Source: Capitulum mitella
Taxonomy: Eukaryota; Arthropoda; Thecostraca; Pollicipedomorpha; Pollicipedidae
NCBI GenBank assembly: GCA_030062745.1
Contig: CP099847.1
Coordinates: forward strand, 3,766,304 to 3,830,303
Length of the DNA: 64,000 nt
Reading direction: 5' to 3'
Part shown: in pieces, positions 1 through 64,000 of the stretch
Position numbering within the stretch: position 1 is the stretch's first letter
Layout: each line of letters begins with the position of its first letter
The notes under the pieces: model-generated
Databases searched by the model: none
What the model was told of the DNA's origin: nothing
Seen by the model: the letters and a program-made list of their open reading frames with translations, nothing else
Position numbers and translations under genes: made by a program

Positions 1-3000
1 TACATTTTCGCTGTAAAGACTAAAAATACAAGGGACTACGTCGGATCACTGAGACAACTTGAACGTTACGACACAGTAACTACATAAACTTGGTCCTGAC
101 AACAACATTCATGTCAGGAACAAACTGTCCAAATGCAAGTGACTGTCAATGCAAAACAGAAACTTTGTAGGTGAGACCCTCGGTATATTCTACCACTTCA
201 CTTCATTATCGGAAAGATAACGCAAGCGTCATGCTGGTGAATAGAGAGTTAATATTGCTACAAATAGAGGTAAAGAAAATGAACTCTGGGTCAGTTCAGC
301 ACATGGTTCCGTTCGGGAAAGTTTAAAAACGGTACCCGGTTCAAAATCAAGCAAAAAAGTTTCCAACCGCGAATGCATACGCATGGGACGAGTCCTTTTG
401 GGAACCAATTGTTGGAGGCTTACAACAGCCATAATTCTTCAGTTCTTTAACCTGCTGTAACCTAGCTTTGGACACACGAGCTCATATCCCGACGAAATCG
501 GTTGACTGGAGGCGAAACGCGGTCATTCCACACGAAGCGGAGACAGACAATGACAGATGAAGACGGACGTCAGCCACCTTCTACCGCCGTTAGCCGTCCT
601 CTACCTCTACCTCTACCATCGTCATTGAGTCATGACCAGGTGAACACCTGTGTCAGTTGGACGCCCGAAGGCCGACCCTCAGAAAAACCGTCCCCTTCTG
701 CCGTCTCCGGCGGTGTTATCGGCCCAGCTGATCAGCTCTGGCTGCAACTGATCACGGCACGAGCTGACAGGCAGGTACCGCGCCAACCGACCGCTTGCCG
801 AACCAGACCTCTGATCCGCCGCCGGAGTGCTGAATCATCTGTCGCGCTGACGGGGGCGCGGGCCGTCGCCGGTGCGGCCCGGCAGGCCGGATTCCTGCGG
901 CCGCTGGGAGGCAGGGCAGCCAGGGCGTTGTTGGGAGATGAGTCGCGTGACGAGAGCAGCCCTGACGGACGCCATTTAGCGCGGTCGGCCGTCTGCCGGC
1001 TGGCGCGGCGACCCCCGGCTGACTCAGCGGCCGGCTGGGCAGGTGCCGCCGCGCGGGATTTTCATGGTCGCCCTGTTCTGAGGAATCCCTTAGGGCTTCT
1101 TCATGCCATCCGGGTCTGCGGAGTCCTCCCGGGAGTCCTGGTTGCTTCCGCGTATTTTGTTACATTCCGAAGATGCCGATACTTCTTGGTTCTGTGGAAG
1201 ACGCGAAGGTCTTCTGACATAGCCCTGATCTTCTAAAACGTTCTGAGCCTTCTGAATCCGTCCTGGTGCTCTGATAGCGTTTAACCCGGCACCGCCTGGC
1301 GTGTTTTTGTATCCGTGACCGCCTGGGAGTGTCAAAAAGGGCACCCCCTGTTATCACAGAATTTAATCGTCGGATCTGAGCCGGTCTACCACCAGTCGAT
1401 AGCCCTGAGCCTTGCGATTCAGAAAACACTACGTCATCCCTGGTCTCGTGACTGATGACGCCACAGGTCACGTAAAACACATAACACGACGTCGGAAAAA
1501 CTGACACCGGTTCACACATCATGTCATCGGCAGTACTGGTCTACGGCCCTTCAGCTGGGTATCAAACGAAAAGCCACGATCTTCCGGATCAGAGACATAC
1601 CAAAACGCAGAAAAATGTCGGGTCAAGATCAGTCTAGGTTGGGTGACATGTTGGTTTTGCTTTACATGCCAAAGATCGATACTTACTGGCAGCCGTTTTG
1701 ATCCAAGTGACAAAAAGGACGGAAGTGAAATCTGACAGCCAGTTATGCGCTACCTGCTCTTCATCCTGTCAAGGTCAGCCTAGGTCAGGTCAGAGTAGGT
1801 TGCATTACTCTTTCTGACAAAGGGCAATATTTAGTCACTTGGATTGTTAAATGTGTCAAGTACGGCACTGAAATGAAATCCCATGATAATTAAATCTGCT
1901 CTGTGGACTCTTTATCAGGTCAAGTTCAAGCCAGGTTCGGGCGGATAGCCGTTTTTCTTTTTCTCACTAGGAACAATAATTTCTCCCTGCTGCTACTGCA
2001 CGGTCTTCCACAGTGTTGCATTTCATCTCGTTTCGCTATTCTTGGTCACGTGGATCAAAGATCAGCGGTAACCACCTTCATCACGCACTGTGCAAATCAG
2101 CCCAATTGTCATTATGCATGTAACATAGCATGACCTCTAATGTTGACGTGTTACGATCGTATATCCTTTTGGGGACCTTGACCTATGTAAATACAAATAA
2201 TCCATGCATTATATCCGCGAATATTATGAAAAACGAAACATGTACGTACCACCTTCCGGAAAGACGAAAACATGCATGCAAGAATTTACTTATGACGTCA
2301 TATCTCCATGACCTGATCCAGCATGGATATGGTTTTGATGTCAAAATATGTAAAATCGACTACTGAATAGATACTGACAGTTAAGTTGGGCTGGCTCTAA
2401 CGGTTCAAAAGTTATTCAAGAAAAATTGATGGGGTGCCCTATCTGTCACCCCCGGGCGGTACCGGGTTAAGCCTGTTGAACCCGCCCGGGTTTGCTGATC
2501 CCGTCTGCGCCTGGTGATGCCGTCCGCCAGCCAGCTGATACAGACCAGACTTTCTGATGTTGTACATAACTGCTATTACTGTCCAGATCTGCTGATACTG
2601 TCCAGATCTGCCGATACTGTCCAGGCCCATACGAAAAAGGCAAGGTGGCAGAGAGAACTACCAAGCCATTTGTGTTTATGAGGTTGGCACCCCACACATT
2701 CAAAGCTTCCGGACAACACCAGAAGTCCTAACGTAGCACTGCAACCAAATTTTCCCCTTTTTGTTATTTAGAAATTTTCGTCCCCTTTCCATTATTTTCG
2801 TTACATACAGGTGGCGGAAATCCCATCATTTTCGTGGTGCATGTTTCTCCTTGTTTCAGCAGTGTTAGGAACGTTTTTGGCAGTAAATCGTGCAGTACAA
2901 TGAGACAAAATGCTAGCATTAAGTTTTTGGCTCGCAAATAATTTGCTCCCGACCAGTTCCGTACCAACATAGTTTACAACCATCTCCGTCCAAATCGATC

Positions 3001-3439
3001 ATGGATGGCAGAATAACGCTGTCGATTTGTTTTTCTGTCTCAGTGCGGGTAATATGTTCATTAGCGTCCGAATATTAAGTATTCATTGAATTATCAGTGA
3101 CCAAAAAAGTTCCAGAGAACAATACGTAGGTCAAAACTTTGACTGCTCGCCTGTTACAGCTACATAAAGACAATGCTGAAACAGGCCTGGTTCGCTCTAT
3201 TCACGGCTCAAAATTCTGGGGTTTGGGAAAGTTTGTCCCGCCACACTGTTGCGAGATTTTAACATGACTTATGGTAAGCGACTGAAAAGAAACGGTACAA
3301 AGTCCTGTTCAGACCTCCATTTATTTTCGGAAGTTTACACTCATGGTTACAACACCCCACTTATGTGTCCGGGCGCAGTGGGCACATTAGAAAAAATATG
3401 TACCATGAACCAATGGCTACGGTAAGAAACGCGCTGAGA
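1..3439. other. 5' intergenic region, no gene recognised
   Basis: I see no protein family match on either strand. Open frames at 502-1236 and around 1090-1713 lack recognisable domains and overlap each other on opposite strands. Base composition changes from AT-rich (1-480) to GC-rich (about 700-1080) and back. Two perfect AP-1 sites (TGASTCA) lie at 626-632 and 1020-1026. They belong to the group that continues through the phosphatase gene downstream. Confidence 0.5.
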
Positions 3440-4133
3440 CCCACTTGCGGTGCGGCGGCCGTAGACATCATGGGACCAGACTGTTGCTCTTGGAGGCGTC
3501 GTTGGCACTGAAAGTCGGACAAGTATGTCCGCATGACTCAGCCGCTTTTGCGAGCCGCTGTCCTGGGTCTCATAAAGACACTACTTCGCTCAGGTGTTTG
3601 TGTTTCTGTCGCCCGAAATACCCCGCCGCGTGGCTCAGACGGTCGGCATTCCGCCGCGCACGATGGCGTTCCAGCCTGACTCATCAGACCGCCGTCTCCG
3701 CGAGATGTTTTGGCTACTCGCTCCGAATATCTTGCAATCGCGTCGATCGCCGATTAATCATCACGTGGCCGGCGGTCGCTCTGCGACGCGTGAATCAGCG
3801 GTAATGCGTCTGTCGCGCGTCGCATCCCCCCGGGTGGCGCAACCGGCTTCACGGGAGCGGGGTCGTTCCGCGCCCCGAGGCGCTCGCCGAACGCAGCCGG
3901 GACTCCCATTCAGCCGTCAGACTCTCAGTCATTTCCTGCGCCGCCGCCGCCGCGTCCGGCGCCGCCATTGGTCGTCGGCGCAGCGTCGGGCTCGTGAATC
4001 AGCAGCTGACGGCGGCACGGTCAGCTGTTCTGCGCGGCGCGCGGCCGCGGCCTGCCCCGGTCGGACGGTGCGCCGGTCCGCTCAGTGGACGACCGGGCGT
4101 TGGGGTGTGCGCACGCGCTCGTAGTGGGTCGTC
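3440..4133 (+). promoter_or_regulatory. Probable promoter and 5' UTR of the DUSP10-like gene
   Basis: This GC- and CpG-rich stretch directly precedes the first coding ATG at 4134. No TATA box is evident, so a CpG-type promoter is inferred. It holds two perfect AP-1 sites (TGACTCA) at 3534-3540 and 3677-3683. An in-frame TAG at 4122-4124 shows that the reading frame cannot extend far upstream unless an unseen exon is spliced in. The transcription start cannot be placed from sequence alone. Confidence 0.4.
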
Positions 4134-4677
4134 ATGATCGGCGGAGATCTGAAGCGGGAGGGCCTGCAGCTGAACTTCAGCCGGAGCATCAGCGCGCCGG
4201 CCGAGGCGGCGGCGCCCTGCGGCAGTCTGACGGTGCCCGGCCGGCTGCGGCCGGCCTCCCTGCCGGCCTCGCCCTGCTCCGAGGCGGCCGACGTGAAGAA
4301 GGCGCTGGTGCTGACCCGCACCCGGCGCTGCTCCAGCCAGGAGCTCGCCAAGAGGCTCGCCGCCGGCCCGAACGCCACGTTCGTCCTGCTGGACGTGCGG
4401 CCGTTCATCATGTACAACATGTCGCACATCCAGGGCGCCATCAACCTCAACTGCATGGATCGCTTCAACCGGCGCCGCCTGCAGCTCGGCAAGGCGTCGC
4501 TGGTCGAGCTGGCCTCCAACAAGGAGGCCAAGGACCTGCTGAAGCGCAGGACGTTTCGCGAGTTCATCGTGTGCGACGAGGCCACCACGGACCTGAGCCT
4601 GCTGCCATCGGCACACCCGCTGTTTATGGTCCTCGGCGCTCTCCTGGAGGACAACCGGGAACCCGTGCTCCTGGAAG
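4134..4677 (+). CDS. DUSP10-like exon 1: rhodanese / MAPK-binding domain
   Basis: The ATG at 4134 is the first in frame after the TAG at 4122. The exon encodes about 181 residues: a Ser/Ala/Pro-rich start of roughly 60 residues, then the rhodanese fold with [19 protein letters not shown], the basic kinase-interaction segment NRRRLQLGK, and [11 protein letters not shown]. It ends ..EPVLLEG at a GTACGT donor in phase 1. The matching exon 2 start restores the family sequence LEGG. Confidence 0.88.
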
Positions 4678-7600
4678 GTACGTCTCCTGTTGCGCTCTCT
4701 CTCTTCGGCCCTTACGTAACAGGCACGCCTCCTGCAGTTGGCGGCGGGATGCAGCGTTCAGTTCCAGTGTTCCTCGCTCCGCGCCTGCCGCCTGCTACCG
4801 TCACTCGGTCGGCGACCTTGCCGCTCGCCTCTGACGTCATTTCCGCGGCCCGGGGCCAGGCGGGCGGGCCCAACGGTAATTCGGCGCCTACCAGCAGCAG
4901 CGTAGCCGGGGATTCCAGGACGGGGCAGGAGGTCGAAAAATCCCTGGAAAAGCCCCCTGAAATGGCGGTCTGGAGGGACGCAGTACAGTAAAGAGAAACT
5001 GTCATCAGTTGTGAGTCATCCGGCCGTTGTTGGGCTCTCGATGCGCTGCTGCGTGTCGGCTGCCAGAGATGATGGCTGCCAGCGGTCAGGATTCAGGGAC
5101 GACAGCAGTCTGCCGCGGTCCTTTCCGCCAAGAACCGCCTGTTCCCGCCCTGACGCGTCCGAGATCCGCCTCGTGTTCGGCGTCCACGTTCTCACGGAAC
5201 AGACAACCCCGGCCCGTCTGAGATCTGCGCGATGTTCCCCGGATCGGAGGCAGCGATCGTGTGATGTGGGCAATCCTCTCCCCACGACTCTCGTCACTGA
5301 GCAACCGACCGGCTTGGTCCGTCCGTTCCCCGTCACAAACGCGGAGCAGTCTGAGCAGTCCCGATCAGAGCTCGAGCCTGACGCTGTGCATGCCATATTC
5401 CAGGCTCCCGTCACGCACTGTTGCCCCGGCTGACACAGGCTGCCATACACGCGATCTGCCCGGGCGGGATTCTGTTGTTACGTCACGGTCCCACGCGGTC
5501 TGCTTGTGCCATTATGACTCAGACGGCGGCGGTCGAGGCCGTGTGCACGTGCACGGCGGGCGGTGCCCGGCCGTTGTCCGGCCGGCCGGTTTGTGACGTG
5601 TATGCGTACGCCTGTGATTCATCGCAGGACCAGCAGATGTGGCAAGGGCAGTCGGCATTGGCCGGATTAGTTGGACCAGTCTAGCTTGATTGTAGCGTCG
5701 GTTGGAAGAGGGTGAATGTGAGTCGTGTGACTCCGTATGAAACAACTGTCACACCGACTCCTAAAACAATATTGACTCCGTCACTTAAAATTTGAGATAC
5801 GATGCCCGTCAAATATAAATGCCGTGTGGCATGGTTCTCACAAACTGCACAGTGGACGACGGACCTTACAGTAAAAACCTGGAGCAAATCCATCTTTTGG
5901 CGGATGTTTGTCTAATTGGTACCGCACCGTCTTCGTTGCTGAATACCCGCACCCCCATTCTGTACGGTACCGCCGGCCAGTTTTCCAGCGGTGTCTGGGA
6001 TCTGCGGGCTCCGTAATGGCGGCGTCGAGGTGTCGCAGTGGGCGGGCCCGCCGGACGTGGCGCACTTCCGGCCGCGGTGTTTCGGCGTGACGGACGGTTT
6101 CTCCCGGCACCGGAAGGCCGGCCGGACGTGGCGCAAAGTTTGAAACCCACCAATCCCGGCCAGGACTTGTAGGGGACGGGGGGGGGGGGCGAATGGGAGT
6201 TCGGGGCTGTGGCCTTCTTACGTGGTGGATTCTGAACTCTCGCACTGCCTTTTGTTTGGCCCGGAAACCCGTTTAAAACCGAGGTGACGTTGCTGTGGTT
6301 GACAGCAAAATCGGTTGAATTAGTTAAAATATGCTGTCAGCATCATACCCATCAGTTAGTATTACGCAAACCTTATTGGATGAGAGTTTCATTTCGTTAA
6401 CATCAATAGCATTCTACAAAATCATGTTACATTTGCACGCCAATGGTTTGTACCTCATGATCGCTGGCCGAAAATGGCTGCTGCAAGTGCAAATATGTAT
6501 ATCAACACTCAGCACAAAGACCCAGTTTCTTCTCTAGATACGCAGTGCACAGAGCTAGTCTGTAGTTCGAAAGATCCGTGATGACTCCCGGACTTCTGGC
6601 GTTTTTACGTTACCGTGTTTCTAACCACCGATGCGCACTGATGGACGGCTCGAGCGTGCCCTGTTGGCTCCCCGTCATAGCATCGCTTGCCGTAATGAAA
6701 TCTGGATCAATTTGAACAGTCGGCCGCGTCCGATGCTGTCACATTCGCTGCGCTTCTTCGCAGATCGGCGACGTGATTAAATTCTGTCTGTCGGGGTTCC
6801 ACCCGGCCTTCCCTGGGGATCGGGCGTCAACTGAGGGGTGCGGTCTGCCTATTGTGTCCATCACGCCGGCGAAATATTAGAAATAGCTGCTGTTGGCCTG
6901 ACGCTGTCAGGTGTCTAGGAGACAGTGTGTGTCAGCTGGCAAAGGCTAAGCCGTGGGTGGAAACACGTGACGTGAGAACTCGCGGCTGGTCTGACGACCG
7001 AGTCTTTTCTGAGTCGGCGCGCCCGCGATGTTCCCCGCGCTATTCTGAGCGGCGGGGAGCCCCTAGACGTTGGAGGTCCGGTGTGTCGGGACCCCGTAAA
7101 CTGTGCGCTGGCCGGGCCGCGCGTCGGGAACGCCGCGCCGTTGACGGATGGCCCGATGTGGAGCCGGCGCCAACGCTCGTGGCGCGAGCGTTTCCGGCCG
7201 TTCCGGAAACGGCCGTTAACGCCGGTACTCTCAACCCCATGGTTCCCCTCTTCCGGCCCCGTTCCCTTCCGTTCGCTAACAAATCGGGATCGCCTCTGTT
7301 TCCGCTTCCTTTGACGGCGGTGCCGACCCTCCGCCGTCCCGGCGTCCCGTGCACCTGGCGCCGAGCCTTTATCCGAGGCCGGCTGGCGGCCGGCACCGGA
7401 AGGGGGCGGATCAGCCCCCCGCCCGCTACTCTCCCCTCTTGTCCTCCCGGCCCGGCGCGTCGCGGGACCTTCCTGGTCCGGCCCTGTCCCGGCACCGCCC
7501 CTCGGTCCCGGCGGCTGACAGGGTGCGCCGCGGCCCGGTCTGCCCCGTGACGCGGTCCGCGGCGGCGGCGGCGGCGGTCGGCCGGTGGTCGCCCCGCCGG

Positions 7601-10600
7601 CGGCGACGCAAATAGCCGGCGGCGCCACGCACGGCGCCGGCCGTATGAGGCGACGGCGGCGCTCCCCCGACCGACGACCCCAGGCCGGCGGCGGCCGGAG
7701 GGCGCGGGGAGCCGCCCCGTCTGAGTCACCGTCTTATCTTACCGGGACCGGATCTCGCCGCCGCGCTGTCGCCGCCGTCGACGGGCGCTGACTCAACGTC
7801 GGCGGCGGCGACTGAGTCATGACTCGCGGCCGGCCGCCGCCGCTGCCGTGCCCGGGTCCCTTGCCCCGGCGGCGACTGAGTCATGACTCTTGAAACGGAC
7901 CGCCGCGCGCGCCCTGCCCTGCCCTGCCCTGCCCTGGTCCGGCAGCCGGCGAGTCAGGGGCTGCTGACAGCGGCCAACGGTCAGCGCTGATCGCCATGGC
8001 TGTCTGAAGGACTGGGTTTTCTGGGGGCCCACTCTATTGCCAGAAAAATGATGTGTCCTAGCGGACGAGCCGCCCGCGTCGAAGTGAAACTAAGTGTCTA
8101 GGGGCCTGTGAAGATACATTTTCTCCGTCTCTGCCAGAAACTGGATGTGTGTTGATGGGAGAATCGGACGGCCTCCGCTTGAAAAAACCTTATTGTGCTG
8201 CTGGGGACGTTTCTGATTGCTGAGTGATCGCTGACCCGAATTCAGTGAAACATGACTGCCGATCCCCGGAAGCTGATGTCTGAGTGTCGACCGTCGACCG
8301 TCGACCGTTGACCGTTGACCGCTGACGGCCGACCATGTTCCGGCAGGCGGCATGGCGGCGTTCGGTGAGCAGTTTCCGTCACTGTGCCGCTCGGAGCAGC
8401 GCCTGCAGGCAGCCGACGGGCCGGACCCCGTCTCACAGCGCCGGGAGCACGCGGACGAGATCGAGAAGGCGCGCGTCACGCAGATCCTGCCCTTCCTCTA
8501 CGTCGGCAACCAGCACGACGCCGAGGACCTGACCAATCTGAAGGTGAGAGCCGAGAGGCGGCGACGCTCGCGGATGCAGTTGGCTGTGACCTCGTCCTGT
8601 TTCAACCGCGCAGAGGCGTCGGAAAATCTGATGGCAGAAACGTGATGTTCAGCACCGCTATTTTGGGTCGCTAGTTACCTCAGTTTTACATTACGTTCGT
8701 TTCGTGTCATGGTATCCAAGAACCTACAGATTGCTGTTCGTTGTTCCGGAAACGGCCAAGAGCGTGGTATGTCATGATATTGCGCCGGAAAATTGGCATG
8801 CCTTTCTTATTTTGGCTCCTCAGGGACGAGCAAGGCAAAGAAAATGTGTGGTAGAGACGTACGTAGCTGTCTGTAGGCGGTGTCGTTACCATTCGAGACG
8901 TACTGTTTCCCCGGCTGCATGCCAGTACGCAGTTTCGGTTTTCGATTGGCGGAAATTGGAGCTCGCTGTTTTCTTTCTTTCGAAATTGCCGGCGCACAAA
9001 ATAAGGAAGCACGGAGTGTTTTCCCAACGCCTCCATATAAGACTTTGCGAACAGCTTTCCACCCTGGGGGTCTGTCGCAAACGTACACGCAAATCAGTCA
9101 AGCTCGGAGGTCAGTCAACGCAGGCCGACACGCGTCGTATTACCGGTGCGGAATGTCGGCAGATGAAACCTCTGGCTGACCGCCGCTTCTTGTGTCGCAG
9201 AGCTGCGGCATCACGCGCGTGCTGAACGTGACGTCGCACGTGCCGGGCTACCACCAGCAGCAGGGCATCAGCTACAAGACGCTGCCGGCCGCCGACTCTG
9301 GACAGCAGAACATCAGCCAGTACTTTGACGAGGCGCTAGAGTTTATCGGTGAGTGGTGCGACCGACCGGGAGACACGCCCTCACTGAGAGCGCAGAGTCT
9401 CCTGAGACGCTGCAGTCAGACGGGGGATCTTCAACCCTCACTGAGAGCGCAGAGTCTCCTGAGACGCTGCAGTCAGACGGGGATAATCAGCCCACACTGA
9501 GAGCACAGAATCACCTGAGACGCCACGGTCTGACGTGAGATCTTCAACCCTCACCGATAGGGTCCGTGGCTGGCGAGAAGTCCCTGCTCTCACTGAAAGC
9601 CCCATCAAGCCGGATGTGTAGCGCCCGGCACTTCTCGAGCTCGCTGCACATCAGACATGCACGCGCTGGAAGCCGCGCATCACAGCCAGGAATAGGATCT
9701 TAAAAAAGTGTCCCAAGGTCCGTGGTGTTTCTCCGCGCTGTTCAGAAAGGAGGCGCATTTCATGCGATGTCGCAGCATACAGTGTTCTCGTGAGGTGCAA
9801 ACAGGCATTAAGCGTGTGTCGACAGTCCATGTTTATCGTGGCGTGCACACAGGACATGTGTGCGTCCTGTGTGGGATGTCCTGACGGTCAGACGGACGTG
9901 CTGTCTGCTGCGGTGTTTCGGCAGGACGCAGTCTCCTAATACGTCCCCCGGGAAAGCTTGTCCGCGGCACTTTCCCTTCACTGTGCTACCGTACCGGACA
10001 CAGCGTTGTGTGACCAGTGCCGTGGCGTGGCGCCTGTCACTGCCACTTTCCGTCAGACAGCGTGTCCCGTGCTGTGTCCGCACGCGGCCACTCGACTCAG
10101 CTATGTCCGGCCAGACGGCGTGTCCTGTGCCGTTTCCGTACGCGGCCACTCGGCTCAGCTGTGTCCGGCCAGACAGCGTGTCCCGTGCCGTTTCCGTACG
10201 CGGCCACTCGGCTCAGCTGTGTCCGGCCAGACAGCGTGTCCCGTGCCGTTTCCGTACGCGGCCGCTCGGCTCAGCTGTGTCCGGCCAGACAGCGTGTCTC
10301 GGCCGTGTTCGCACGAGGCCACTCGTCTCAGCATGTCCGGCCAGACAGCGTGTCCCGTGCCGTTTCCGTACGCGGCCACTCGGCTCAGCTGTGTCCGGCC
10401 AGACAGCGTGTCCCGTGCCGTTTCCGTACGCGGCCACTCGGATCAGCTGTGTCCGGCCAGACAGCGTGTCCCGTGCCGTTTCCGTACGCGGCCACTCGGC
10501 TCAGCTGTGTCCGGCCAGACAGCGTGTCCCGTGCCGTTTCCGTACGCGGCCACTCGGCTCAGCTGTGTCCGGCCAGACGGCGTGACTCGGCCGCCCACCT

Positions 10601-12737
10601 CGACGTTGCGGTGGTCGGCGCCGGGCCGTCTCGGCCGCCGCCTGCCGGCCGCTCCGTCGCCGGCGACGCTCGAGCCGTTTTGGTCCCTCCGGGGGCCGGC
10701 CGGCTCAATAGCGGGCCGACCGTCCCACACGCTGATGCCTGGGGACCGCCGGCGCCGGCGGCGGCAGAATATCAGACATCCGGCGCCCAGGCCGGCTCCG
10801 GAGGTCGCGCCGGCGGCCGCATCGACCGCGGCCCGACCTTCTGCCGCTCGCACGGGGGCCGCCGCCGCCCAGGCGAGCTATTTGCCGACCGTGCGGCGTC
10901 TCCCCGGCTTCCGTGCGCGTTTCAGCGGCGCGATAATGGCGGCCGTGTGGGTCCGGGGCGGGCGCCGCGGCCGAGCGTGGGCCGGTCGGTGTGGGCGGCC
11001 TCGGTCCCCGGCGGGCCGACGGCCTCCGCCTGCCGTGCGCGGCCGTCACGGACGCCGGCGGCCATTGGTCCAGCCGGCTGTGACGTCAACGCTCCGGGGA
11101 TTGCGGCGGCGGTGAGTCATCGCCGCAGCAGCGGATCCAGGTGCTGCGGGCCGGTTGGAGTGGGGCTGTGCCCGGTGTCGTGAGAAACGGAGGCGGCGGT
11201 TTCGGGGGTGCCAGGTCGCGTCGGAGGGCGGGCGGGCGGGCGGGCTTCGGCAGAGGCGGAGCCCGGGATCGGCTCGGGTTGGTGTTGGCGGAGCGCGGCT
11301 GGCCCGTGCGGCCGCGGCATGTGGTCCGTGGCGCGCTCTGCCGGCGTGCCAGCCACGTCAGGGGCGGCCCATGGGCGCCGAGGGTCGGCTGAGGCGGCGT
11401 CGTCGCCGGCGACGCTCCATCTCGGGGTGGTCTGCCTGGCGCCGCCGGCGGCGGAGGCCGGCCTGGGCGACCGCTGCGCCGTCTGCCGCTGCCTTATTGA
11501 TCGGGCCGGCAGCGATGACTCATGCATGGACAACAGGGCCGCGGCGGCTGCGCGCGCCGCCGCCGGAATCTGGGACGTCTGACGTCACGGCCGGGAAGTG
11601 GACCGCCGGCATTGATGGACGCCGGGCCCCGGCGGCGCCCGGCAGCGGTCCGGCGCGTGCACGCCCCGTCTGAGGCACGGTGCCGCGGTCTGGGACGGCG
11701 TACCACGGCGTGATGAACCGCACCACGGCCTGACACGCCGCTCTGCGGCCTGAGGCGCCTTGTCACGGTCTCACGCTGGGAACCACGGTCTCGGACACCG
11801 TGGCATGGTCTGAGGAATCGTGCCATCTCGTCTCAGAGACCGTGCCACGGTCTAAGGCACCGTGCGCCATTTGGTCCGCTCTCCGCACCGGGCCACGGCC
11901 AGAGGAATTACACAGCGGTTTGAGGCACCATAGCGCGATCTGGGACGATGAATCACGGCATGAGCCACCTAACCGTGGTTAGCGGAAGTGCCGTAGTACG
12001 GCGGACGTGGTTGCTCATAATTCCGCCGGCACGGGTGCATTCAGGAATATCTCTCAGTGGCGTCACATCCAGCGCTGTGCTTGTGTATATCTGACTGAGT
12101 TCCGCGCCCACCGAGTTTGTGCTTCCCCAAAAAGGTTAATCCCGCTCTGACTCATGGGCTCTCACTCGTGGTACGATTTTGACCCGGTGAGTCCCGTCGT
12201 GGCCCGTTGTGTCCTGCAGTGACTCAATGCGTCCCGCGCTGTGACTCGACAAGCCCCTCCCGGACTCGGCGATGCCCGCCCTGACTAGGTGTGTCCCGCG
12301 CCGACTCAGTGTCTCGCTCTGCGGCTCCATGTGTCCTGCTCTGACTCGATTCCGGCCGTGACTCGATAACCCTCCCAGAGTTGTTGCTCCTCTCCGTGAC
12401 CTGGTGCGTCCCTCCTGTTGCAGACAGCGCCCGCCGGCACGAGGCCGGCGTGCTGGTGCACTGCGTGGCCGGCGTCTCCCGCTCGCCCACCATCGCCATT
12501 GCCTACATCATGAAGTACCTGCCGATGAGCATGCTGGAGGCGTACCACCTGGTCAAGTCGCGCCGGCCCATCATCAGCCCGAACCTGAACTTCATGGGCC
12601 AGCTGCTCGAGTGGGAGCAGTGCTTGCGCTCCGAACTCGGCTCGTGCGCGGAGCGCGTCTCGGTCTCCAGTCCTCTGCCGGGCTCCCCTGTCGGTCAGCA
12701 GGCCCCCTGCCGGCCCCTGGAGACGTGCACCAGCTGA
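4134..12737 (+). CDS. Dual-specificity MAP kinase phosphatase, DUSP10/MKP-5 type (four exons)
   Basis: Predicted join is 4134-4677, 8347-8543, 9201-9348 and 12424-12737: 1203 nt, 400 residues plus stop, with phases 1, 0, 1 that all agree. Exon 1 encodes a rhodanese-like (MAPK-binding) domain with the DUSP10-type segment RRRLQLGK, close to RRRLQQGK of the vertebrate enzyme. Exons 2-4 encode the phosphatase domain: [10 protein letters not shown] entry, PAADS loop with the presumed general-acid Asp, P-loop HCVAGVSRS (Cys nucleophile, Arg), and the closing [15 protein letters not shown]. Family knowledge: DUSP10 removes phosphate from Thr and Tyr of JNK and p38 in cytoplasm and nucleus. The product is shorter than the human enzyme (482), with a shorter N-terminus and linker. 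The C-terminal tail is lineage-specific. AP-1 sites across the locus suggest JNK/p38-driven feedback (inference). Confidence 0.88.
4678..8346 (+). other. DUSP10-like intron 1
   Basis: This 3.7-kb intron carries perfect AP-1 sites at 5012-5018, 5515-5521, 7722-7728, 7789-7795, 7813-7819 and 7877-7883. There is a strongly GC-rich, CpG-dense block from about 7000 to 7950, a G homopolymer near 6179-6189, and five copies of CCCTG near 7910-7935. The GC block could be an internal promoter or enhancer, but I see no exon in it. Confidence 0.5.
7809..7892. promoter_or_regulatory. Duplicated composite AP-1 element
   Basis: The string GGCGACTGAGTCATGACTC occurs twice, 64 bases apart (AP-1 cores at 7813-7819 and 7877-7883). 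In each, TGAGTCA is followed directly by TGACTC, so two AP-1 half-palindromes overlap. Two further AP-1 sites lie at 7722-7728 and 7789-7795. The cluster is about 0.5 kb upstream of exon 2 in GC-rich DNA. Function as a Jun/Fos- or ATF-responsive element is inferred. Confidence 0.5.
8347..8543 (+). CDS. DUSP10-like exon 2: linker and start of catalytic domain
   Basis: The acceptor CAG at 8344-8346 and the phase 1 carry give [14 protein letters not shown], matching the GGLSSF..ENLC segment that follows the rhodanese domain in DUSP10. The phosphatase domain opens with [19 protein letters not shown]. The exon ends in phase 0 at GTGAGA. A short tandem run of GTCGACC/GTTGACC lies at about 8287-8325, just before the acceptor. 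Confidence 0.88.
9201..9348 (+). CDS. DUSP10-like exon 3: catalytic core, general-acid loop
   Basis: After TGTCGCAG the frame reads [17 protein letters not shown], then [15 protein letters not shown] and YFDEALEFI. This corresponds to the DUSP10 segment ending PATDSNKQN..EAFEFIE. The Asp of PAADS is the expected general acid. The donor is G|GTGAGT in phase 1. Intronic 57-bp repeats begin only about 30 bases downstream. Confidence 0.88.
9378..9560. repeat. 57-bp tandem repeat in DUSP10-like intron 3
   Basis: Just under three units, with unit starts at 9378, 9435 and about 9491, sharing CTGAGAGCGCAGAGTCTCC and GACGCTGCAGTCAGACGGGG. The third unit is diverged. The array starts about 30 bases downstream of the exon 3 donor. 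Confidence 0.8.
10048..10586. repeat. 58-bp minisatellite in DUSP10-like intron 3
   Basis: About nine head-to-tail copies contain TGTCCGGCCAGACAGCGTGT followed by CCCGTGCCGTTTCCGTACGC and GGCCACTCGGCTCAGC. Copies in the centre are nearly identical, and one near 10300 has a deletion. Because 58 is not a multiple of three, long open frames appear in all frames on both strands. These are artefacts, not genes. Confidence 0.9.
10590..11655. other. CpG-dense block in DUSP10-like intron 3
   Basis: This is an extremely GC-rich stretch without a recognisable protein domain. It contains AP-1 sites at 11113-11119 and 11516-11522, one just after a GCGGCGGCGG run. Composition resembles a CpG island or an internal promoter. 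The open frames on both strands overlap and lack ATG-initiated family matches. Confidence 0.4.
11656..11975. repeat. Degenerate about 20-bp repeat (CACGGTCTGAGGCACCGTG)
   Basis: Diverged copies of CCACGGTCTGAGGCACCGTG and its variants run head to tail, for example at 11675, 11740, 11780 and 11845. Many units are partly self-complementary (CACGGT...ACCGTG), so the array could form clustered small hairpins. Confidence 0.6.
12140..12400. repeat. Degenerate repeat of TGACTC / GTCCCGC units before exon 4
   Basis: Loosely repeated TGACTC(A/G) and GTCCCG motifs recur about every 25-30 bases up to the exon 4 polypyrimidine tract. Two units are perfect AP-1 sites (12148-12154 and 12220-12226), and others differ by one base. 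The array thus acts as a reservoir of AP-1-like sites. Confidence 0.55.
12424..12737 (+). CDS. DUSP10-like exon 4: catalytic P-loop and C-terminus
   Basis: The acceptor TTGCAG joins in phase 1 to give [20 protein letters not shown], with the HC-x5-R active site intact. [27 protein letters not shown] and [10 protein letters not shown] follow, as in DUSP10. The last 30 or so residues (Ser/Pro/Cys-rich) do not match the family. They are encoded by the first unit of a 75-bp minisatellite whose TGA is the stop codon. Confidence 0.86.
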
Positions 12738-12950
12738 CCAGAGCGGTCTGACCCTGACTCCCCTGCCGGTCGGCAGAGCCCGTGCCGGCCCCTGGAGAGT
12801 TGCACCAGCTGACCAGAGCGGTCTGACCCTGAGTCTCCTGCCGGTCATCAAAGCCCCTGTGGGGCTCTGGAGAGGAGCACCAGCTGGCCAGAGCGGTCTG
12901 ACCCTGATCCCCCTTCCGGCCCCTGGAGAGGTGCGCCAGCTGACCAGGGC
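12672..12950. repeat. 75-bp minisatellite spanning the DUSP10-like stop codon
   Basis: GCCGGCCCCTGG starts at 12709 and 12784, a 75-base spacing. The third unit is at about 12859 and a shortened fourth at about 12915. Every unit carries CACCAGCTGACCAGAGCGGT. In the first unit the TGA of that string is the in-frame stop codon at 12735-12737. Confidence 0.8.
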
Positions 12951-13766
12951 AGTGTGGGTGGCCGGGCTGAGAGCTAGCCCTAACCCAGCGGCCGCTGGTC
13001 CGCTGGTCTGATGGTCCGCCAGTCTGGGAAATGGACGGGTTAAACGTTCGATGGTCTGATGGTCTGATGGCCTCCAGTTTGGGGTGGATCGGACAGGCAT
13101 CGGATGGTCTGCTGGTCCGCCAGTCTGGGGTGAGCTGGCTGGATGCTGGTCACTCGGGAACGTTGCGCGTTGTCAATGGTACGGCTTTGTAGGCGGCTGG
13201 CTGCCGATTCAGTGCCGTGAATCTGAATGGGCAGGCCGCGGTGTCAGTGGCACGGCTATCGGCTGCCGGCCTGGCGTTTCCGTGCCCCGTCTCAGTCTCA
13301 GTCCAGTGCGTAACGTTCATCCAACACAAGACAGTCGAGCGGGCTTCACGCCCGACCCACGTTCTGATCTCAACTGCAGAGTGTTTAGATCACGTTGCTG
13401 GTCTTAAAAGTAGTCGAGCAGAGATAGTGGCTTCATAACGTTGTTTTGGAGGCGCCTGTGTTGTTCCCCTTCGTCCTGGCCACATTAGGTCCCGTCCTGG
13501 TTGGCCTTAGTCGTGAAGTGTGCCATTAGCTTGTTGCATCCCTTCGTATCGTGCGCGCGATGGACCCAGCGCCACCATTGTATCTGTGGTGGAGTAAAAT
13601 CACACTTTCAACACCTTGTAAGGAATGCATGCATGCGTACATCAACTACGGAGCTCATATTTATTTTACCCATTGTGTACAAGGTGCTCGTGTAAAAGTG
13701 TTTGGTTTTGTGTTGTGTTTTGGCAACGTCTTGCCGCTGTCGATATATCTCATAACGTGAGTGCGA

Positions 13767-13772
13767 AATAAA
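13767..13772 (+). terminator. Candidate polyadenylation signal of DUSP10-like gene
   Basis: AATAAA lies about 1.03 kb after the stop codon, followed by a modestly T-rich stretch. It is the first canonical hexamer I noticed downstream of the gene, so a 3' UTR of about 1 kb is plausible. Expression data would be needed to confirm it. Confidence 0.35.
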
Positions 13773-16700
13773 GGAAGATACCTTCTCAGGTGTTTGACAG
13801 AAGACCACTTCCTTGTACTTGGAAGCGTGCTCCGTTTTGCCAGATGGGATTGGCCAACGATAGAAGAGGCTGCGGCGGAATCCCGCAGGCCTTGTCAGTC
13901 AGTGTTCACACAATCAAAAAAGGCCGTAACACAGGGTAATAGACGCTGCAGGTACCGGTACATACCGGATTCGTCTGTTTGGTAAACTGATAACGCTCCA
14001 GGTAGTAGGCTGCGAATTCTGGCTCGTGTATGACTCAGCGAATCCGCAGTAAAGAGGGGCTCATTTAAGATTCATACTCATCAGAAATTGACTCGTGACT
14101 GCTGAAACAGACACAAGGAAACGCCATTCCAGGAACAAGTCGAGCCGGATATAACCCACACAAGGTACCGAGCATACAGGGGCTGCCGGCGTCACAGAGA
14201 TCAATGAAGCCGTCCCCCCAACGAACAGGGTCATTGAGCGACACACCACGAGCGAACAGGGTCACTCTGTACCGATCCTGTGACGAGCTGGGACACCAGA
14301 CCCCCGCCCAGGACTAGTGTCAATCGGCACCAGATGGTGGTGCCGCTCAGTGACGAGCTGGTGGCGATCGGCACCAGATGGTGGTGCCGGCGGCCGGCCG
14401 ACGACCCCGGCCGCCGTCGCCAGGTGACGGCCGGAAATGACGTCACCGCGGCGCGGGGGTGTCGTCGACCGTCGGCCCGCTGCCAGTGTCAGCCCTGCAC
14501 CGCGTCGACCTGCCAGCCGATTGGCTTTCACCCAGGAAGCCTCGTTAATTTCCAGGCCCGTTAGACGGGAGCTGACGGGAACCGATTTCTGGATTTTCAT
14601 AATGTTCACCACGAAGCTGGAAGTATTGGCTAATGCACAGCACATCAAATTGTTCTTCCGTAGCCCGTGATTTAGGTACCCTCTGTGGTTATCCGCCACG
14701 CTTTCAGTTTTTGGGGACATACGTGACGTCAACTGGGCATTTTGCTATCTGTTCAGGCCGCTTTTTCCATTTTCATTTTGGAATATATCACAGAGCAAGT
14801 ACAGGACATCTGTCCTGAGCTAAGCTAAGTGCTTCTGTACCAATCTAGCCCTCATCAGACGTAGTTATTTGGAAGTTGCGAGGAACTGAATACTTTCCGG
14901 CTTAGGCTACGGCTAGCAGTCAGCATGGTGGCCCTGAAAATGCAAAGTCCACTGCTCCTTTGGTGCGATGTCAGACGATCCAGCATCGAAAGACCAACGG
15001 AACCAATAGGATGTAGCGAAATGTTTACGTCATCAGATGGCTCTCACGAAATTGAAAAGGTGTAAAAAACTAATCCCTGAGCATCTGCGAACCTTCGTAA
15101 AATTTGGCTGTACATTACAACTGTAGCCGGCACAGGCAGTGAGGGGGCTCGGGGTCCGCCCTCTCTCCAGGCCCGCAGTTTTTGCGAAAACTATTGCACA
15201 TCGTCTTCCCGACATGCGGTTTTCGTATGATTTCAGTTCATACTGCGCTCCGCCCCCCCCCCCCGCTCCTCCTTGAGAAAATCCCGGCTGGTAGCCGGCC
15301 CACGTCCTCGCCGCCGGTGCTGGTCAGATAAAGAAACAACGCTGAATATGGGAGCTGAAGGCCACCTAGCGATGACACCTGACCACCTAGCGAAGGTCAC
15401 CAAGTGAAGGTGACGTTGTTAAATATGAGATGGCTCATGAGTGCCCATCCTGGATCACATGTGGAGTATCACGAGCAATTTTACCTTTGTGGAAACGGCT
15501 TCTGGGTCATAAGCATGACCCTACCATATATTCAAGAACTAAGCGTGAATCAGCTGATCCAGCTTATGAGGGTGGAATTTTTTTTTGCATTATTTATATC
15601 GACAGGTGACTCCGTCCATCCAATGGTTGTCATTGGGAACCCTGAAAATGACCAGTTCAAGTCGGATGATTGAAGGGTTTGATACTGAGAAGACGTTCGC
15701 GGCTTGGTCGACGTTTCACGGACGATTCCTGGACTTCACCACAGGCCACGGGTGTGGTAGACGGGGTAAAAGGATCCTGCCGAGGGCACCAACGATGCCC
15801 TTTGAGCTGAGATGAGAAGACAGCATTCGTGTTACAGAGGGAATCCCTTAGATCTGACTGAAAGACAGACTTGTGCTTCTCTCAGAGGTGAGTCAGAGCC
15901 GACTCGTGGATCGAATCATTTTTCATCGTGAATGGAAATGATTCTTTGAGAAATATCAAAAACTGAAAAAATTGCCGTGTTGTGAGCTTTGAACTGTAAC
16001 GTGCACGGGAGAAACTTTCACAGAAAAGATCCTTGGTAGTTGCACTCAAGCGCCAGGATTATCACACGGAAGGTGCACGGCCAACCCTTACTCTTATCAA
16101 AATGAAAATCTCTCGGATTTCGACCAGTTAGTTTTCAGATTCAGGAAATTCGAAAATTTTATTCCTCTGGACAAGTGCAAAAATCTCGGGCCTAAGGGCA
16201 GGTCCAGCCTCTTGGCTGTGTCTACGCTGCATTTATGTCGTGTGGCATTTTCAGTCATGTAGTGAATACCCACACATGTCTGTGTACCTGCTTTCTTTGT
16301 TCATGAATTGGTCGTTTTGGGTTGTGAAAGAACCAAGTATCGTTTTTGTAGTGATAAAATGTTTTTTTTTTATTTGCGGGTGCACAGGCCATGTTTGTGG
16401 GTGCACAAATTTAGGTTGAGGTTACATGAGATATAAAGTTACAACCCACGTGACGTGGCAAAAAAGTGCCGTCAGTTTTTCAGTTAATGACCCAGGACAG
16501 CACTCCTACATGATGGTGTCCATATGCATGTGGCACTGGCTTAGCTGTCAATGCAAGCGGTATGAAAATATGACACCAGGACTGTGACGGAAAAGTGACA
16601 ACATTTAAGAAAACGTCGTGAATACGGATATATTGGATATAGATACAGCAATTTATGGCGAAGTTAAGGTGGTGGGCTTCACAAAGTTGTAAGATGATCC

Positions 16701-17189
16701 CTATGAGGTGTCTAAGGGGTCCGGAGCATATGGAAAGGGGCGGGGCAAATCCCTCTCCTCCGTGTAACCTAACCTAACCCCAAACGGGGCGTCGATTTCT
16801 GTAAAGGGGGCGGGATGCCGGACAACCTAACCTCCCCCAAATTGAGGGTTTCTCAACGAATTTAGCTCACTTTGTTTTGATCAACTGAAATTTTTTAGTT
16901 TTTGGTCACTATTTATGGACTAAAAAATTGGTTATATCCCCACGTATATTTATTTAGTTAGTTAATTGTCACGTCATGTAGGCTCATCCCCTTGCAAAGA
17001 CCGAGGTCATTGGAGCCATTCTCGAGCCCGAGTTAAATGATAACGAAGAGTCAGAGTGGAGGCGCGCACATAACATACAGCAGACAATGAGGTGCGTATA
17101 CACGGGGTCATACGTCGAGATCGGCATGGTGGCACAAAAAGCAGAGTCAAGAGCACACAGACACACATGGGCATCGTCATCATCGAGCA
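13773..17189. other. Gene-free region between DUSP10-like gene and LINE remnant
   Basis: I recognise no gene here. Visible items are AP-1 sites at 14031-14037 and 15889-15895, a partial duplication around 14270-14400 sharing GGCACCAGATGGTGGTGCCG, a C homopolymer near 15247-15259, and an otherwise mixed-composition, frame-poor sequence. Confidence 0.45.
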
Positions 17190-19650
17190 GTGCTCGCGGC
17201 TGTCGTCAGACGCCTCTTGAGAGCGCGTTTGAAACACGCCACTGACATATCGGTGAACTCGGGTGGCAGGGAATTGTATAAAGCTACACGGAAGACGGAC
17301 TGCCTCTTATCGGCGACGGAGCCCCTGATGTTTGGAAGGTTTGATTGGTCATTCTGCCTTGTGCTCCCTGCACGGCCTGGTCGGTCGGTATTGCTAACGG
17401 AAAGTGTAGCCAGTGATTGAGGTTCACCAGTTTGGCGGATTTGCAGCAGCGTGAGGGTCTACTGAACAAAAGGTCCGGCGGCTCCAGCCACCCCAAACCT
17501 TCTCGCACACCTGATATACACTGAAATTTGCGTTTGCAAGAGATTACGCGAGCGGCAAAATTTAGTATTTTCTGAACCAACCATGTTTCACCAGACCCAT
17601 TGCCATACACGGTCAAACAATAACGGACGAAGGAGAACACTGGATCAGAGACAAGTATAGGAAGTGTGCCGGAAAAGAGGTAGTAGCGGATGTGTGAGAG
17701 ACCGGTGAGGACACCGAAACATTTGCAGGATAGAGTGGACACGTGATCATCCCAGGAGATGAAATGGTCAAAGATAACACCAACGTTTTTTGCTTCTGAG
17801 CTGGAATTGATGATGGAGTCTGGGGACTCTGCTGAAAAAAGGGTAGTTGCGCATGTTTTGGCGTGTATCGAGGGGAGAAGCTCAAAGTTTGCTTCACTAA
17901 CTTTCAGACCGTTGAAACGAAAGTAGCCATCTAGTGAGGCTAGCGTGGTTTCCATGTCGGCGAGGAGCGACGGCAATGCGAATTTTTGGCCGGAGACCAG
18001 CACCTGGGTGTCGTCGGCGTATTACAAATTATTACAAAGGCGCCGGCGGCATACGAGCTCAAGTCGTCGGCATAAAGGGTACAGAGCAAGGGCCCCGGGG
18101 AAGAACCCTGAAAAACACCTTGGGTAATAGGAAATGGAGCCGAAATCTGACTGGTATGAGATGAGGAAGAGATGCTGACACTTTGGGTGAGGACGGAAGG
18201 ACAGTTCTGTTTCCTTAACGTGTCGTTGTCGTAAAGCTGCAGTTTAGAGATTAATGTAGTGTGATCTATTACATCGAAGCATTTTCTGAGATCAATAAGA
18301 CACAGTAGTGAGATTTTGCCCTCATCCATAACAGACAAAATACGGTCTGGAATGCTCAGCAGAGCAGTTTCGGTTGAACAGTGCGGTCGAAAACCATGTT
18401 GAGTGGGAGCAAGGAACTTATTTTTTTTTGAAATAGGAATGAAGTTAGTGGTGCACCGCCTTCTCAGTTATTTTGGCTGTGACGGAAGGACAGAGACAGG
18501 GCGTGTTTGTTTGCTAGTTAGAGGGTTTGTCTGGATCACCGATCTTGAAAATGTGATGAGCCACGGCATGTTTCCAGGAGCGCGGGATATCGTTCGGAGC
18601 CATACTAACATTGATTTGCAGCAAATTGAACCGATGAAATGAAACGCCATTTTGAAAACCCTGAAGCAAAGTTCGTCGGGACCACAGGTGGATGAATTTC
18701 GCATGTTAAAAATGATGTTTCCAAGGTGTTCCAGACTCATGAGTTGCGGTGAATTCTGGAGCGTCTCCGCGGCCCGCAGCCTCAGCAGTGACAATCAGTC
18801 CTACGTTAACGAAAAACTAGTTAAGGATGTCAGGAATAACGGAAGGCGCTACACAGTGGCCATATTTTTTGCCGCTGGTGATGTGCCGCGTATTGCGCCA
18901 AACAGACCCTGGTCCGTGCGAACAAATCCCTTCAGCCACGTCACGTCTGGCATCAGCACGAATCACGGGCCGTACCGCCCTCTTGGCCCACGATATTCAT
19001 CAGAGCCGTGGCCAGGGGTGCGCAGACACAGGCTCTCTGGTCAACTGAGTTTCGATATAGGTGGCGCTGTAGGGTTTCAGGGCCTTGAGCTTCTTAGAGG
19101 CGCGCGGTGATCGACCACGCCACGGTACACGTCAGCGAAAACGGTCTTCATTTTATTAACGGTCTCTGAGGAATAAACAGCTGTCCAGTCGCAATGGGAG
19201 AGATCACAGCGAAAAGCATGCAAATCAATACGACGCAACAGTCAGCTCTGCACAATGGTTGGCTTGTGCCGTGGTCTAGGTATATTGCCCACGGTCCTGA
19301 CAAATCTGTGGGGACAAAATGGCATTGCTTACTGTCAAATCGATAAGAAAAGTGACGGTTGTTAATCAGGACGTCTGGGAGAGAGCCAGATGAGTATGCG
19401 GGTTCGGTCACCAGTCAAGACAACGAGTACTTATTTACATAATCAAACGACTTCTGTGAAGCAGGATGAGTAGAAGGCTCAACTAACAAGTTGCAATTTA
19501 AATCGTCAGTGATGACAGCGACACACTCCGGATATTTCAACAAAGCATACTGGTAGTGGGTTTCCAGATCCCCAAAATCTGCGTCTAATGCAGCTGAGAT
19601 ACATCTGAGTCAACGGTACACAGTCCCGACAAAAACTGCCGTATGAAGCT
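17190..19650 (-). mobile_element. Degenerate non-LTR retrotransposon (LINE, CR1/L2/Jockey-like)
   Basis: Read on the minus strand from about 19650 downward. First comes an endonuclease fragment (VGTVYR, then AVITDDLNCNLL resembling the GDFN motif, EPAYSSGSLPDVLIN). Reverse transcriptase blocks follow: STCGPDELCFRVFK and TRPVSVLPSQPK (about 18470-18730), CLIDLRKCFDVIDHTTL (about 18270), a YADD box near 18010-18075, and the C-terminal LYNSLPPEFTDMS / CFKRALKRRL near 17210-17285. Several frameshifts and in-frame stops break the frame, and the 5' end is truncated in AT-rich DNA. The element is inactive. The clade is uncertain, since these motifs are shared among CR1, L2 and Jockey groups. Confidence 0.85.
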
Positions 19651-20165
19651 GTTGCCAGGGTATATATATTTACATACATATAAGATAAAAAATAGATAGA
19701 TCACTTTATTATGCTTTATTTTTTATAATTATGCTTTATTATGCTTAATAAATATGATAATTATGCTTTATTCTATACCATCAGTCTGTCTGTCATCAAC
19801 AACGGCCGTTTTTTGTCGCTACCATTGTTCATTTCCCTTCAAAATCGCCAAAAACCACAGGGGGGGGCAAACCTACATGGAGCAGATCAACATTGTAGGG
19901 GCTAGAGCCCTAATAAAAAGATGTTGATCGACACCCCTGACCCCAGATGCTGATTTCTCCCTGGTTTTTGGCCACTTTTTCTGCCGCTCTCGAAAATCAG
20001 TGTGTGAAAACAAAAAATCACTCTTCTCCGTCTCAAAAAGGAAGGCAAAAGATTTTCTCCCCTTCCTCCTTTCAACGAAACCTCTATAGGAACTCCTTAT
20101 ACTCTTATATATATAATAATATAGGAATATTCTTGTATGCTTGTATATTGTTATATAAACATGCC
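19651..20165. other. AT-rich low-complexity region
   Basis: Contains repeated TTATGCTTTATT-like words at about 19705-19775, short AT runs around 20105-20160, and a G-run near 19861-19868. No gene is seen. Confidence 0.5.
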
Positions 20166-22895
20166 CCTTTCAACGAAAGGGGGGCGTGACTCCGATACCC
20201 CCATTGGATCTGCGAGTGGAGACGTCAGTCACGAATAGAAAAAATCTATGAAACTGGCTCTGGCTTTTCCAACTTCCAAAATACTTCAGCATCCCTAGGC
20301 ATAGCCTCATAGACCACCCCCTCCCCACCCCTACTCTCCCCGTCTCCACCCCAACTGACCCCAAATTTGGGAAATGTTCCAAATTTTGTCCAGTTGGCAT
20401 AACAAATGACAGTTAGCATACCGTTCCTGTGGTGTTACATTGGTTGCACGGGACGAGATGACTGAATAAAAGGGTTTTTGATGATCTTGCGATCAGACCG
20501 GGTCCATCTCCCGATCGTTGCGTTGGGTTGTGTAACTACTTCTGTACGTTCTGTTACTTCCGCCCTTTTTCTTCTCTTTCATTGGCAGGCTCACCTTTGG
20601 CCTAGCAGGATGCCCGATCTGGCTTGAGCGGCGGGTCGGCAAGCGCTGGGCAGTCGGCCTCCCGACTCGCTTTCGTGCGCGCCCGATCAGGGCTTTTCTC
20701 TGACGCGCGGGGAATAAAAAATTCTTACCACTATCACGGCTGCAGTCAGGGGCGGCGACACCAGGCGACGTGGGGGATGCGTCCCTCAGCAACCTTCAGG
20801 TTGTGGGGGACTGTCTCCCGCAGTCTTGGAAGGAACTAATACGAAGAAGAATGCGAGTACGAATGCACATTTTGGCGAGGAAGGTAAATGCTCGCGATGG
20901 CTCACAAATATCAGTTGTCACCGAAATGGAAAAAAGGCGAATGCGCCGAAGACCTCATTCACTTTATGTCTGACCATGCTGCAGTGCCTGGCGTAGCGGG
21001 CAAACGTATCGCACGGACAACTATTTCCTCTCTTCTATTTTTTGCGTGGCGCAAATCCTCACACACGAAAGCACGTGCCGAAAGTGCCGACGAACAGGAC
21101 GTGCGTTCGCCGCGTCCGTCGTTTGCCGCCTTCCCACGGCTCTCTTCAGTCCGTATCCGAGGAAGTTGTAGGCACGCCAGCCTGCGTAGGTATCCACAGA
21201 TAACAGCATGGATATCTGGACTCTGAAAGAAATGTGGATATTGCCTGTCCTGATAACGTGCTTCATGGGGAGTGCTTTTGAGATTCATGTGGATCATTTG
21301 TGTTGTGCCAACCAGTGGCGGCGGAAGCGGGGGGGGGGGCCTAATGGGGGCAAAATGCCCCCACTCTGAAGACATGGGGGCAAACATATATTTTTGCGGC
21401 AAAAATGGCCGCGTCCCACGTACAAGTTTTCGGCAGCCGAGTCTTCAAGCACGAACCGTTTATGGCGTTACCCGGTTTCAAACCTTCATTGCTTATACCT
21501 CTGTGTCACTAAGTTCCTTGATCAATTTTGTACACGTCTGTAAAAATAACTGGTCGTGTTTCTTTAAGGTTAATGCAAATGAAGGCGTGTAAAAAATTTA
21601 TATGTCGCGTTTTGAGAGGTTTTCGGATCGCGATCCAAAGCAGATCGTTTTGAGATTGTTCATAGCTGAAAACGAAATTTTGCACTGTTGCTGAGTTCGA
21701 GGCACCCTGCGATTTCGGGATTTCAGAAACGTTAGAAAAACTGTGTCTAGACAGAGATGGACGGAGACAGATAAAGTAAGGAGGAGACAGACAGACAGGC
21801 CAGATAAGAATCAGAACAAGATGGTTTCGTTAGTGACTGTAAGTAAGTATGCTTTTCTGTGCACAAACACTTGAACCAGTAACGTAGCCAGGGCGGTCCT
21901 AGGGGTTCCAGGACCTCCAATTTTTTGTGGCACACGAAGGCCCTTGGCGTTCTCTTGAAGGGACTCTTCTGGCCGGGAGAGGCAAACCCGCTCGTCAGCA
22001 AAGGCCCCAGTCCCCAAGCAAAGACCTCTGTGGCAAGTAGCGGTGTGCCCCCTGACCGGAAAAGGTAAGTGGACCCCTCAGTACGTATGTGCCTACCAAA
22101 AGGCGCATGTTAGGACTGGAAAGGATGTTTCTCTGCAAAGGAGCCGCCAGCCAGAAAACATCCTCCTGCCATAGGATGGTCTCGACGTGATTTAAAAAGA
22201 GTCCTGTGACGTGACCTAAGCCAACGGTCGTAGGGATATTATCGTCTCAGCTTCAGAAATTCTCATTCCTCAACCAACCGAATTCCCAACCACTAACACA
22301 AATATGTAAAAAGATCGTACCCACAGGACAAGTTTTGGAAACTTGAACAGGATGACAGTGCCCCAGGCGCACTCCTCAGCTACTTGCTTTGGAACGACAC
22401 AGCCCCGCTATGAATGTCGCCGTAATGCCGGGAAGCTGCACCACCACTGTGTCCTGCAATTCCGCTAGTTAACACCACGGCGCAGGGAGTCAGCAGTTTT
22501 GCCGACACTTCGCACCACAAACCGGGCTGACGCGTGGGTACGCCCCAGGCTGGTCATATGTATGAAAAAAAGGTCTGTGTCAAGAGGTTCATCATATTTT
22601 TTCCCCTGAAAAACTGGATCAAAGCGACGCATCATCGAAATGCAATATACCAGGTATAACGGAATTGCGCCCTGGTCGTTGTTTATGCGCAATTATGGAT
22701 GTTGACATAATTATTCATATTCACCAGTCGATGGCAGTTGTGTACCACTGAAGCATTCCTACCTGTGGGCCAGGTCCAAGAACAAGGTACATGGTTCTGG
22801 ACAACATCCCTGGACAATATAATCAAATCTGGTCGTAGAGCCATAAAACGCAGATAACTTGAATAGCGCTGGGCGTATATTTCGGTACTAGGGTA
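20166..22895. other. Gene-free region
   Basis: No protein family is recognised. There is an 11-base G homopolymer near 21329 beside CAGTGGCGGCGGAAGC, and GTAACGTAGCCAGGGCGG near 21880-21898. Both resemble the termini of the dispersed CGTAGCCAGG repeat found at 39.7 and 56.9 kb and may be decayed copies of it. Confidence 0.4.
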
Positions 22896-23125
22896 AAATG
22901 GCGAAAAGCAAAAATGGCGAATGCCCTTTTGACGAATGCTAGATGGCGAACGCTAAATGGCGACATATAAAAATGGCGACAGGCTAAAATGACAAACAGC
23001 CAAATGGCGCAGAACGCGAAGGCGCACCATTTGGCCAGTCGCCATTTTAACGTGTCGCCCTTCAGCATTCGCCATCCGGCATTCGCCAAAAAAGCACTCG
23101 CCATTTTTACGTTTCGTCGTTTTGT
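22896..23125. repeat. Foldback / inverted repeat built of ATGGCGAA units
   Basis: The left half (22896-23020) is made of words such as AAAATGGCGAA, GATGGCGAACGC and AAATGGCGAC. The right half (about 23030-23125) holds their reverse complements, such as CGCCATTTTAACG, GCATTCGCCAT and ACTCGCCATTTTTACG. When the right half is inverted it aligns with the left along about 90-110 bases, with a small central loop near 23025. This could fold as a long hairpin, so it is either a foldback transposon remnant or a MITE core. Confidence 0.7.
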
Positions 23126-26100
23126 CCGGACATCGTACAATTCACCTCTGCAATTTTCAGTCTTTGAGATGCGGGATGAACTGGGGAATGAAATAGGAGA
23201 CGATTCGAAACCTCCCTCAGTGCAGGCCAGAAGTCATACACACGAACTCCCTATATGTTTTAGTGCTGTCGGTGTCGGGAACACTCATTCTTAATAATGA
23301 CAATGGAAAATAAGTACCATGTACCTTTGGTGCTATAGCCATGGAGGCCCCCGTAGTTTTCAAGGGGTCCCATCATTGTTGGGCAACCTCACTCTCTGCT
23401 CCCCCGCCCCCAAAAAAACAAGAATCTGGGCTACCCCACTGGCTTGAACTATCTTGACTGATGTTCGAGATACCTTTTTAAGGCCTTGTTTTTTGTTTTT
23501 GTTTTTTTTACAAAGTATTTGCGTCGTGTGTTACATACATGCGAGCCCGATAAAGTCATTTGAAGCGTTGGCTTGCAGAGTACAATCCCAGTCCTTCTAG
23601 CATATTCAGCCATATGAAGTGTTGGCGCAAATGACAAGAAATTGGGCAAAAAAGCGGTTAACATTATTGCCTGGGCAGCACGTTTTGCGCTTTCAGTGCA
23701 CCAGACCAAACCACCTCTATGAAATGAAGCGATATATCTTTGCGTACGCCTGTTTTGTGCAAAAAACACGTGGCAAATTAATAAGACCTCACTATAAACT
23801 AAAGAAACTGCATCGGAGGACATTGGAAAGTCCAATGATCCTTTGATCATCATCACCGTAATTTCATCACATTTATTTCTTATCAGAAGACAGGATTTAG
23901 AGATGCCTTAGGCTCCCCCGAATGGAATGGCTGGATCCGCGAACGGTTTGCCCCTCCCCATCCCGAGATGGCTTCCGCCGTCCCTGGGGTCCCGAGCAGC
24001 TTCTCCGGCCCACTTCGCCGCGCCCAAGCCGACAGGACCGCCACCAAAGCCTTGTTCACAAGCGACCGAGGAAACGCTGTGAAACTGACCGCCATCGTTT
24101 CAAAATGACTTGGTTTCCCCCAGCTAGGTCTGGGTCGGTTATGCATACATCAGAATGTCAGTGCGCTGTTGCGAGAGGGGCGACCCGACACATCTTGAGA
24201 TGTCACATCAGAATCTTCAGACGAAACGCCACCGCAGTTCATGCCGACAGAAAAAAATGGTGCTTACAGTTGTCAAATTTTACAGAAGAATGAATCAACT
24301 ACTTTTGTCCGTAACTGAAGCAACAATGTCTTCAAACCTAACATTAGGTGGTCGAAATCTGGCGTTTTTTTTATTTCGAGGGGGTGACCATGCCCGACCC
24401 TCCTCCCGTCCCCACAACCAAAACTGTGAGTCGCCGCCGCTGATCACAGCGACTGCGTATGCACAAATCGACAGCAGGTCAACTTGAATCTTGAACCACG
24501 TCGTTGGGTCCTTCTCATGTGTAAAAACATGTAAGTAGTAGTTTACATCAACGTAATTAATAAATAAACGGCAGTGAACGAAGGATTTCATTCCACATGC
24601 AATCCTTCAAAAGGGTTAAAATCCAGGACTGCAAGTCCTACAACCCAAATCCTGATGATCCGTGATTGATTATTGTTAAATATGATCGTGGAAAAGGAAA
24701 AGAGCCTCGAAGATGACAAGTAGGTCGCGCGACGCGGCCCATCAACGAACATGACGATTGTTCTTCCTGACAAGGCCAGTTCAGGAAGTGGAACAACCAC
24801 GAAACAACCATACAAACTGCCATCTATCAAGTACCTATGGAAAGCGCAGCTTTGAGGCGATTTGAATAGATGGCAAAATAAGCCAGAAGCTTCAGTCTTG
24901 GCAAGTTCTTGGGGTTGATTTATTAAATGCAGTCAAATAACTGGCATCCAGGATGCCGTGAGAAAACACAAACCCGAGGCTGTCAATGGCATTGTTTTTT
25001 GCGCCCCCTGGTGAAGTGTTGCATCGAAACGCTTTGAAAGGACCAAGCTAAAACACTTGCTTATCCCAAAGAAGGGGCTCACAAACCTTCGCTTTGTTTT
25101 ACATTTGCAGTCCTGAGGGCAGAGCCCGGAGAGAAAGTTTCAAATGATTGCTGAGAAACCGATCTGCTTTGCGTCTCCAATAAATTGTCTTCACTAGTAT
25201 CAGATCAGATATTCAGCCCTTCAGCGACTACCGAAATTTCGTCGAAATTTTGGCAGCAGTTGAGGTCGATCTAATGACCTCGGTATTTCCTGTTCAAATA
25301 CGATACCGCAAAAAGCTGCCAAAGCACGAGGAAGAAATCCACAGCTCAGTACCCAAGAAAGAGTGCACTATAACTTAATGGAAATAGCATTGCGCTGTTT
25401 TTAGATCATGGAAACTGATACTGGGTAAAAATGTTGTTAGAGACTATTTTGTACATAGAGTACAAAACGGACTGAGATACGCCGTTTTCCTTCGCTGGAG
25501 AGCAGTCTTTCAGAGTCAGCCTTTTTCACTGCCTACAAATTGGACCATGATATTTCGTCATTGGAGTACAGTTTCTCGTCTGTCGGAGCCGTCCCTCGTT
25601 GAGAATAATGTCAATCACCGAATTAACTTGGCCGTCAGGCCTCAAACAATACACGCCGTTGCTGTGCAATTTGACCCTGTTGTACTTTGTTTGCAGCTTT
25701 TCCGACCTCAGCCGATAGAGTCTAGCAAAATCAGAACAAAACGGACCTGTTAAGTGTCAATGGCATCAACCGGGGGAACTTCTGAACTTTTGCCCTTCTC
25801 GCACGTTTCGGAATTCGGCGTAAGTTAGACTGCTACTTGGTCTAACACGGCATGTAACATACTTCATTATTTCCATATTGTTCAAAAGCAATGTGTAACA
25901 TTTTTGTATGGACATATGGACCATATGGACCAAACGGTTTAAAATGGGTCATGGCCATCATCAGATTCCCATTCGGGGTATCGTGGCGTGGTACGGTTTC
26001 ACCGCACGATCGAATCCTGCGTACTGAGTTCAGGTCAGTCGAGGTAGCGCGTACGTCTTCTTTTGGTTTGTCTCCTGTGATATATCCGTCTTTTGCCATG

Positions 26101-26689
26101 CGACGGGCCTTTATTAGTGCCATTTTCATCCCAGGTCTATATTTTCCCAGATCTTGGAAGGGCCCAATAAGGTCCGCAATGGGGAAACGGACACCAGTGT
26201 CACCGGTATAACAGTGGAACGCATCCTTACACATAAACATGTAGCCATACCTGGACTCCGCCACAGGGGCGTAACTGTTGCAGCTCTGAAAAACTGGCCA
26301 TGACATCAAGAACTCCTGGTCCAAACTGCGGCGCTAAATTTGAAGAAATGCTAATGGAATGAGAAAATGAAAGCCTCAAAAATGATGACAGGAACTGTTA
26401 CCATTTTACTGAGGCACACGTAACACCGTACGTGAGTGATGGCGAAAGCCGTTTCATAATAGAATTTGCATTCATCCTCGTCTTTGCTTGCGTAGTTAGA
26501 CAACACGATGTACCGTAAACATCATGTTGTGTCATGAGTTACGCCGTAAAGCCGTAAAGTGTGGAGTACCTAATACATGTGCATTGCACACATCATTAGG
26601 TAACTAGCCGAGGGTTATGTAGCGCTGGGTTCGTGAGGGCTCTCACACTCTGTCCCAGCGCTGGCCGGTGGACCGTCATCAGAATACTC
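23126..26689. other. Gene-free region
   Basis: I see no gene with a recognisable domain. A 160-codon frame on the minus strand (25842-26324) lacks an ATG at its start and any family motif, and I do not call it. The sequence is AT-balanced with few repeats. Confidence 0.4.
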
Positions 26690-27235
26690 TTTCAGGTCAG
26701 CAGGGACCCCGGACTGCGGCCGCCGGCCACCGAGTGGTGCGTGCTGCCGCCGCCGCCGGCCGACAGTTAGACGGTCATCAGCGGGTACCCCGGCCAGCAG
26801 GGACCTCAGGCCGCCGCCGCCGGCCGACAGTAGACGGTCATCAGCGGGTACCCCGATGAGCAGGGACCTCAGGCCGCCGCCGCCGGCCGACAGTAGACGG
26901 TCATCAGCGGGTCCTCCGGCCAGCAGGGACCTCAGGCCGCCGCCGCCGGCCGACAGTAGACGGTCATCAGCTGGTACCCCGATGAGCAGGGACCTCAGGC
27001 CGCCGCCGCCGGCCGACAGTACACGGTCATCAGCGGGTACCCGGTTGAGCAGGGACCTCAGGCCGCCGCCGCCGGCCGACAGTAGACGGTCATCAGCGGG
27101 TCCTCCGGCCAGCAGGGACCTCAGGCCGGCCGACGTTAGACGGTCATCAGCGGGTTCCCCAGCCAGCAGGGACCTCAGGCCGGCCGACGTGAGACGGTCG
27201 TCAGCGGGTTTCCCCGGTCAGCAGGGACCTCGGAC
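26690..27235. repeat. 63-bp minisatellite upstream of the cuticle gene promoter
   Basis: About nine units of GCAGGGACCTCAGGCCGCCG plus CCGCCGGCCGACAGTAGACG plus GTCATCAGCGGGTACCCCG. The 63-base period keeps one frame open (SRDLRPPPPADSRRSSAG-like), but no start or family match supports translation. The array ends about 220 bases before the TATA box. Later units lose part of the GCC run. Confidence 0.88.
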
Positions 27236-27458
27236 TGAGCGGTGCCAGCTGCCGCTGCGGCCGGCCGCCGGCCGACAAAAACAGTCGGGGTCAGAGGTCG
27301 GCCGCCGCGGGCGGTGCGGCCGGGCCGGGCGGCCCTGTTTCGACAGAGGCGCCGCCGCCGGAGCCCTGCAGCGGTGGCGTAACGCGCTGAGGTCGGGCCC
27401 CGGCGGCCTCCTGAGGGCCCAGCATGGAGAGCGGACGCCGCCGCCCACCGATCGCCCG

Positions 27459-27494
27459 TATATAAACAGCCTCGACGCTGACGACGCCGTCAGT
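27459..27494 (+). promoter_or_regulatory. Core promoter of cuticular protein gene (TATA + TCAGT initiator)
   Basis: TATATAAA lies at 27459-27466, and the arthropod initiator TCAGT at 27490-27494. The distance from the TATA start to the initiator A (27492) is 33 bases, the usual spacing. The first ATG follows 21 bases later, giving the short 5' leader typical of arthropod cuticle genes. Confidence 0.85.
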
Positions 27495-27512
27495 TACCAC
27501 AACTTAGTGATC

Positions 27513-27518
27513 ATGAAG
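27513..27518 (+). CDS. Cuticular protein exon 1 (Met-Lys)
   Basis: ATGAAG is directly followed by the donor GTAGGC. A first coding exon of only two codons, splitting the signal peptide, is common in arthropod cuticle protein genes. The ATG is 21 bases after the predicted transcription start. Confidence 0.8.
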
Positions 27519-28706
27519 GTAGGCCTGTGGGGACGAGATGTTCACATCGAACAACGTGCTTCGGCTTCAGGTTTTTTGGACAGCATTGGCGAGGAATCCC
27601 TAAGTCGGAGGTGACGAACGACATCCGCGGTGTTTCACCTCCGTGGTTAGCGATGTGGCTCTCTTAGAATGTCCGTTAGTGCCCTCCTTCACGCCAAATC
27701 CGCCTCAGGTGATGTGCTTCACGGCTTTAGCCCCTCTCCGCGCCTGGTTACGCCTGTCTGCACCGCGCCGACCGAGAGGCTGTTCGCCAGCGCTGACCGT
27801 ACCTCAGCCTGCGCCTGCAGACCTGACGGCCGCCTGGCGCCGCCGGCAGGTTCTGGTGTTTGTCGCCGTGCTGGCCGTGGCTGCGGCCGACAGTCCGCCG
27901 CGCCTCCTACCCGGCCCCGGCGCCGCCCAAGTACGGCCCCTACAAGCCGGTCGAGGAGTACCCGACGGTGAGTTGGTGTCCGCGTCCTGCCGTCTGCCGG
28001 TGCGACGCCTCTTCGGACGACGGAGGGAGCGGAGGGAGCGGAGGGAGCGGACGACAGCCCCAGTCCTCTCGCCTTGGTTCTGTTCGGTGTGGCCCGTTCC
28101 CACCCCTGGTCACATCTTAGGTGGATCGTGCTGGAGTGTGGGTCTCGGAAAGATGCGACATTTCGCTCGTCGAATTTGACTGAAAGACATTGTGCTGTTG
28201 TTTCTTCAGTAAGCTGTTAGTTTTGTGTTGGCATACTGCGACTTTCAGACTGTCGCATATTTCACCCGAATAGGGATATGATTTCATGAAATGTCCTATA
28301 AATATTAAGTTCGGAACTACTCCTACAACGTTCCAAAACAGCAGTGCGGGTGCATCATCGAGCTGACTTACTGTTTCAGGTGCCCCCCAAGTACGCCTAC
28401 GGGTACGAGGTGCAGGACAAGTACACGGGTGCCGACTTCGGCCAGGAGGAGGCCCGTGACGGCTACCTGACCCAGGGCAGCTACCGCGTGGCTCTGCCGG
28501 ACGGCCGCATCCAGACCGTCACCTACAAGTCGGAGGGAGACGCCGGCTTCGTGGCCGACGTCCAGTACGAGGGCGAGGCCCAGTACCCCGAGTACCAGCC
28601 CAAGTACCCGGCGCCACAGTACTCGGCCTACCCGGCCCCGGCCCCCAAGTACCCGGCCCCGGCCCCCAAGTACCCGGCTCCGGCCCCCAAGTACCCGTCC
28701 AACTGA
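27513..28706 (+). CDS. Cuticular protein with Rebers-Riddiford chitin-binding domain (frame broken in exon 2)
   Basis: Three exons: 27513-27518 (MK), 27850-27967 and 28380-28706. The tiny first exon followed by a phase 0 intron is the usual cuticle-gene design. Exon 2 starts with a signal peptide core VLVFVAVLAVAAA. Exon 3 carries the chitin_bind_4 domain (YAYGYEVQDKYTG, EEARDGYLTQGSYRVALPDG, IQTVTYKSEGDAGF), followed by Tyr/Pro-rich KYPAPAP repeats and the stop TGA. Family role: binds chitin and is secreted into the exoskeleton. Exon 2 is 118 nt where 117 is needed. The signal peptide is in one frame and SYPAPAPPKYGPYKPVEEYP in the next, so the gene as given carries one extra base near 27895-27915. 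That is either a sequence error or a recent null allele. It is likely stage-regulated from the TATA promoter. Confidence 0.82.
27850..27967 (+). CDS. Cuticular protein exon 2: signal peptide and proline/tyrosine-rich start
   Basis: The acceptor CGGCAG precedes VLVFVAVLAVAAADS in phase 0. The mature part (YPAPAPPKYGPYKPVEEYPT) is read one base later, and only that frame joins in phase 0 through GTGAGT to exon 3. The one-base excess falls between the Ala-Ala-Asp-Ser codons and the first Tyr-Pro codons. Confidence 0.75.
28380..28706 (+). CDS. Cuticular protein exon 3: chitin-binding R&R domain and C-terminus
   Basis: The acceptor TTTCAG joins to VPPKYAYGYEVQDKYTGADF. Consensus residues of the R&R motif (aromatic Y-x-Y, E-x-RDG, G-x-Y, DG-R-x2-V-x-Y, GF-x-A) are present in about 65 residues. 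Then come QYPEYQPKYPAP and three near-perfect YPAPAPK repeats. The domain resembles RR-2 (hard cuticle) more than RR-1, but I am not certain. Confidence 0.9.
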   Translation: MPPKYAYGYEVQDKYTGADFGQEEARDGYLTQGSYRVALPDGRIQTVTYKSEGDAGFVADVQYEGEAQYPEYQPKYPAPQYSAYPAPAPKYPAPAPKYPAPAPKYPSN

Positions 28707-28809
28707 GTCCTGACGACGTGCGCGTCCGTTCTCGTCGTCCCCGGGCCAGTGCGTGGCGTGAGCGAGAGTGATGTGCGCCGGGTACACCGCTTTACCGTGT
28801 CGTGACTGC

Positions 28810-28812
<3 letters not shown>

Positions 28813-28843
<31 letters not shown>

Positions 28844-28850
28844 GAGAGAG
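28813..28850. repeat. (GA)n microsatellite in cuticle gene 3' UTR
   Basis: A dinucleotide run of about 19 AG units with one GGA interruption lies 107 bases after the stop codon, within the probable 3' UTR. No canonical AATAAA is seen in the 250 bases that follow. Confidence 0.9.
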
Positions 28851-29199
28851 TGAGGGAGCCTGATGCGAGTGGCCGAGTCGGCTGAAGGGGGTACAAATGC
28901 TGCGGTCCGATATCCGTTTGTGATCATCTGTGTTCATATTTATCGTACGTTGTGTAAATACACTGAGGGATGCCGAAATCACACGTGTATTTGACGTAAC
29001 CGTGTTATGGCCAGGGAGATTACGTTTACAGTCTTAGCCAGATCTGAGTCTTCCACCCACTCCTGAACAATGTGACCAGTCTTGCGTTAAACTTGTCTCG
29101 CTCTTTGCGAAGCCCACAAGACCAACATATGAAAACAAAGTCTTTGGCCGTCTGGCGAAGTTTACTTCAACATATGACGCGAATTAAAACGTGCACGCC

Positions 29200-30850
29200 G
29201 AAGTCGTCTGAGACCAGACGTTTGCTTGTTTCCATTTCGGGGAATCGATTCCGACCCTGACTCGTCACTTACTTAACCGATTATGACTCTGCCTCAAACC
29301 AACCTTTCAAAGCTGAATCTATTTCGATTCCAACTCAAAACAGATTTTCCAAAACTGGATCGATTCCATTTCCGACTCGAAATAAATGGATTTCGAAATC
29401 GATTCGACTAGGATCATTCCCAAGAATTTTAAAGGCATGCACACGAAATATATTAAAAAAAAACATCGGGGTATGTCCGCAAAAATACATCTGAATGTTC
29501 GATGTAGAGAAAGCCTGCTGTGTTCAGGCCTCTAAGCCATTCAGAATCGAATCAGAATCGATTCTGATTCATCGACTCCTCTTGTGAATCAGGATCAGAG
29601 TTGATTCCTTGTTCAACAACAGTGAATTATAATCAGAATCAGAATAACCTTTTGGCCCAGGAACCAGAATTGACTTGATTCACAAAGCTTTTGGGAATCG
29701 ATTCAGGGAATCGACTTATAAAAAGTGATTTATTTGAAAGCACACTTTGTTTTCCTAATAAATGGGAACACTTATTACCAATACTAGTAAAAGCAGCAAT
29801 GTTCAACAACAACAACAACAACAACAACAACAGCAGCAACAGTCTATTAGCATTGAGAACAGGTGACTAAAGGTAAAAAGGGAATGCAAATTCCAGTTAT
29901 GATACAATGGTAAATAAAATATTTCCTTTGCTGCTGTTACTCCCTGGTCAACATAAACGTAAGAAGTCTTATTTTTAAGTGATTATTGGTGAACATTTTT
30001 ATCCTCACCATGACTCTAGAGACCAACGCATTTAAGCATTGCTATTCTCCACATTTTAATGCTCAGTACATGTTGAATTTGGACACGTTGTACCATGCTC
30101 ATGCATTAAAATGTCATGCAGTACACGATACGCCTTATCATTGTTGCCTAGCAATATTCTATAGCCTACAGCAAGCCTTGGGATCAGACAGCACCCAGGA
30201 CTTGGCTACTGCATTTATTGCAAAAATAAAATTAAAAATAAATCGGCACGTTTTTCGTTACTTGGCATCAAAATGAATCGTGAATTGAATGGTGAATCGT
30301 GAATCGTGCATCAAATCGATTCCTTGCAGTTAGATATGGTCTCTGAATAAGAATGGAACCGATTCTCTGTTTCCCATTGTGAATCAGAATTGAATTGATT
30401 CCTAATGTCGTGAATCTCTTATAAATCTGGCTACGTTCTGCGTTCACGCCATCAGCAATATGCCGACAGCAGACAAAAAAATGAGTGCAATGTCAGAGCA
30501 CACTACATGGGCTGTCATTAGATTCATTTTTATGTGAAATAATCTGGTGCATCCAAATGTCTTACCAGTGGAATTGTGGAGAGGCCCTGATGCCACTCTT
30601 TATCAACAATCTCAAGACCATTTTTGTCCGCAATGGACTGCAACTTTGGAGTTAGACTTTGCAAGTGGAATCGATTCAGATTACGGTTCTGTAGACGACT
30701 CTGGTTCTCTCCTAGTCTGATTCCGGCATTTATCAGTGGAATCGACTCTAATTCTGACTCTCACGGGAAAGGAATCCATTCCGGAGTCGATTCTGGTTCC
30801 GACGGAATCAAGCTCAAGTTTGTCTGAGACTACCGTGGATAGATTCCTCT
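29200..30850. repeat. Region dense in GAATCGATTC-like palindromes (probable DNA transposon remnant)
   Basis: Two flanks (about 29220-29720 and 30270-30800) are packed with variants of GAATCGATTC, GGAATCGATTCC, CTGATTC and GAATCAGAATCG. Between them is an AT-rich core with a CAACAA run (29803-29850). The arrangement of subterminal GAATCG motifs around a core resembles non-autonomous DNA transposons, but I could not define terminal inverted repeats or a target duplication. Confidence 0.45.
29803..29850. repeat. (CAA)n microsatellite
   Basis: A CAACAACAA run of about ten units, becoming CAGCAGCAACAG at its end. Confidence 0.9.
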
Positions 30851-33360
30851 GGTACGGCAGATCTGCTGTAGGCACTCGCCCTGCGAACACCGTAATGTTC
30901 GGCTCTTAAATATCGTGCCGTGTGGCACGGTGAAGAAAACGATGCACTCCCCTCCTCCCTCAGGATCAGCACAGAGAAACGGTGACGGGACCGAAGAGCA
31001 AACGTGAGCACGGCGTGTGGGACCGGAAGGCTAGCATCGATGAAGATGTGCAAATATGCTGAACGCCCAGCACCCTGACCGGGGTGGGCTGCGCCGGGTC
31101 CCTCAGTTTGATTTTCCTGGTCGTTCAAAAACTCACTCCGGGCTCGGCCAATTGCGAACACCCTCGAACCACACTGCATGCGTATTGTGACGGCACCGTG
31201 AAACAACGGAACGAGTAAATGGCATTATGCCGTCATGATGTATCGGTATGCTGTCATAGTATGGCCACTCATTGCAATATATCATATTTCTTTTAAACAT
31301 AATAAAACAACTTTGGAATAATAAAAGCCAGTAGCAGGAGCGGCATTGCATTTGTTTTTCCCGATTCAACGTCTCATAAAATCTGATATGTATTATGTGC
31401 CCAGGATTTCTGTAATCCTCACTCTTGTCACTCGGTCACTGACCTTGCTTTCTCTTTGCGGGGTAAAAAATACGACCTAAAGTGGATCACGTAAAGTTTT
31501 GCCAAACGTTTGCCAAATGCTGAATGACTTAAGCCATTATGATGCAACAAGTGGTTTAAGCAAATGCTGTCATGCCTGTGAAGATCCCGAGTGATTATAA
31601 AGGCGCAGGGAACGTACAGTTTAGAACATATGTGGGGATCTAAATTATTCCAATTTCCGAGAACACGTTGAGGAATTCAAATCATGGCATTGCACCAGTG
31701 CATTGTGGGTGCCCACTTCATAGGGTTCCGTGTTAAATTCAAGTGTCTTTGAGGTGGCGTCATTATCATTGGGGTGCCCAAGCAATGGCCGGCGATTCCG
31801 GGTTGGGAGGGTTGTGTTGGTTGAGGATTGAGGAGTCCACTGTTGGGAGGATCCGTGCCCCCTCCCCTCCCCATTACTCAGGTATTTTAACATAAGCCTT
31901 TGGTAATGACTGGAAACCATCATAAATCTAGCATCATAAGTCTAAAATCCTATGTGGAACGCCCTCCCCACGTTATCTACAGCAACGAAATAAACAACTT
32001 CACCCACGTAAAAGCATGTATTTTTTAACTGTTATCCCTCTCAGTGTTGCCAGGTTCTGAGAAGACCAGGGCTAATTTAGACAAATACGTCAAAATGGCA
32101 ATGTAACACAGCCGATAGGTTCAGTGCGATCTTTCAAAGAGATCCGTCCCCTGTTCATGCAGACGAAAATGATGGCGTATGTACGAAACGCGTCAAAGAT
32201 GACCAGAAGATTTCTTCTGGCAGCCATGGTGGCAGGAGCCAATTCTGGCAGGTTTGCGACAGTTCGAAGATCCGTAAATATTCAGAATGTCGTAACTGAG
32301 GCCAGCCGCGTGGGGCCGGCGCTGGCTCATCACTCACCAGTCGTGATCCCGCCGTGCGGTGGCCCCGGGTGGATTGGCAGCCCACGTGGGATAGTCTGGC
32401 GCGATTATCCTGTCTGGCCTTGACCTTGTCAGGCCGGGCTACACCTGCGATTTGGCAACAGTTCACTCTGCGGTGAGGCGCAGGGTGGCTTAAACCAAAT
32501 AACGACCAAACGGCGACTCCATCAGTTTCGGTATGTTTGTGCTGCAGTTCATAAAACGCCGAAATGATTAGTATCAGGGATACGCACACACAAGACAGTC
32601 ACTCATCAGACATATGGGACCTTAGCACACCCCTGAAGTGTAGCCAGGATTGAGTCATCGTGTTTTCTAACGCCTAGCATTTCTTGTCACCTCTTCCCAG
32701 CTCACTTCTTGCTTTGTGATGCTATTAGATCTCCAACAGAGATGAGATACAAATTAATGATGGCGATGTCTCCGGAGATGATGATATGTCCAAAGTGTCG
32801 AGCACGAACATACCTGTAGTTTTGCCTCCAGTTGGGCCAAGTCAGCAGAAACTCTAGGCTTTGTGTTTTTGTTGGTGGCAAATTAAAAGAATAGATTACA
32901 ACTTTCGTAGGCCTGGCAACGTTAACGCGGAAACATCATATTCTTGTTCTGTCCCATTATTTGCCGTCTTCTTAAGCGGTTGAAATAACTTCGTGACATG
33001 GACAAACAACAGTTCGTCCTTCACGATAAACAAGAAAAACGCGACAGAAAATAACTAACGTCTGGTGTCACGTAGCTGTCGTTAAAAGTGCAAGTAGTGC
33101 GCGAGGATCGAAAACGAAACCTCGCCGGAGCCGGCCACACCTGTCAGACGGCAACAAAGGCCTATAAATCGCCGGTGCGGACAGCGCCGGCGGACCGCCA
33201 CAGCGCGCTCCGGCGGCGGACAGTGGAGAAACGGCCCCCGGCCACCGCCGGCGCCGCCGTGGGAAGGCCCGTCACTGACCAGCGGCCATCTGCCGCGCCT
33301 CAAATCGCGCGCCAACGCGTCCCTTTCGTCGCCGTGCGCTCTCTCGGCCTGGCGGCGACG
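30851..33360. other. Gene-free region
   Basis: No gene is recognised. There are short, overlapping frames on both strands without domains. The single AP-1 site outside the first 16 kb lies here, at 32653-32659. A TATA-like CTATAAAT at 33162-33169 sits in GC-rich DNA that precedes the gene tentatively called at 33500. Confidence 0.4.
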
Positions 33361-33361
33361 C

Positions 33362-33399
33362 TACAAAAGTGGAGAGCGCGGACACGACTGCAGCCAGTG
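33362..33399 (+). promoter_or_regulatory. Possible core promoter of the tentative secreted-protein gene
   Basis: TACAAAAG at 33362-33369 is followed by the initiator-like CCAGT with its A at 33396, a spacing of 34 bases. The ATG of MNITLQ is about 100 bases further on. A better TATA match (CTATAAAT, 33162) lies 200 bases upstream, so the true start is unsure. Confidence 0.35.
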
Positions 33400-33499
33400 C
33401 AGCACTCGTCTGCAGACGGTGGGGCTTCACCAGACAGCCGGTCAGCAGCCTCAGGGACTCGGGACACACCAGGACGTTCGGGAGCGGTCGCTGTCAAAT

Positions 33500-33517
33500 A
33501 TGAATATTACACTGCAG
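33500..33517 (+). CDS. Tentative secreted protein exon 1 (MNITLQ)
   Basis: Six codons from ATG to a CAG|GTGAGA donor in phase 0. This is the same tiny-first-exon design as the cuticle gene at 27.5 kb. It joins smoothly to the hydrophobic exon at 33770. Confidence 0.5.
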
Positions 33518-35280
33518 GTGAGAACAAAGGCCCGGCCACGGAGGCAAAACCTGTGTTACCATGCATCTGGTATATCTCATTATATCTATGTATGCAAAGC
33601 TGTGTAGTGAACTTTGACCTAAATGTACAGGCCTTACAAAACGTGTCACCATCAACGCTTATCCCCTTCATGTCGCGCATCCTAACCACTCCGTATGATG
33701 ATATCGTGCTGGTAATGTCACAGCCCTGACGTACAGCTGACCTGACGGTGACGTCGCCATGTCCTGCAGCTGGCGCGCCTGCTGGCCGTCTGTGTGCTGA
33801 TGACAGCCGTGCAGGGGATGCGGGTGAGGAATGAGGGGCCGGCGCCGGCCGCCGTTCCGGCCAGGTGAGGCCACCGTCTGCTCGACCAGCCGCTGCCCAG
33901 AAGGCGAGGGTCGCCACACGCACCACAGCCGCGCCCAGCAGACCCACGCAGGCAGCGATCCTACATCACAGTTTAACAGCTCCAATGTTCTTATTTTTAA
34001 TCGTTAAAAAACGCCTGTACAGAAGAAAATGCGTCAGAGTGTTTGGGAATCAGGATGAATCCATTCGGTACATAGACGGTTTATTTCTCTTTTACTTTTA
34101 TGCAAGCCTACGCCCTTCGGTATAGAGTTTATTTCCGCCCTTAAATGATTAACTTTTATGCAAGCCTCGGCCACCTAGGCTACCTTTAAGAGGGAGCTCA
34201 AATTAGCCAGTTTGTTGGGAACACCTAGGTGCTCACAAAAGTGGTCATTTGGAAGCTTTGGAGGAAACAAGAGTCCAAAGAACATGCATTTTTTTGTTTA
34301 CTTTGATACAATTTTCTAACATAGTGTTGGTCAATGAAACTTGGTTTTGTCACATCATGTTGTCATACTTAGGACTTTATTTTTTATGGTTGCGACGATT
34401 TTTACCTCGATGATGACGGCTGTGATGCCGATTAGTTTTGGTTATACCACTGAACGCGTTGTTATGGTTTTGAGTGTTCCGAGGATTGTTTGAGTTTGTT
34501 GGCATGGCTGTTGTGACGGTGTTGATGCTGCTGAAACGGCTGCTGGCTCCTGTGACAGATATGACGTTGACAGTGACGGCTGTGATGGTGGTCGCTACAG
34601 GGCGGCGGCATCGGCCGGCTCCGGTGTTCCTGGCCGTGCCGGGCGGTCAGGCTGTGCCCGTGTTCCCCCTGGGCGCCGGGCCGGCGGTGAGTGAGGACGC
34701 CGCGCCGCCGCCGGCGGCCGCCGCCCCGCTGCCGTCGCTCTCACAGCCGGCGTCGGCGGCGGCGGAGCCCGCGCCCGCCGAGGGCGGCCGTCCGCCGCTC
34801 GCCCCGGCCGGCTTCGACGAGTCGTTCTTCAGCGACTCGGGCCCGTTCGGCGGCTCGCTGCCGCCGTTCCCCGACCTGTCGGCCATCTTCGAGGAGGCGG
34901 GCGATGTGGGCCGGCGTCGGGCGGACGGCCCGAGGCTGAGCCGGGCGCCCGATTTTGAGACCGACGGTCCGGACAGAGAATACGCCGACCTCTACTACAG
35001 GGCCAGTGAGTATCCGGATACAGAGTACGCCGCCCTCTACTACAGGGCCAGTGAGTATCCGGACACCGGGTACGCAAACCTCTACAACAGAGCCAGTGAG
35101 TATCCGGACACAGAGTACACCGACCTCTACTACAGGGCCAGTGAGTATCCGGATACAGAGTCTGCCGATCTCTATTACAGGGCCAGTGAGTATCCGGACA
35201 CCGGGTACGCCGACATCTGCCACAGGACTAGTGAGTGTCCAGTACTTGAATTAGACAGAACTGCACTACAGATCCAGTGA
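33500..35280 (+). CDS. Tentative secreted protein with 15-residue EYPDTxYADLYYRAS repeats
   Basis: I do not recognise a family. Exon 1 (33500-33517) encodes MNITLQ with donor GTGAGA in phase 0. Exon 2 from 33770 continues LARLLAVCVLMTAVQG, together a good signal peptide, then a few Pro/Ala-rich residues. A third piece (from about 34601 to the stop at 35280) has coding-like GC3 composition, an Ala/Pro-rich then acidic segment (FDESFFSDSGPFGG), and six Tyr-rich 15-residue repeats. The exon 2 to 3 phases do not agree (0 or 2 against 1), so an exon is missing, a base is wrong, or the two parts are separate. A strong donor (GTGAGT) at 34687 and donor-like sites in each repeat mean that the repeat part may be intronic. 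A cuticular or adhesive secreted role would be a guess. Confidence 0.4.
33770..33864 (+). CDS. Tentative secreted protein exon 2 (signal peptide core)
   Basis: The acceptor GTCCTGCAG is followed by LARLLAVCVLMTAVQGMR. Two donors are possible: GTGAGG after 33823 (phase 0) or after 33864 (phase 2, adding VRNEGPAPAAVPA). The hydrophobic core with a small-residue end (TAVQG) is a typical signal peptide. Confidence 0.5.
34601..35280 (+). CDS. Tentative secreted protein exon 3 (Pro/Ala-rich, acidic and Tyr-repeat region)
   Basis: The acceptor GTCGCTACAG would open the frame in phase 1. The frame reads RHRPAPVFLAVPGGQAVPVF, an Ala/Pro stretch, GFDESFFSDSGPFGGSLPPF, then six EYPDT-type repeats, and stops at TGA 35278-35280. 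Codon third positions are strongly G/C as in the other exons of this window. Its link to the signal peptide exon is not proven. Confidence 0.4.
34978..35247. repeat. 45-bp tandem repeat, each unit holding a 5' splice-site-like string
   Basis: Six units of GAGTATCCGGAYACAGAGTA plus CGCCGACCTCTACTACAGGG plus CCAGT. In frame they encode EYPDTEYADLYYRAS. At each junction the DNA reads CCAGTGAGTATCC, in which A|GTGAGTAT closely fits the 5' splice-site consensus. Confidence 0.88.
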
Positions 35281-38176
35281 ATGTCCATGACTTGAAGAGG
35301 GTCGATCTCTTCGTCAGGTTTTATGAACGGTTTGAAGTGCGAGTGGGAGTTCGGTACCCGGCGTTGAAGAAGCGGTAGAAGACCTAAAATTCGGGGCCAG
35401 TAAACGATTCTGCCTCGGAGTTGGCCAAACGCTTCTATGTGCTCACGGTGCGCTAGTGCCCGGAGTCGATAAGGGCTAGAAGCCCCCTATAGGAGTATAT
35501 GCATGAAGTAATGAATGCGTCATTGCATAAAAATGGCGACAACTCGGCAAAGGTCAGATATGTAACGTTTGCGTTGTGCTGAATTCAACGGAATACGCAA
35601 GAGTTTGATAAGCACTCTTCTTCGAGTGCGGTAGTGTCCATCATTTGACATGCGTCGCATATTCGTTGCAGGCTTTCCCGACTTCAGCATCTAGCTGAAC
35701 CTGCCGAAAACAAATCCGAAGCCCTGGAGCAGTTGTCGGAGTACCGCGCCACAGACCACAGACCGCACACCCACCAGGACACACCTGTAACCATCGCCTG
35801 AACGACTGCAGGCCCACCACCGGTCACTGTTTTAAAGCTCTACACAACATAGCCCAGCATGCGTCACAGACCGGCTAGCCTCGACGATCAATCGTTTATG
35901 TAGACCTAGCGTTCGTGAGATTCATAGACGAGACGTAGAAAGGTGCGGGTAAAAAGAAACAGCAGCATATTGCCCCATATTGTTTCCGAAAGGATCTCCC
36001 ACAAGTGCGTGGCGTGGCAGGACCGATTCCGCTCTAAGTACAATTCCGTTAACCGCTTCGGGCAAGGTCATCAGAGACGCTAGATTCTGTTTGCTTGCGT
36101 AGCTTTGTCGATTGTTGTAGTGAGTAGTTTCTGGTGCACTGGTTTGTGACTGAGCACCACCAGTACTGTTATATGCGCAATAGAATTCGTTACTAGTCCT
36201 GCTGCTCGGGTTTTCCGTTAAGACAGCGCTGCACAGCCGGCGCAAGTGGCGCCGTTTGACTGAATTTAAGTGACCCACGGGTCTGTGGCGGGACCTTGGG
36301 TCACCCAGTGCGGCCCAGCGGTGCCGACAGGTGTCGGCTGCTGCCAGCGGCTGGTGATGTCGGTACGGACAGGAGCCACCCGACACACACCGCCTATCCG
36401 GCCCGGAGCCAGCCGATACTCGCCGCCTACCCGGCCCGGAACACCGCCTACACGCACCGGAACCGCCAGCCGGCACACACCACCAACCCGGCCCGGAGCC
36501 AGCCGACACACATCGCCTGCATTGGGGAACGCAGCGGCGAAATTACCACCTCGGAGCCGTAAAGAGACGGGCGCCCGACGCTGTCACGCACAATGCTTCA
36601 GGATGATTATTAAGATACAGCATGAGTTGCGCAAATCCACTGATGTTCTCGGCATGTCCATGCAGTTTCCGCCTTGCTAGTTGTCATGCGTAGTTTCCGT
36701 TGTATTTTGTCTGGATTCATGCGTAACGACAGAACATCATTCTCTGAAAAAAAAACACACGGGGTGCATTCTTGAGCAACGCCTTCGCGTCCAAAACAGA
36801 ATTTGACACGTTTTGGACGCATAATTTGGGCAGATATTGAATGATATCTGACTGAAAAGGGCTACCAGACATGTATTATGCATGCATATCATGGCTATAT
36901 TTACTACAGCCTTATGAGGCGGTGCGGTTAACTCATGACGTCACTTGTCGTGAAATACACTCATTTTGTAACCTAGCGTGATTTGGAGTAAACGCGACGA
37001 CCGTTACAAAGCTCGTTGAAAACACCGAACTCCGTCGTCGTCTTGAAAGGATCCCGCCATGAGTTTCGTTGGAATGAAATCCAGGACGTGAGCAGAACCC
37101 CACCACTACTGAACTCTGCAACCCCTTCATTCATGCATTCATTGCACCCTTGGGCGTAAGCGGGTGTAAAGCGTAGTACCGTTGGGTGCCGGGCACACTA
37201 AAGCATGCCAGTGAGATGGCAGATGACACAAATGGGACACTGAAGGACCCCAGCGGGATATTTACACCGCAGAACAGTCGAGAGCCACCTACGCTGAGGG
37301 GCACCCACAGGACACCCCACAGGTGAGAGGTCAGCTGATGAAACCCTCGCCGTTCAAGGACAAAAACAGAGAGATTACTTGGCCTCCGTGGCTTCAGTTG
37401 GCGTGGCGTCAGCTGCTCATCAAAAGTGATGACTGGGCGCGGGGTGGCGCTCGAATAATGAGAACCGGTATCTGGAACACTGGAGACGAGCAGAAATGGT
37501 GGCCGGAAAATGCGGGCAATCAAGGTGACTGATACCACTGGAAACGTCATGAAATGACTGCACTTGTAACGGACTGCGGTTTTCAGCTTCAAACGACCTA
37601 TTGCACTTTTTGGACGCAACTACCAAACCTGAGACAGATCCAGCATACAGCTACTTGCTGAACTAGCCATGCTCGTAGTTCAGCTGTGTGAGCCCACTCC
37701 TCCGCCACTGGCTGCCCCGTGACCCATGTGTCCGTGACCCGCGTTTTCGTGTCGCGTGGTCCCGTGCTCTCCGTCGGCCCCTTGCACGCCGCGTCGGACG
37801 CCGGCGCCGTCGGCGCGGCCGCCGCCCGGCAGAGGTCAGTCGCCCGGCCAGCTGCCGGAACGGACCGGTGTCGGCGCCGGTCCGGCACGGGCCGCGCCAG
37901 CGCTAATGGTCCGCCCATACGCCGACCGCCGGTCTACCGGCAGAACGACCCCGGCCTCCGCCCCAGACGGTCACGGCAGCCGGCCAGCCGACCGGCGGCT
38001 GTCTCAGACGGACCCAGCGCCGCCGCCCAGCTGCCCAGCTGCCCGGCTGCCGACAGGCGCTGCGGCTGCCGTCCGATCTCGGCCGCCGAGCCGCCAGCGG
38101 CTGTGGCCATTGAAGGGGTGGGCGCTCAGTCACCGCGGGCCGCAGCAGTTTTTGTGCAGGAAGAGCGGTTTCCGAC
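35281..38176. other. Upstream region of the DSL gene, no gene recognised
   Basis: Mostly frame-poor sequence. 36370-36520 has about five degenerate units of ACCCGGCCCGGAGCCAGCCG. From about 37690 to 38170 the DNA becomes GC- and CpG-rich without a TATA box and probably contains the promoter and 5' UTR of the DSL gene starting at 38177. Confidence 0.4.
36370..36520. repeat. Degenerate about 30-bp repeat (CCCGGCCCGGAGCCAGCCGA)
   Basis: Units share ACCCGGCCCGGA and AGCCAGCCGACACACA, with variable spacers. Roughly five diverged copies. A short frame through it is a product of the repeat. Confidence 0.65.
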
Positions 38177-38240
38177 ATGCAGCTCTTCCGTATTACGGGT
38201 GTAGTGGTTTGCATTCCTCTTTCTACATGGTTTCTCGCCG
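38177..38240 (+). CDS. DSL gene exon 1: signal peptide
   Basis: ATG at 38177 opens 21 codons with a hydrophobic core ([14 protein letters not shown]), then a strong CCG|GTAAGT donor in phase 1. The phase matches the acceptor CTGACAG at 40221-40223, and joining gives [15 protein letters not shown]. The upstream DNA is GC-rich. The exon is assigned by phase and signal-peptide character only. Confidence 0.6.
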
Positions 38241-41200
38241 GTAAGTAATCGGGTAGCATCAGGTGATTCAAATATGATATATCATAAAAGTTTTGTGTAA
38301 TGATCTTCAAACCATGTTAGCAATAAGAAAGTGCTTGAGCTGTAATCAGCTCCGGAGGAACTGATTATGAAATTCGTAAAATTCTCTGAATAATGCCCCA
38401 CGTATGAGCGTCATAAATCCAAAGACAATGTTATCCATAGGCAAGCAAGATTTTTAGCTTTTAAGCGGTGTTGAAACACATCATTACCCTTACCGGTCCT
38501 TTTATTTTCGACCCTTCCCCAATGATCTCGGGCCTTGATAAAGCTATAACCAAGAGATATCCATCAAATCTTGTGAAAGCCTGTGAAGGACGAGTGTATT
38601 TTCTCATCACCTGTCTATCTATACATCTCTCTACATATCTATCATCATCATCAGCTATCATCCCATTGCTTTGGTATTATTTAGGAAATGGGGCAAGTTA
38701 GAAGATTCCAGGAGCGTTTCTTCAGTTGCGAACATTCCGAAAAGACTCGGGAAAGTTCTAATACGTTCAGATTTTATTTTCAATGTTTTAAGTCGTGTCG
38801 GGTTAGGCCATTGGCCGGGGTAATAATAAATAAAACAATAATAACTTTTGCTGAGACTTTAAGGTGGACGAAAATACATCACATATTTGCCTCTGAATCA
38901 TTACCACTGATTCCTTGCCAGTCATGAAACAACTGAGAGTTGAAATGGTCAAATGTCATCTAAAACCATGTCACGTCACGAAAAGTCGTATCTTTAGGTG
39001 AAATTATAACGTAAAAAAGGTATGGCCATTCATCCCCATCCTAGCGAAATTTTAACAAATGGAGCTGTACAAGAAAAGGATTGAAAAAATGGCATTTGAA
39101 CTGCCATGAATTTCAGGCAAACCTCACCCTTGATTCCCACGCTGTGATGCCTCGTGACTTGCTCAGGCTAAACGTACTAAATGAACATCTTTTTGCCATG
39201 AAAGCGTTTTGAATGACACAGCAAGTCTAAATAACTGGTGCTCTAAGCCAGGTCAGATCAAGTGAGGATAGCAGGGAAAGTTATCCTCTATCGCAGCCGG
39301 CATCTGAAAATAAGATGTGTTTGTTGATATCGCATGAGACATTCGCCAAAACTGTCTAAACCCGTCAAACGAACTGCACGTACCAGACAGTTCATCCTGA
39401 GGTGCCATCTGATGTCAAACTTCGTAAAAAAAATATTATTTGTACCTCATAAACAGAAGTATGCTGTAAACCTAAAGACACGTGATGCCTTACACCATTT
39501 CATGTAATGCCAGTGCGTCTCAGGTGATCTGAAACATTTCAAAAATAGCGTCAGGTCAGATCATGTTAGTTTCAATATCTGCATGAATCCAAACCAAGAC
39601 ATACTCACCATATATCACAAAAAGCAAACAGTAAAGAGCTATCATTTTCATTTCACCTTACGGTATCGATGTAATTTACGGAAAATGATAGTCAGGCACG
39701 TATCCGGGATTTTCCTCGGGGGGGAGGGCGAATGACAAATTTTGTCATACGTCACAGGCATATGACGAGATTTATAAGAAAAAAAACAGTAGTTCCATGT
39801 AAATCACATCATATTTAACACACAGAAAAACATATGTTTGCTCTTGCATCATGTATATGATCACTATTCCGTAGTGCTGCGACATCGCTATATATCTAGT
39901 GTAGACTGCTTGGCTCGGGGGGGGGGCATGACCTTCATGGCCCCCCTTGGCTACGTCCCTGATGAAAACAACGGATTTGAAACAAATGAATCACTGGTCC
40001 ACTCGATGGTTTGTTGTTTTATTTCTTTCGTAATCTCTAGTCCAAGCGTAATTTTTTACATGTATTGCTTCAACATGGGATATCTCAGTGACTGGCAGGG
40101 TTATTTTTCAGACTTGCTGTGCTGTGACAGTAAGTAACCCAATGCTTGCTCGCTGTGGCTGTGCCCCCTCCCTGGCTGTGCGCTGTGGCTGTGGCTGCCG
40201 CTGGATCTGGCTCAGTCTGACAGCACCGTTCGGGCGGCGGCAGGTCGAGTCGTCCGGCCAGCTGCGTCTGCGGCTCATCAGCTTCAGCAACCCGGAGTCT
40301 CGCGCCGGCGGCGGCCGCTGCTGCCAGCCGACGGCGCGCGCCGACGGCGCCGCCTGCCGCGGCCAGTGTCGCACCTTCTTCCGCGTGTGCGCCACCAGCC
40401 TGGACGGCGCCGGCGGCGGGACGACCAGACGGGTCCGCTCGCCGCCGCCTCCACCGCCCGGCGTCCGGCTGTCCAGGATTCCGTCACGACGCCTGGCGGC
40501 CGACGGCCGGCGCCCGACTGGCGCCCCGCCGGACAGGGCGGGGCCGGGCCAGCAGCCGGAGAGACAGCCGGAGAGACAACCGGGCACGACCGGACCGGAC
40601 AGACAACCAGACAGACAACCGGGCACGACCGGACCGGTCAGGCTGCCGGACAGACGGCCGGGCACGACCGGACCGGTCAGGCTGCCGGACAGACAACCGA
40701 ACGGACAACCGGACACCTTCGGACTGGACAGACGGCCGGGTGGGCAGTCGGACGGACAGCCGGACACAGCAGTCTCGGATACGGATAGGCTGGACAGCCA
40801 GGCGGACAGCACCACATTGGACAATAAAGAGAATCATCTGGACATAGTCACGCTGAACAATCTGAAGAATCAGCCAGACATAGCCGTCTCGGGCGGTCCG
40901 GACAGTAAACAGGGCACTGGCGACCTGGACAGCCCGGACAGTCAGCAGGCGGCGGCCAGTTCGGACAGCCTGTCAGTAGCTTTGAGCCCGTCGTCCCGGA
41001 CTGGTGGTATCGGAGGGCAGGAGAAGCAGCCGGAACAGACCAGCGCCGGCCCCGAGGCGGAGGGAGGCATCTCCGTCAGCCAGGCGCAGGGTACAACCAT
41101 CCAGGTGGTCCACCAGCTGATCCCATCCTCTCGCGAGCACGCAGCAGCTGAGGAGGCAGACCAGCAGCGGCACAGTCAAGAGCAGCCTCAGGATATTGCG

Positions 41201-44200
41201 TTGACCCTCGTTGAAGACGGTGACTACTTTCGACTGCATTTCGTGCCGGTGTCAACGCAGGACAAGCTCAGCTTCGGCCGCCACCCAACAGATGGCAGCG
41301 GGCGGCGGGCTTGGAATGGATTTAGACGCCGCTTTCGAAGAGCGGCTACGGATGGCGCCACCGACAAAGCAATGTCCAGCCCTCGCCGGGGAGTCCAAGA
41401 AGGATTTGGCGAAGGGTCGCAGCCTCCGTCAAAGGAGCACCAAGAATCAAAGTTAAATTACAAACCGTTGTCGAAGGAAGCTTCGGACGACGAAGATGTG
41501 TCTGACGCAGAAGACCCGCACTCCGAGGAGCGCCTGCTCCACGAGCGAGTCTCAGACCTCCATAACGCTGGGTCTCAGGACGGAGAGCTGCCTGCTGGTG
41601 ACGCAGCGCCTCTGAACGTGAGAGAGGGGGCTGAAGCGGCAGCTGAGCGGCCGAACCCGGCGAGTCGCCGCCGCCGGCCGGCCCCGGGGAGCCGCCTCCG
41701 GGCGGGCTCGCCCCCTCGCTGGAGGCACCCGCAGATACCGTGTTCTTACGGCCTGCTGGTGACGGGAGTGGTCGCCAACAGCACCCTGCATGAGCGGAGT
41801 GACCGCCACCTGGAGATGGCCTTCCCGTTTGAGGGCGCCTGGCCGGTAAGAAACATTAAGGAAAAGCCTAATGATTCAGGGGCGGGGACATGCTTTTCTT
41901 TTGTATCGTTTATGGGGGTTAGCGCATTCCCCAGTTCGGCTCGGAAAACTCGGAGAGCGTTGTCCTAGTCAAGTAAGCTAAGGCCTTTGGAATGACAATC
42001 ACAGCAAAGGGTGACGAGACGACGCAGAAGTTATTTGTGTCATGTAACTAGTGGACTCATTTAACTAATTTTGCTCTGTCCGCCTTCTGCTGGCCGATTT
42101 TGCAGGCATCTGTATACTAATTCGTCTCTTTGCCTTCAGGGCGCCTTCACCCTGATCATAGAGGCCTGGCACGATAGCACTGGGGACCTGTTTTCGAGGA
42201 AGCCCAGTTCGCAGGATATCCGCTCGGGTGAGTCGGCTGTGCCTCGTGTTGAGCGTAAGTGTGTATGTGTGGGGAGGTGTAGGTGTGTGCGGAAGAGGGG
42301 GGGGGGGGTGACGGACACTGTCGGCTGCTTGCCACCCCATCTGAGTGGGGATGGGCTGTCATAATGTCATAACGTTCAACGGTTTCGCCACTTATAAAAC
42401 TGAGCCTAGCCGAAACGTTGCTTGCTTTCACTGATGATGCTCTAGCGAAATATGCCCAAGTAGCCTGGGCTGTGTGCAGTGGGACCTCTTGGCAGACGGG
42501 ACACAGTGGTGCGTAATATCCGTGACATCTTCGGTTAACGTGACATCTACTTGGAACTCCCAGTGCTCTTCGCCAGAGGCTACAGTAACTTGTTTCTCGG
42601 CTCATCGTTATTCTTCCGGCTGTCGCTTTCTCAAATAAAGACTATATGTGTTAGGGCATTGTAATGCTCAATGGAATGAAATGTGGTGGAACAGGATGGC
42701 CATGTGCCATTTGGGCTTCATTGTTTATAGGTGGCCCCGCTTAGAAGGTTCTGAGAGTCGTTTTATTAGCAGACAGTATTTTCGTTTGCCTTGATTGTTT
42801 CTGGACATTTTTGATCATTCAGACATAAGCCATTAACCACGCAACAGTCTTGTGTTCGGGAATATCCTCATCAATTACCATGATTGCTTTACAACCATCA
42901 GTTTCCCACCGATACTGGTGTTTACCGTTTTTACACCTTGTAGATGTTTCACGCGATTGCTTTCACACCGGAACTGGGCTACATCCCGAATCAACTTTTG
43001 TTATTTCGATGCCACGCTTGATGTCTTTCCTACGGTACCCATTGAAGTCAGATCTCAGATGGAGCAACGAAATGGATTTTTGATTTAAAGGCATGCCTCC
43101 GGCCTCGGTTCGCTTTTTAAATCACAGCTCGTTTCCAGTCTGCTCAGACAATTGACGAGAGCGTGGATAAAATGGCGGAACAGGTGATACGGCGGCGATA
43201 GAGACCAGATGACGCGCTGTGGTGACGGGCGGATAGCTGACGCCGGATGACGCTGAGGTGATGCTGAGGTAATGCTGGGTGACGCTGTGGTGATGATGTG
43301 GTGATGCTGTGGTGACGCAGATCAGGCGACGCAGACCTGAGACGCTGGGTGACGCTGGGGTGACGGGCGGACCAGGTGATAATGTGGTGACGATTTGGTG
43401 ACGCTGTGGTCACGACGGGTGACGCTGGGTGACTCTGTGGTGACGCTCTGCTGACGTTAGGTGATGCTGGATGACATTGGATGACACCCTGTGGTGAGGC
43501 TGGGTGACGCTGTGGTGACGGTGTGGTGACGCTGTGGTGGCGGTGTGATGACCCTGGGTGACGCTTTGGTAACGCCGTGGTGACGCTGGGTGACGTTTTG
43601 GTGACGGCATGATGACGCTGGGTGACGCTGGGTGACACTGTGATGACGTTGAGTGACGCTGTGATGACGCCGTGATGACGCTGTGGTGACGCTGCGATGA
43701 CGCCGTGGTGACGCTGGGCGACGCTGCTGTGACGATGTTGTGACGCTGCGGTGACGCCGTGGTGACGCTGTGGTGACGCCGTGATGACGCTGAGTGACGC
43801 TGGGTGACACTGTAATGGCGTTGGGTGACGCTGGGTGACGCTGCTGTGACGACGTTGTGACGCTGTGGTGACGCTGCTGTGACGCTGCTGTGACGGTGTG
43901 GTGTGGGCGGCCCGGCAGGTGCTGCTGCCCGGATCATCAGCCGGACGGTGGTGCGGCCGCGGCTGTCGGCAGGCGGCTGGACCACAGAGCGGCTGCGGCA
44001 GGACCACGTCCGGACTCCGGTACGGTCTCCGGGTGGTCTGCGACGCCGGCTGGTCCGGACCCAACTGCACCTCGGTGAGCGGACCACCTTCCGCGCCGGG
44101 CAAGCGCCGGAGGGCCTGTTGACGCGTCTGTATTTGTCTCCTACTGGCTTAGATGCGAAATGGCCATATATGTATGTGGGCGCACCTGATTTACCAAATA

Positions 44201-47200
44201 CAACAGGGTGCTGTTCTGACGCCAAACTCAGTGGACGCACTCGGCTGGGAGAGGCTTGCGAGCGCGACCCTCTTGAGACCTGACGATTTCTGGAGGCGGG
44301 GTGGAAGCTTTATGCTTTGTCTTCTTGCTATCAAATTTGGACAATGTTCGACTGTGTATTTTTGTCCCGAATGTTTTGCGATTGTAAACAGAGCCCATGA
44401 TATGCCGAACATGTTGAGAGAACCCTGATTTGATTACCAAAGTGTTCCTCAAGCACAGAGTAATTTTGTCATTTTCTGCAACACACGACATTTTGCGACC
44501 AAAAATAGAAAGAAATTGAATTGTTACCACAAAATGAAAACATTTACTGCCGAAGGAATTTATCACGTAGAGCGCAAACCACACAGGGCAATTTTTCCCT
44601 GGCCGATTCTTGTGAGGAGGGTTATTTCAAGGAAGCATAAGCTAGCTGTCGAAAGGATTCCAAACTAAAGCCCGCTGACACTGAGGCGGGCATCGTAATT
44701 AATGCCTTGCAGACGAGTTTTTTAGACATCCATTGCCCGCATGTCTGGCACCTTGTGTGTGAGAGGGCGTGTGACACAGAAAAAAAGATGTTCTGCGTTC
44801 CCGGGCAAAACAAATGTCAAAAATGCTTCAGGAAGCTACGCTTATTCTGGTACATTTTTGACTGCCTGATGCAAAAACCGTCATTTGCGATCAGCATTTT
44901 CCTTTTACTAGGAAATGACGAGCCGAGGTAAACGAAGAAGACATCTATATGTGGGCTACTAGGGTGTTTATTGTCCAATTCCTAAGACAAAGGTTACAAT
45001 CTCAGGTACCCCATTTTCCCCATACATCGTTTTTTACGTACTTGGACTGCACCAGCAGTTTCTAAGATGCTGGTTTCCTCAGGGTTAGAAACCCCGTTTT
45101 CCCAGACATCGTCACGTCTTGCTGCTGCCGGATACGCCCCTCTCTCTCCGATACTCTGAAGGACGCGGGCGGCGGCCCATTTTCCGCGTCAGTCACGATA
45201 ACCGCGGCACGCGAGGAAGTGCGCTCAGCCATGTATGAAATGCGGCGCGGTAGACCTAATGAAACTGCCGCTTCGCTCAAAACCGCCCTCTGTAGATCTC
45301 TGGCACTCTGTTCACGTTTCAGAGTGGGTGAGATTCGGCGGCGCTCTGATGGAGGCCCGTGAATCCACCGGGATGATGGCTAGATGGATTCACTGGTACG
45401 CTGGTGACCATGGCGACGACGTTAGGTCTCAGGTTTCTCGACAACAGAGCTATACCCCGGTCATCTGGTGTGTCAGACGATCCCCGGTATTTTGGTAACT
45501 GGGCGAGATTCCCCGAGTATCGCTAACTCGGTGAGACTCGCGGTACAGCGGCGACTCGGTCACGGCTCGCCGGTGACCGGCCGAGCTGTGGCGGCTCGCC
45601 GGCGACGGTCGGCGACTCTCCCTGACGGCGCCGCCACGGCGGGCGTCGACTGACATCCGTGACCCAGAGCGGCGTCGAGCCGTCGCGGCGGGAAGAGCGC
45701 GGACGGCGCCGGTGAAAGTGCAGGCTCTGCGGACCGCTGGCCGAGCTCGGCCGAGGCGGCCGCCCGCCAGTCCCGCCCGGCTCGGCAAAACAACCCAGCC
45801 ACCGGGCCGCCCCGTAATAACGCGGAGCCGAGGCCGCTCCGTTCGAGAGCCGACCTTCCGACCCGACAAACAACACAGGCCGGGGGCGGGCCTGTTACGG
45901 CATTACGCAGAGTCCACTCGGTATCAACATAGACCAGGGTCCACTCTGTATCAACGCAGACCAGAGGCCACTCTGTATCAACACAAAACAGAGTCCACTC
46001 TGTATCAACGCAGACCAGAGGCCACTCTGTAATAACACAGATCAGAGTCCACTCTGTATTAACACAGAACAGAGCCAACTCTCAACAACACAGACCAGAG
46101 TCCACTCTGTATTAGCACAGACCAAAGGCCATTTTGTATCAACACAGACCAGAGTCCATTCTGTAACAACACAGGACAGAGCCCGCTCTGTAACAACACA
46201 GAACAAAGTTCGTGCTCCACCAGCTACAGAACACCTCGCTCTGTAGGGAAATCCACCCTGCGGCCCAGCAAAACACAAGACGTAGCCGATGCATCAGATT
46301 CCAGTGCAAGAGACGTGTTTTGAATGAGGCGAGACCGCTACCCAATCTAACACAAGCACGTCACGACCACCACTTGACATGGGTGAAACTGGCTCCACTT
46401 GGATCCAAACGGGGCTACCACTGAATGTTGATCACTGTGGTCAGTCTAGACGGTGCGATTCTTGTCTATGTTTAGGCTTCATGCAACTCGGAAACACAAC
46501 TTCCTTTGCGTGTGCTTATGACGTGACTTATGCCTGAGGAGGGGCATTTATGACAGCCACGAAGTTCCGACTGCTGCAGCGCGATGTTGCTCTTTTTACA
46601 AGCATTAGGCCGTATGGCCACACGTATGAATTACACGCAACGTGCGCCCCGCCTCACCCAGCCTGTTGGTGGTGCTGAGCACATCTGTCGTCAGGCTTGG
46701 CGAAATTTGACTGCAAATACGTCAGCGTGATAGCTGAAACAGGCGCTTTTGCACAAAGGGCATGTGTCTCTCCCGATCGAAAACGGCGTAAGCGCGCCTG
46801 TTCTCAAAGGCACCCTTGCCCCACCGAGACCGTCCCCGCTGACTTCTTCTTAGCTGAAGACGCCTCTGTCCCGCTGATAGCACCGCGCCCAACCGAAGGC
46901 GTTCCTGCCACTTCCTGCCGAAGGAGCCCCGCCCACGAAAAGCTCGGACGCCTGGCATCAAAGGCGTCTTTCCCGAATGAAGACGCCCCTTACCGCCAAA
47001 GGTGTCCCGCGCAGATGAAGACGGCCTTTCCACGGAAGGCGCCTTCGTCTGCAAGGAAGACGCTTCTAGTGTCGCTTCTAGTGTCGAACGCGCCCGTTTC
47101 AAAGTGGAACGCTCCTGTTCTACATTAGACGCTTTTAGTATCAAATGCCTTCCCTCCCAAGTGAAGGTTCCCGTTTTCCAAAGGCTGCCCCTCCCAACCG

Positions 47201-50200
47201 CAGGCACCGTTACCGTCAAAGGAGCCCCCGCCTAATTGAAGGCGTCCTTGTCGAAGGTCGCCATGGCGCCTCCCGGAGGATGTGTCACCCCGACCCCCAC
47301 CCCACCCCAACGTCTCCCCCGTCCGTCCTCCGATCGAAATATCTGGATCCGCCTCTGTACTGAAGTGCTGATTTTGGTGAACCATATTCCTGGCAGTTAT
47401 TCATAAGGTCTTTGACCGCTTCTGCAAACATATGGTATAAGATGCATGAAATGCTGGAAGGTAAATTGTTGAAAACATGAAGTCGATATATCTGTGTCGA
47501 TAATTATTGGAGACTTAATAAGCTGCCTCTGCTTGCGTATTTCAGTGCTATATCCACCAGCGTAACCAAGGTATGCATATAAGTCAGTTACCGCAATCGA
47601 TAAGTTAAGTAAAGTTAAATCAAGTTAAGTGAAGTGAATCATTATGTGAAACAAAGATGACCGGTGTGTGAACGCTGGGACAAGTTGCGTAGTTTAAGGG
47701 CATTGTTCAGCACCTTCCCCCTTCCTGTGTCAAGTCGCGGTTGTGCCGGAGTTCGTCATGTAATGGGACCTGCTGCCCACCACACCACGGTGCGCGCGGG
47801 ACGTCCAGCAGGCATTCGGGATTGATTCACGGTCCTGCGGGGTGGCTGGAGGCGGCGGAGACACCACCAAGGCGGGGGACCTCCAGGCATGTTCCAACCC
47901 CCCGGAGGTCCACGGTGCAGCGGGCTGGCCGTAGGAGCGAAGACCGCACCGGGCGGCCGCCAGAGGACCAGGCGCGGTCTCGGGAGGACGGCGGGCCCGA
48001 CGGCGCGGTCTGGCGGCGCCGGCAGACGCCAGACGGCGGCGCGACCCCACCAGGTAGGTCTGTGGGTCAGTCCAGTGACCCCGGCCGGCCGGCCGCGGCG
48101 CCGTCGGATCTGTGTCGATCAGAGAACGCCCCCGTCCGCGGCCGCCGACGGCCGATCCGGGTCGGCGGCGGCGGCCACTTTCTCCGCCGGGCGCATGCGC
48201 CGACGGGCGGCGGCAGCGCGAGGCCTGCGCCGCCCGCGCTCGTGCCAGTCGGGTCGGACCGTGTGAGGACAGAGCTGGTGCGGACTCCGGAAGGCGCTCG
48301 CTCGGCGGTGGTCCGGTCTTCAGAGCCAGGCTTGAGTTTCGGCGGCGGATCGCGGGACGGGAGCGACATGCGGCCGGTCGCCGCCTGACTGACGCCGAGC
48401 GGGACGTCGTCACCGACCGGAGGTCACCATGCGGACGCTGCTGCTGGCGACGCTGTGGTTCGGCGCGTCGCAGGCCGAGTTCCGTCTGGTGAGTGCGGGG
48501 ACGGCTGCCGACGGGCCGGAGGCGCTCCTGCAGGCCGCCACCGAGCCAACTGACGAGATTACCGGACCGGCTCTAACGCTCTCCACAGAGAGACGACCAC
48601 TTTCCCTGCCGCCGCGGAGCCGGTCCGGCGCTTTTGGTTTCCGTTACTTTGGTCGGCTGATGCAGAGTCTCGGGCGCGGAAGTCGCAAAACGATGATGCT
48701 GGCGCTTGGCGATCTCTCATAGATGAAAACAGCGTCAAACTACGTACACTGAGAAAACTGTGTCGATACTGCATGCCCTATGCCAAAACTCACGAGAGTA
48801 TGAACTAATGTGGATCTGCTCAAAATGATTCTCATCCTGGTTCCCAGTGCCTGAATGAAGCAACGTGCACTTCCCTGCTGCCTTCCTTTGGAAGCTGTGA
48901 ATAGTCTCCGATACTTAACAGAATGTTCCACGTTTAATACTTACTTCATGAATGTTGTGGTTTGAAGTCTCAGAAAATTCTTTCTAGAGTTTTTTATGCG
49001 TTAAAGCTCCATATTTACCGAGTTTCAAAGCGATTTCACGTGCATTTCCCTCTGTCGTATTCATCCTTGCCGTACCGTCAGCTCTTGCGTAACGACACGG
49101 GCGGGCGCAGGCCAAGGAATTTCAGCTGAAGACCCGTGTTGTGTATTGTCAATGGATGACGTCAGAATTTCTAGCCATTACATGGTCTGATACTTCTCGA
49201 CGTTTCCCAAGGATGAAAGATGGAAACGTGGTCAGCTACACATTTTGGACCAACGCAGTACATTTCTGAGAAGTTCAGCAAAGGTGGTTTGATGCTCATT
49301 TTTCTTTCCAATATGAATGCAGTGGTGAAAAAACCAGGTTGTCCAGAAACTAACACAATCCAAATTTCCTAGCTCACACGGCCGATGGATGTCGGTTTGC
49401 CGACGAAAACTCTACGTGGGCAATAATTAAATTACACTGTCGTTTAGCGTGACAAACATGCGAATCAGCGAAGATAGTCATAAAAAACGAACTCAGCCAG
49501 GGAGAACACCAAGTTCAGTTTTGTTCTCATCAGTGGGCCATGAAGCATATGACCACGATTTCGTTTTGCCGATCATCGACGTTTGTTTCCTCGCGGAAGC
49601 CTAAATTACGCAGCAATCATGTATCGTTTCCGACAACAGCTGCGTATTGGTTGGCTAACAGTACGCGGCACGGTGCGCAGGACCGGTGCCATTTGCGGCG
49701 TGAGAAGCAGCGTTGCGAAGGTATTAGCGGAAACAAAGCTGTGAGAGAAAGTGGCGTGTTCAAAGTGGAACGGTGTCACATAATGTCCGTGCGGGATTAT
49801 ATCAGTTGCATGAGGTGCACCAGCCAGACTGCAGGCCGCCCGGAAGCTTTTTTTGAAGCAACGTGGAAACGCGCACTGTGGAAACAGCTTGCCGGACAAG
49901 TCAGATGCGTTTGTCACCGAACAACTCGATGAGCGGTTTATGGCAGACCGTGTCTCTTAGAGGAGTGCGACGACATCTTGGCTGCACCGGGCTCGAGAAG
50001 TTGTGTTCTCTGGATAGGTCTTCAAAATATACGACGGCGGTTGAAGGGGTGTGACTGACTGTACACCATTGATTCGGAGCTATGCTCTTTGGATTAAAGA
50101 AAACGTTCATGGGAGGAGTAAAATATGGGAAATATACGTTGCGCAGTTCATGGAAGGTTCCAGACTCCAGACCTGTAAGGTTGAAATCAGGAAGAGCATA

Positions 50201-53200
50201 ACAATCCTGTTCTGGGATTACCGTTTACGTGAAGCAACATATCCATAGCTGTATCAGCCCACAGAGCACAGGTGGTGCTACGACTCTACTAGCTTGACGG
50301 GGGCCATTCCATTTAACATTGCCCATATGGCGGGATGTGGAAATAGATTACCTAACAATGCATCTGGCCCTACCAAGTTTGAAAACATCCCCGCGCGGTT
50401 GTCAGACCGTTACTGCGGCCATTGGCCAGCGGGTGCACACTATTTTAAACATGTTTTTCTAACGCAGGGAAGGATCCGCTCGCAATTTTCCTGCCAGTTT
50501 TGCTCAGACAAGTTGATGCTGCCGGAAATAAGCATGATTAAGACGCAACATGGACTTCCTCACTCATTTCTTCCGGCATGGAACTCCCTGTTCTCGCTCA
50601 TGCATCGCAGCGCGGCCTCACGAGAAGCCAGTTAAAACCTAAAACATTCATGGATAGTGGCAACGTATGGGGTACCACGACGCTTACCAATTGCGCCATC
50701 ACTTGCATGCGTGACCACATTGTTATTTAGTCCATGTTTCATTCATGTGCACGTACCTGTAAATGTGCATGTACATTATATTGTAAACATGATGATTCGC
50801 CGTTTTTGTTGATGGCCTTGTTTTGCGGATTCTACGTCGGCTTTCAACAGGAAGCCGATCTCGATTTCCTGACACACTCAGGGGGACGCATGCCGCTCCT
50901 GAGAATCCCCCAGTGGCGCGGTGCACGGGAGAGCCTCAGACTATCACCGGTAGCCGTCCGGGCGCCACTCGCCGTTCGGCTCCAGTGAACCGGTGTCGGA
51001 ACCGGAACCGTGCCGCCAGCTGAAACGCGCCCAGCCGGAGGTGGCCCGGTATGGCGTGCTGCCGGAAACCTGTGGTGGCCGGGGTGGCCTGGCAGTGGTC
51101 TGTGGTGGCCGCTAGATTGTGGTGGCACTGTCTTGCTGGCAGTAGTCTGTGGTGGTTGGGGGAGTGTCCGGCCTGCTAACAGTGGTCGGGGGGCGTCCTG
51201 CCTGCTAACAGTGGCCGGGGGTGTCTGGCCTGCTAACAGTGGCCGGGGGTGTCCGGCCTGCTAGCAGTGGCCGGGGGTGTCCGGCCTGCTAACAGTGGCC
51301 GGGACTGTCCGGCCTGCTAACAGTGGTCGGGGGTGTCCGGCCTGCTAACAGTGGCCTGGGGGTGTCCGGCCTGCTAACAGTGGTCGGTGAGTGTCCGGCC
51401 TACTAACAGTGGCCGGGACTGTCCGGCCTGCTAACAGTGGTCGGGGGGTGTCCGGCCTGCTAACAGTGGCCGGGACTGTCCGGCCTGCTAACAGTGGCCG
51501 GGACTGTCCGGCCTGCTAACAGTGGCCGGGGGGTGTCCGGCCTGCTAACAGTGGCCGGGGGTGTCCGGCCTGCTAACAGTGGCCGGGGGGTGTCCGGCCT
51601 GCTAACAGTGGTCGGGGGTGTCCGGCCTGCTAACAGTGGCCGGGGGTGTCCGGCCTGCTAACAGTGGCCGGGAGTGTCCGGCCTGCTAACAATGGTCGGG
51701 GGTGTCCGGCCTGCTAACAGTGGCCGGGGGGTGTCCGGCCTGCTAACAGTGGCCGGGAGTGTCCGGCCTGCTAACAATGGTCGGGGGTGTCCGGCCTGCT
51801 AACAGTGGCCGGGGGGTGTCCGGCCTGCTAACAGTGGCCGGGAGTGTCCGGCCTGCTAACAATGGTCGGGGGGTGACCGGCCTGCTAACAGTGGCCGGGA
51901 GTGTCCGGCCTGCTACAGCGGCTGGAGGGTGTACGGCCTGCTAACAGTGGCCGGGGGGGGGGGGGGAGTGTCCGGCGCCGCGGGCCCGTTACGCAACAGC
52001 GTCCCCGGCCGGCTGCAACAGCGCCGCTGCCCAGTTTCTCCGGCGACGGCGCCCGGCTCTTCCGGGTGGAGCGGCGGCGGCCGGAGTCAGTCAGAGAGTG
52101 GGCCTTTCCCGACTCCTCTGCGAACCTACCTCTCTCCCCAGCTCTCCCACTCCTCCCCCTCTCTCTCTCACACATACACATTCACGGATCTGTTCTCTCT
52201 TTCCCACTTTCTGTCATATTTCACTTCCCTGTATTCTTTTCCTTCCTCCTTTCTCCGCTCATATCTCTTCATTACAGCTTTGGAGATTGGCTCAGTGCTT
52301 ACCAGTCTTCTCTTGATCGGCGTCCATCCCCAGCTGCCTTCTGCAGTCACCTTGCAACGTCTGCCGTCCCGCCACGTTTCGAAGTCCGCTGTCCGTGATC
52401 ATGGATGGGTCCGAAGTCCGCTGTCCATGGATCATGGATCATTCATAACAGCATCACGCATTACCGACGCCCAATTCTGTTTTTTTTTCTCATCCCAGCA
52501 GACGCCTACACTCATCTCCATCAACCGTTATTCCCTGCAGCCGTTTCCAAAACTGAACAACGTCTGCCTCATCTCTGGCTCAAAAGGTGCGCCGTGTTTT
52601 CGAGTGACATTTTTGTCATTCTGGAGACATCGATGTTCACACAAATTCCGTCTTTAATCTTCATCACCCAATTTCATGTCATTAAACCACTCCGCGTCGA
52701 AACGTCAGCGTCCGTGTCGGCCAGCTGACGTGCGAAATGCCGCCAGTCTGGACAGCGCGTGCAGACTGGCGGCGTCAGCCGGCGACAACGTCAGCGGCGG
52801 CGTCGGCGGCGGCGGCGGCGGCGCTGTGGCGGCCGATCTTCCGGCTGCGGCCGTGACTGGGCCCCGGTCGGCGGCGGCGGCGGCGGCGGTGGCGGCGCTG
52901 TGGCGGCCGATCTTCCGGCTGCGGCCGTGACTGGGCCCCGGTCGGCGGCGGCGGCGGCGGCGGTGGCGGCGCCTCCCGGCCCGCCCGCCTCTCCCTTTCT
53001 CCGGGCGACGGCGGCCGCTTTTCTCGGCGCCTTTCGTTGTCGCTCCCGGCCCCCGGCGGTGCTGACCCTCCGACGCGTCCGCGCTGATGGACCGGGCCGC
53101 TCGCTCCGGTTGCGTAACCAGCTCACCCTCCGCACACGGGCATTGCCCTGCCATAACGCCGCCCAGCGCAACACAGGAAAACAAGTGAACGGCGATAGTA

Positions 53201-56200
53201 CCGAATCGAATGCGGTACTCGTTCGAGAAGAGAAAATGTAATATTTACGACGACTGGGTTGTGAAAGACCGTTCCAGCTCGTGATAAACGTTCGTTCTCC
53301 GACCGCTAACGCTGCTTGCAGTTGTGCCCCGCGGACGGACGGGCATTGTACGATACGTGTCTGCCCGCGTGTGTCTGCCGCCGTCTGACGCAGCGGCGTC
53401 TGTTGACAGGCGTGCGAGGCGGCCGCCAAGACGAAGGGCCACTACAAGTGTAAGGATGACGGCCTGATCGAGTGTCTGCCCGGCTGGACCGGAGACGTGT
53501 GTGACGTGCCCATCTGCAAGACCGGCTGTGACCCTCTGCTGGGCTACTGTAAACAGCCCGGCGAGTGCATCTGCAAAATCGGTGAGACGCGCTCCATTAC
53601 CGCACCTAGCCCAGAGCTCGAAATGTGCCGGGAGGGAGGCTCATGCAGATGCATTTTGTAAGACCGAAAAGACTGATCTGCGTGATCGCCTTGTGGCGAA
53701 TAACGGTTTTAATAAGCGTTTCAGTTGAAGGTTGTCAGCTATCGTCAGTTCTTGCACCCAACTCGTTTCTCATGCATGGACGGCTGTCGTCACGCATCAG
53801 CGCGCTGCTCCTGTCACGTCACGCATGAAAGAGGGTCCGTCTGCCGTATGTGGTGGCGGCAGCTCTGCGCGGTGCAGGCGTAACACCGGCGCTAACGACG
53901 TCACGGCGACACGTGACCACCAGGTTACGGCGGGGAGCTGTGCAGCGACTGCGTCAAGCTGCCCGGCTGCATGAACGGACACTGCCGGAAGAGCTTCGAG
54001 TGCCACTGCAACGAAGGTTGGACGGGTCTCTTCTGCAACAAACGTGAGTTGACCACCGAGCCCCAGCTGGGTCCAGCCTGGGCCGCAGCTCTCACCTGCG
54101 CCGAAGAGCAGCCAGTGCAGGATATAGCTCAAATCGAGCATGGTGCATCGCAAGAACTCCTCGAACACCTAACATGTTGGTATTTTGTGATGCGTATCTA
54201 AGGTATGATATATGATCCTGTTTGGCCGGGCTCCATGCGTTGTACGACGGACTCGAAATTCAGGGCACCCTGCGACTGATGTACGCAGTCAGTGTGTCGT
54301 GCGTTGTTGATGCGCTCACAAACCAGCTCCACGCTCGTCAATGAACAGAATCTCACACCCACTCTGTTTATATCCTGTCTTAGAAAGATCATTTTCACTT
54401 CATGTGTAGGGTGCAGAGTCTAGAACCTTCCGCAGTTTTTGGTAGACGAGAAACAGGAAATGGTCCTTACCCGTGCGAATTTTAAATTAGAGCTGTCTGT
54501 GCTCAGTGTAATTTCACACATCTCAACTGTGTCTTCGATATCAGGACGGTGATAAATAGTCGGAACTGTCCAGGTACAATCGTGCATCGGAGTGGAAAAG
54601 CTCTAAGTGGAAAAGCCTAGTAACATACGTACATTTTGTCAGGCACGTGTTTTACCAAATGATCGATGACATTACCATGACCTAAGCTTCAGTGCTAACA
54701 TTTCCCGAAAGTACCCATCATAATGGGTAAAAACAACGTTTTGCGACTTCTGCTGAAACTGCCATTTGCGCTTAGCAGAAGAGAAAACCTCGTGAAAATT
54801 TTCAGGTTAATCGAAGGCCGTTCGTCGGGAACCTGGTCGTATGTTTTGCACGAAACTGCCAATTTTGTACAGGGCGACTGCTTGATCAGAGTTTCTGCTG
54901 ACTGGAAAAGCTGGACACGTTTCCAGCTAATGTTGTTCATGGCCCTCTCACATTGGTCCTCTGACGTCATCTATGGAGTGATGGCTCGTCACGCCCGGGG
55001 GGCATGATGAATGCGCGATTCGGAGAGGAGCGCGATGCTGTTCTGAGCAGCGCAGAGGACTCGAGAACGGGGAGGACCGGCATTCCACACATTGTACATC
55101 CGGACATCCCTACATAGTCACCATAACTGGAATGTATCGGCGTCGTTTTGGACAGGCTGGCGCCGTTCGATGACCGGGCGGGCGGTTGGCCGGGCGGCAG
55201 TTGGCCGGGCCTGGCAGTGTGCCCATCTGAGGCCGGGCCTGGCAGTGTGCCCATCTGAGGCCGGGCCTGGCAGTGTGCCCATCTGAGGCCGGGCCTGGCA
55301 GTGTGCCCATCTGAGGCCGGACCTGGCAATGTGCCCATCTGAGGCCGGACCGGCGCATACTGGTCGGAGAAAGTCCGGCTGGCCGTCACAGTTTCCCGGC
55401 CAGACCAGCCAGGCCCGGGAGCGGCACAGACCGCCTACTGTGGCCGTCACAGTTCCCGGCCAGACCAACCAGGCCCGAGAGCGGCACAGACCGCCTACTG
55501 TGGCCGTCACAGTTCCCAGCCAGACCAACCAGGCCCGAGAGCGGCACAGACCGCCTACTGTGGCCGTCACAGTTCCCGGCCAGACCAACCAGGCCCGCGA
55601 GCGGCACAGACCGCCTAACTGTGGCCGTCACAGTTCTTGGCCAGACCAAGCAGGCGCGGGAACGGTGCAGACCGCCCACTGTAGCCGTCTCAGTTCCCGG
55701 CCGACCAGACCAAGGGGTAGTCGACAGAACCGAGAAAGGCACAGACCGCCACCCGACGACATGGACATCTCCCTTACCCCAGCCAGTCCTCGGAGAACTA
55801 TTCTGGCCAACGCGACCCCTTCCCGGCGGAATGACCCCTCGCTGTCATCAGTCTTTCCCGGGCAGACTGACTCCTCATTGACACTAGTCTTTCCCGGGCT
55901 GACTGACTCCTGACTGACACCAGTCTCTGTGGCTGACCGGCGTCTTTCATACACCAGTAAAAAATGGAGGTTTTTGGGAGGCCGGGGAACAAATGGATAA
56001 GTTGGTGTTATGTGCTTTCCTAAAAGTGCATTATTACAGAGCTGTACTATTTTTGATGATTCATGTCATCTATCCCAGAGCCTTATTCCCTTTGTTGTGT
56101 AGTGTTGCACTGCATAATGATATTTGATCTCATCCAGCACGAAGGGCATTTTACCGCTATAATTTGCTACGCTGTACTGCCAGTTAATTCGTGTTCTTTG

Positions 56201-59200
56201 TAAGAACACAAGCTGGTGAGGAAGAATCAAGTTCAGAGCAAGATGAGCTCTAAAGCAAAATGAACCCCTCGAAAATCTACCCCTGTCACCTCACTTTTCA
56301 TGATGATACGTTTTCTCAGTCGCAAACGCTGAACCCAGCCGAAACATCGAAAGGAAACGTACTGGAGCATAAATATTTCTTGTACTTCTGCATGGGAATC
56401 ATGCTTTTGAAATGTGTAACGTCCTCACCATACTGGTTGTGTGGAGGCGGCGAAGTGTAGTGGTTACCGTGCTTGCCTTGTGACCAAAAGGTCCACGGTT
56501 CGAGTTCGGATAATTAGCAACATTTCGCCGTCCCTCGAGACAACCGGCGTGAGAGGTCGCAACGCCAAATGACCCTGGCAGTTGAGAGCGTCGTCAGATA
56601 GGACAATAACCAACCATACTGACTGCGTGGTATGCTTGCACTTGCAAATTATGCTACACTAAGGATGGCTGGTGTTGACATCTCATGCCTGACTGGATTC
56701 CCCCTGTTTTCAGCGGTGTGCGCCACTGGCTGTGACCAGTCCAGGGGATATTGCTCAAAGCCCAACGAGTGCAAGTAAGTGGCAGCGGGCCGCCGCCTCG
56801 TGCTATCCACGCACCGAGTGTGACAGTTAGCTCCCTCACACTCCGCCGCGACTGGATTTTGTCACCAACTCGGCCAACACAGCAGCTCCCCAGCAAGGTT
56901 CTGTGTCATATTCCCATGCACGTAGCCAGGATTTTCCTCGGGGGACCAATTGTCAAATTTTGCCAAATGCCACTGGTCTTTGACGAAATTTATAGGAAAA
57001 ACAACCATTTTATGTAATTTACCTCATATTTAACGCACAGCAAAACAAACAATGTCTGCTTTTGCAACATGTATGTGATCACTTTTACGCATTCCTACGA
57101 AATCGCTATACATCTAATGTAGACCGCTTGGCTCAGGTGAGAGGGCATGGCTCCCTTGCCCCGTCCCCCTGTCTACGTTCCTACATATTCCTGGAATTTC
57201 CAGCACCGGCCAGGCCTAAAGTTGTTCTTTTTTGCGCTAGTCACCGCCGGAGAAACTGAAAGTCCGTCACCGCATGACGCCTGGTTGTCACGTTCCTTTA
57301 CGGAGGATCAAGTTTGGCTCATGTTGGCTACGTCACCGGAAACCGAGCGCTGTCGTCCGTAAGTCATGGTACTGACAGTCCGTTTTCTGCCCAATAGATG
57401 TCGCATTGGCTGGGCCGGGGAGACATGCAGCGAATGCCAGCTTCTGCCTGGTTGCATTAAAGGTTACTGCGATAAGCCACTGGAGTGTAAATGCCTGCCT
57501 GGCTGGACGGGATTCTTCTGCGAGAGAGGTATGTGGAAACGGTCGGGCCATGGACGCGGGCGTGCCTTACGTCGTGTGCAGAGATGGTTTGTGAAGCCAA
57601 GAAATAGTAGTGAGCCATAAACATGCAAACAACTAACTTGAACCTTTAACAAATATCAAGATTCCCCGGTCGTAACCTCTTCTTATAGGCTTTGTTTGAT
57701 TCTCCCTCGGTTTTGCGTCCTGAAGTGAAATATAGTTACTGTCCTCCCGTGAACATTCATTACATTAATCATCTCGACGGTGTGCTGGGCCCATAGCGCG
57801 ACCTTGATCTCTCGACCTCTCACGCATCGGAACTTTTTCAGCGATATGCGCAGAAGACTGCAGCAAAGATCATGGATATTGTGAGAAACCAGGCACATGC
57901 AGGTACGACCTTTGTACTGAACTCCCCGATGGAACCCGTGCGACCAATGATATTGATATGTATTTACATCACAATGGAATGTAATTCTGCGTTTTCTGGA
58001 ACATTTTAGTAACCATCCATTGTTCTGCAACACCATAGCTCGACATATTGTAGCATTCCATTGTTTTTATATTCAGCTAAGCAGGAATCAAAAGAGTTGT
58101 TTGTCGTAGTGCATTCGAAGGTTTGGAACATCGTTCGAGTTACGATAAGATGATCGGTGATAACCAGAGGCCCCCTGCATCGGTCAGCATGCGGTGATTG
58201 TTCTGCGCTCACTCGAAAATTCACGGTTCGGCCAGTTCAGTACCGAATCGGCGGCGTCGCGTGGGCAGCTCGCCAAGGCCGGCAGTCGGGATGGCACCCG
58301 TTAAAGCCAGCGCGCGGCTTCGGGCGGTTTGACAGCGCGCGTGACGCCGCCGTGACGTGACGACGCTGTGACGCTCGACAGGTGTGACGTCGGCTGGCAC
58401 GGCGCCCACTGCGACACGTGCTTCCCGTACCCGGGCTGTCTGCACGGCAACTGCACCGAGCCGTGGCAGTGTCAATGCCACGAGGGCTGGGCAGGCTTCC
58501 TCTGCGACAAACGTGAGCAGCCTCCGACCGGGGCCCGCCGGGAGCGGCAACAACAGGCTGACCCAGTGTCGACCGACCCACCTGTCGCCCGCCCTACGCA
58601 CTGCCGACCGACCCACCTGCCGCCCGCCCTACATACCGTTGACCGACCCACCTGCCGCCCGCCCTACGCACTGCCGACCGACCCACCTGCCGCCCGCCCT
58701 ACACACCGTTGACCGACCCACCTGCCGCCCGCCCTACACACTGTCGACCGACCCATCTGCCGCCCGCCCTACACACTAGACCGACCCATCTGCCGCCCGC
58801 CCTGCACACTAGACCGACCCATCTGCCGCCCGCCCTGCACACTAGACCGACCCATCTGCCGCCCGCCCTACACACCGTTGACCGGCCCACCTTTCGCCCG
58901 CCCTACACACTGTCGACCGGTCGCGGCGCACCTACAGACCGAGCGCTGCTTACAGGGCATTGGCCCGACGACAGTACTCAGAATTAGAATCTATTGACGT
59001 AAAGGAATATCCGGTCATGATTTGTACCAGATGGTTCGACATTTGGCGTTTTTTTATATCATATGCGAATTTTGAGCTTTTGATGGACACTTAGCCGACA
59101 CAGATGACCGCGGTGCATCATCCAGGAGCTCAGTAACGGCAAGTTTACCTTCCTGCGGCAGTCTTCCTGTCTTGCCTTCAGGGTAAGGCAAGACAGCCTA

Positions 59201-60434
59201 GCGCCGTGATGGGGGAGGTTCTGCTGATATAACAACAGACGCGATGCTGACTTTGTGGAAGGGGAAGTACGTTGCCATGTCAGTAGTGAGTAATCAGGTC
59301 TGTGCTGCCCCTGAGAAGGCACGCTATGGTCTCACATGGTTCAGCTATATCGCAGCCGAGCCTGCCTCGCTGCAGCAGTAGATGCCTCCTGTCACAATGT
59401 CGGTCTGTTATCCGGCAGCGGTGGACCCATGCAGCTACTACTCGGGCGTCTGCAAGAACGGCGGCACGTGCCGAAATGTGATCGTCAACGAGGACCCGGC
59501 CTACAAATGCTTGTGCCCGGCCGGTCTCACGGGCAGGACGTGCGAGGTGCGCGTGGTCACCACGACCACAACCACCACCACGACCACCACCACGGTGTCG
59601 TCGCGGTCCGTTCCGGGAGGACTGCCTGCGGCGTCTGGCGGCGGCGCAGCCGGCGGACGGCCGGTCCGGCCGGCGAACGGCACCGCTCCGGCCGATGCCG
59701 ACTGGAGGCCGCTGCCCTCGCGACCCTCGGCCGCCGCCAACGCGACGGCAGCGGTGGCCGCCGGCGGCAGCTGGCGCAACGACACGCGGCCGCCGCTGGA
59801 CCTCGGCTCGGCCGGCGTCGTCTCGAACAGAGTGGACCGGCGCGTGGACGCCGCGGCCGGGAACGGCTCCGTGTTCGCCACGCACCCGGACGACCAGCAG
59901 GCGAGCACCACGCCGCCGCCGACGCCGCTCGACACCGAGACGCAGGCGCAGGTGATCGCCGACAACATCAAGTACGTCATCAGCTCGTTCAAGCGGATGG
60001 CCAAGAACCTGTTCCCGTCGGCGGCGGAGCCGGTGCGGCCGGCGGCGGGGCGGCCGCTGCTGCGGCGGCCGCCGGTCCGCCAGGTGGCGCCGCAGGTGAT
60101 CAGGGTCGGCCGGCCGCCGCGGCCGCTCCGGCCCTCGCCGTACCCGCGCAGCAGCTACCCGAACTTCTCCGGCGGCCGCGGCAACCTGCCGCCGGGCTTC
60201 GTGCTGCAGGCGGGCCGGGGCCGGCGCGGCCCGCCGCTGGAGCCGGCCAGGGGCCAGCGCGTGCCGGCCGGCCAGCTGAGGCTGCCACCGCCGGGCGCCG
60301 GCAGGGAGGCGCCGCGAGCCGAGGCCAGGCTCGAGCCCACACCGGCCGAGCCCAGGGGACGCAGGGGTCCCGTGGCCGAGAATATCCCGGCTCGATCGGC
60401 GCCTGACGAGGTGACGACGGTCGTCGGCGATTAG
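38177..60434 (+). CDS. Secreted Delta/Serrate-family (DSL) protein with three Delta-type EGF pairs (eleven exons)
   Basis: Join 38177-38240, 40224-41845, 42140-42227, 43919-44074, 53410-53581, 53924-54043, 56714-56774, 57398-57528, 57842-57902, 58382-58512, 59419-60434. All phases agree. Exon 4 is one base too long; discounting it gives 1207 codons. Order: signal peptide; MNNL domain; DSL domain with all six Cys; three EGF pairs of the type that follows DSL in Delta/Serrate (Delta/OSM-11 motif); one canonical EGF; poly-Thr linker; Pro/Arg-rich tail. Exon borders (..[12 protein letters not shown]) match those of vertebrate Delta-like genes. Family role: ligand of Notch at the cell surface. Oddities: a 442-residue insert in MNNL, DSL loop RPRDD replaced by EAAAK, and no transmembrane segment, so it is probably secreted. 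A modulator, antagonist or co-ligand of Notch is inferred rather than a classic agonist. It could also be annotated as delta- or jagged-like. Confidence 0.8.
38241..40223 (+). other. DSL gene intron 1
   Basis: AT-rich intron of about 2 kb with no exon recognised. It contains a MITE-like repeat at 39690-39962 and, near its 3' end (40145-40200), short GCTGTGGCTGTG repeats. Confidence 0.5.
39690..39962. mobile_element. MITE-like dispersed repeat, copy 1 (CACGTAKCCRGG ends)
   Basis: Begins CACGTATCCGGGATTTTCCT CGGGGGG and ends CCCCCTTGGCTACGTCCCTG, so the ends are imperfect inverted repeats. The middle shares CATATTTAACRCACAG, GATCACT, RAATCGCTATA and TAGACYGCTTGGCTC with the copy at 56917-57180. 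It lies in intron 1 of the DSL gene in the same orientation as the other copy. No coding capacity. Confidence 0.72.
40224..41845 (+). CDS. DSL gene exon 2: MNNL domain with 442-residue insertion
   Basis: Starts [20 protein letters not shown] and continues with [10 protein letters not shown] and [12 protein letters not shown], the conserved first half of the MNNL (C2-like) domain. The second half resumes at 41735 with [18 protein letters not shown] and ends [11 protein letters not shown] at a GTAAGA donor in phase 0. In vertebrate Delta-like proteins these halves are about a dozen residues apart in one exon. Here 442 in-frame codons (40409-41734) separate them: Gln/Pro/Asp/Arg/Thr repeats, then Ser/Glu/Gln-rich disordered sequence. 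An alternative start at 40244 (after GCGGCGGCAG) lacks a pyrimidine tract. Confidence 0.8.
40409..41734 (+). other. Low-complexity insertion / candidate exitron inside MNNL domain
   Basis: 1326 bases with no stop codon in the MNNL frame. The 5' part (about 40540-40790) consists of [18 protein letters not shown] repeats. The 3' part is non-repetitive and hydrophilic (for example [20 protein letters not shown]), looking like true disordered protein. The domain resumes exactly after CACCCGCAG, a good acceptor, and a weak donor (CGG|GTCCGC) exists at 40433 in the same phase. Removal of 40433-41734 (1302 bases, 434 codons) would keep the frame. Both a coding insertion and an intron retained in frame fit the sequence. 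Confidence 0.6.
40540..40790. repeat. In-frame tandem repeat ([13 protein letters not shown])
   Basis: Units of GACAACCGGGCACGACCGGA plus CCGGACAGACAACCAGACAG vary in length by multiples of three, as expected if the frame is selected. They encode Gln-, Pro-, Asp-, Arg- and Thr-rich sequence within the MNNL insertion. The opposite strand also has a long but spurious frame. Confidence 0.75.
42140..42227 (+). CDS. DSL gene exon 3: end of MNNL core
   Basis: The acceptor TGCCTTCAG gives [18 protein letters not shown] and [11 protein letters not shown], matching the Delta segment GTFSLIIEA-H...  The position of this intron, directly after ..WP, is the same as in vertebrate Delta-like genes. The donor G|GTGAGT is in phase 1. 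Confidence 0.88.
43205..43905. repeat. GTGACGCTG minisatellite filling the end of DSL gene intron 3
   Basis: Roughly 60 irregular units of about 10-14 bases: GTGACGCTG followed by GG, TGGT or CTGT. The array runs to within about 15 bases of the exon 4 acceptor, so it replaces the usual polypyrimidine region. Each unit contains TGACG, a half-site for CREB/ATF-type factors. Long frames on the minus strand ([17 protein letters not shown]) are artefacts. Confidence 0.9.
43919..44074 (+). CDS. DSL gene exon 4: MNNL C-terminus and first part of DSL domain (one-base frameshift)
   Basis: The phase 1 join reads [20 protein letters not shown], then [10 protein letters not shown], as in the Delta region ..LISR..L.VG..W. 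The DSL start [20 protein letters not shown] is one base out of frame with it. The exon has 156 bases where 155 is required, so one extra base lies near 43998-44022. It ends in phase 0 at GTGAGC. The minisatellite of intron 3 runs to within about 20 bases of the acceptor. Confidence 0.72.
45905..46235. repeat. 27-bp minisatellite (CCACTCTGTATCAACACAGA)
   Basis: About eleven units of CCACTCTGTATCAACACAGA plus CCAGAGG with substitutions and small indels. Period 27. Open frames through the array on either strand are repeat artefacts. Confidence 0.85.
46740..47260. repeat. Degenerate interspersed GAAGACGCC / GAAGGCGTC repeat
   Basis: The words GAAGACG, AAGGCG, CGCCTTC and GCGTCTTC recur every 20-40 bases in both orientations (for example AAAGGCGTCTTTCCCGAATG and GAAGACGCCCCTTACCGCC). 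Units are mutually complementary, so the single strand could fold into a series of hairpins. I cannot define a clean period. Confidence 0.5.
47740..48428 (+). promoter_or_regulatory. Possible internal promoter (CpG-rich) upstream of alternative first exon
   Basis: A strongly GC- and CpG-rich block of about 0.7 kb ends at a good start context (GGTCACCATGC). It has no TATA box. A short upstream ORF (ATGCGGCCGGTCGCCGCCTGA's first codons MRPVAA, then stop) begins at 48368. The placement, immediately before a signal-peptide exon, suggests a second promoter for the DSL gene, but this is inference. Confidence 0.35.
48429..48488 (+). CDS. Internal signal-peptide exon, possible alternative first exon of the DSL gene
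   Basis: ATG with context CACCATGC opens exactly 20 codons: [15 protein letters not shown], then AEFRL, a clear signal peptide. The G|GTGAGT donor is in phase 0. Exon 5 (53410) starts in phase 0, so splicing would give a 583-residue secreted form lacking MNNL and the first part of DSL (1752 nt, frame intact). The alternative is the first exon of an unrelated gene, or of a lost or misplaced DSL copy: vertebrate Delta exon 1 also ends in phase 0. Confidence 0.6.
51150..51955. repeat. 27-bp minisatellite with CTAAC in each unit
   Basis: About 30 units of GTCCGGCCTGCTAACAGTGG plus CCGGGGG, varying at AGTGGTCGG/AGTGGCCGG and in G-run length. The period is 25-28. Each unit contains TGCTAAC, a close match to the branch-point consensus, followed by AG, and ends in a run of 3-6 G that could contribute to G-quadruplexes. 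The last unit has a G run of about 13. Confidence 0.92.
52795..52985. repeat. About 75-bp duplication with GGC triplet runs
   Basis: Two nearly identical units share GCTGTGGCGGCCGATCTTCC and GGCTGCGGCCGTGACTGGGC, flanked by (GGC)n runs. No frame is selected. Confidence 0.85.
53410..53581 (+). CDS. DSL gene exon 5: rest of DSL domain and first half of EGF 1
   Basis: After TTGACAG the frame is [20 protein letters not shown], then [20 protein letters not shown] and [13 protein letters not shown]. Spacing from the third to the fourth DSL cysteine (13 residues inclusive) equals that of Jagged/Delta, and GHY is kept. The loop residues RPRDD are replaced. The donor G|GTGAGA is in phase 1. It is phase 0 at its start, so it can join either exon 4 or the internal signal-peptide exon at 48429. 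Confidence 0.87.
53924..54043 (+). CDS. DSL gene exon 6: second half of EGF 1 and EGF 2
   Basis: The acceptor GACCACCAG joins as [16 protein letters not shown], then [20 protein letters not shown] and CNK. This completes the first Delta-type EGF pair. It ends AAAC|GTGAGT in phase 1, ready for the P-V/I-C start of the next pair. Confidence 0.88.
55190..55352. repeat. 28-bp minisatellite (GGCCGGGCCTGGCAGTGTGC)
   Basis: Five to six units of GGCCGGGCCTGGCAGTGTGC plus CCATCTGA, nearly identical. Confidence 0.9.
55385..55690. repeat. 60-bp minisatellite (CCGTCACAGTTCCCGGCCAG)
   Basis: Five units of CCGTCACAGTTCCCGGCCAG plus ACCAACCAGGCCCGAGAGCG plus GCACAGACCGCCTACTGTGG. The last unit is diverged. 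The 60-base period leaves frames open in both directions without coding meaning. Confidence 0.9.
56440..56620 (+). mobile_element. tRNA-derived SINE
   Basis: The head contains an A-box-like TAGTGGTTACCGTGCTTGCC and, 23 bases later, a B-box-like GGTTCGAGTTC, the internal RNA polymerase III promoter of tRNAs. The A-to-B distance and the intervening CCTTGTGACCAAAAGG (an anticodon-arm-like stem) fit a tRNA head. The 3' part (CAGTTGAGAGCGTCGTCAGA) has no coding capacity. It lies in intron 6 of the DSL gene. Confidence 0.7.
56714..56774 (+). CDS. DSL gene exon 7: first half of EGF 3
   Basis: A 61-base exon: [20 protein letters not shown] with acceptor TTTTCAG and donor AA|GTAAGT in phase 2. It has the same length and phases as exon 9, supporting duplication of an exon pair. 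Confidence 0.87.
56917..57180. mobile_element. MITE-like dispersed repeat, copy 2 (CACGTAGCCAGG ends)
   Basis: Begins CACGTAGCCAGGATTTTCCT CGGGGG and ends near GTCCCCCTGTCTACGTTCC. Internal blocks ATATTTAACGCACAGCAAAA, ATGTGATCACTTTTACGC and TCTAATGTAGACCGCTTGGC match the copy at 39690-39962. It lies in intron 7 of the DSL gene. Confidence 0.72.
57398..57528 (+). CDS. DSL gene exon 8: second half of EGF 3 and EGF 4
   Basis: A 131-base exon: [20 protein letters not shown], then [20 protein letters not shown] and CER. Acceptor CCCAATAG, donor GAGAG|GTATGT in phase 1. Same size as exon 10. Confidence 0.88.
57842..57902 (+). CDS. DSL gene exon 9: first half of EGF 5
   Basis: A 61-base exon: [20 protein letters not shown], acceptor TTTTTCAG, donor AG|GTACGA in phase 2. 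It is homologous to exon 7 in length, phase and sequence pattern (I/V-C-A-x2-C-x5-GYC-x-KP-x2-C). Confidence 0.87.
58382..58512 (+). CDS. DSL gene exon 10: second half of EGF 5 and EGF 6
   Basis: A 131-base exon: [20 protein letters not shown], then [20 protein letters not shown] and LCDK. Acceptor CTCGACAG, donor AAAC|GTGAGC in phase 1. A 33-37-bp minisatellite begins about 50 bases downstream. Confidence 0.88.
58560..58925. repeat. 33-37-bp minisatellite in DSL gene intron 10
   Basis: About ten units of CGACCGACCCACCTGCCGCC plus CGCCCTACACACYGT. In the centre the units shorten (CTAGACCGACCCATCTGCCG). It begins about 50 bases after the exon 10 donor. Confidence 0.9.
59419..60434 (+). CDS. 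DSL gene exon 11: last EGF, poly-Thr linker and Pro/Arg-rich secreted tail
   Basis: The acceptor TATCCGGCAG gives [18 protein letters not shown], then a canonical EGF ending [14 protein letters not shown] run of twelve Thr (VVTTTT..VSS) and a Gly/Ala/Asn-rich, potentially glycosylated stretch follow. Next comes a possible helix ([20 protein letters not shown]), then about 130 residues rich in Pro, Arg and Gly. The stop TAG is at 60432-60434. No hydrophobic membrane segment is present anywhere in the 338 codons, unlike ordinary Delta or Serrate. Confidence 0.85.
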
Positions 60435-60980
60435 ATCTGGTCTGTGCGCCTGCATGGTCGTGGCTGGTACCGAGTCGTCTCGCGCGGTGAGGTCTCTCCG
60501 TAAAACCGTCGTTAGTGCGGAGGCCGCCGGGGAGCGGCAAACTTCTTCAGTCAACCTGACGGGCCACATAAGCGAATGTTTTCCATTCCATAACGCGAGA
60601 CTCGTCACGCATCAAGCGTGTGTCACGCAGCGTGACAGCTGAACACGTCGTTGGTAATGCTGGCCGGGTCCCCTGCGCGCGCGGGTGAGAGGAAATATAC
60701 ACCTGAACGCGTGGACGAGAATGCAGACTTACCCGGACTTGTTGTCCAAACTAGATCGGCAGACGTTGTACCACCCGAAAGGGTCTTGAGTTGTTAATTG
60801 TTGAGTTTTATTGTTAATCGACGGACAGCGTTCACTGGTCGCAGTTTTCCAGACGTACTTTAACTGTGTGATCGACGCTGGTTATTCTGCGAACGTTCGC
60901 AGGTCTGAAACCTGCCCTGGTCAACTGTTACAGAGCGAGAGAACTGACACAATAGCGGTGGCCAATTCGGTGTGGCCGTC

Positions 60981-60986
60981 AATAAA
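60981..60986 (+). terminator. Candidate polyadenylation signal of DSL gene
   Basis: AATAAA in GGCCGTCAATAAAACGAC lies about 550 bases after the DSL gene stop codon. It is the first canonical hexamer that I see there. Confidence 0.4.
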
Positions 60987-63667
60987 ACGACACCGGAAAC
61001 TGCGTTGTGTGTCCCGACTGCGAGCTAAAGCAGCTGATACGAGTCGAGGACGTATTTGCTTTTTGTAGGACGTGATGACCGTCGAACACAACAGCCGGCT
61101 GCCCCTGAGATAGTGCCGTTGCGACAACAGGGACAAAACAGTCTGGCCACGGCACGTAATGCCGTTGCAATAACAGACACAGAACAATCCAGACACGTTT
61201 CCATTAGCTCAAACTGGTGTGCGCTGTGCGTGTCGTCTTCTGGAAAATAGCCCGGCAATGAAAACACTAATCTGAAGGCTTATCCGTCTGTAACTGGCAG
61301 GACGCCATTTGTAAAACCGAGACGAACGGGAAATCGATTCAGAGTTTTTTTTTACGCTATCATACGGCATGCTTTTTACATCAGCTGACTAGCAAGCAAA
61401 CTGAAAACGGATTCATTTATCAGGAAATTTCCTGTTACGAAAATCCGTTTTTCCTCTATTACATTGTTTGTATCCTCCGAGAGTGATTATTTAAAAGCCG
61501 CCATTATTCGGTGGCGGACGACAGGAAGTATTCTGAATGCTTTGGCAGAATGACGCTTCTATTAAACCTGAAAAACAACTGAAGGCTGCAAAAACTGTGA
61601 AACAGAGGAAACGTTTCATTGTTTTAGTGTGTCCAGGTTTCCTTGCTTTCCTCCCGGAGAAGAAATGGATGACCATATCCGCATCGCCAAAAAAGCGGAT
61701 TTCAAGGTTCATGTAGTACACTTTGTATTGCATCAACCAGTCCTTATGACTTGCATAACACGATTCTAGATAGAGCAGACTGTAGGAATATACAGAGCCA
61801 TATGAAGGTGTTAAAGTTAGTGAAAACACGCACATTGGGGTAGTTTTCATCCACAATAGCGATGGGATCAAAGTCAAAATTCGGCGTAAGTTGCACCTGC
61901 TCTCTGGAAGTTGACCTCGATCAGTCCTCATTCTTTATAGTCTCTGTTAACCTGCATTCGACTGGCACTCGGCACCGATCACGCCCGACTGGGGAGGAGG
62001 GGGGGTTGGTTGACCGTCCTTCCCCGTCTACCTCACGAACGGATAGTCGCACGATAAAAATGAGCACACCGCTGGAATGTTCGTGGCAAGTAAAACTCGA
62101 AACTGGTCTCATATGTAGTTTTGGATAATATGTAGGCCATTTGCGCACTATATATTTCTCATAGCCAACTGCGTGAAACCGAGAAGCGGTCTAGATTTCA
62201 AGAGCTGTAATTAACTAAGTCTAGGTAAAGGCACCAACGAACAGGTCAAAGACCGCAGATGCCGATACACGTTTAACTTCTCTAATTTGTGCAATCTATA
62301 CGCCGAAGCGTTGAGTTAGAGACATGGCGATTTCCGCGCCGACTGGTGGCGGGCGCCGTAGCCGAACTCGGTATGAAATTAACGTGGACTGATTTTATCG
62401 TTTGTTTATTTTTGCGACCTAAGCCTTTTCCTTTAATGTTCATTAATTTTAGTGGTCCTTGTGATAGTTTCTAATGTCTATTTTTTTAACCAGCGGTTAT
62501 CAATTTACACAATTGGCGGTGCGTTATTCGCAAGAGAACGTTTATTTCCAAAATAGGCAATTTTTGAGACTTTTTGAACTCCTTCGTATCACGTGCAACT
62601 GAGCGATCCAGTTGTGTCATTTTCTACCCGTTCTGAGTAATCTGTCGCTAATTTTGGCGGCGGTGCATTTTGACCCATAACGGTTATTAGTGACCTCACC
62701 TCAGGCCAATAGCTGGAAGTCATTGACACCTTGGCCATTGACAGTAACTAGATGTCTGCATCACCCCACGCTAAGAATATTTTGGAAAATTCCGTCAGTT
62801 TCCGAAAAATCTGCGACACGTCTTGAAAAGGGGGTTAACCTTAGATGAATGGCCCAGAACATTGCAGAATTATTGCATCTGTTTAGACTTCTAATCCCTG
62901 AAAGTATTATTGTGATACCATGTTTTCCAAAAACAGTTGCAGGGCACTAAACTTTTGGGACATAGGTTCACTTGACGTGACCTATGCCAGACACCTGACT
63001 CGACCTGGGGTCAAAACTTTCACACAAGGTGCAAAAATGATCAAGCAAAAGGTAAACAAAGTTTCATTGCGCTGCGTCTGTTCGCTCTTTCGCAATGTTG
63101 AAAAACCTTAAGGGGGCGGTCAACCGCCCTCACCCCCCAGTCGGGGGCGGTTTAAGCCCTTTCGAACAACAATGGAGCGTAAACCCGTGATGTATTTGTT
63201 CCCCGCCGACTCCGGCTCCAAAAATATTTTATCTCGGCGTAATGGAGACCCATCCAAAACACTGCGTGTAACAATTGTGCATTTCATAGAGCTCAGCCCA
63301 AAAGCCAGATGTATGACGGCTGCCACAGTTGGTATATTTCACTGTTACCACATACGACTTTTTTCATGGGCTCCGCCACACGGGGAGTGGAATAGAGAAG
63401 ACGCATCCCCTGTAACAATTGGACTGGAGGGAATTTACCTTCCAGTAATTGCCTTATGACCCCAATACTCGGAAAAACCTTTGGAGCAGTTGCTCTGGGT
63501 CTTACAGAAAGCCCACTTTCTTCATTTGGCGTTTTTCCTTCTTGCTTTTATATATGGGTGTATGTGGTAACTACAGCGACGTCAAAAAAATGACGAAATC
63601 CGAAGCAGGACTATGTATGGGTGTCTGCCACCAGCGATTATGCGACGGGCCAGCAGGATCAAGATGC

Positions 63668-63715
<48 letters not shown>

Positions 63716-64000
63716 ACTGTATTTACGGACTCTTGGTCCATTTCACACCCACCTCACAGTTTAAATAACGCCCGATTCCATGATATCCCAAACAACGAGT
63801 GTGTTCCTAAATCACTGTCAGCGAGTGTTATCATGACACGATTGCACGAAGCGCGGAGGCGCTGCAAGAATTCCCAAGCCACTTTTCTGTACTTCGTGTC
63901 GTAGTTGGCAACGCGTTCTGACACATACATTGCGGAAGCACTGCAGAATCTGTCACAACCAAAAATCAGAGCAATTGCTGAAAAGAAATGCAAGAAATGT
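60987..64000. other. Gene-free 3' region
   Basis: I see no gene on either strand. Composition is AT-balanced. The only simple feature is the GA microsatellite near 63672-63713. Short frames carry no recognisable domains. Confidence 0.45.
63672..63713. repeat. (GA)n microsatellite
   Basis: An uninterrupted run of about 21 GA dinucleotides. Confidence 0.95.

Follow-up and report, generated by a model that had tools for sequence, protein, structure and literature searches.

Gene structure at the locus

The window, that is, the whole 64,000-nucleotide stretch of DNA analysed here (C9:3766304-3830303), holds a DSL-type gene on its + strand, to which we refer as the focal gene. Three-frame Pfam scans of this strand placed a DSL domain and a Delta/Jagged-type EGF at about 53.4-54.0 kb, with further EGFs of this type up to about 58.5 kb. 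In a scan of the spliced product, EGF_DL_JAG was found in four stretches (E 4.3e-36). Exons 2-11 span 40244-60434 and encode MNNL, a six-cysteine DSL domain, three Delta-type EGF pairs, a seventh EGF and a basic tail, the stop codon lying at 60434 (Table 1). Pfam and translation thus bear out the domain order proposed in the first-pass annotation: MNNL, DSL, three Delta-type pairs, one more EGF, a Thr run and a Pro/Arg-rich tail. The focal gene is real. A chance joining of exons from separate genes was considered and ruled out by the equal exon order and lengths in a paralog on C7, which we call D.

Table 1. Features of the focal gene, given in window positions.
Feature	Position	Strand	Remarks
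Candidate exon 1, signal peptide	38177..38240	+	candidate from scan; provisional join to exon 2
Exon 2: MNNL first part, long insert, MNNL second part	40244..41845	+	start placed at the acceptor shared with D, Delta A and Delta C
MNNL insert, 450 aa, between the cysteines of FFRVC and CSYG	40391..41740	+	
Conserved island of insert	41090..41251	+	27/54 residues identical in D (50%)
RRFRR, R-X-R-R site	41327..41341	+	aligned with RLRR in D; putative cleavage
Exon 3, MNNL	42140..42227	+	88 nt, same in D
Exon 4, MNNL end and DSL start, frame break	43919..44074	+	156 nt; 155 nt in D
Exon 5, remaining DSL and start of EGF pair 1	53410..53581	+	
Exon 6, remainder of EGF pair 1	53924..54043	+	
Exon 7, start of EGF pair 2	56714..56774	+	61 nt
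Exon 8, remainder of EGF pair 2	57398..57528	+	131 nt
Exon 9, start of EGF pair 3	57842..57902	+	61 nt
Exon 10, remainder of EGF pair 3 (meets strict DOS consensus)	58382..58512	+	131 nt
Exon 11: EGF7, Thr run (59558-59594), Pro/Ala/Arg-rich tail, stop	59419..60434	+	

The same annotation had counted eleven phase-consistent exons, which does not hold at two points: exon 4 breaks the frame, and the phase of exon 1 does not match the conserved acceptor. Read in phase from exon 3, exon 4 yields the end of MNNL and then loses the start of DSL, which lies in the next frame. Relative to its counterpart in D, which is read in a single frame, the exon carries one extra base. If this break were real, the focal gene would be a young pseudogene and D the working gene, a reading that the extra base favours and that we nevertheless consider decidedly improbable. 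Across exons 2-11 the AG acceptors and GT donors are intact, and no stop or frame break other than that of exon 4 was seen. In addition, the canonical gene Delta A shows a similar isolated one-base insertion relative to Delta C, in an EGF exon. Because of this parallel, the break in exon 4 is likely, but not proven, to be an assembly error, although Delta A could itself be decaying; one assembly was examined, and two one-base breaks occurred among the genes studied in it.

The predicted signal peptide is provisional. In a simple scan of 15000-40240, exon 1 had the strongest donor and the second-best hydrophobicity among seven candidates, and is thus a fair candidate. It leaves in phase 1, however, and fits only the acceptors at 40224 or 40131, whereas the MNNL exon is entered in phase 0 in D, Delta A and Delta C (3/3 examined). 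The scan contained one phase-0 signal-peptide candidate, at 34561-34686.

Several other features of the window were noted in passing. The introns of the focal gene contain large tandem arrays with units of about 22-85 bases, at 43248-43903, 51160-51958, 55203-55348, 55380-55712 and 58567-58919. On the + strand, 4125-4988 and 12345-12734 look by eye like a MAP-kinase phosphatase (a rhodanese-like part, then a catalytic part); the latter frame is 87% identical to a relative at C7:9978916, the chromosome that also carries D. Again by eye, adjoining frames on the - strand (17287-18794) resemble a non-LTR retrotransposon reverse transcriptase in pieces, and 28302-28703 (+) resembles an exon of a chitin-binding (RR-type) cuticle protein.

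Paralog D and the canonical Notch ligand genes

We searched the 477-Mb genome (16 contigs) in six frames, ignoring introns, so that all counts are lower bounds. DSL was found at no fewer than five loci and MNNL at at least five, fitting the same five genes: two Deltas and a Serrate with one Delta-type pair each, and the focal gene and D with three pairs each. The Delta/Jagged EGF2 model matched at at least nine places, three in the focal gene, three in D and one each in Delta A, Delta C and Serrate (150/151 candidates scored). D lies at C7:9.25 Mb, Delta A at C9:1.08 Mb, Delta C at C7:0.18 Mb and Serrate at C9:10.36 Mb; one Notch gene was found (NOD, C2:29.16 Mb). Downstream of the EGFs, Delta A and Delta C each encode a transmembrane segment. 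The canonical Delta that the first-pass annotation had suggested looking for elsewhere in the genome is therefore present as two genes, accompanied by Serrate and Notch.

D has the order MNNL with an insert, DSL, three pairs, EGF7, a short basic tail and a stop, and no anchor was seen in it. Seven of the ten exons compared (3 and 5-10) are equal in length in the two genes; exon 4 differs by the one base, and the differences in exons 2 and 11 lie in disordered parts. The like layout of a second copy suggests that the design has been kept by selection.

Three gene pairs are shared between C9 and C7, namely the focal gene and D, Delta A and Delta C, and a phosphatase-like neighbour (C9:3.779 and C7:9.979 Mb). 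Such pairs would be as expected from a genome duplication of the kind reported for barnacles (PMC11331182). The dS values were 0.19 for the long EGF exon of Delta A and Delta C, 0.26 for the phosphatase exon (67 codons) and, between the focal gene and D, 0.75 for the DSL part and 1.1 or more for other parts, these being partly saturated. Because dS disagrees among the C9/C7 pairs, dating the focal gene and D by a whole-genome duplication was set aside. The low value for the two Deltas could come from a recent duplication, from gene conversion or from silent sites under strong constraint.

Domains of the predicted protein

MNNL is present, as first annotated, but a 450-residue insert inside it had been overlooked. 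The first part of the domain (40253-40396) was detected by Pfam with E 1.2e-13, this piece covering only profile positions 1-48 of 157, and the second part was recognised by alignment through D. The insert measures 263 residues in D and 13 in both Delta A and Delta C. A retained intron as its source is ruled out: D carries an insert at the corresponding position, the reading frame stays open through the whole of both inserts, and an island within them is conserved. Much of the insert is rich in Pro, Gly, Arg and Asp, in part as tandem repeats (40553-40767). The loops described as variable in Drosophila and human ligands are beta1-2 and beta5-6 (PMC8490980); judging from strand order, the insert should sit in a different loop. 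Between the focal gene and D, dN/dS is 0.20 and 0.22 for the two MNNL parts and 0.34 for the island.

The DSL domain, interrupted by an intron in the focal gene, retains its six cysteines and matches profile positions 1-45 of 46 in the spliced product (Pfam E 6.9e-12). What the first annotation had missed is the loss of the Notch-contact face. In Jagged1 this face is formed by F199, R201, R203, D205 and F207 (PMC3415683). When scored by eye on an alignment including DLL1 and JAG1, these positions read A E A K K in the focal gene and S D A S R in D, with 0/5 contacts kept in each. Delta C keeps three of the five (R201, D205 and F207) and Serrate four (all but F199), while in Delta A F207 alone remains, position 201 is Lys and the loop is one residue longer. 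The YYG motif named for DSL (PMC2770060) is replaced by WSG in the focal gene and SSG in D, which is a weak test since Serrate, itself a canonical ligand, carries YFN in this genome. Delta A, with one contact, and Serrate, with YFN, are unclean controls for the DSL test. Over 33 codons, dN/dS between the focal gene and D was 0.72 (bootstrap 0.26-1.92), an interval too wide to show either constraint or its loss. DLL3 likewise has a divergent DSL domain: it is a DSL paralog that is not known to activate Notch in trans. Unlike the predicted focal protein, it is a membrane protein.

These observations bear on whether the product could be a soluble ligand or decoy that still docks via MNNL-DSL, in the manner of C. 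elegans DSL-1. DSL-1 is secreted and has one EGF (PMC3415683); it shares with the focal protein a DSL domain and, if the latter is secreted as proposed, a soluble form, and differs from it in having one EGF where the focal protein has seven. The presence of both domains, the constraint on MNNL and the precedent of a known secreted DSL protein (PMC3415683) speak for such docking, but with every contact replaced and a long insert within MNNL we consider it highly improbable.

The three EGF pairs had been described as DOS-type. The description holds for their architecture, but pair 3 is the only one that conforms to the strict DOS consensus as given in PMC11162419, which we applied to the pairs of the focal gene, D, Delta C and Serrate. 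Pair 3 passes in both the focal gene and D, as do the single pairs of Delta C and Serrate. Pairs 1 and 2 miss the consensus in both copies, pair 1 at one more site besides the tryptophan. The residue at the tryptophan position is Phe, Leu and Trp in pairs 1, 2 and 3, respectively, and identical in D. Across 192 codons the pairs have a dN/dS of 0.12 between the focal gene and D (bootstrap 0.07-0.21; dS saturated for pairs 2 and 3) and are clearly constrained; EGF7 has 0.34.

The exon structure offers a route for the multiplication of the pairs. Exons 7+8 and 9+10 form two units of 61+131 nt, each entered and left in phase 1 and therefore copyable without a frame shift. In pair 1 the inner intron lies slightly further along, also in phase 1. 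The matching unit is 61+134 nt in Serrate, and Delta C shares with it the 61-nt first exon, its second exon running on. Because pair 3 and EGF7 align with EGF1-3 of DLL1 and JAG1, the additions appear to be pairs 1 and 2. Pairs 1, 2 and 3 are 73, 68 and 67% identical to their counterparts in D and at most 56% identical to any other pair; as each is nearest its own counterpart, the triplication predates the split from D. The gene may have arisen from a Delta or from a Serrate: pair 3 has near-equal bit scores to the two (67.4 to Delta C, 68.2 to Serrate), and the exon unit is closer to that of Serrate than to that of Delta C.

The absence of a hydrophobic segment from the tail, as first annotated, was confirmed: the best 19-residue mean hydropathy is 0.43 in the focal gene and 0.67 in D, compared with 2.47 for the transmembrane segment of Delta C, which served as control. 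Both tails are basic, with 38 K+R to 21 D+E in the focal gene and 14 to 2 in D. In the tail portion of exon 11, positions 59960-60200 (+) show a helix-like stretch followed by a Pro/Arg-rich run, for which no counterpart aligned in D.

A transmembrane exon might have been missed, in which case the product would be a membrane-anchored ligand. The 23.6 kb past the stop contain three hydrophobic open stretches on the + strand that could be taken for an anchor exon. Six such stretches lie on the minus strand of this interval, however, so that three do not rise above background, and the stop falls within the EGF7 exon in both paralogs. We therefore consider a missed anchor very unlikely. There is precedent for DSL gene models that lack an anchor: the transmembrane segment, MNNL or the signal peptide has been reported as missing or undetected in some metazoan Deltas (PMC2770060).

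A candidate soluble Notch modulator

Compared with known systems, the focal gene combines features of two groups. With Delta/DLL1 and Serrate/Jagged it shares MNNL, a six-cysteine DSL domain and a Delta-type pair followed by an ordinary EGF. It differs from them in having no visible anchor, none of the five contact residues, three pairs rather than one, the MNNL insert and the intron in DSL. Serrate/Jagged proteins are described with a VWC domain and 12-18 EGFs (PMC2770060), whereas the focal gene has seven EGFs and no VWC family at E up to 0.01 (Pfam). The two Notch ligands of Drosophila are both type I membrane proteins (PMC10970066). With OSM-11, DOS-3 and DLK1/DLK2, the focal protein shares the DOS motif, in pair 3, and the apparent dispensability of DSL contact. 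OSM-11 and DOS-3 are secreted C. elegans DOS proteins that act on Notch and have no DSL domain, and DOS-3 is argued to be a ligand in its own right (PMC11162419). Unlike these soluble proteins, the focal gene retains MNNL, DSL and two further, non-strict pairs.

The description as a canonical Notch ligand fails on two features, the contact residues and the anchor. As the design has apparently been kept in two copies, the protein may regulate Notch in soluble form instead of acting as a classical ligand. The explanation that we favour, giving it close to an even chance, is a soluble, DOS-like Notch modulator descended from a Delta/Serrate-type ligand gene that turned secreted. Lacking transmembrane and intracellular parts, such a protein would be unable to pull on Notch, and the loss of the DSL contact face should keep it from docking in the manner of Delta. 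Its EGF pairs, above all the DOS-complete pair 3, would instead bind Notch or a canonical ligand and tune the signal, while the basic tail and the insert could hold the protein in the matrix or add partners. The mechanism is plausible given the action of soluble DOS proteins on Notch in C. elegans (PMC11162419). The effect of the protein on Notch may be help or hindrance, and co-ligand is a putative role. The first-pass annotation had proposed a soluble modulator or co-ligand; the lack of an anchor in two paralogs, the tripled and constrained pairs and the separate Delta, Serrate and Notch genes agree with this proposal, while the lost contacts and the restriction of the full DOS motif to one of three pairs weaken it. 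The frame break in exon 4 and the provisional state of the signal peptide likewise count against a soluble modulator.

The main rival is a Notch-independent extracellular protein, that is, a Delta-type gene co-opted for matrix, cuticle or adhesion, in which the EGF pairs would act as rods and the Thr-rich, basic and disordered parts would serve for sticking or glycosylation. The loss of the contact face in both copies, the long disordered insert and the basic tails would suit such a role, and teneurin-type EGF models also match the pairs. We regard it as somewhat unlikely, given that the MNNL parts and pair 3 are near those of true ligands and that the constraint on MNNL would be unneeded for a merely structural function.

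The proposed Notch modulator can be specified further, at the price of becoming unlikely in full. The focal gene and D would then form a separate class of secreted DSL proteins, descended from Delta/Serrate minus anchor and docking face. EGF1-2 would have become a three-unit binding rod with position-specific variants, and a C2-like MNNL with its insert, island and R-X-R-R site would perhaps be cut into two disulfide-held chains, the whole acting as a two-copy soluble Notch regulator. Secreted DSL proteins as such are already known (C. elegans DSL-1, PMC3415683). The focal protein was not found described in the portions of the open-access literature consulted on arthropod or crustacean DSL ligands, barnacle Notch and tandem-EGF DOS proteins, which is not proof of absence.

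In a DSL protein whose docking face is gone and whose DOS-like module is tripled, evolution would have separated the two halves of a Notch ligand. Whether DOS modules act alone or as helpers was unclear from the earlier literature according to PMC11162419, which argues for their acting alone. On this disputed point, the focal gene and its paralog would allow a test that tells an independent action of DOS modules on Notch from mere assistance to DSL ligands.
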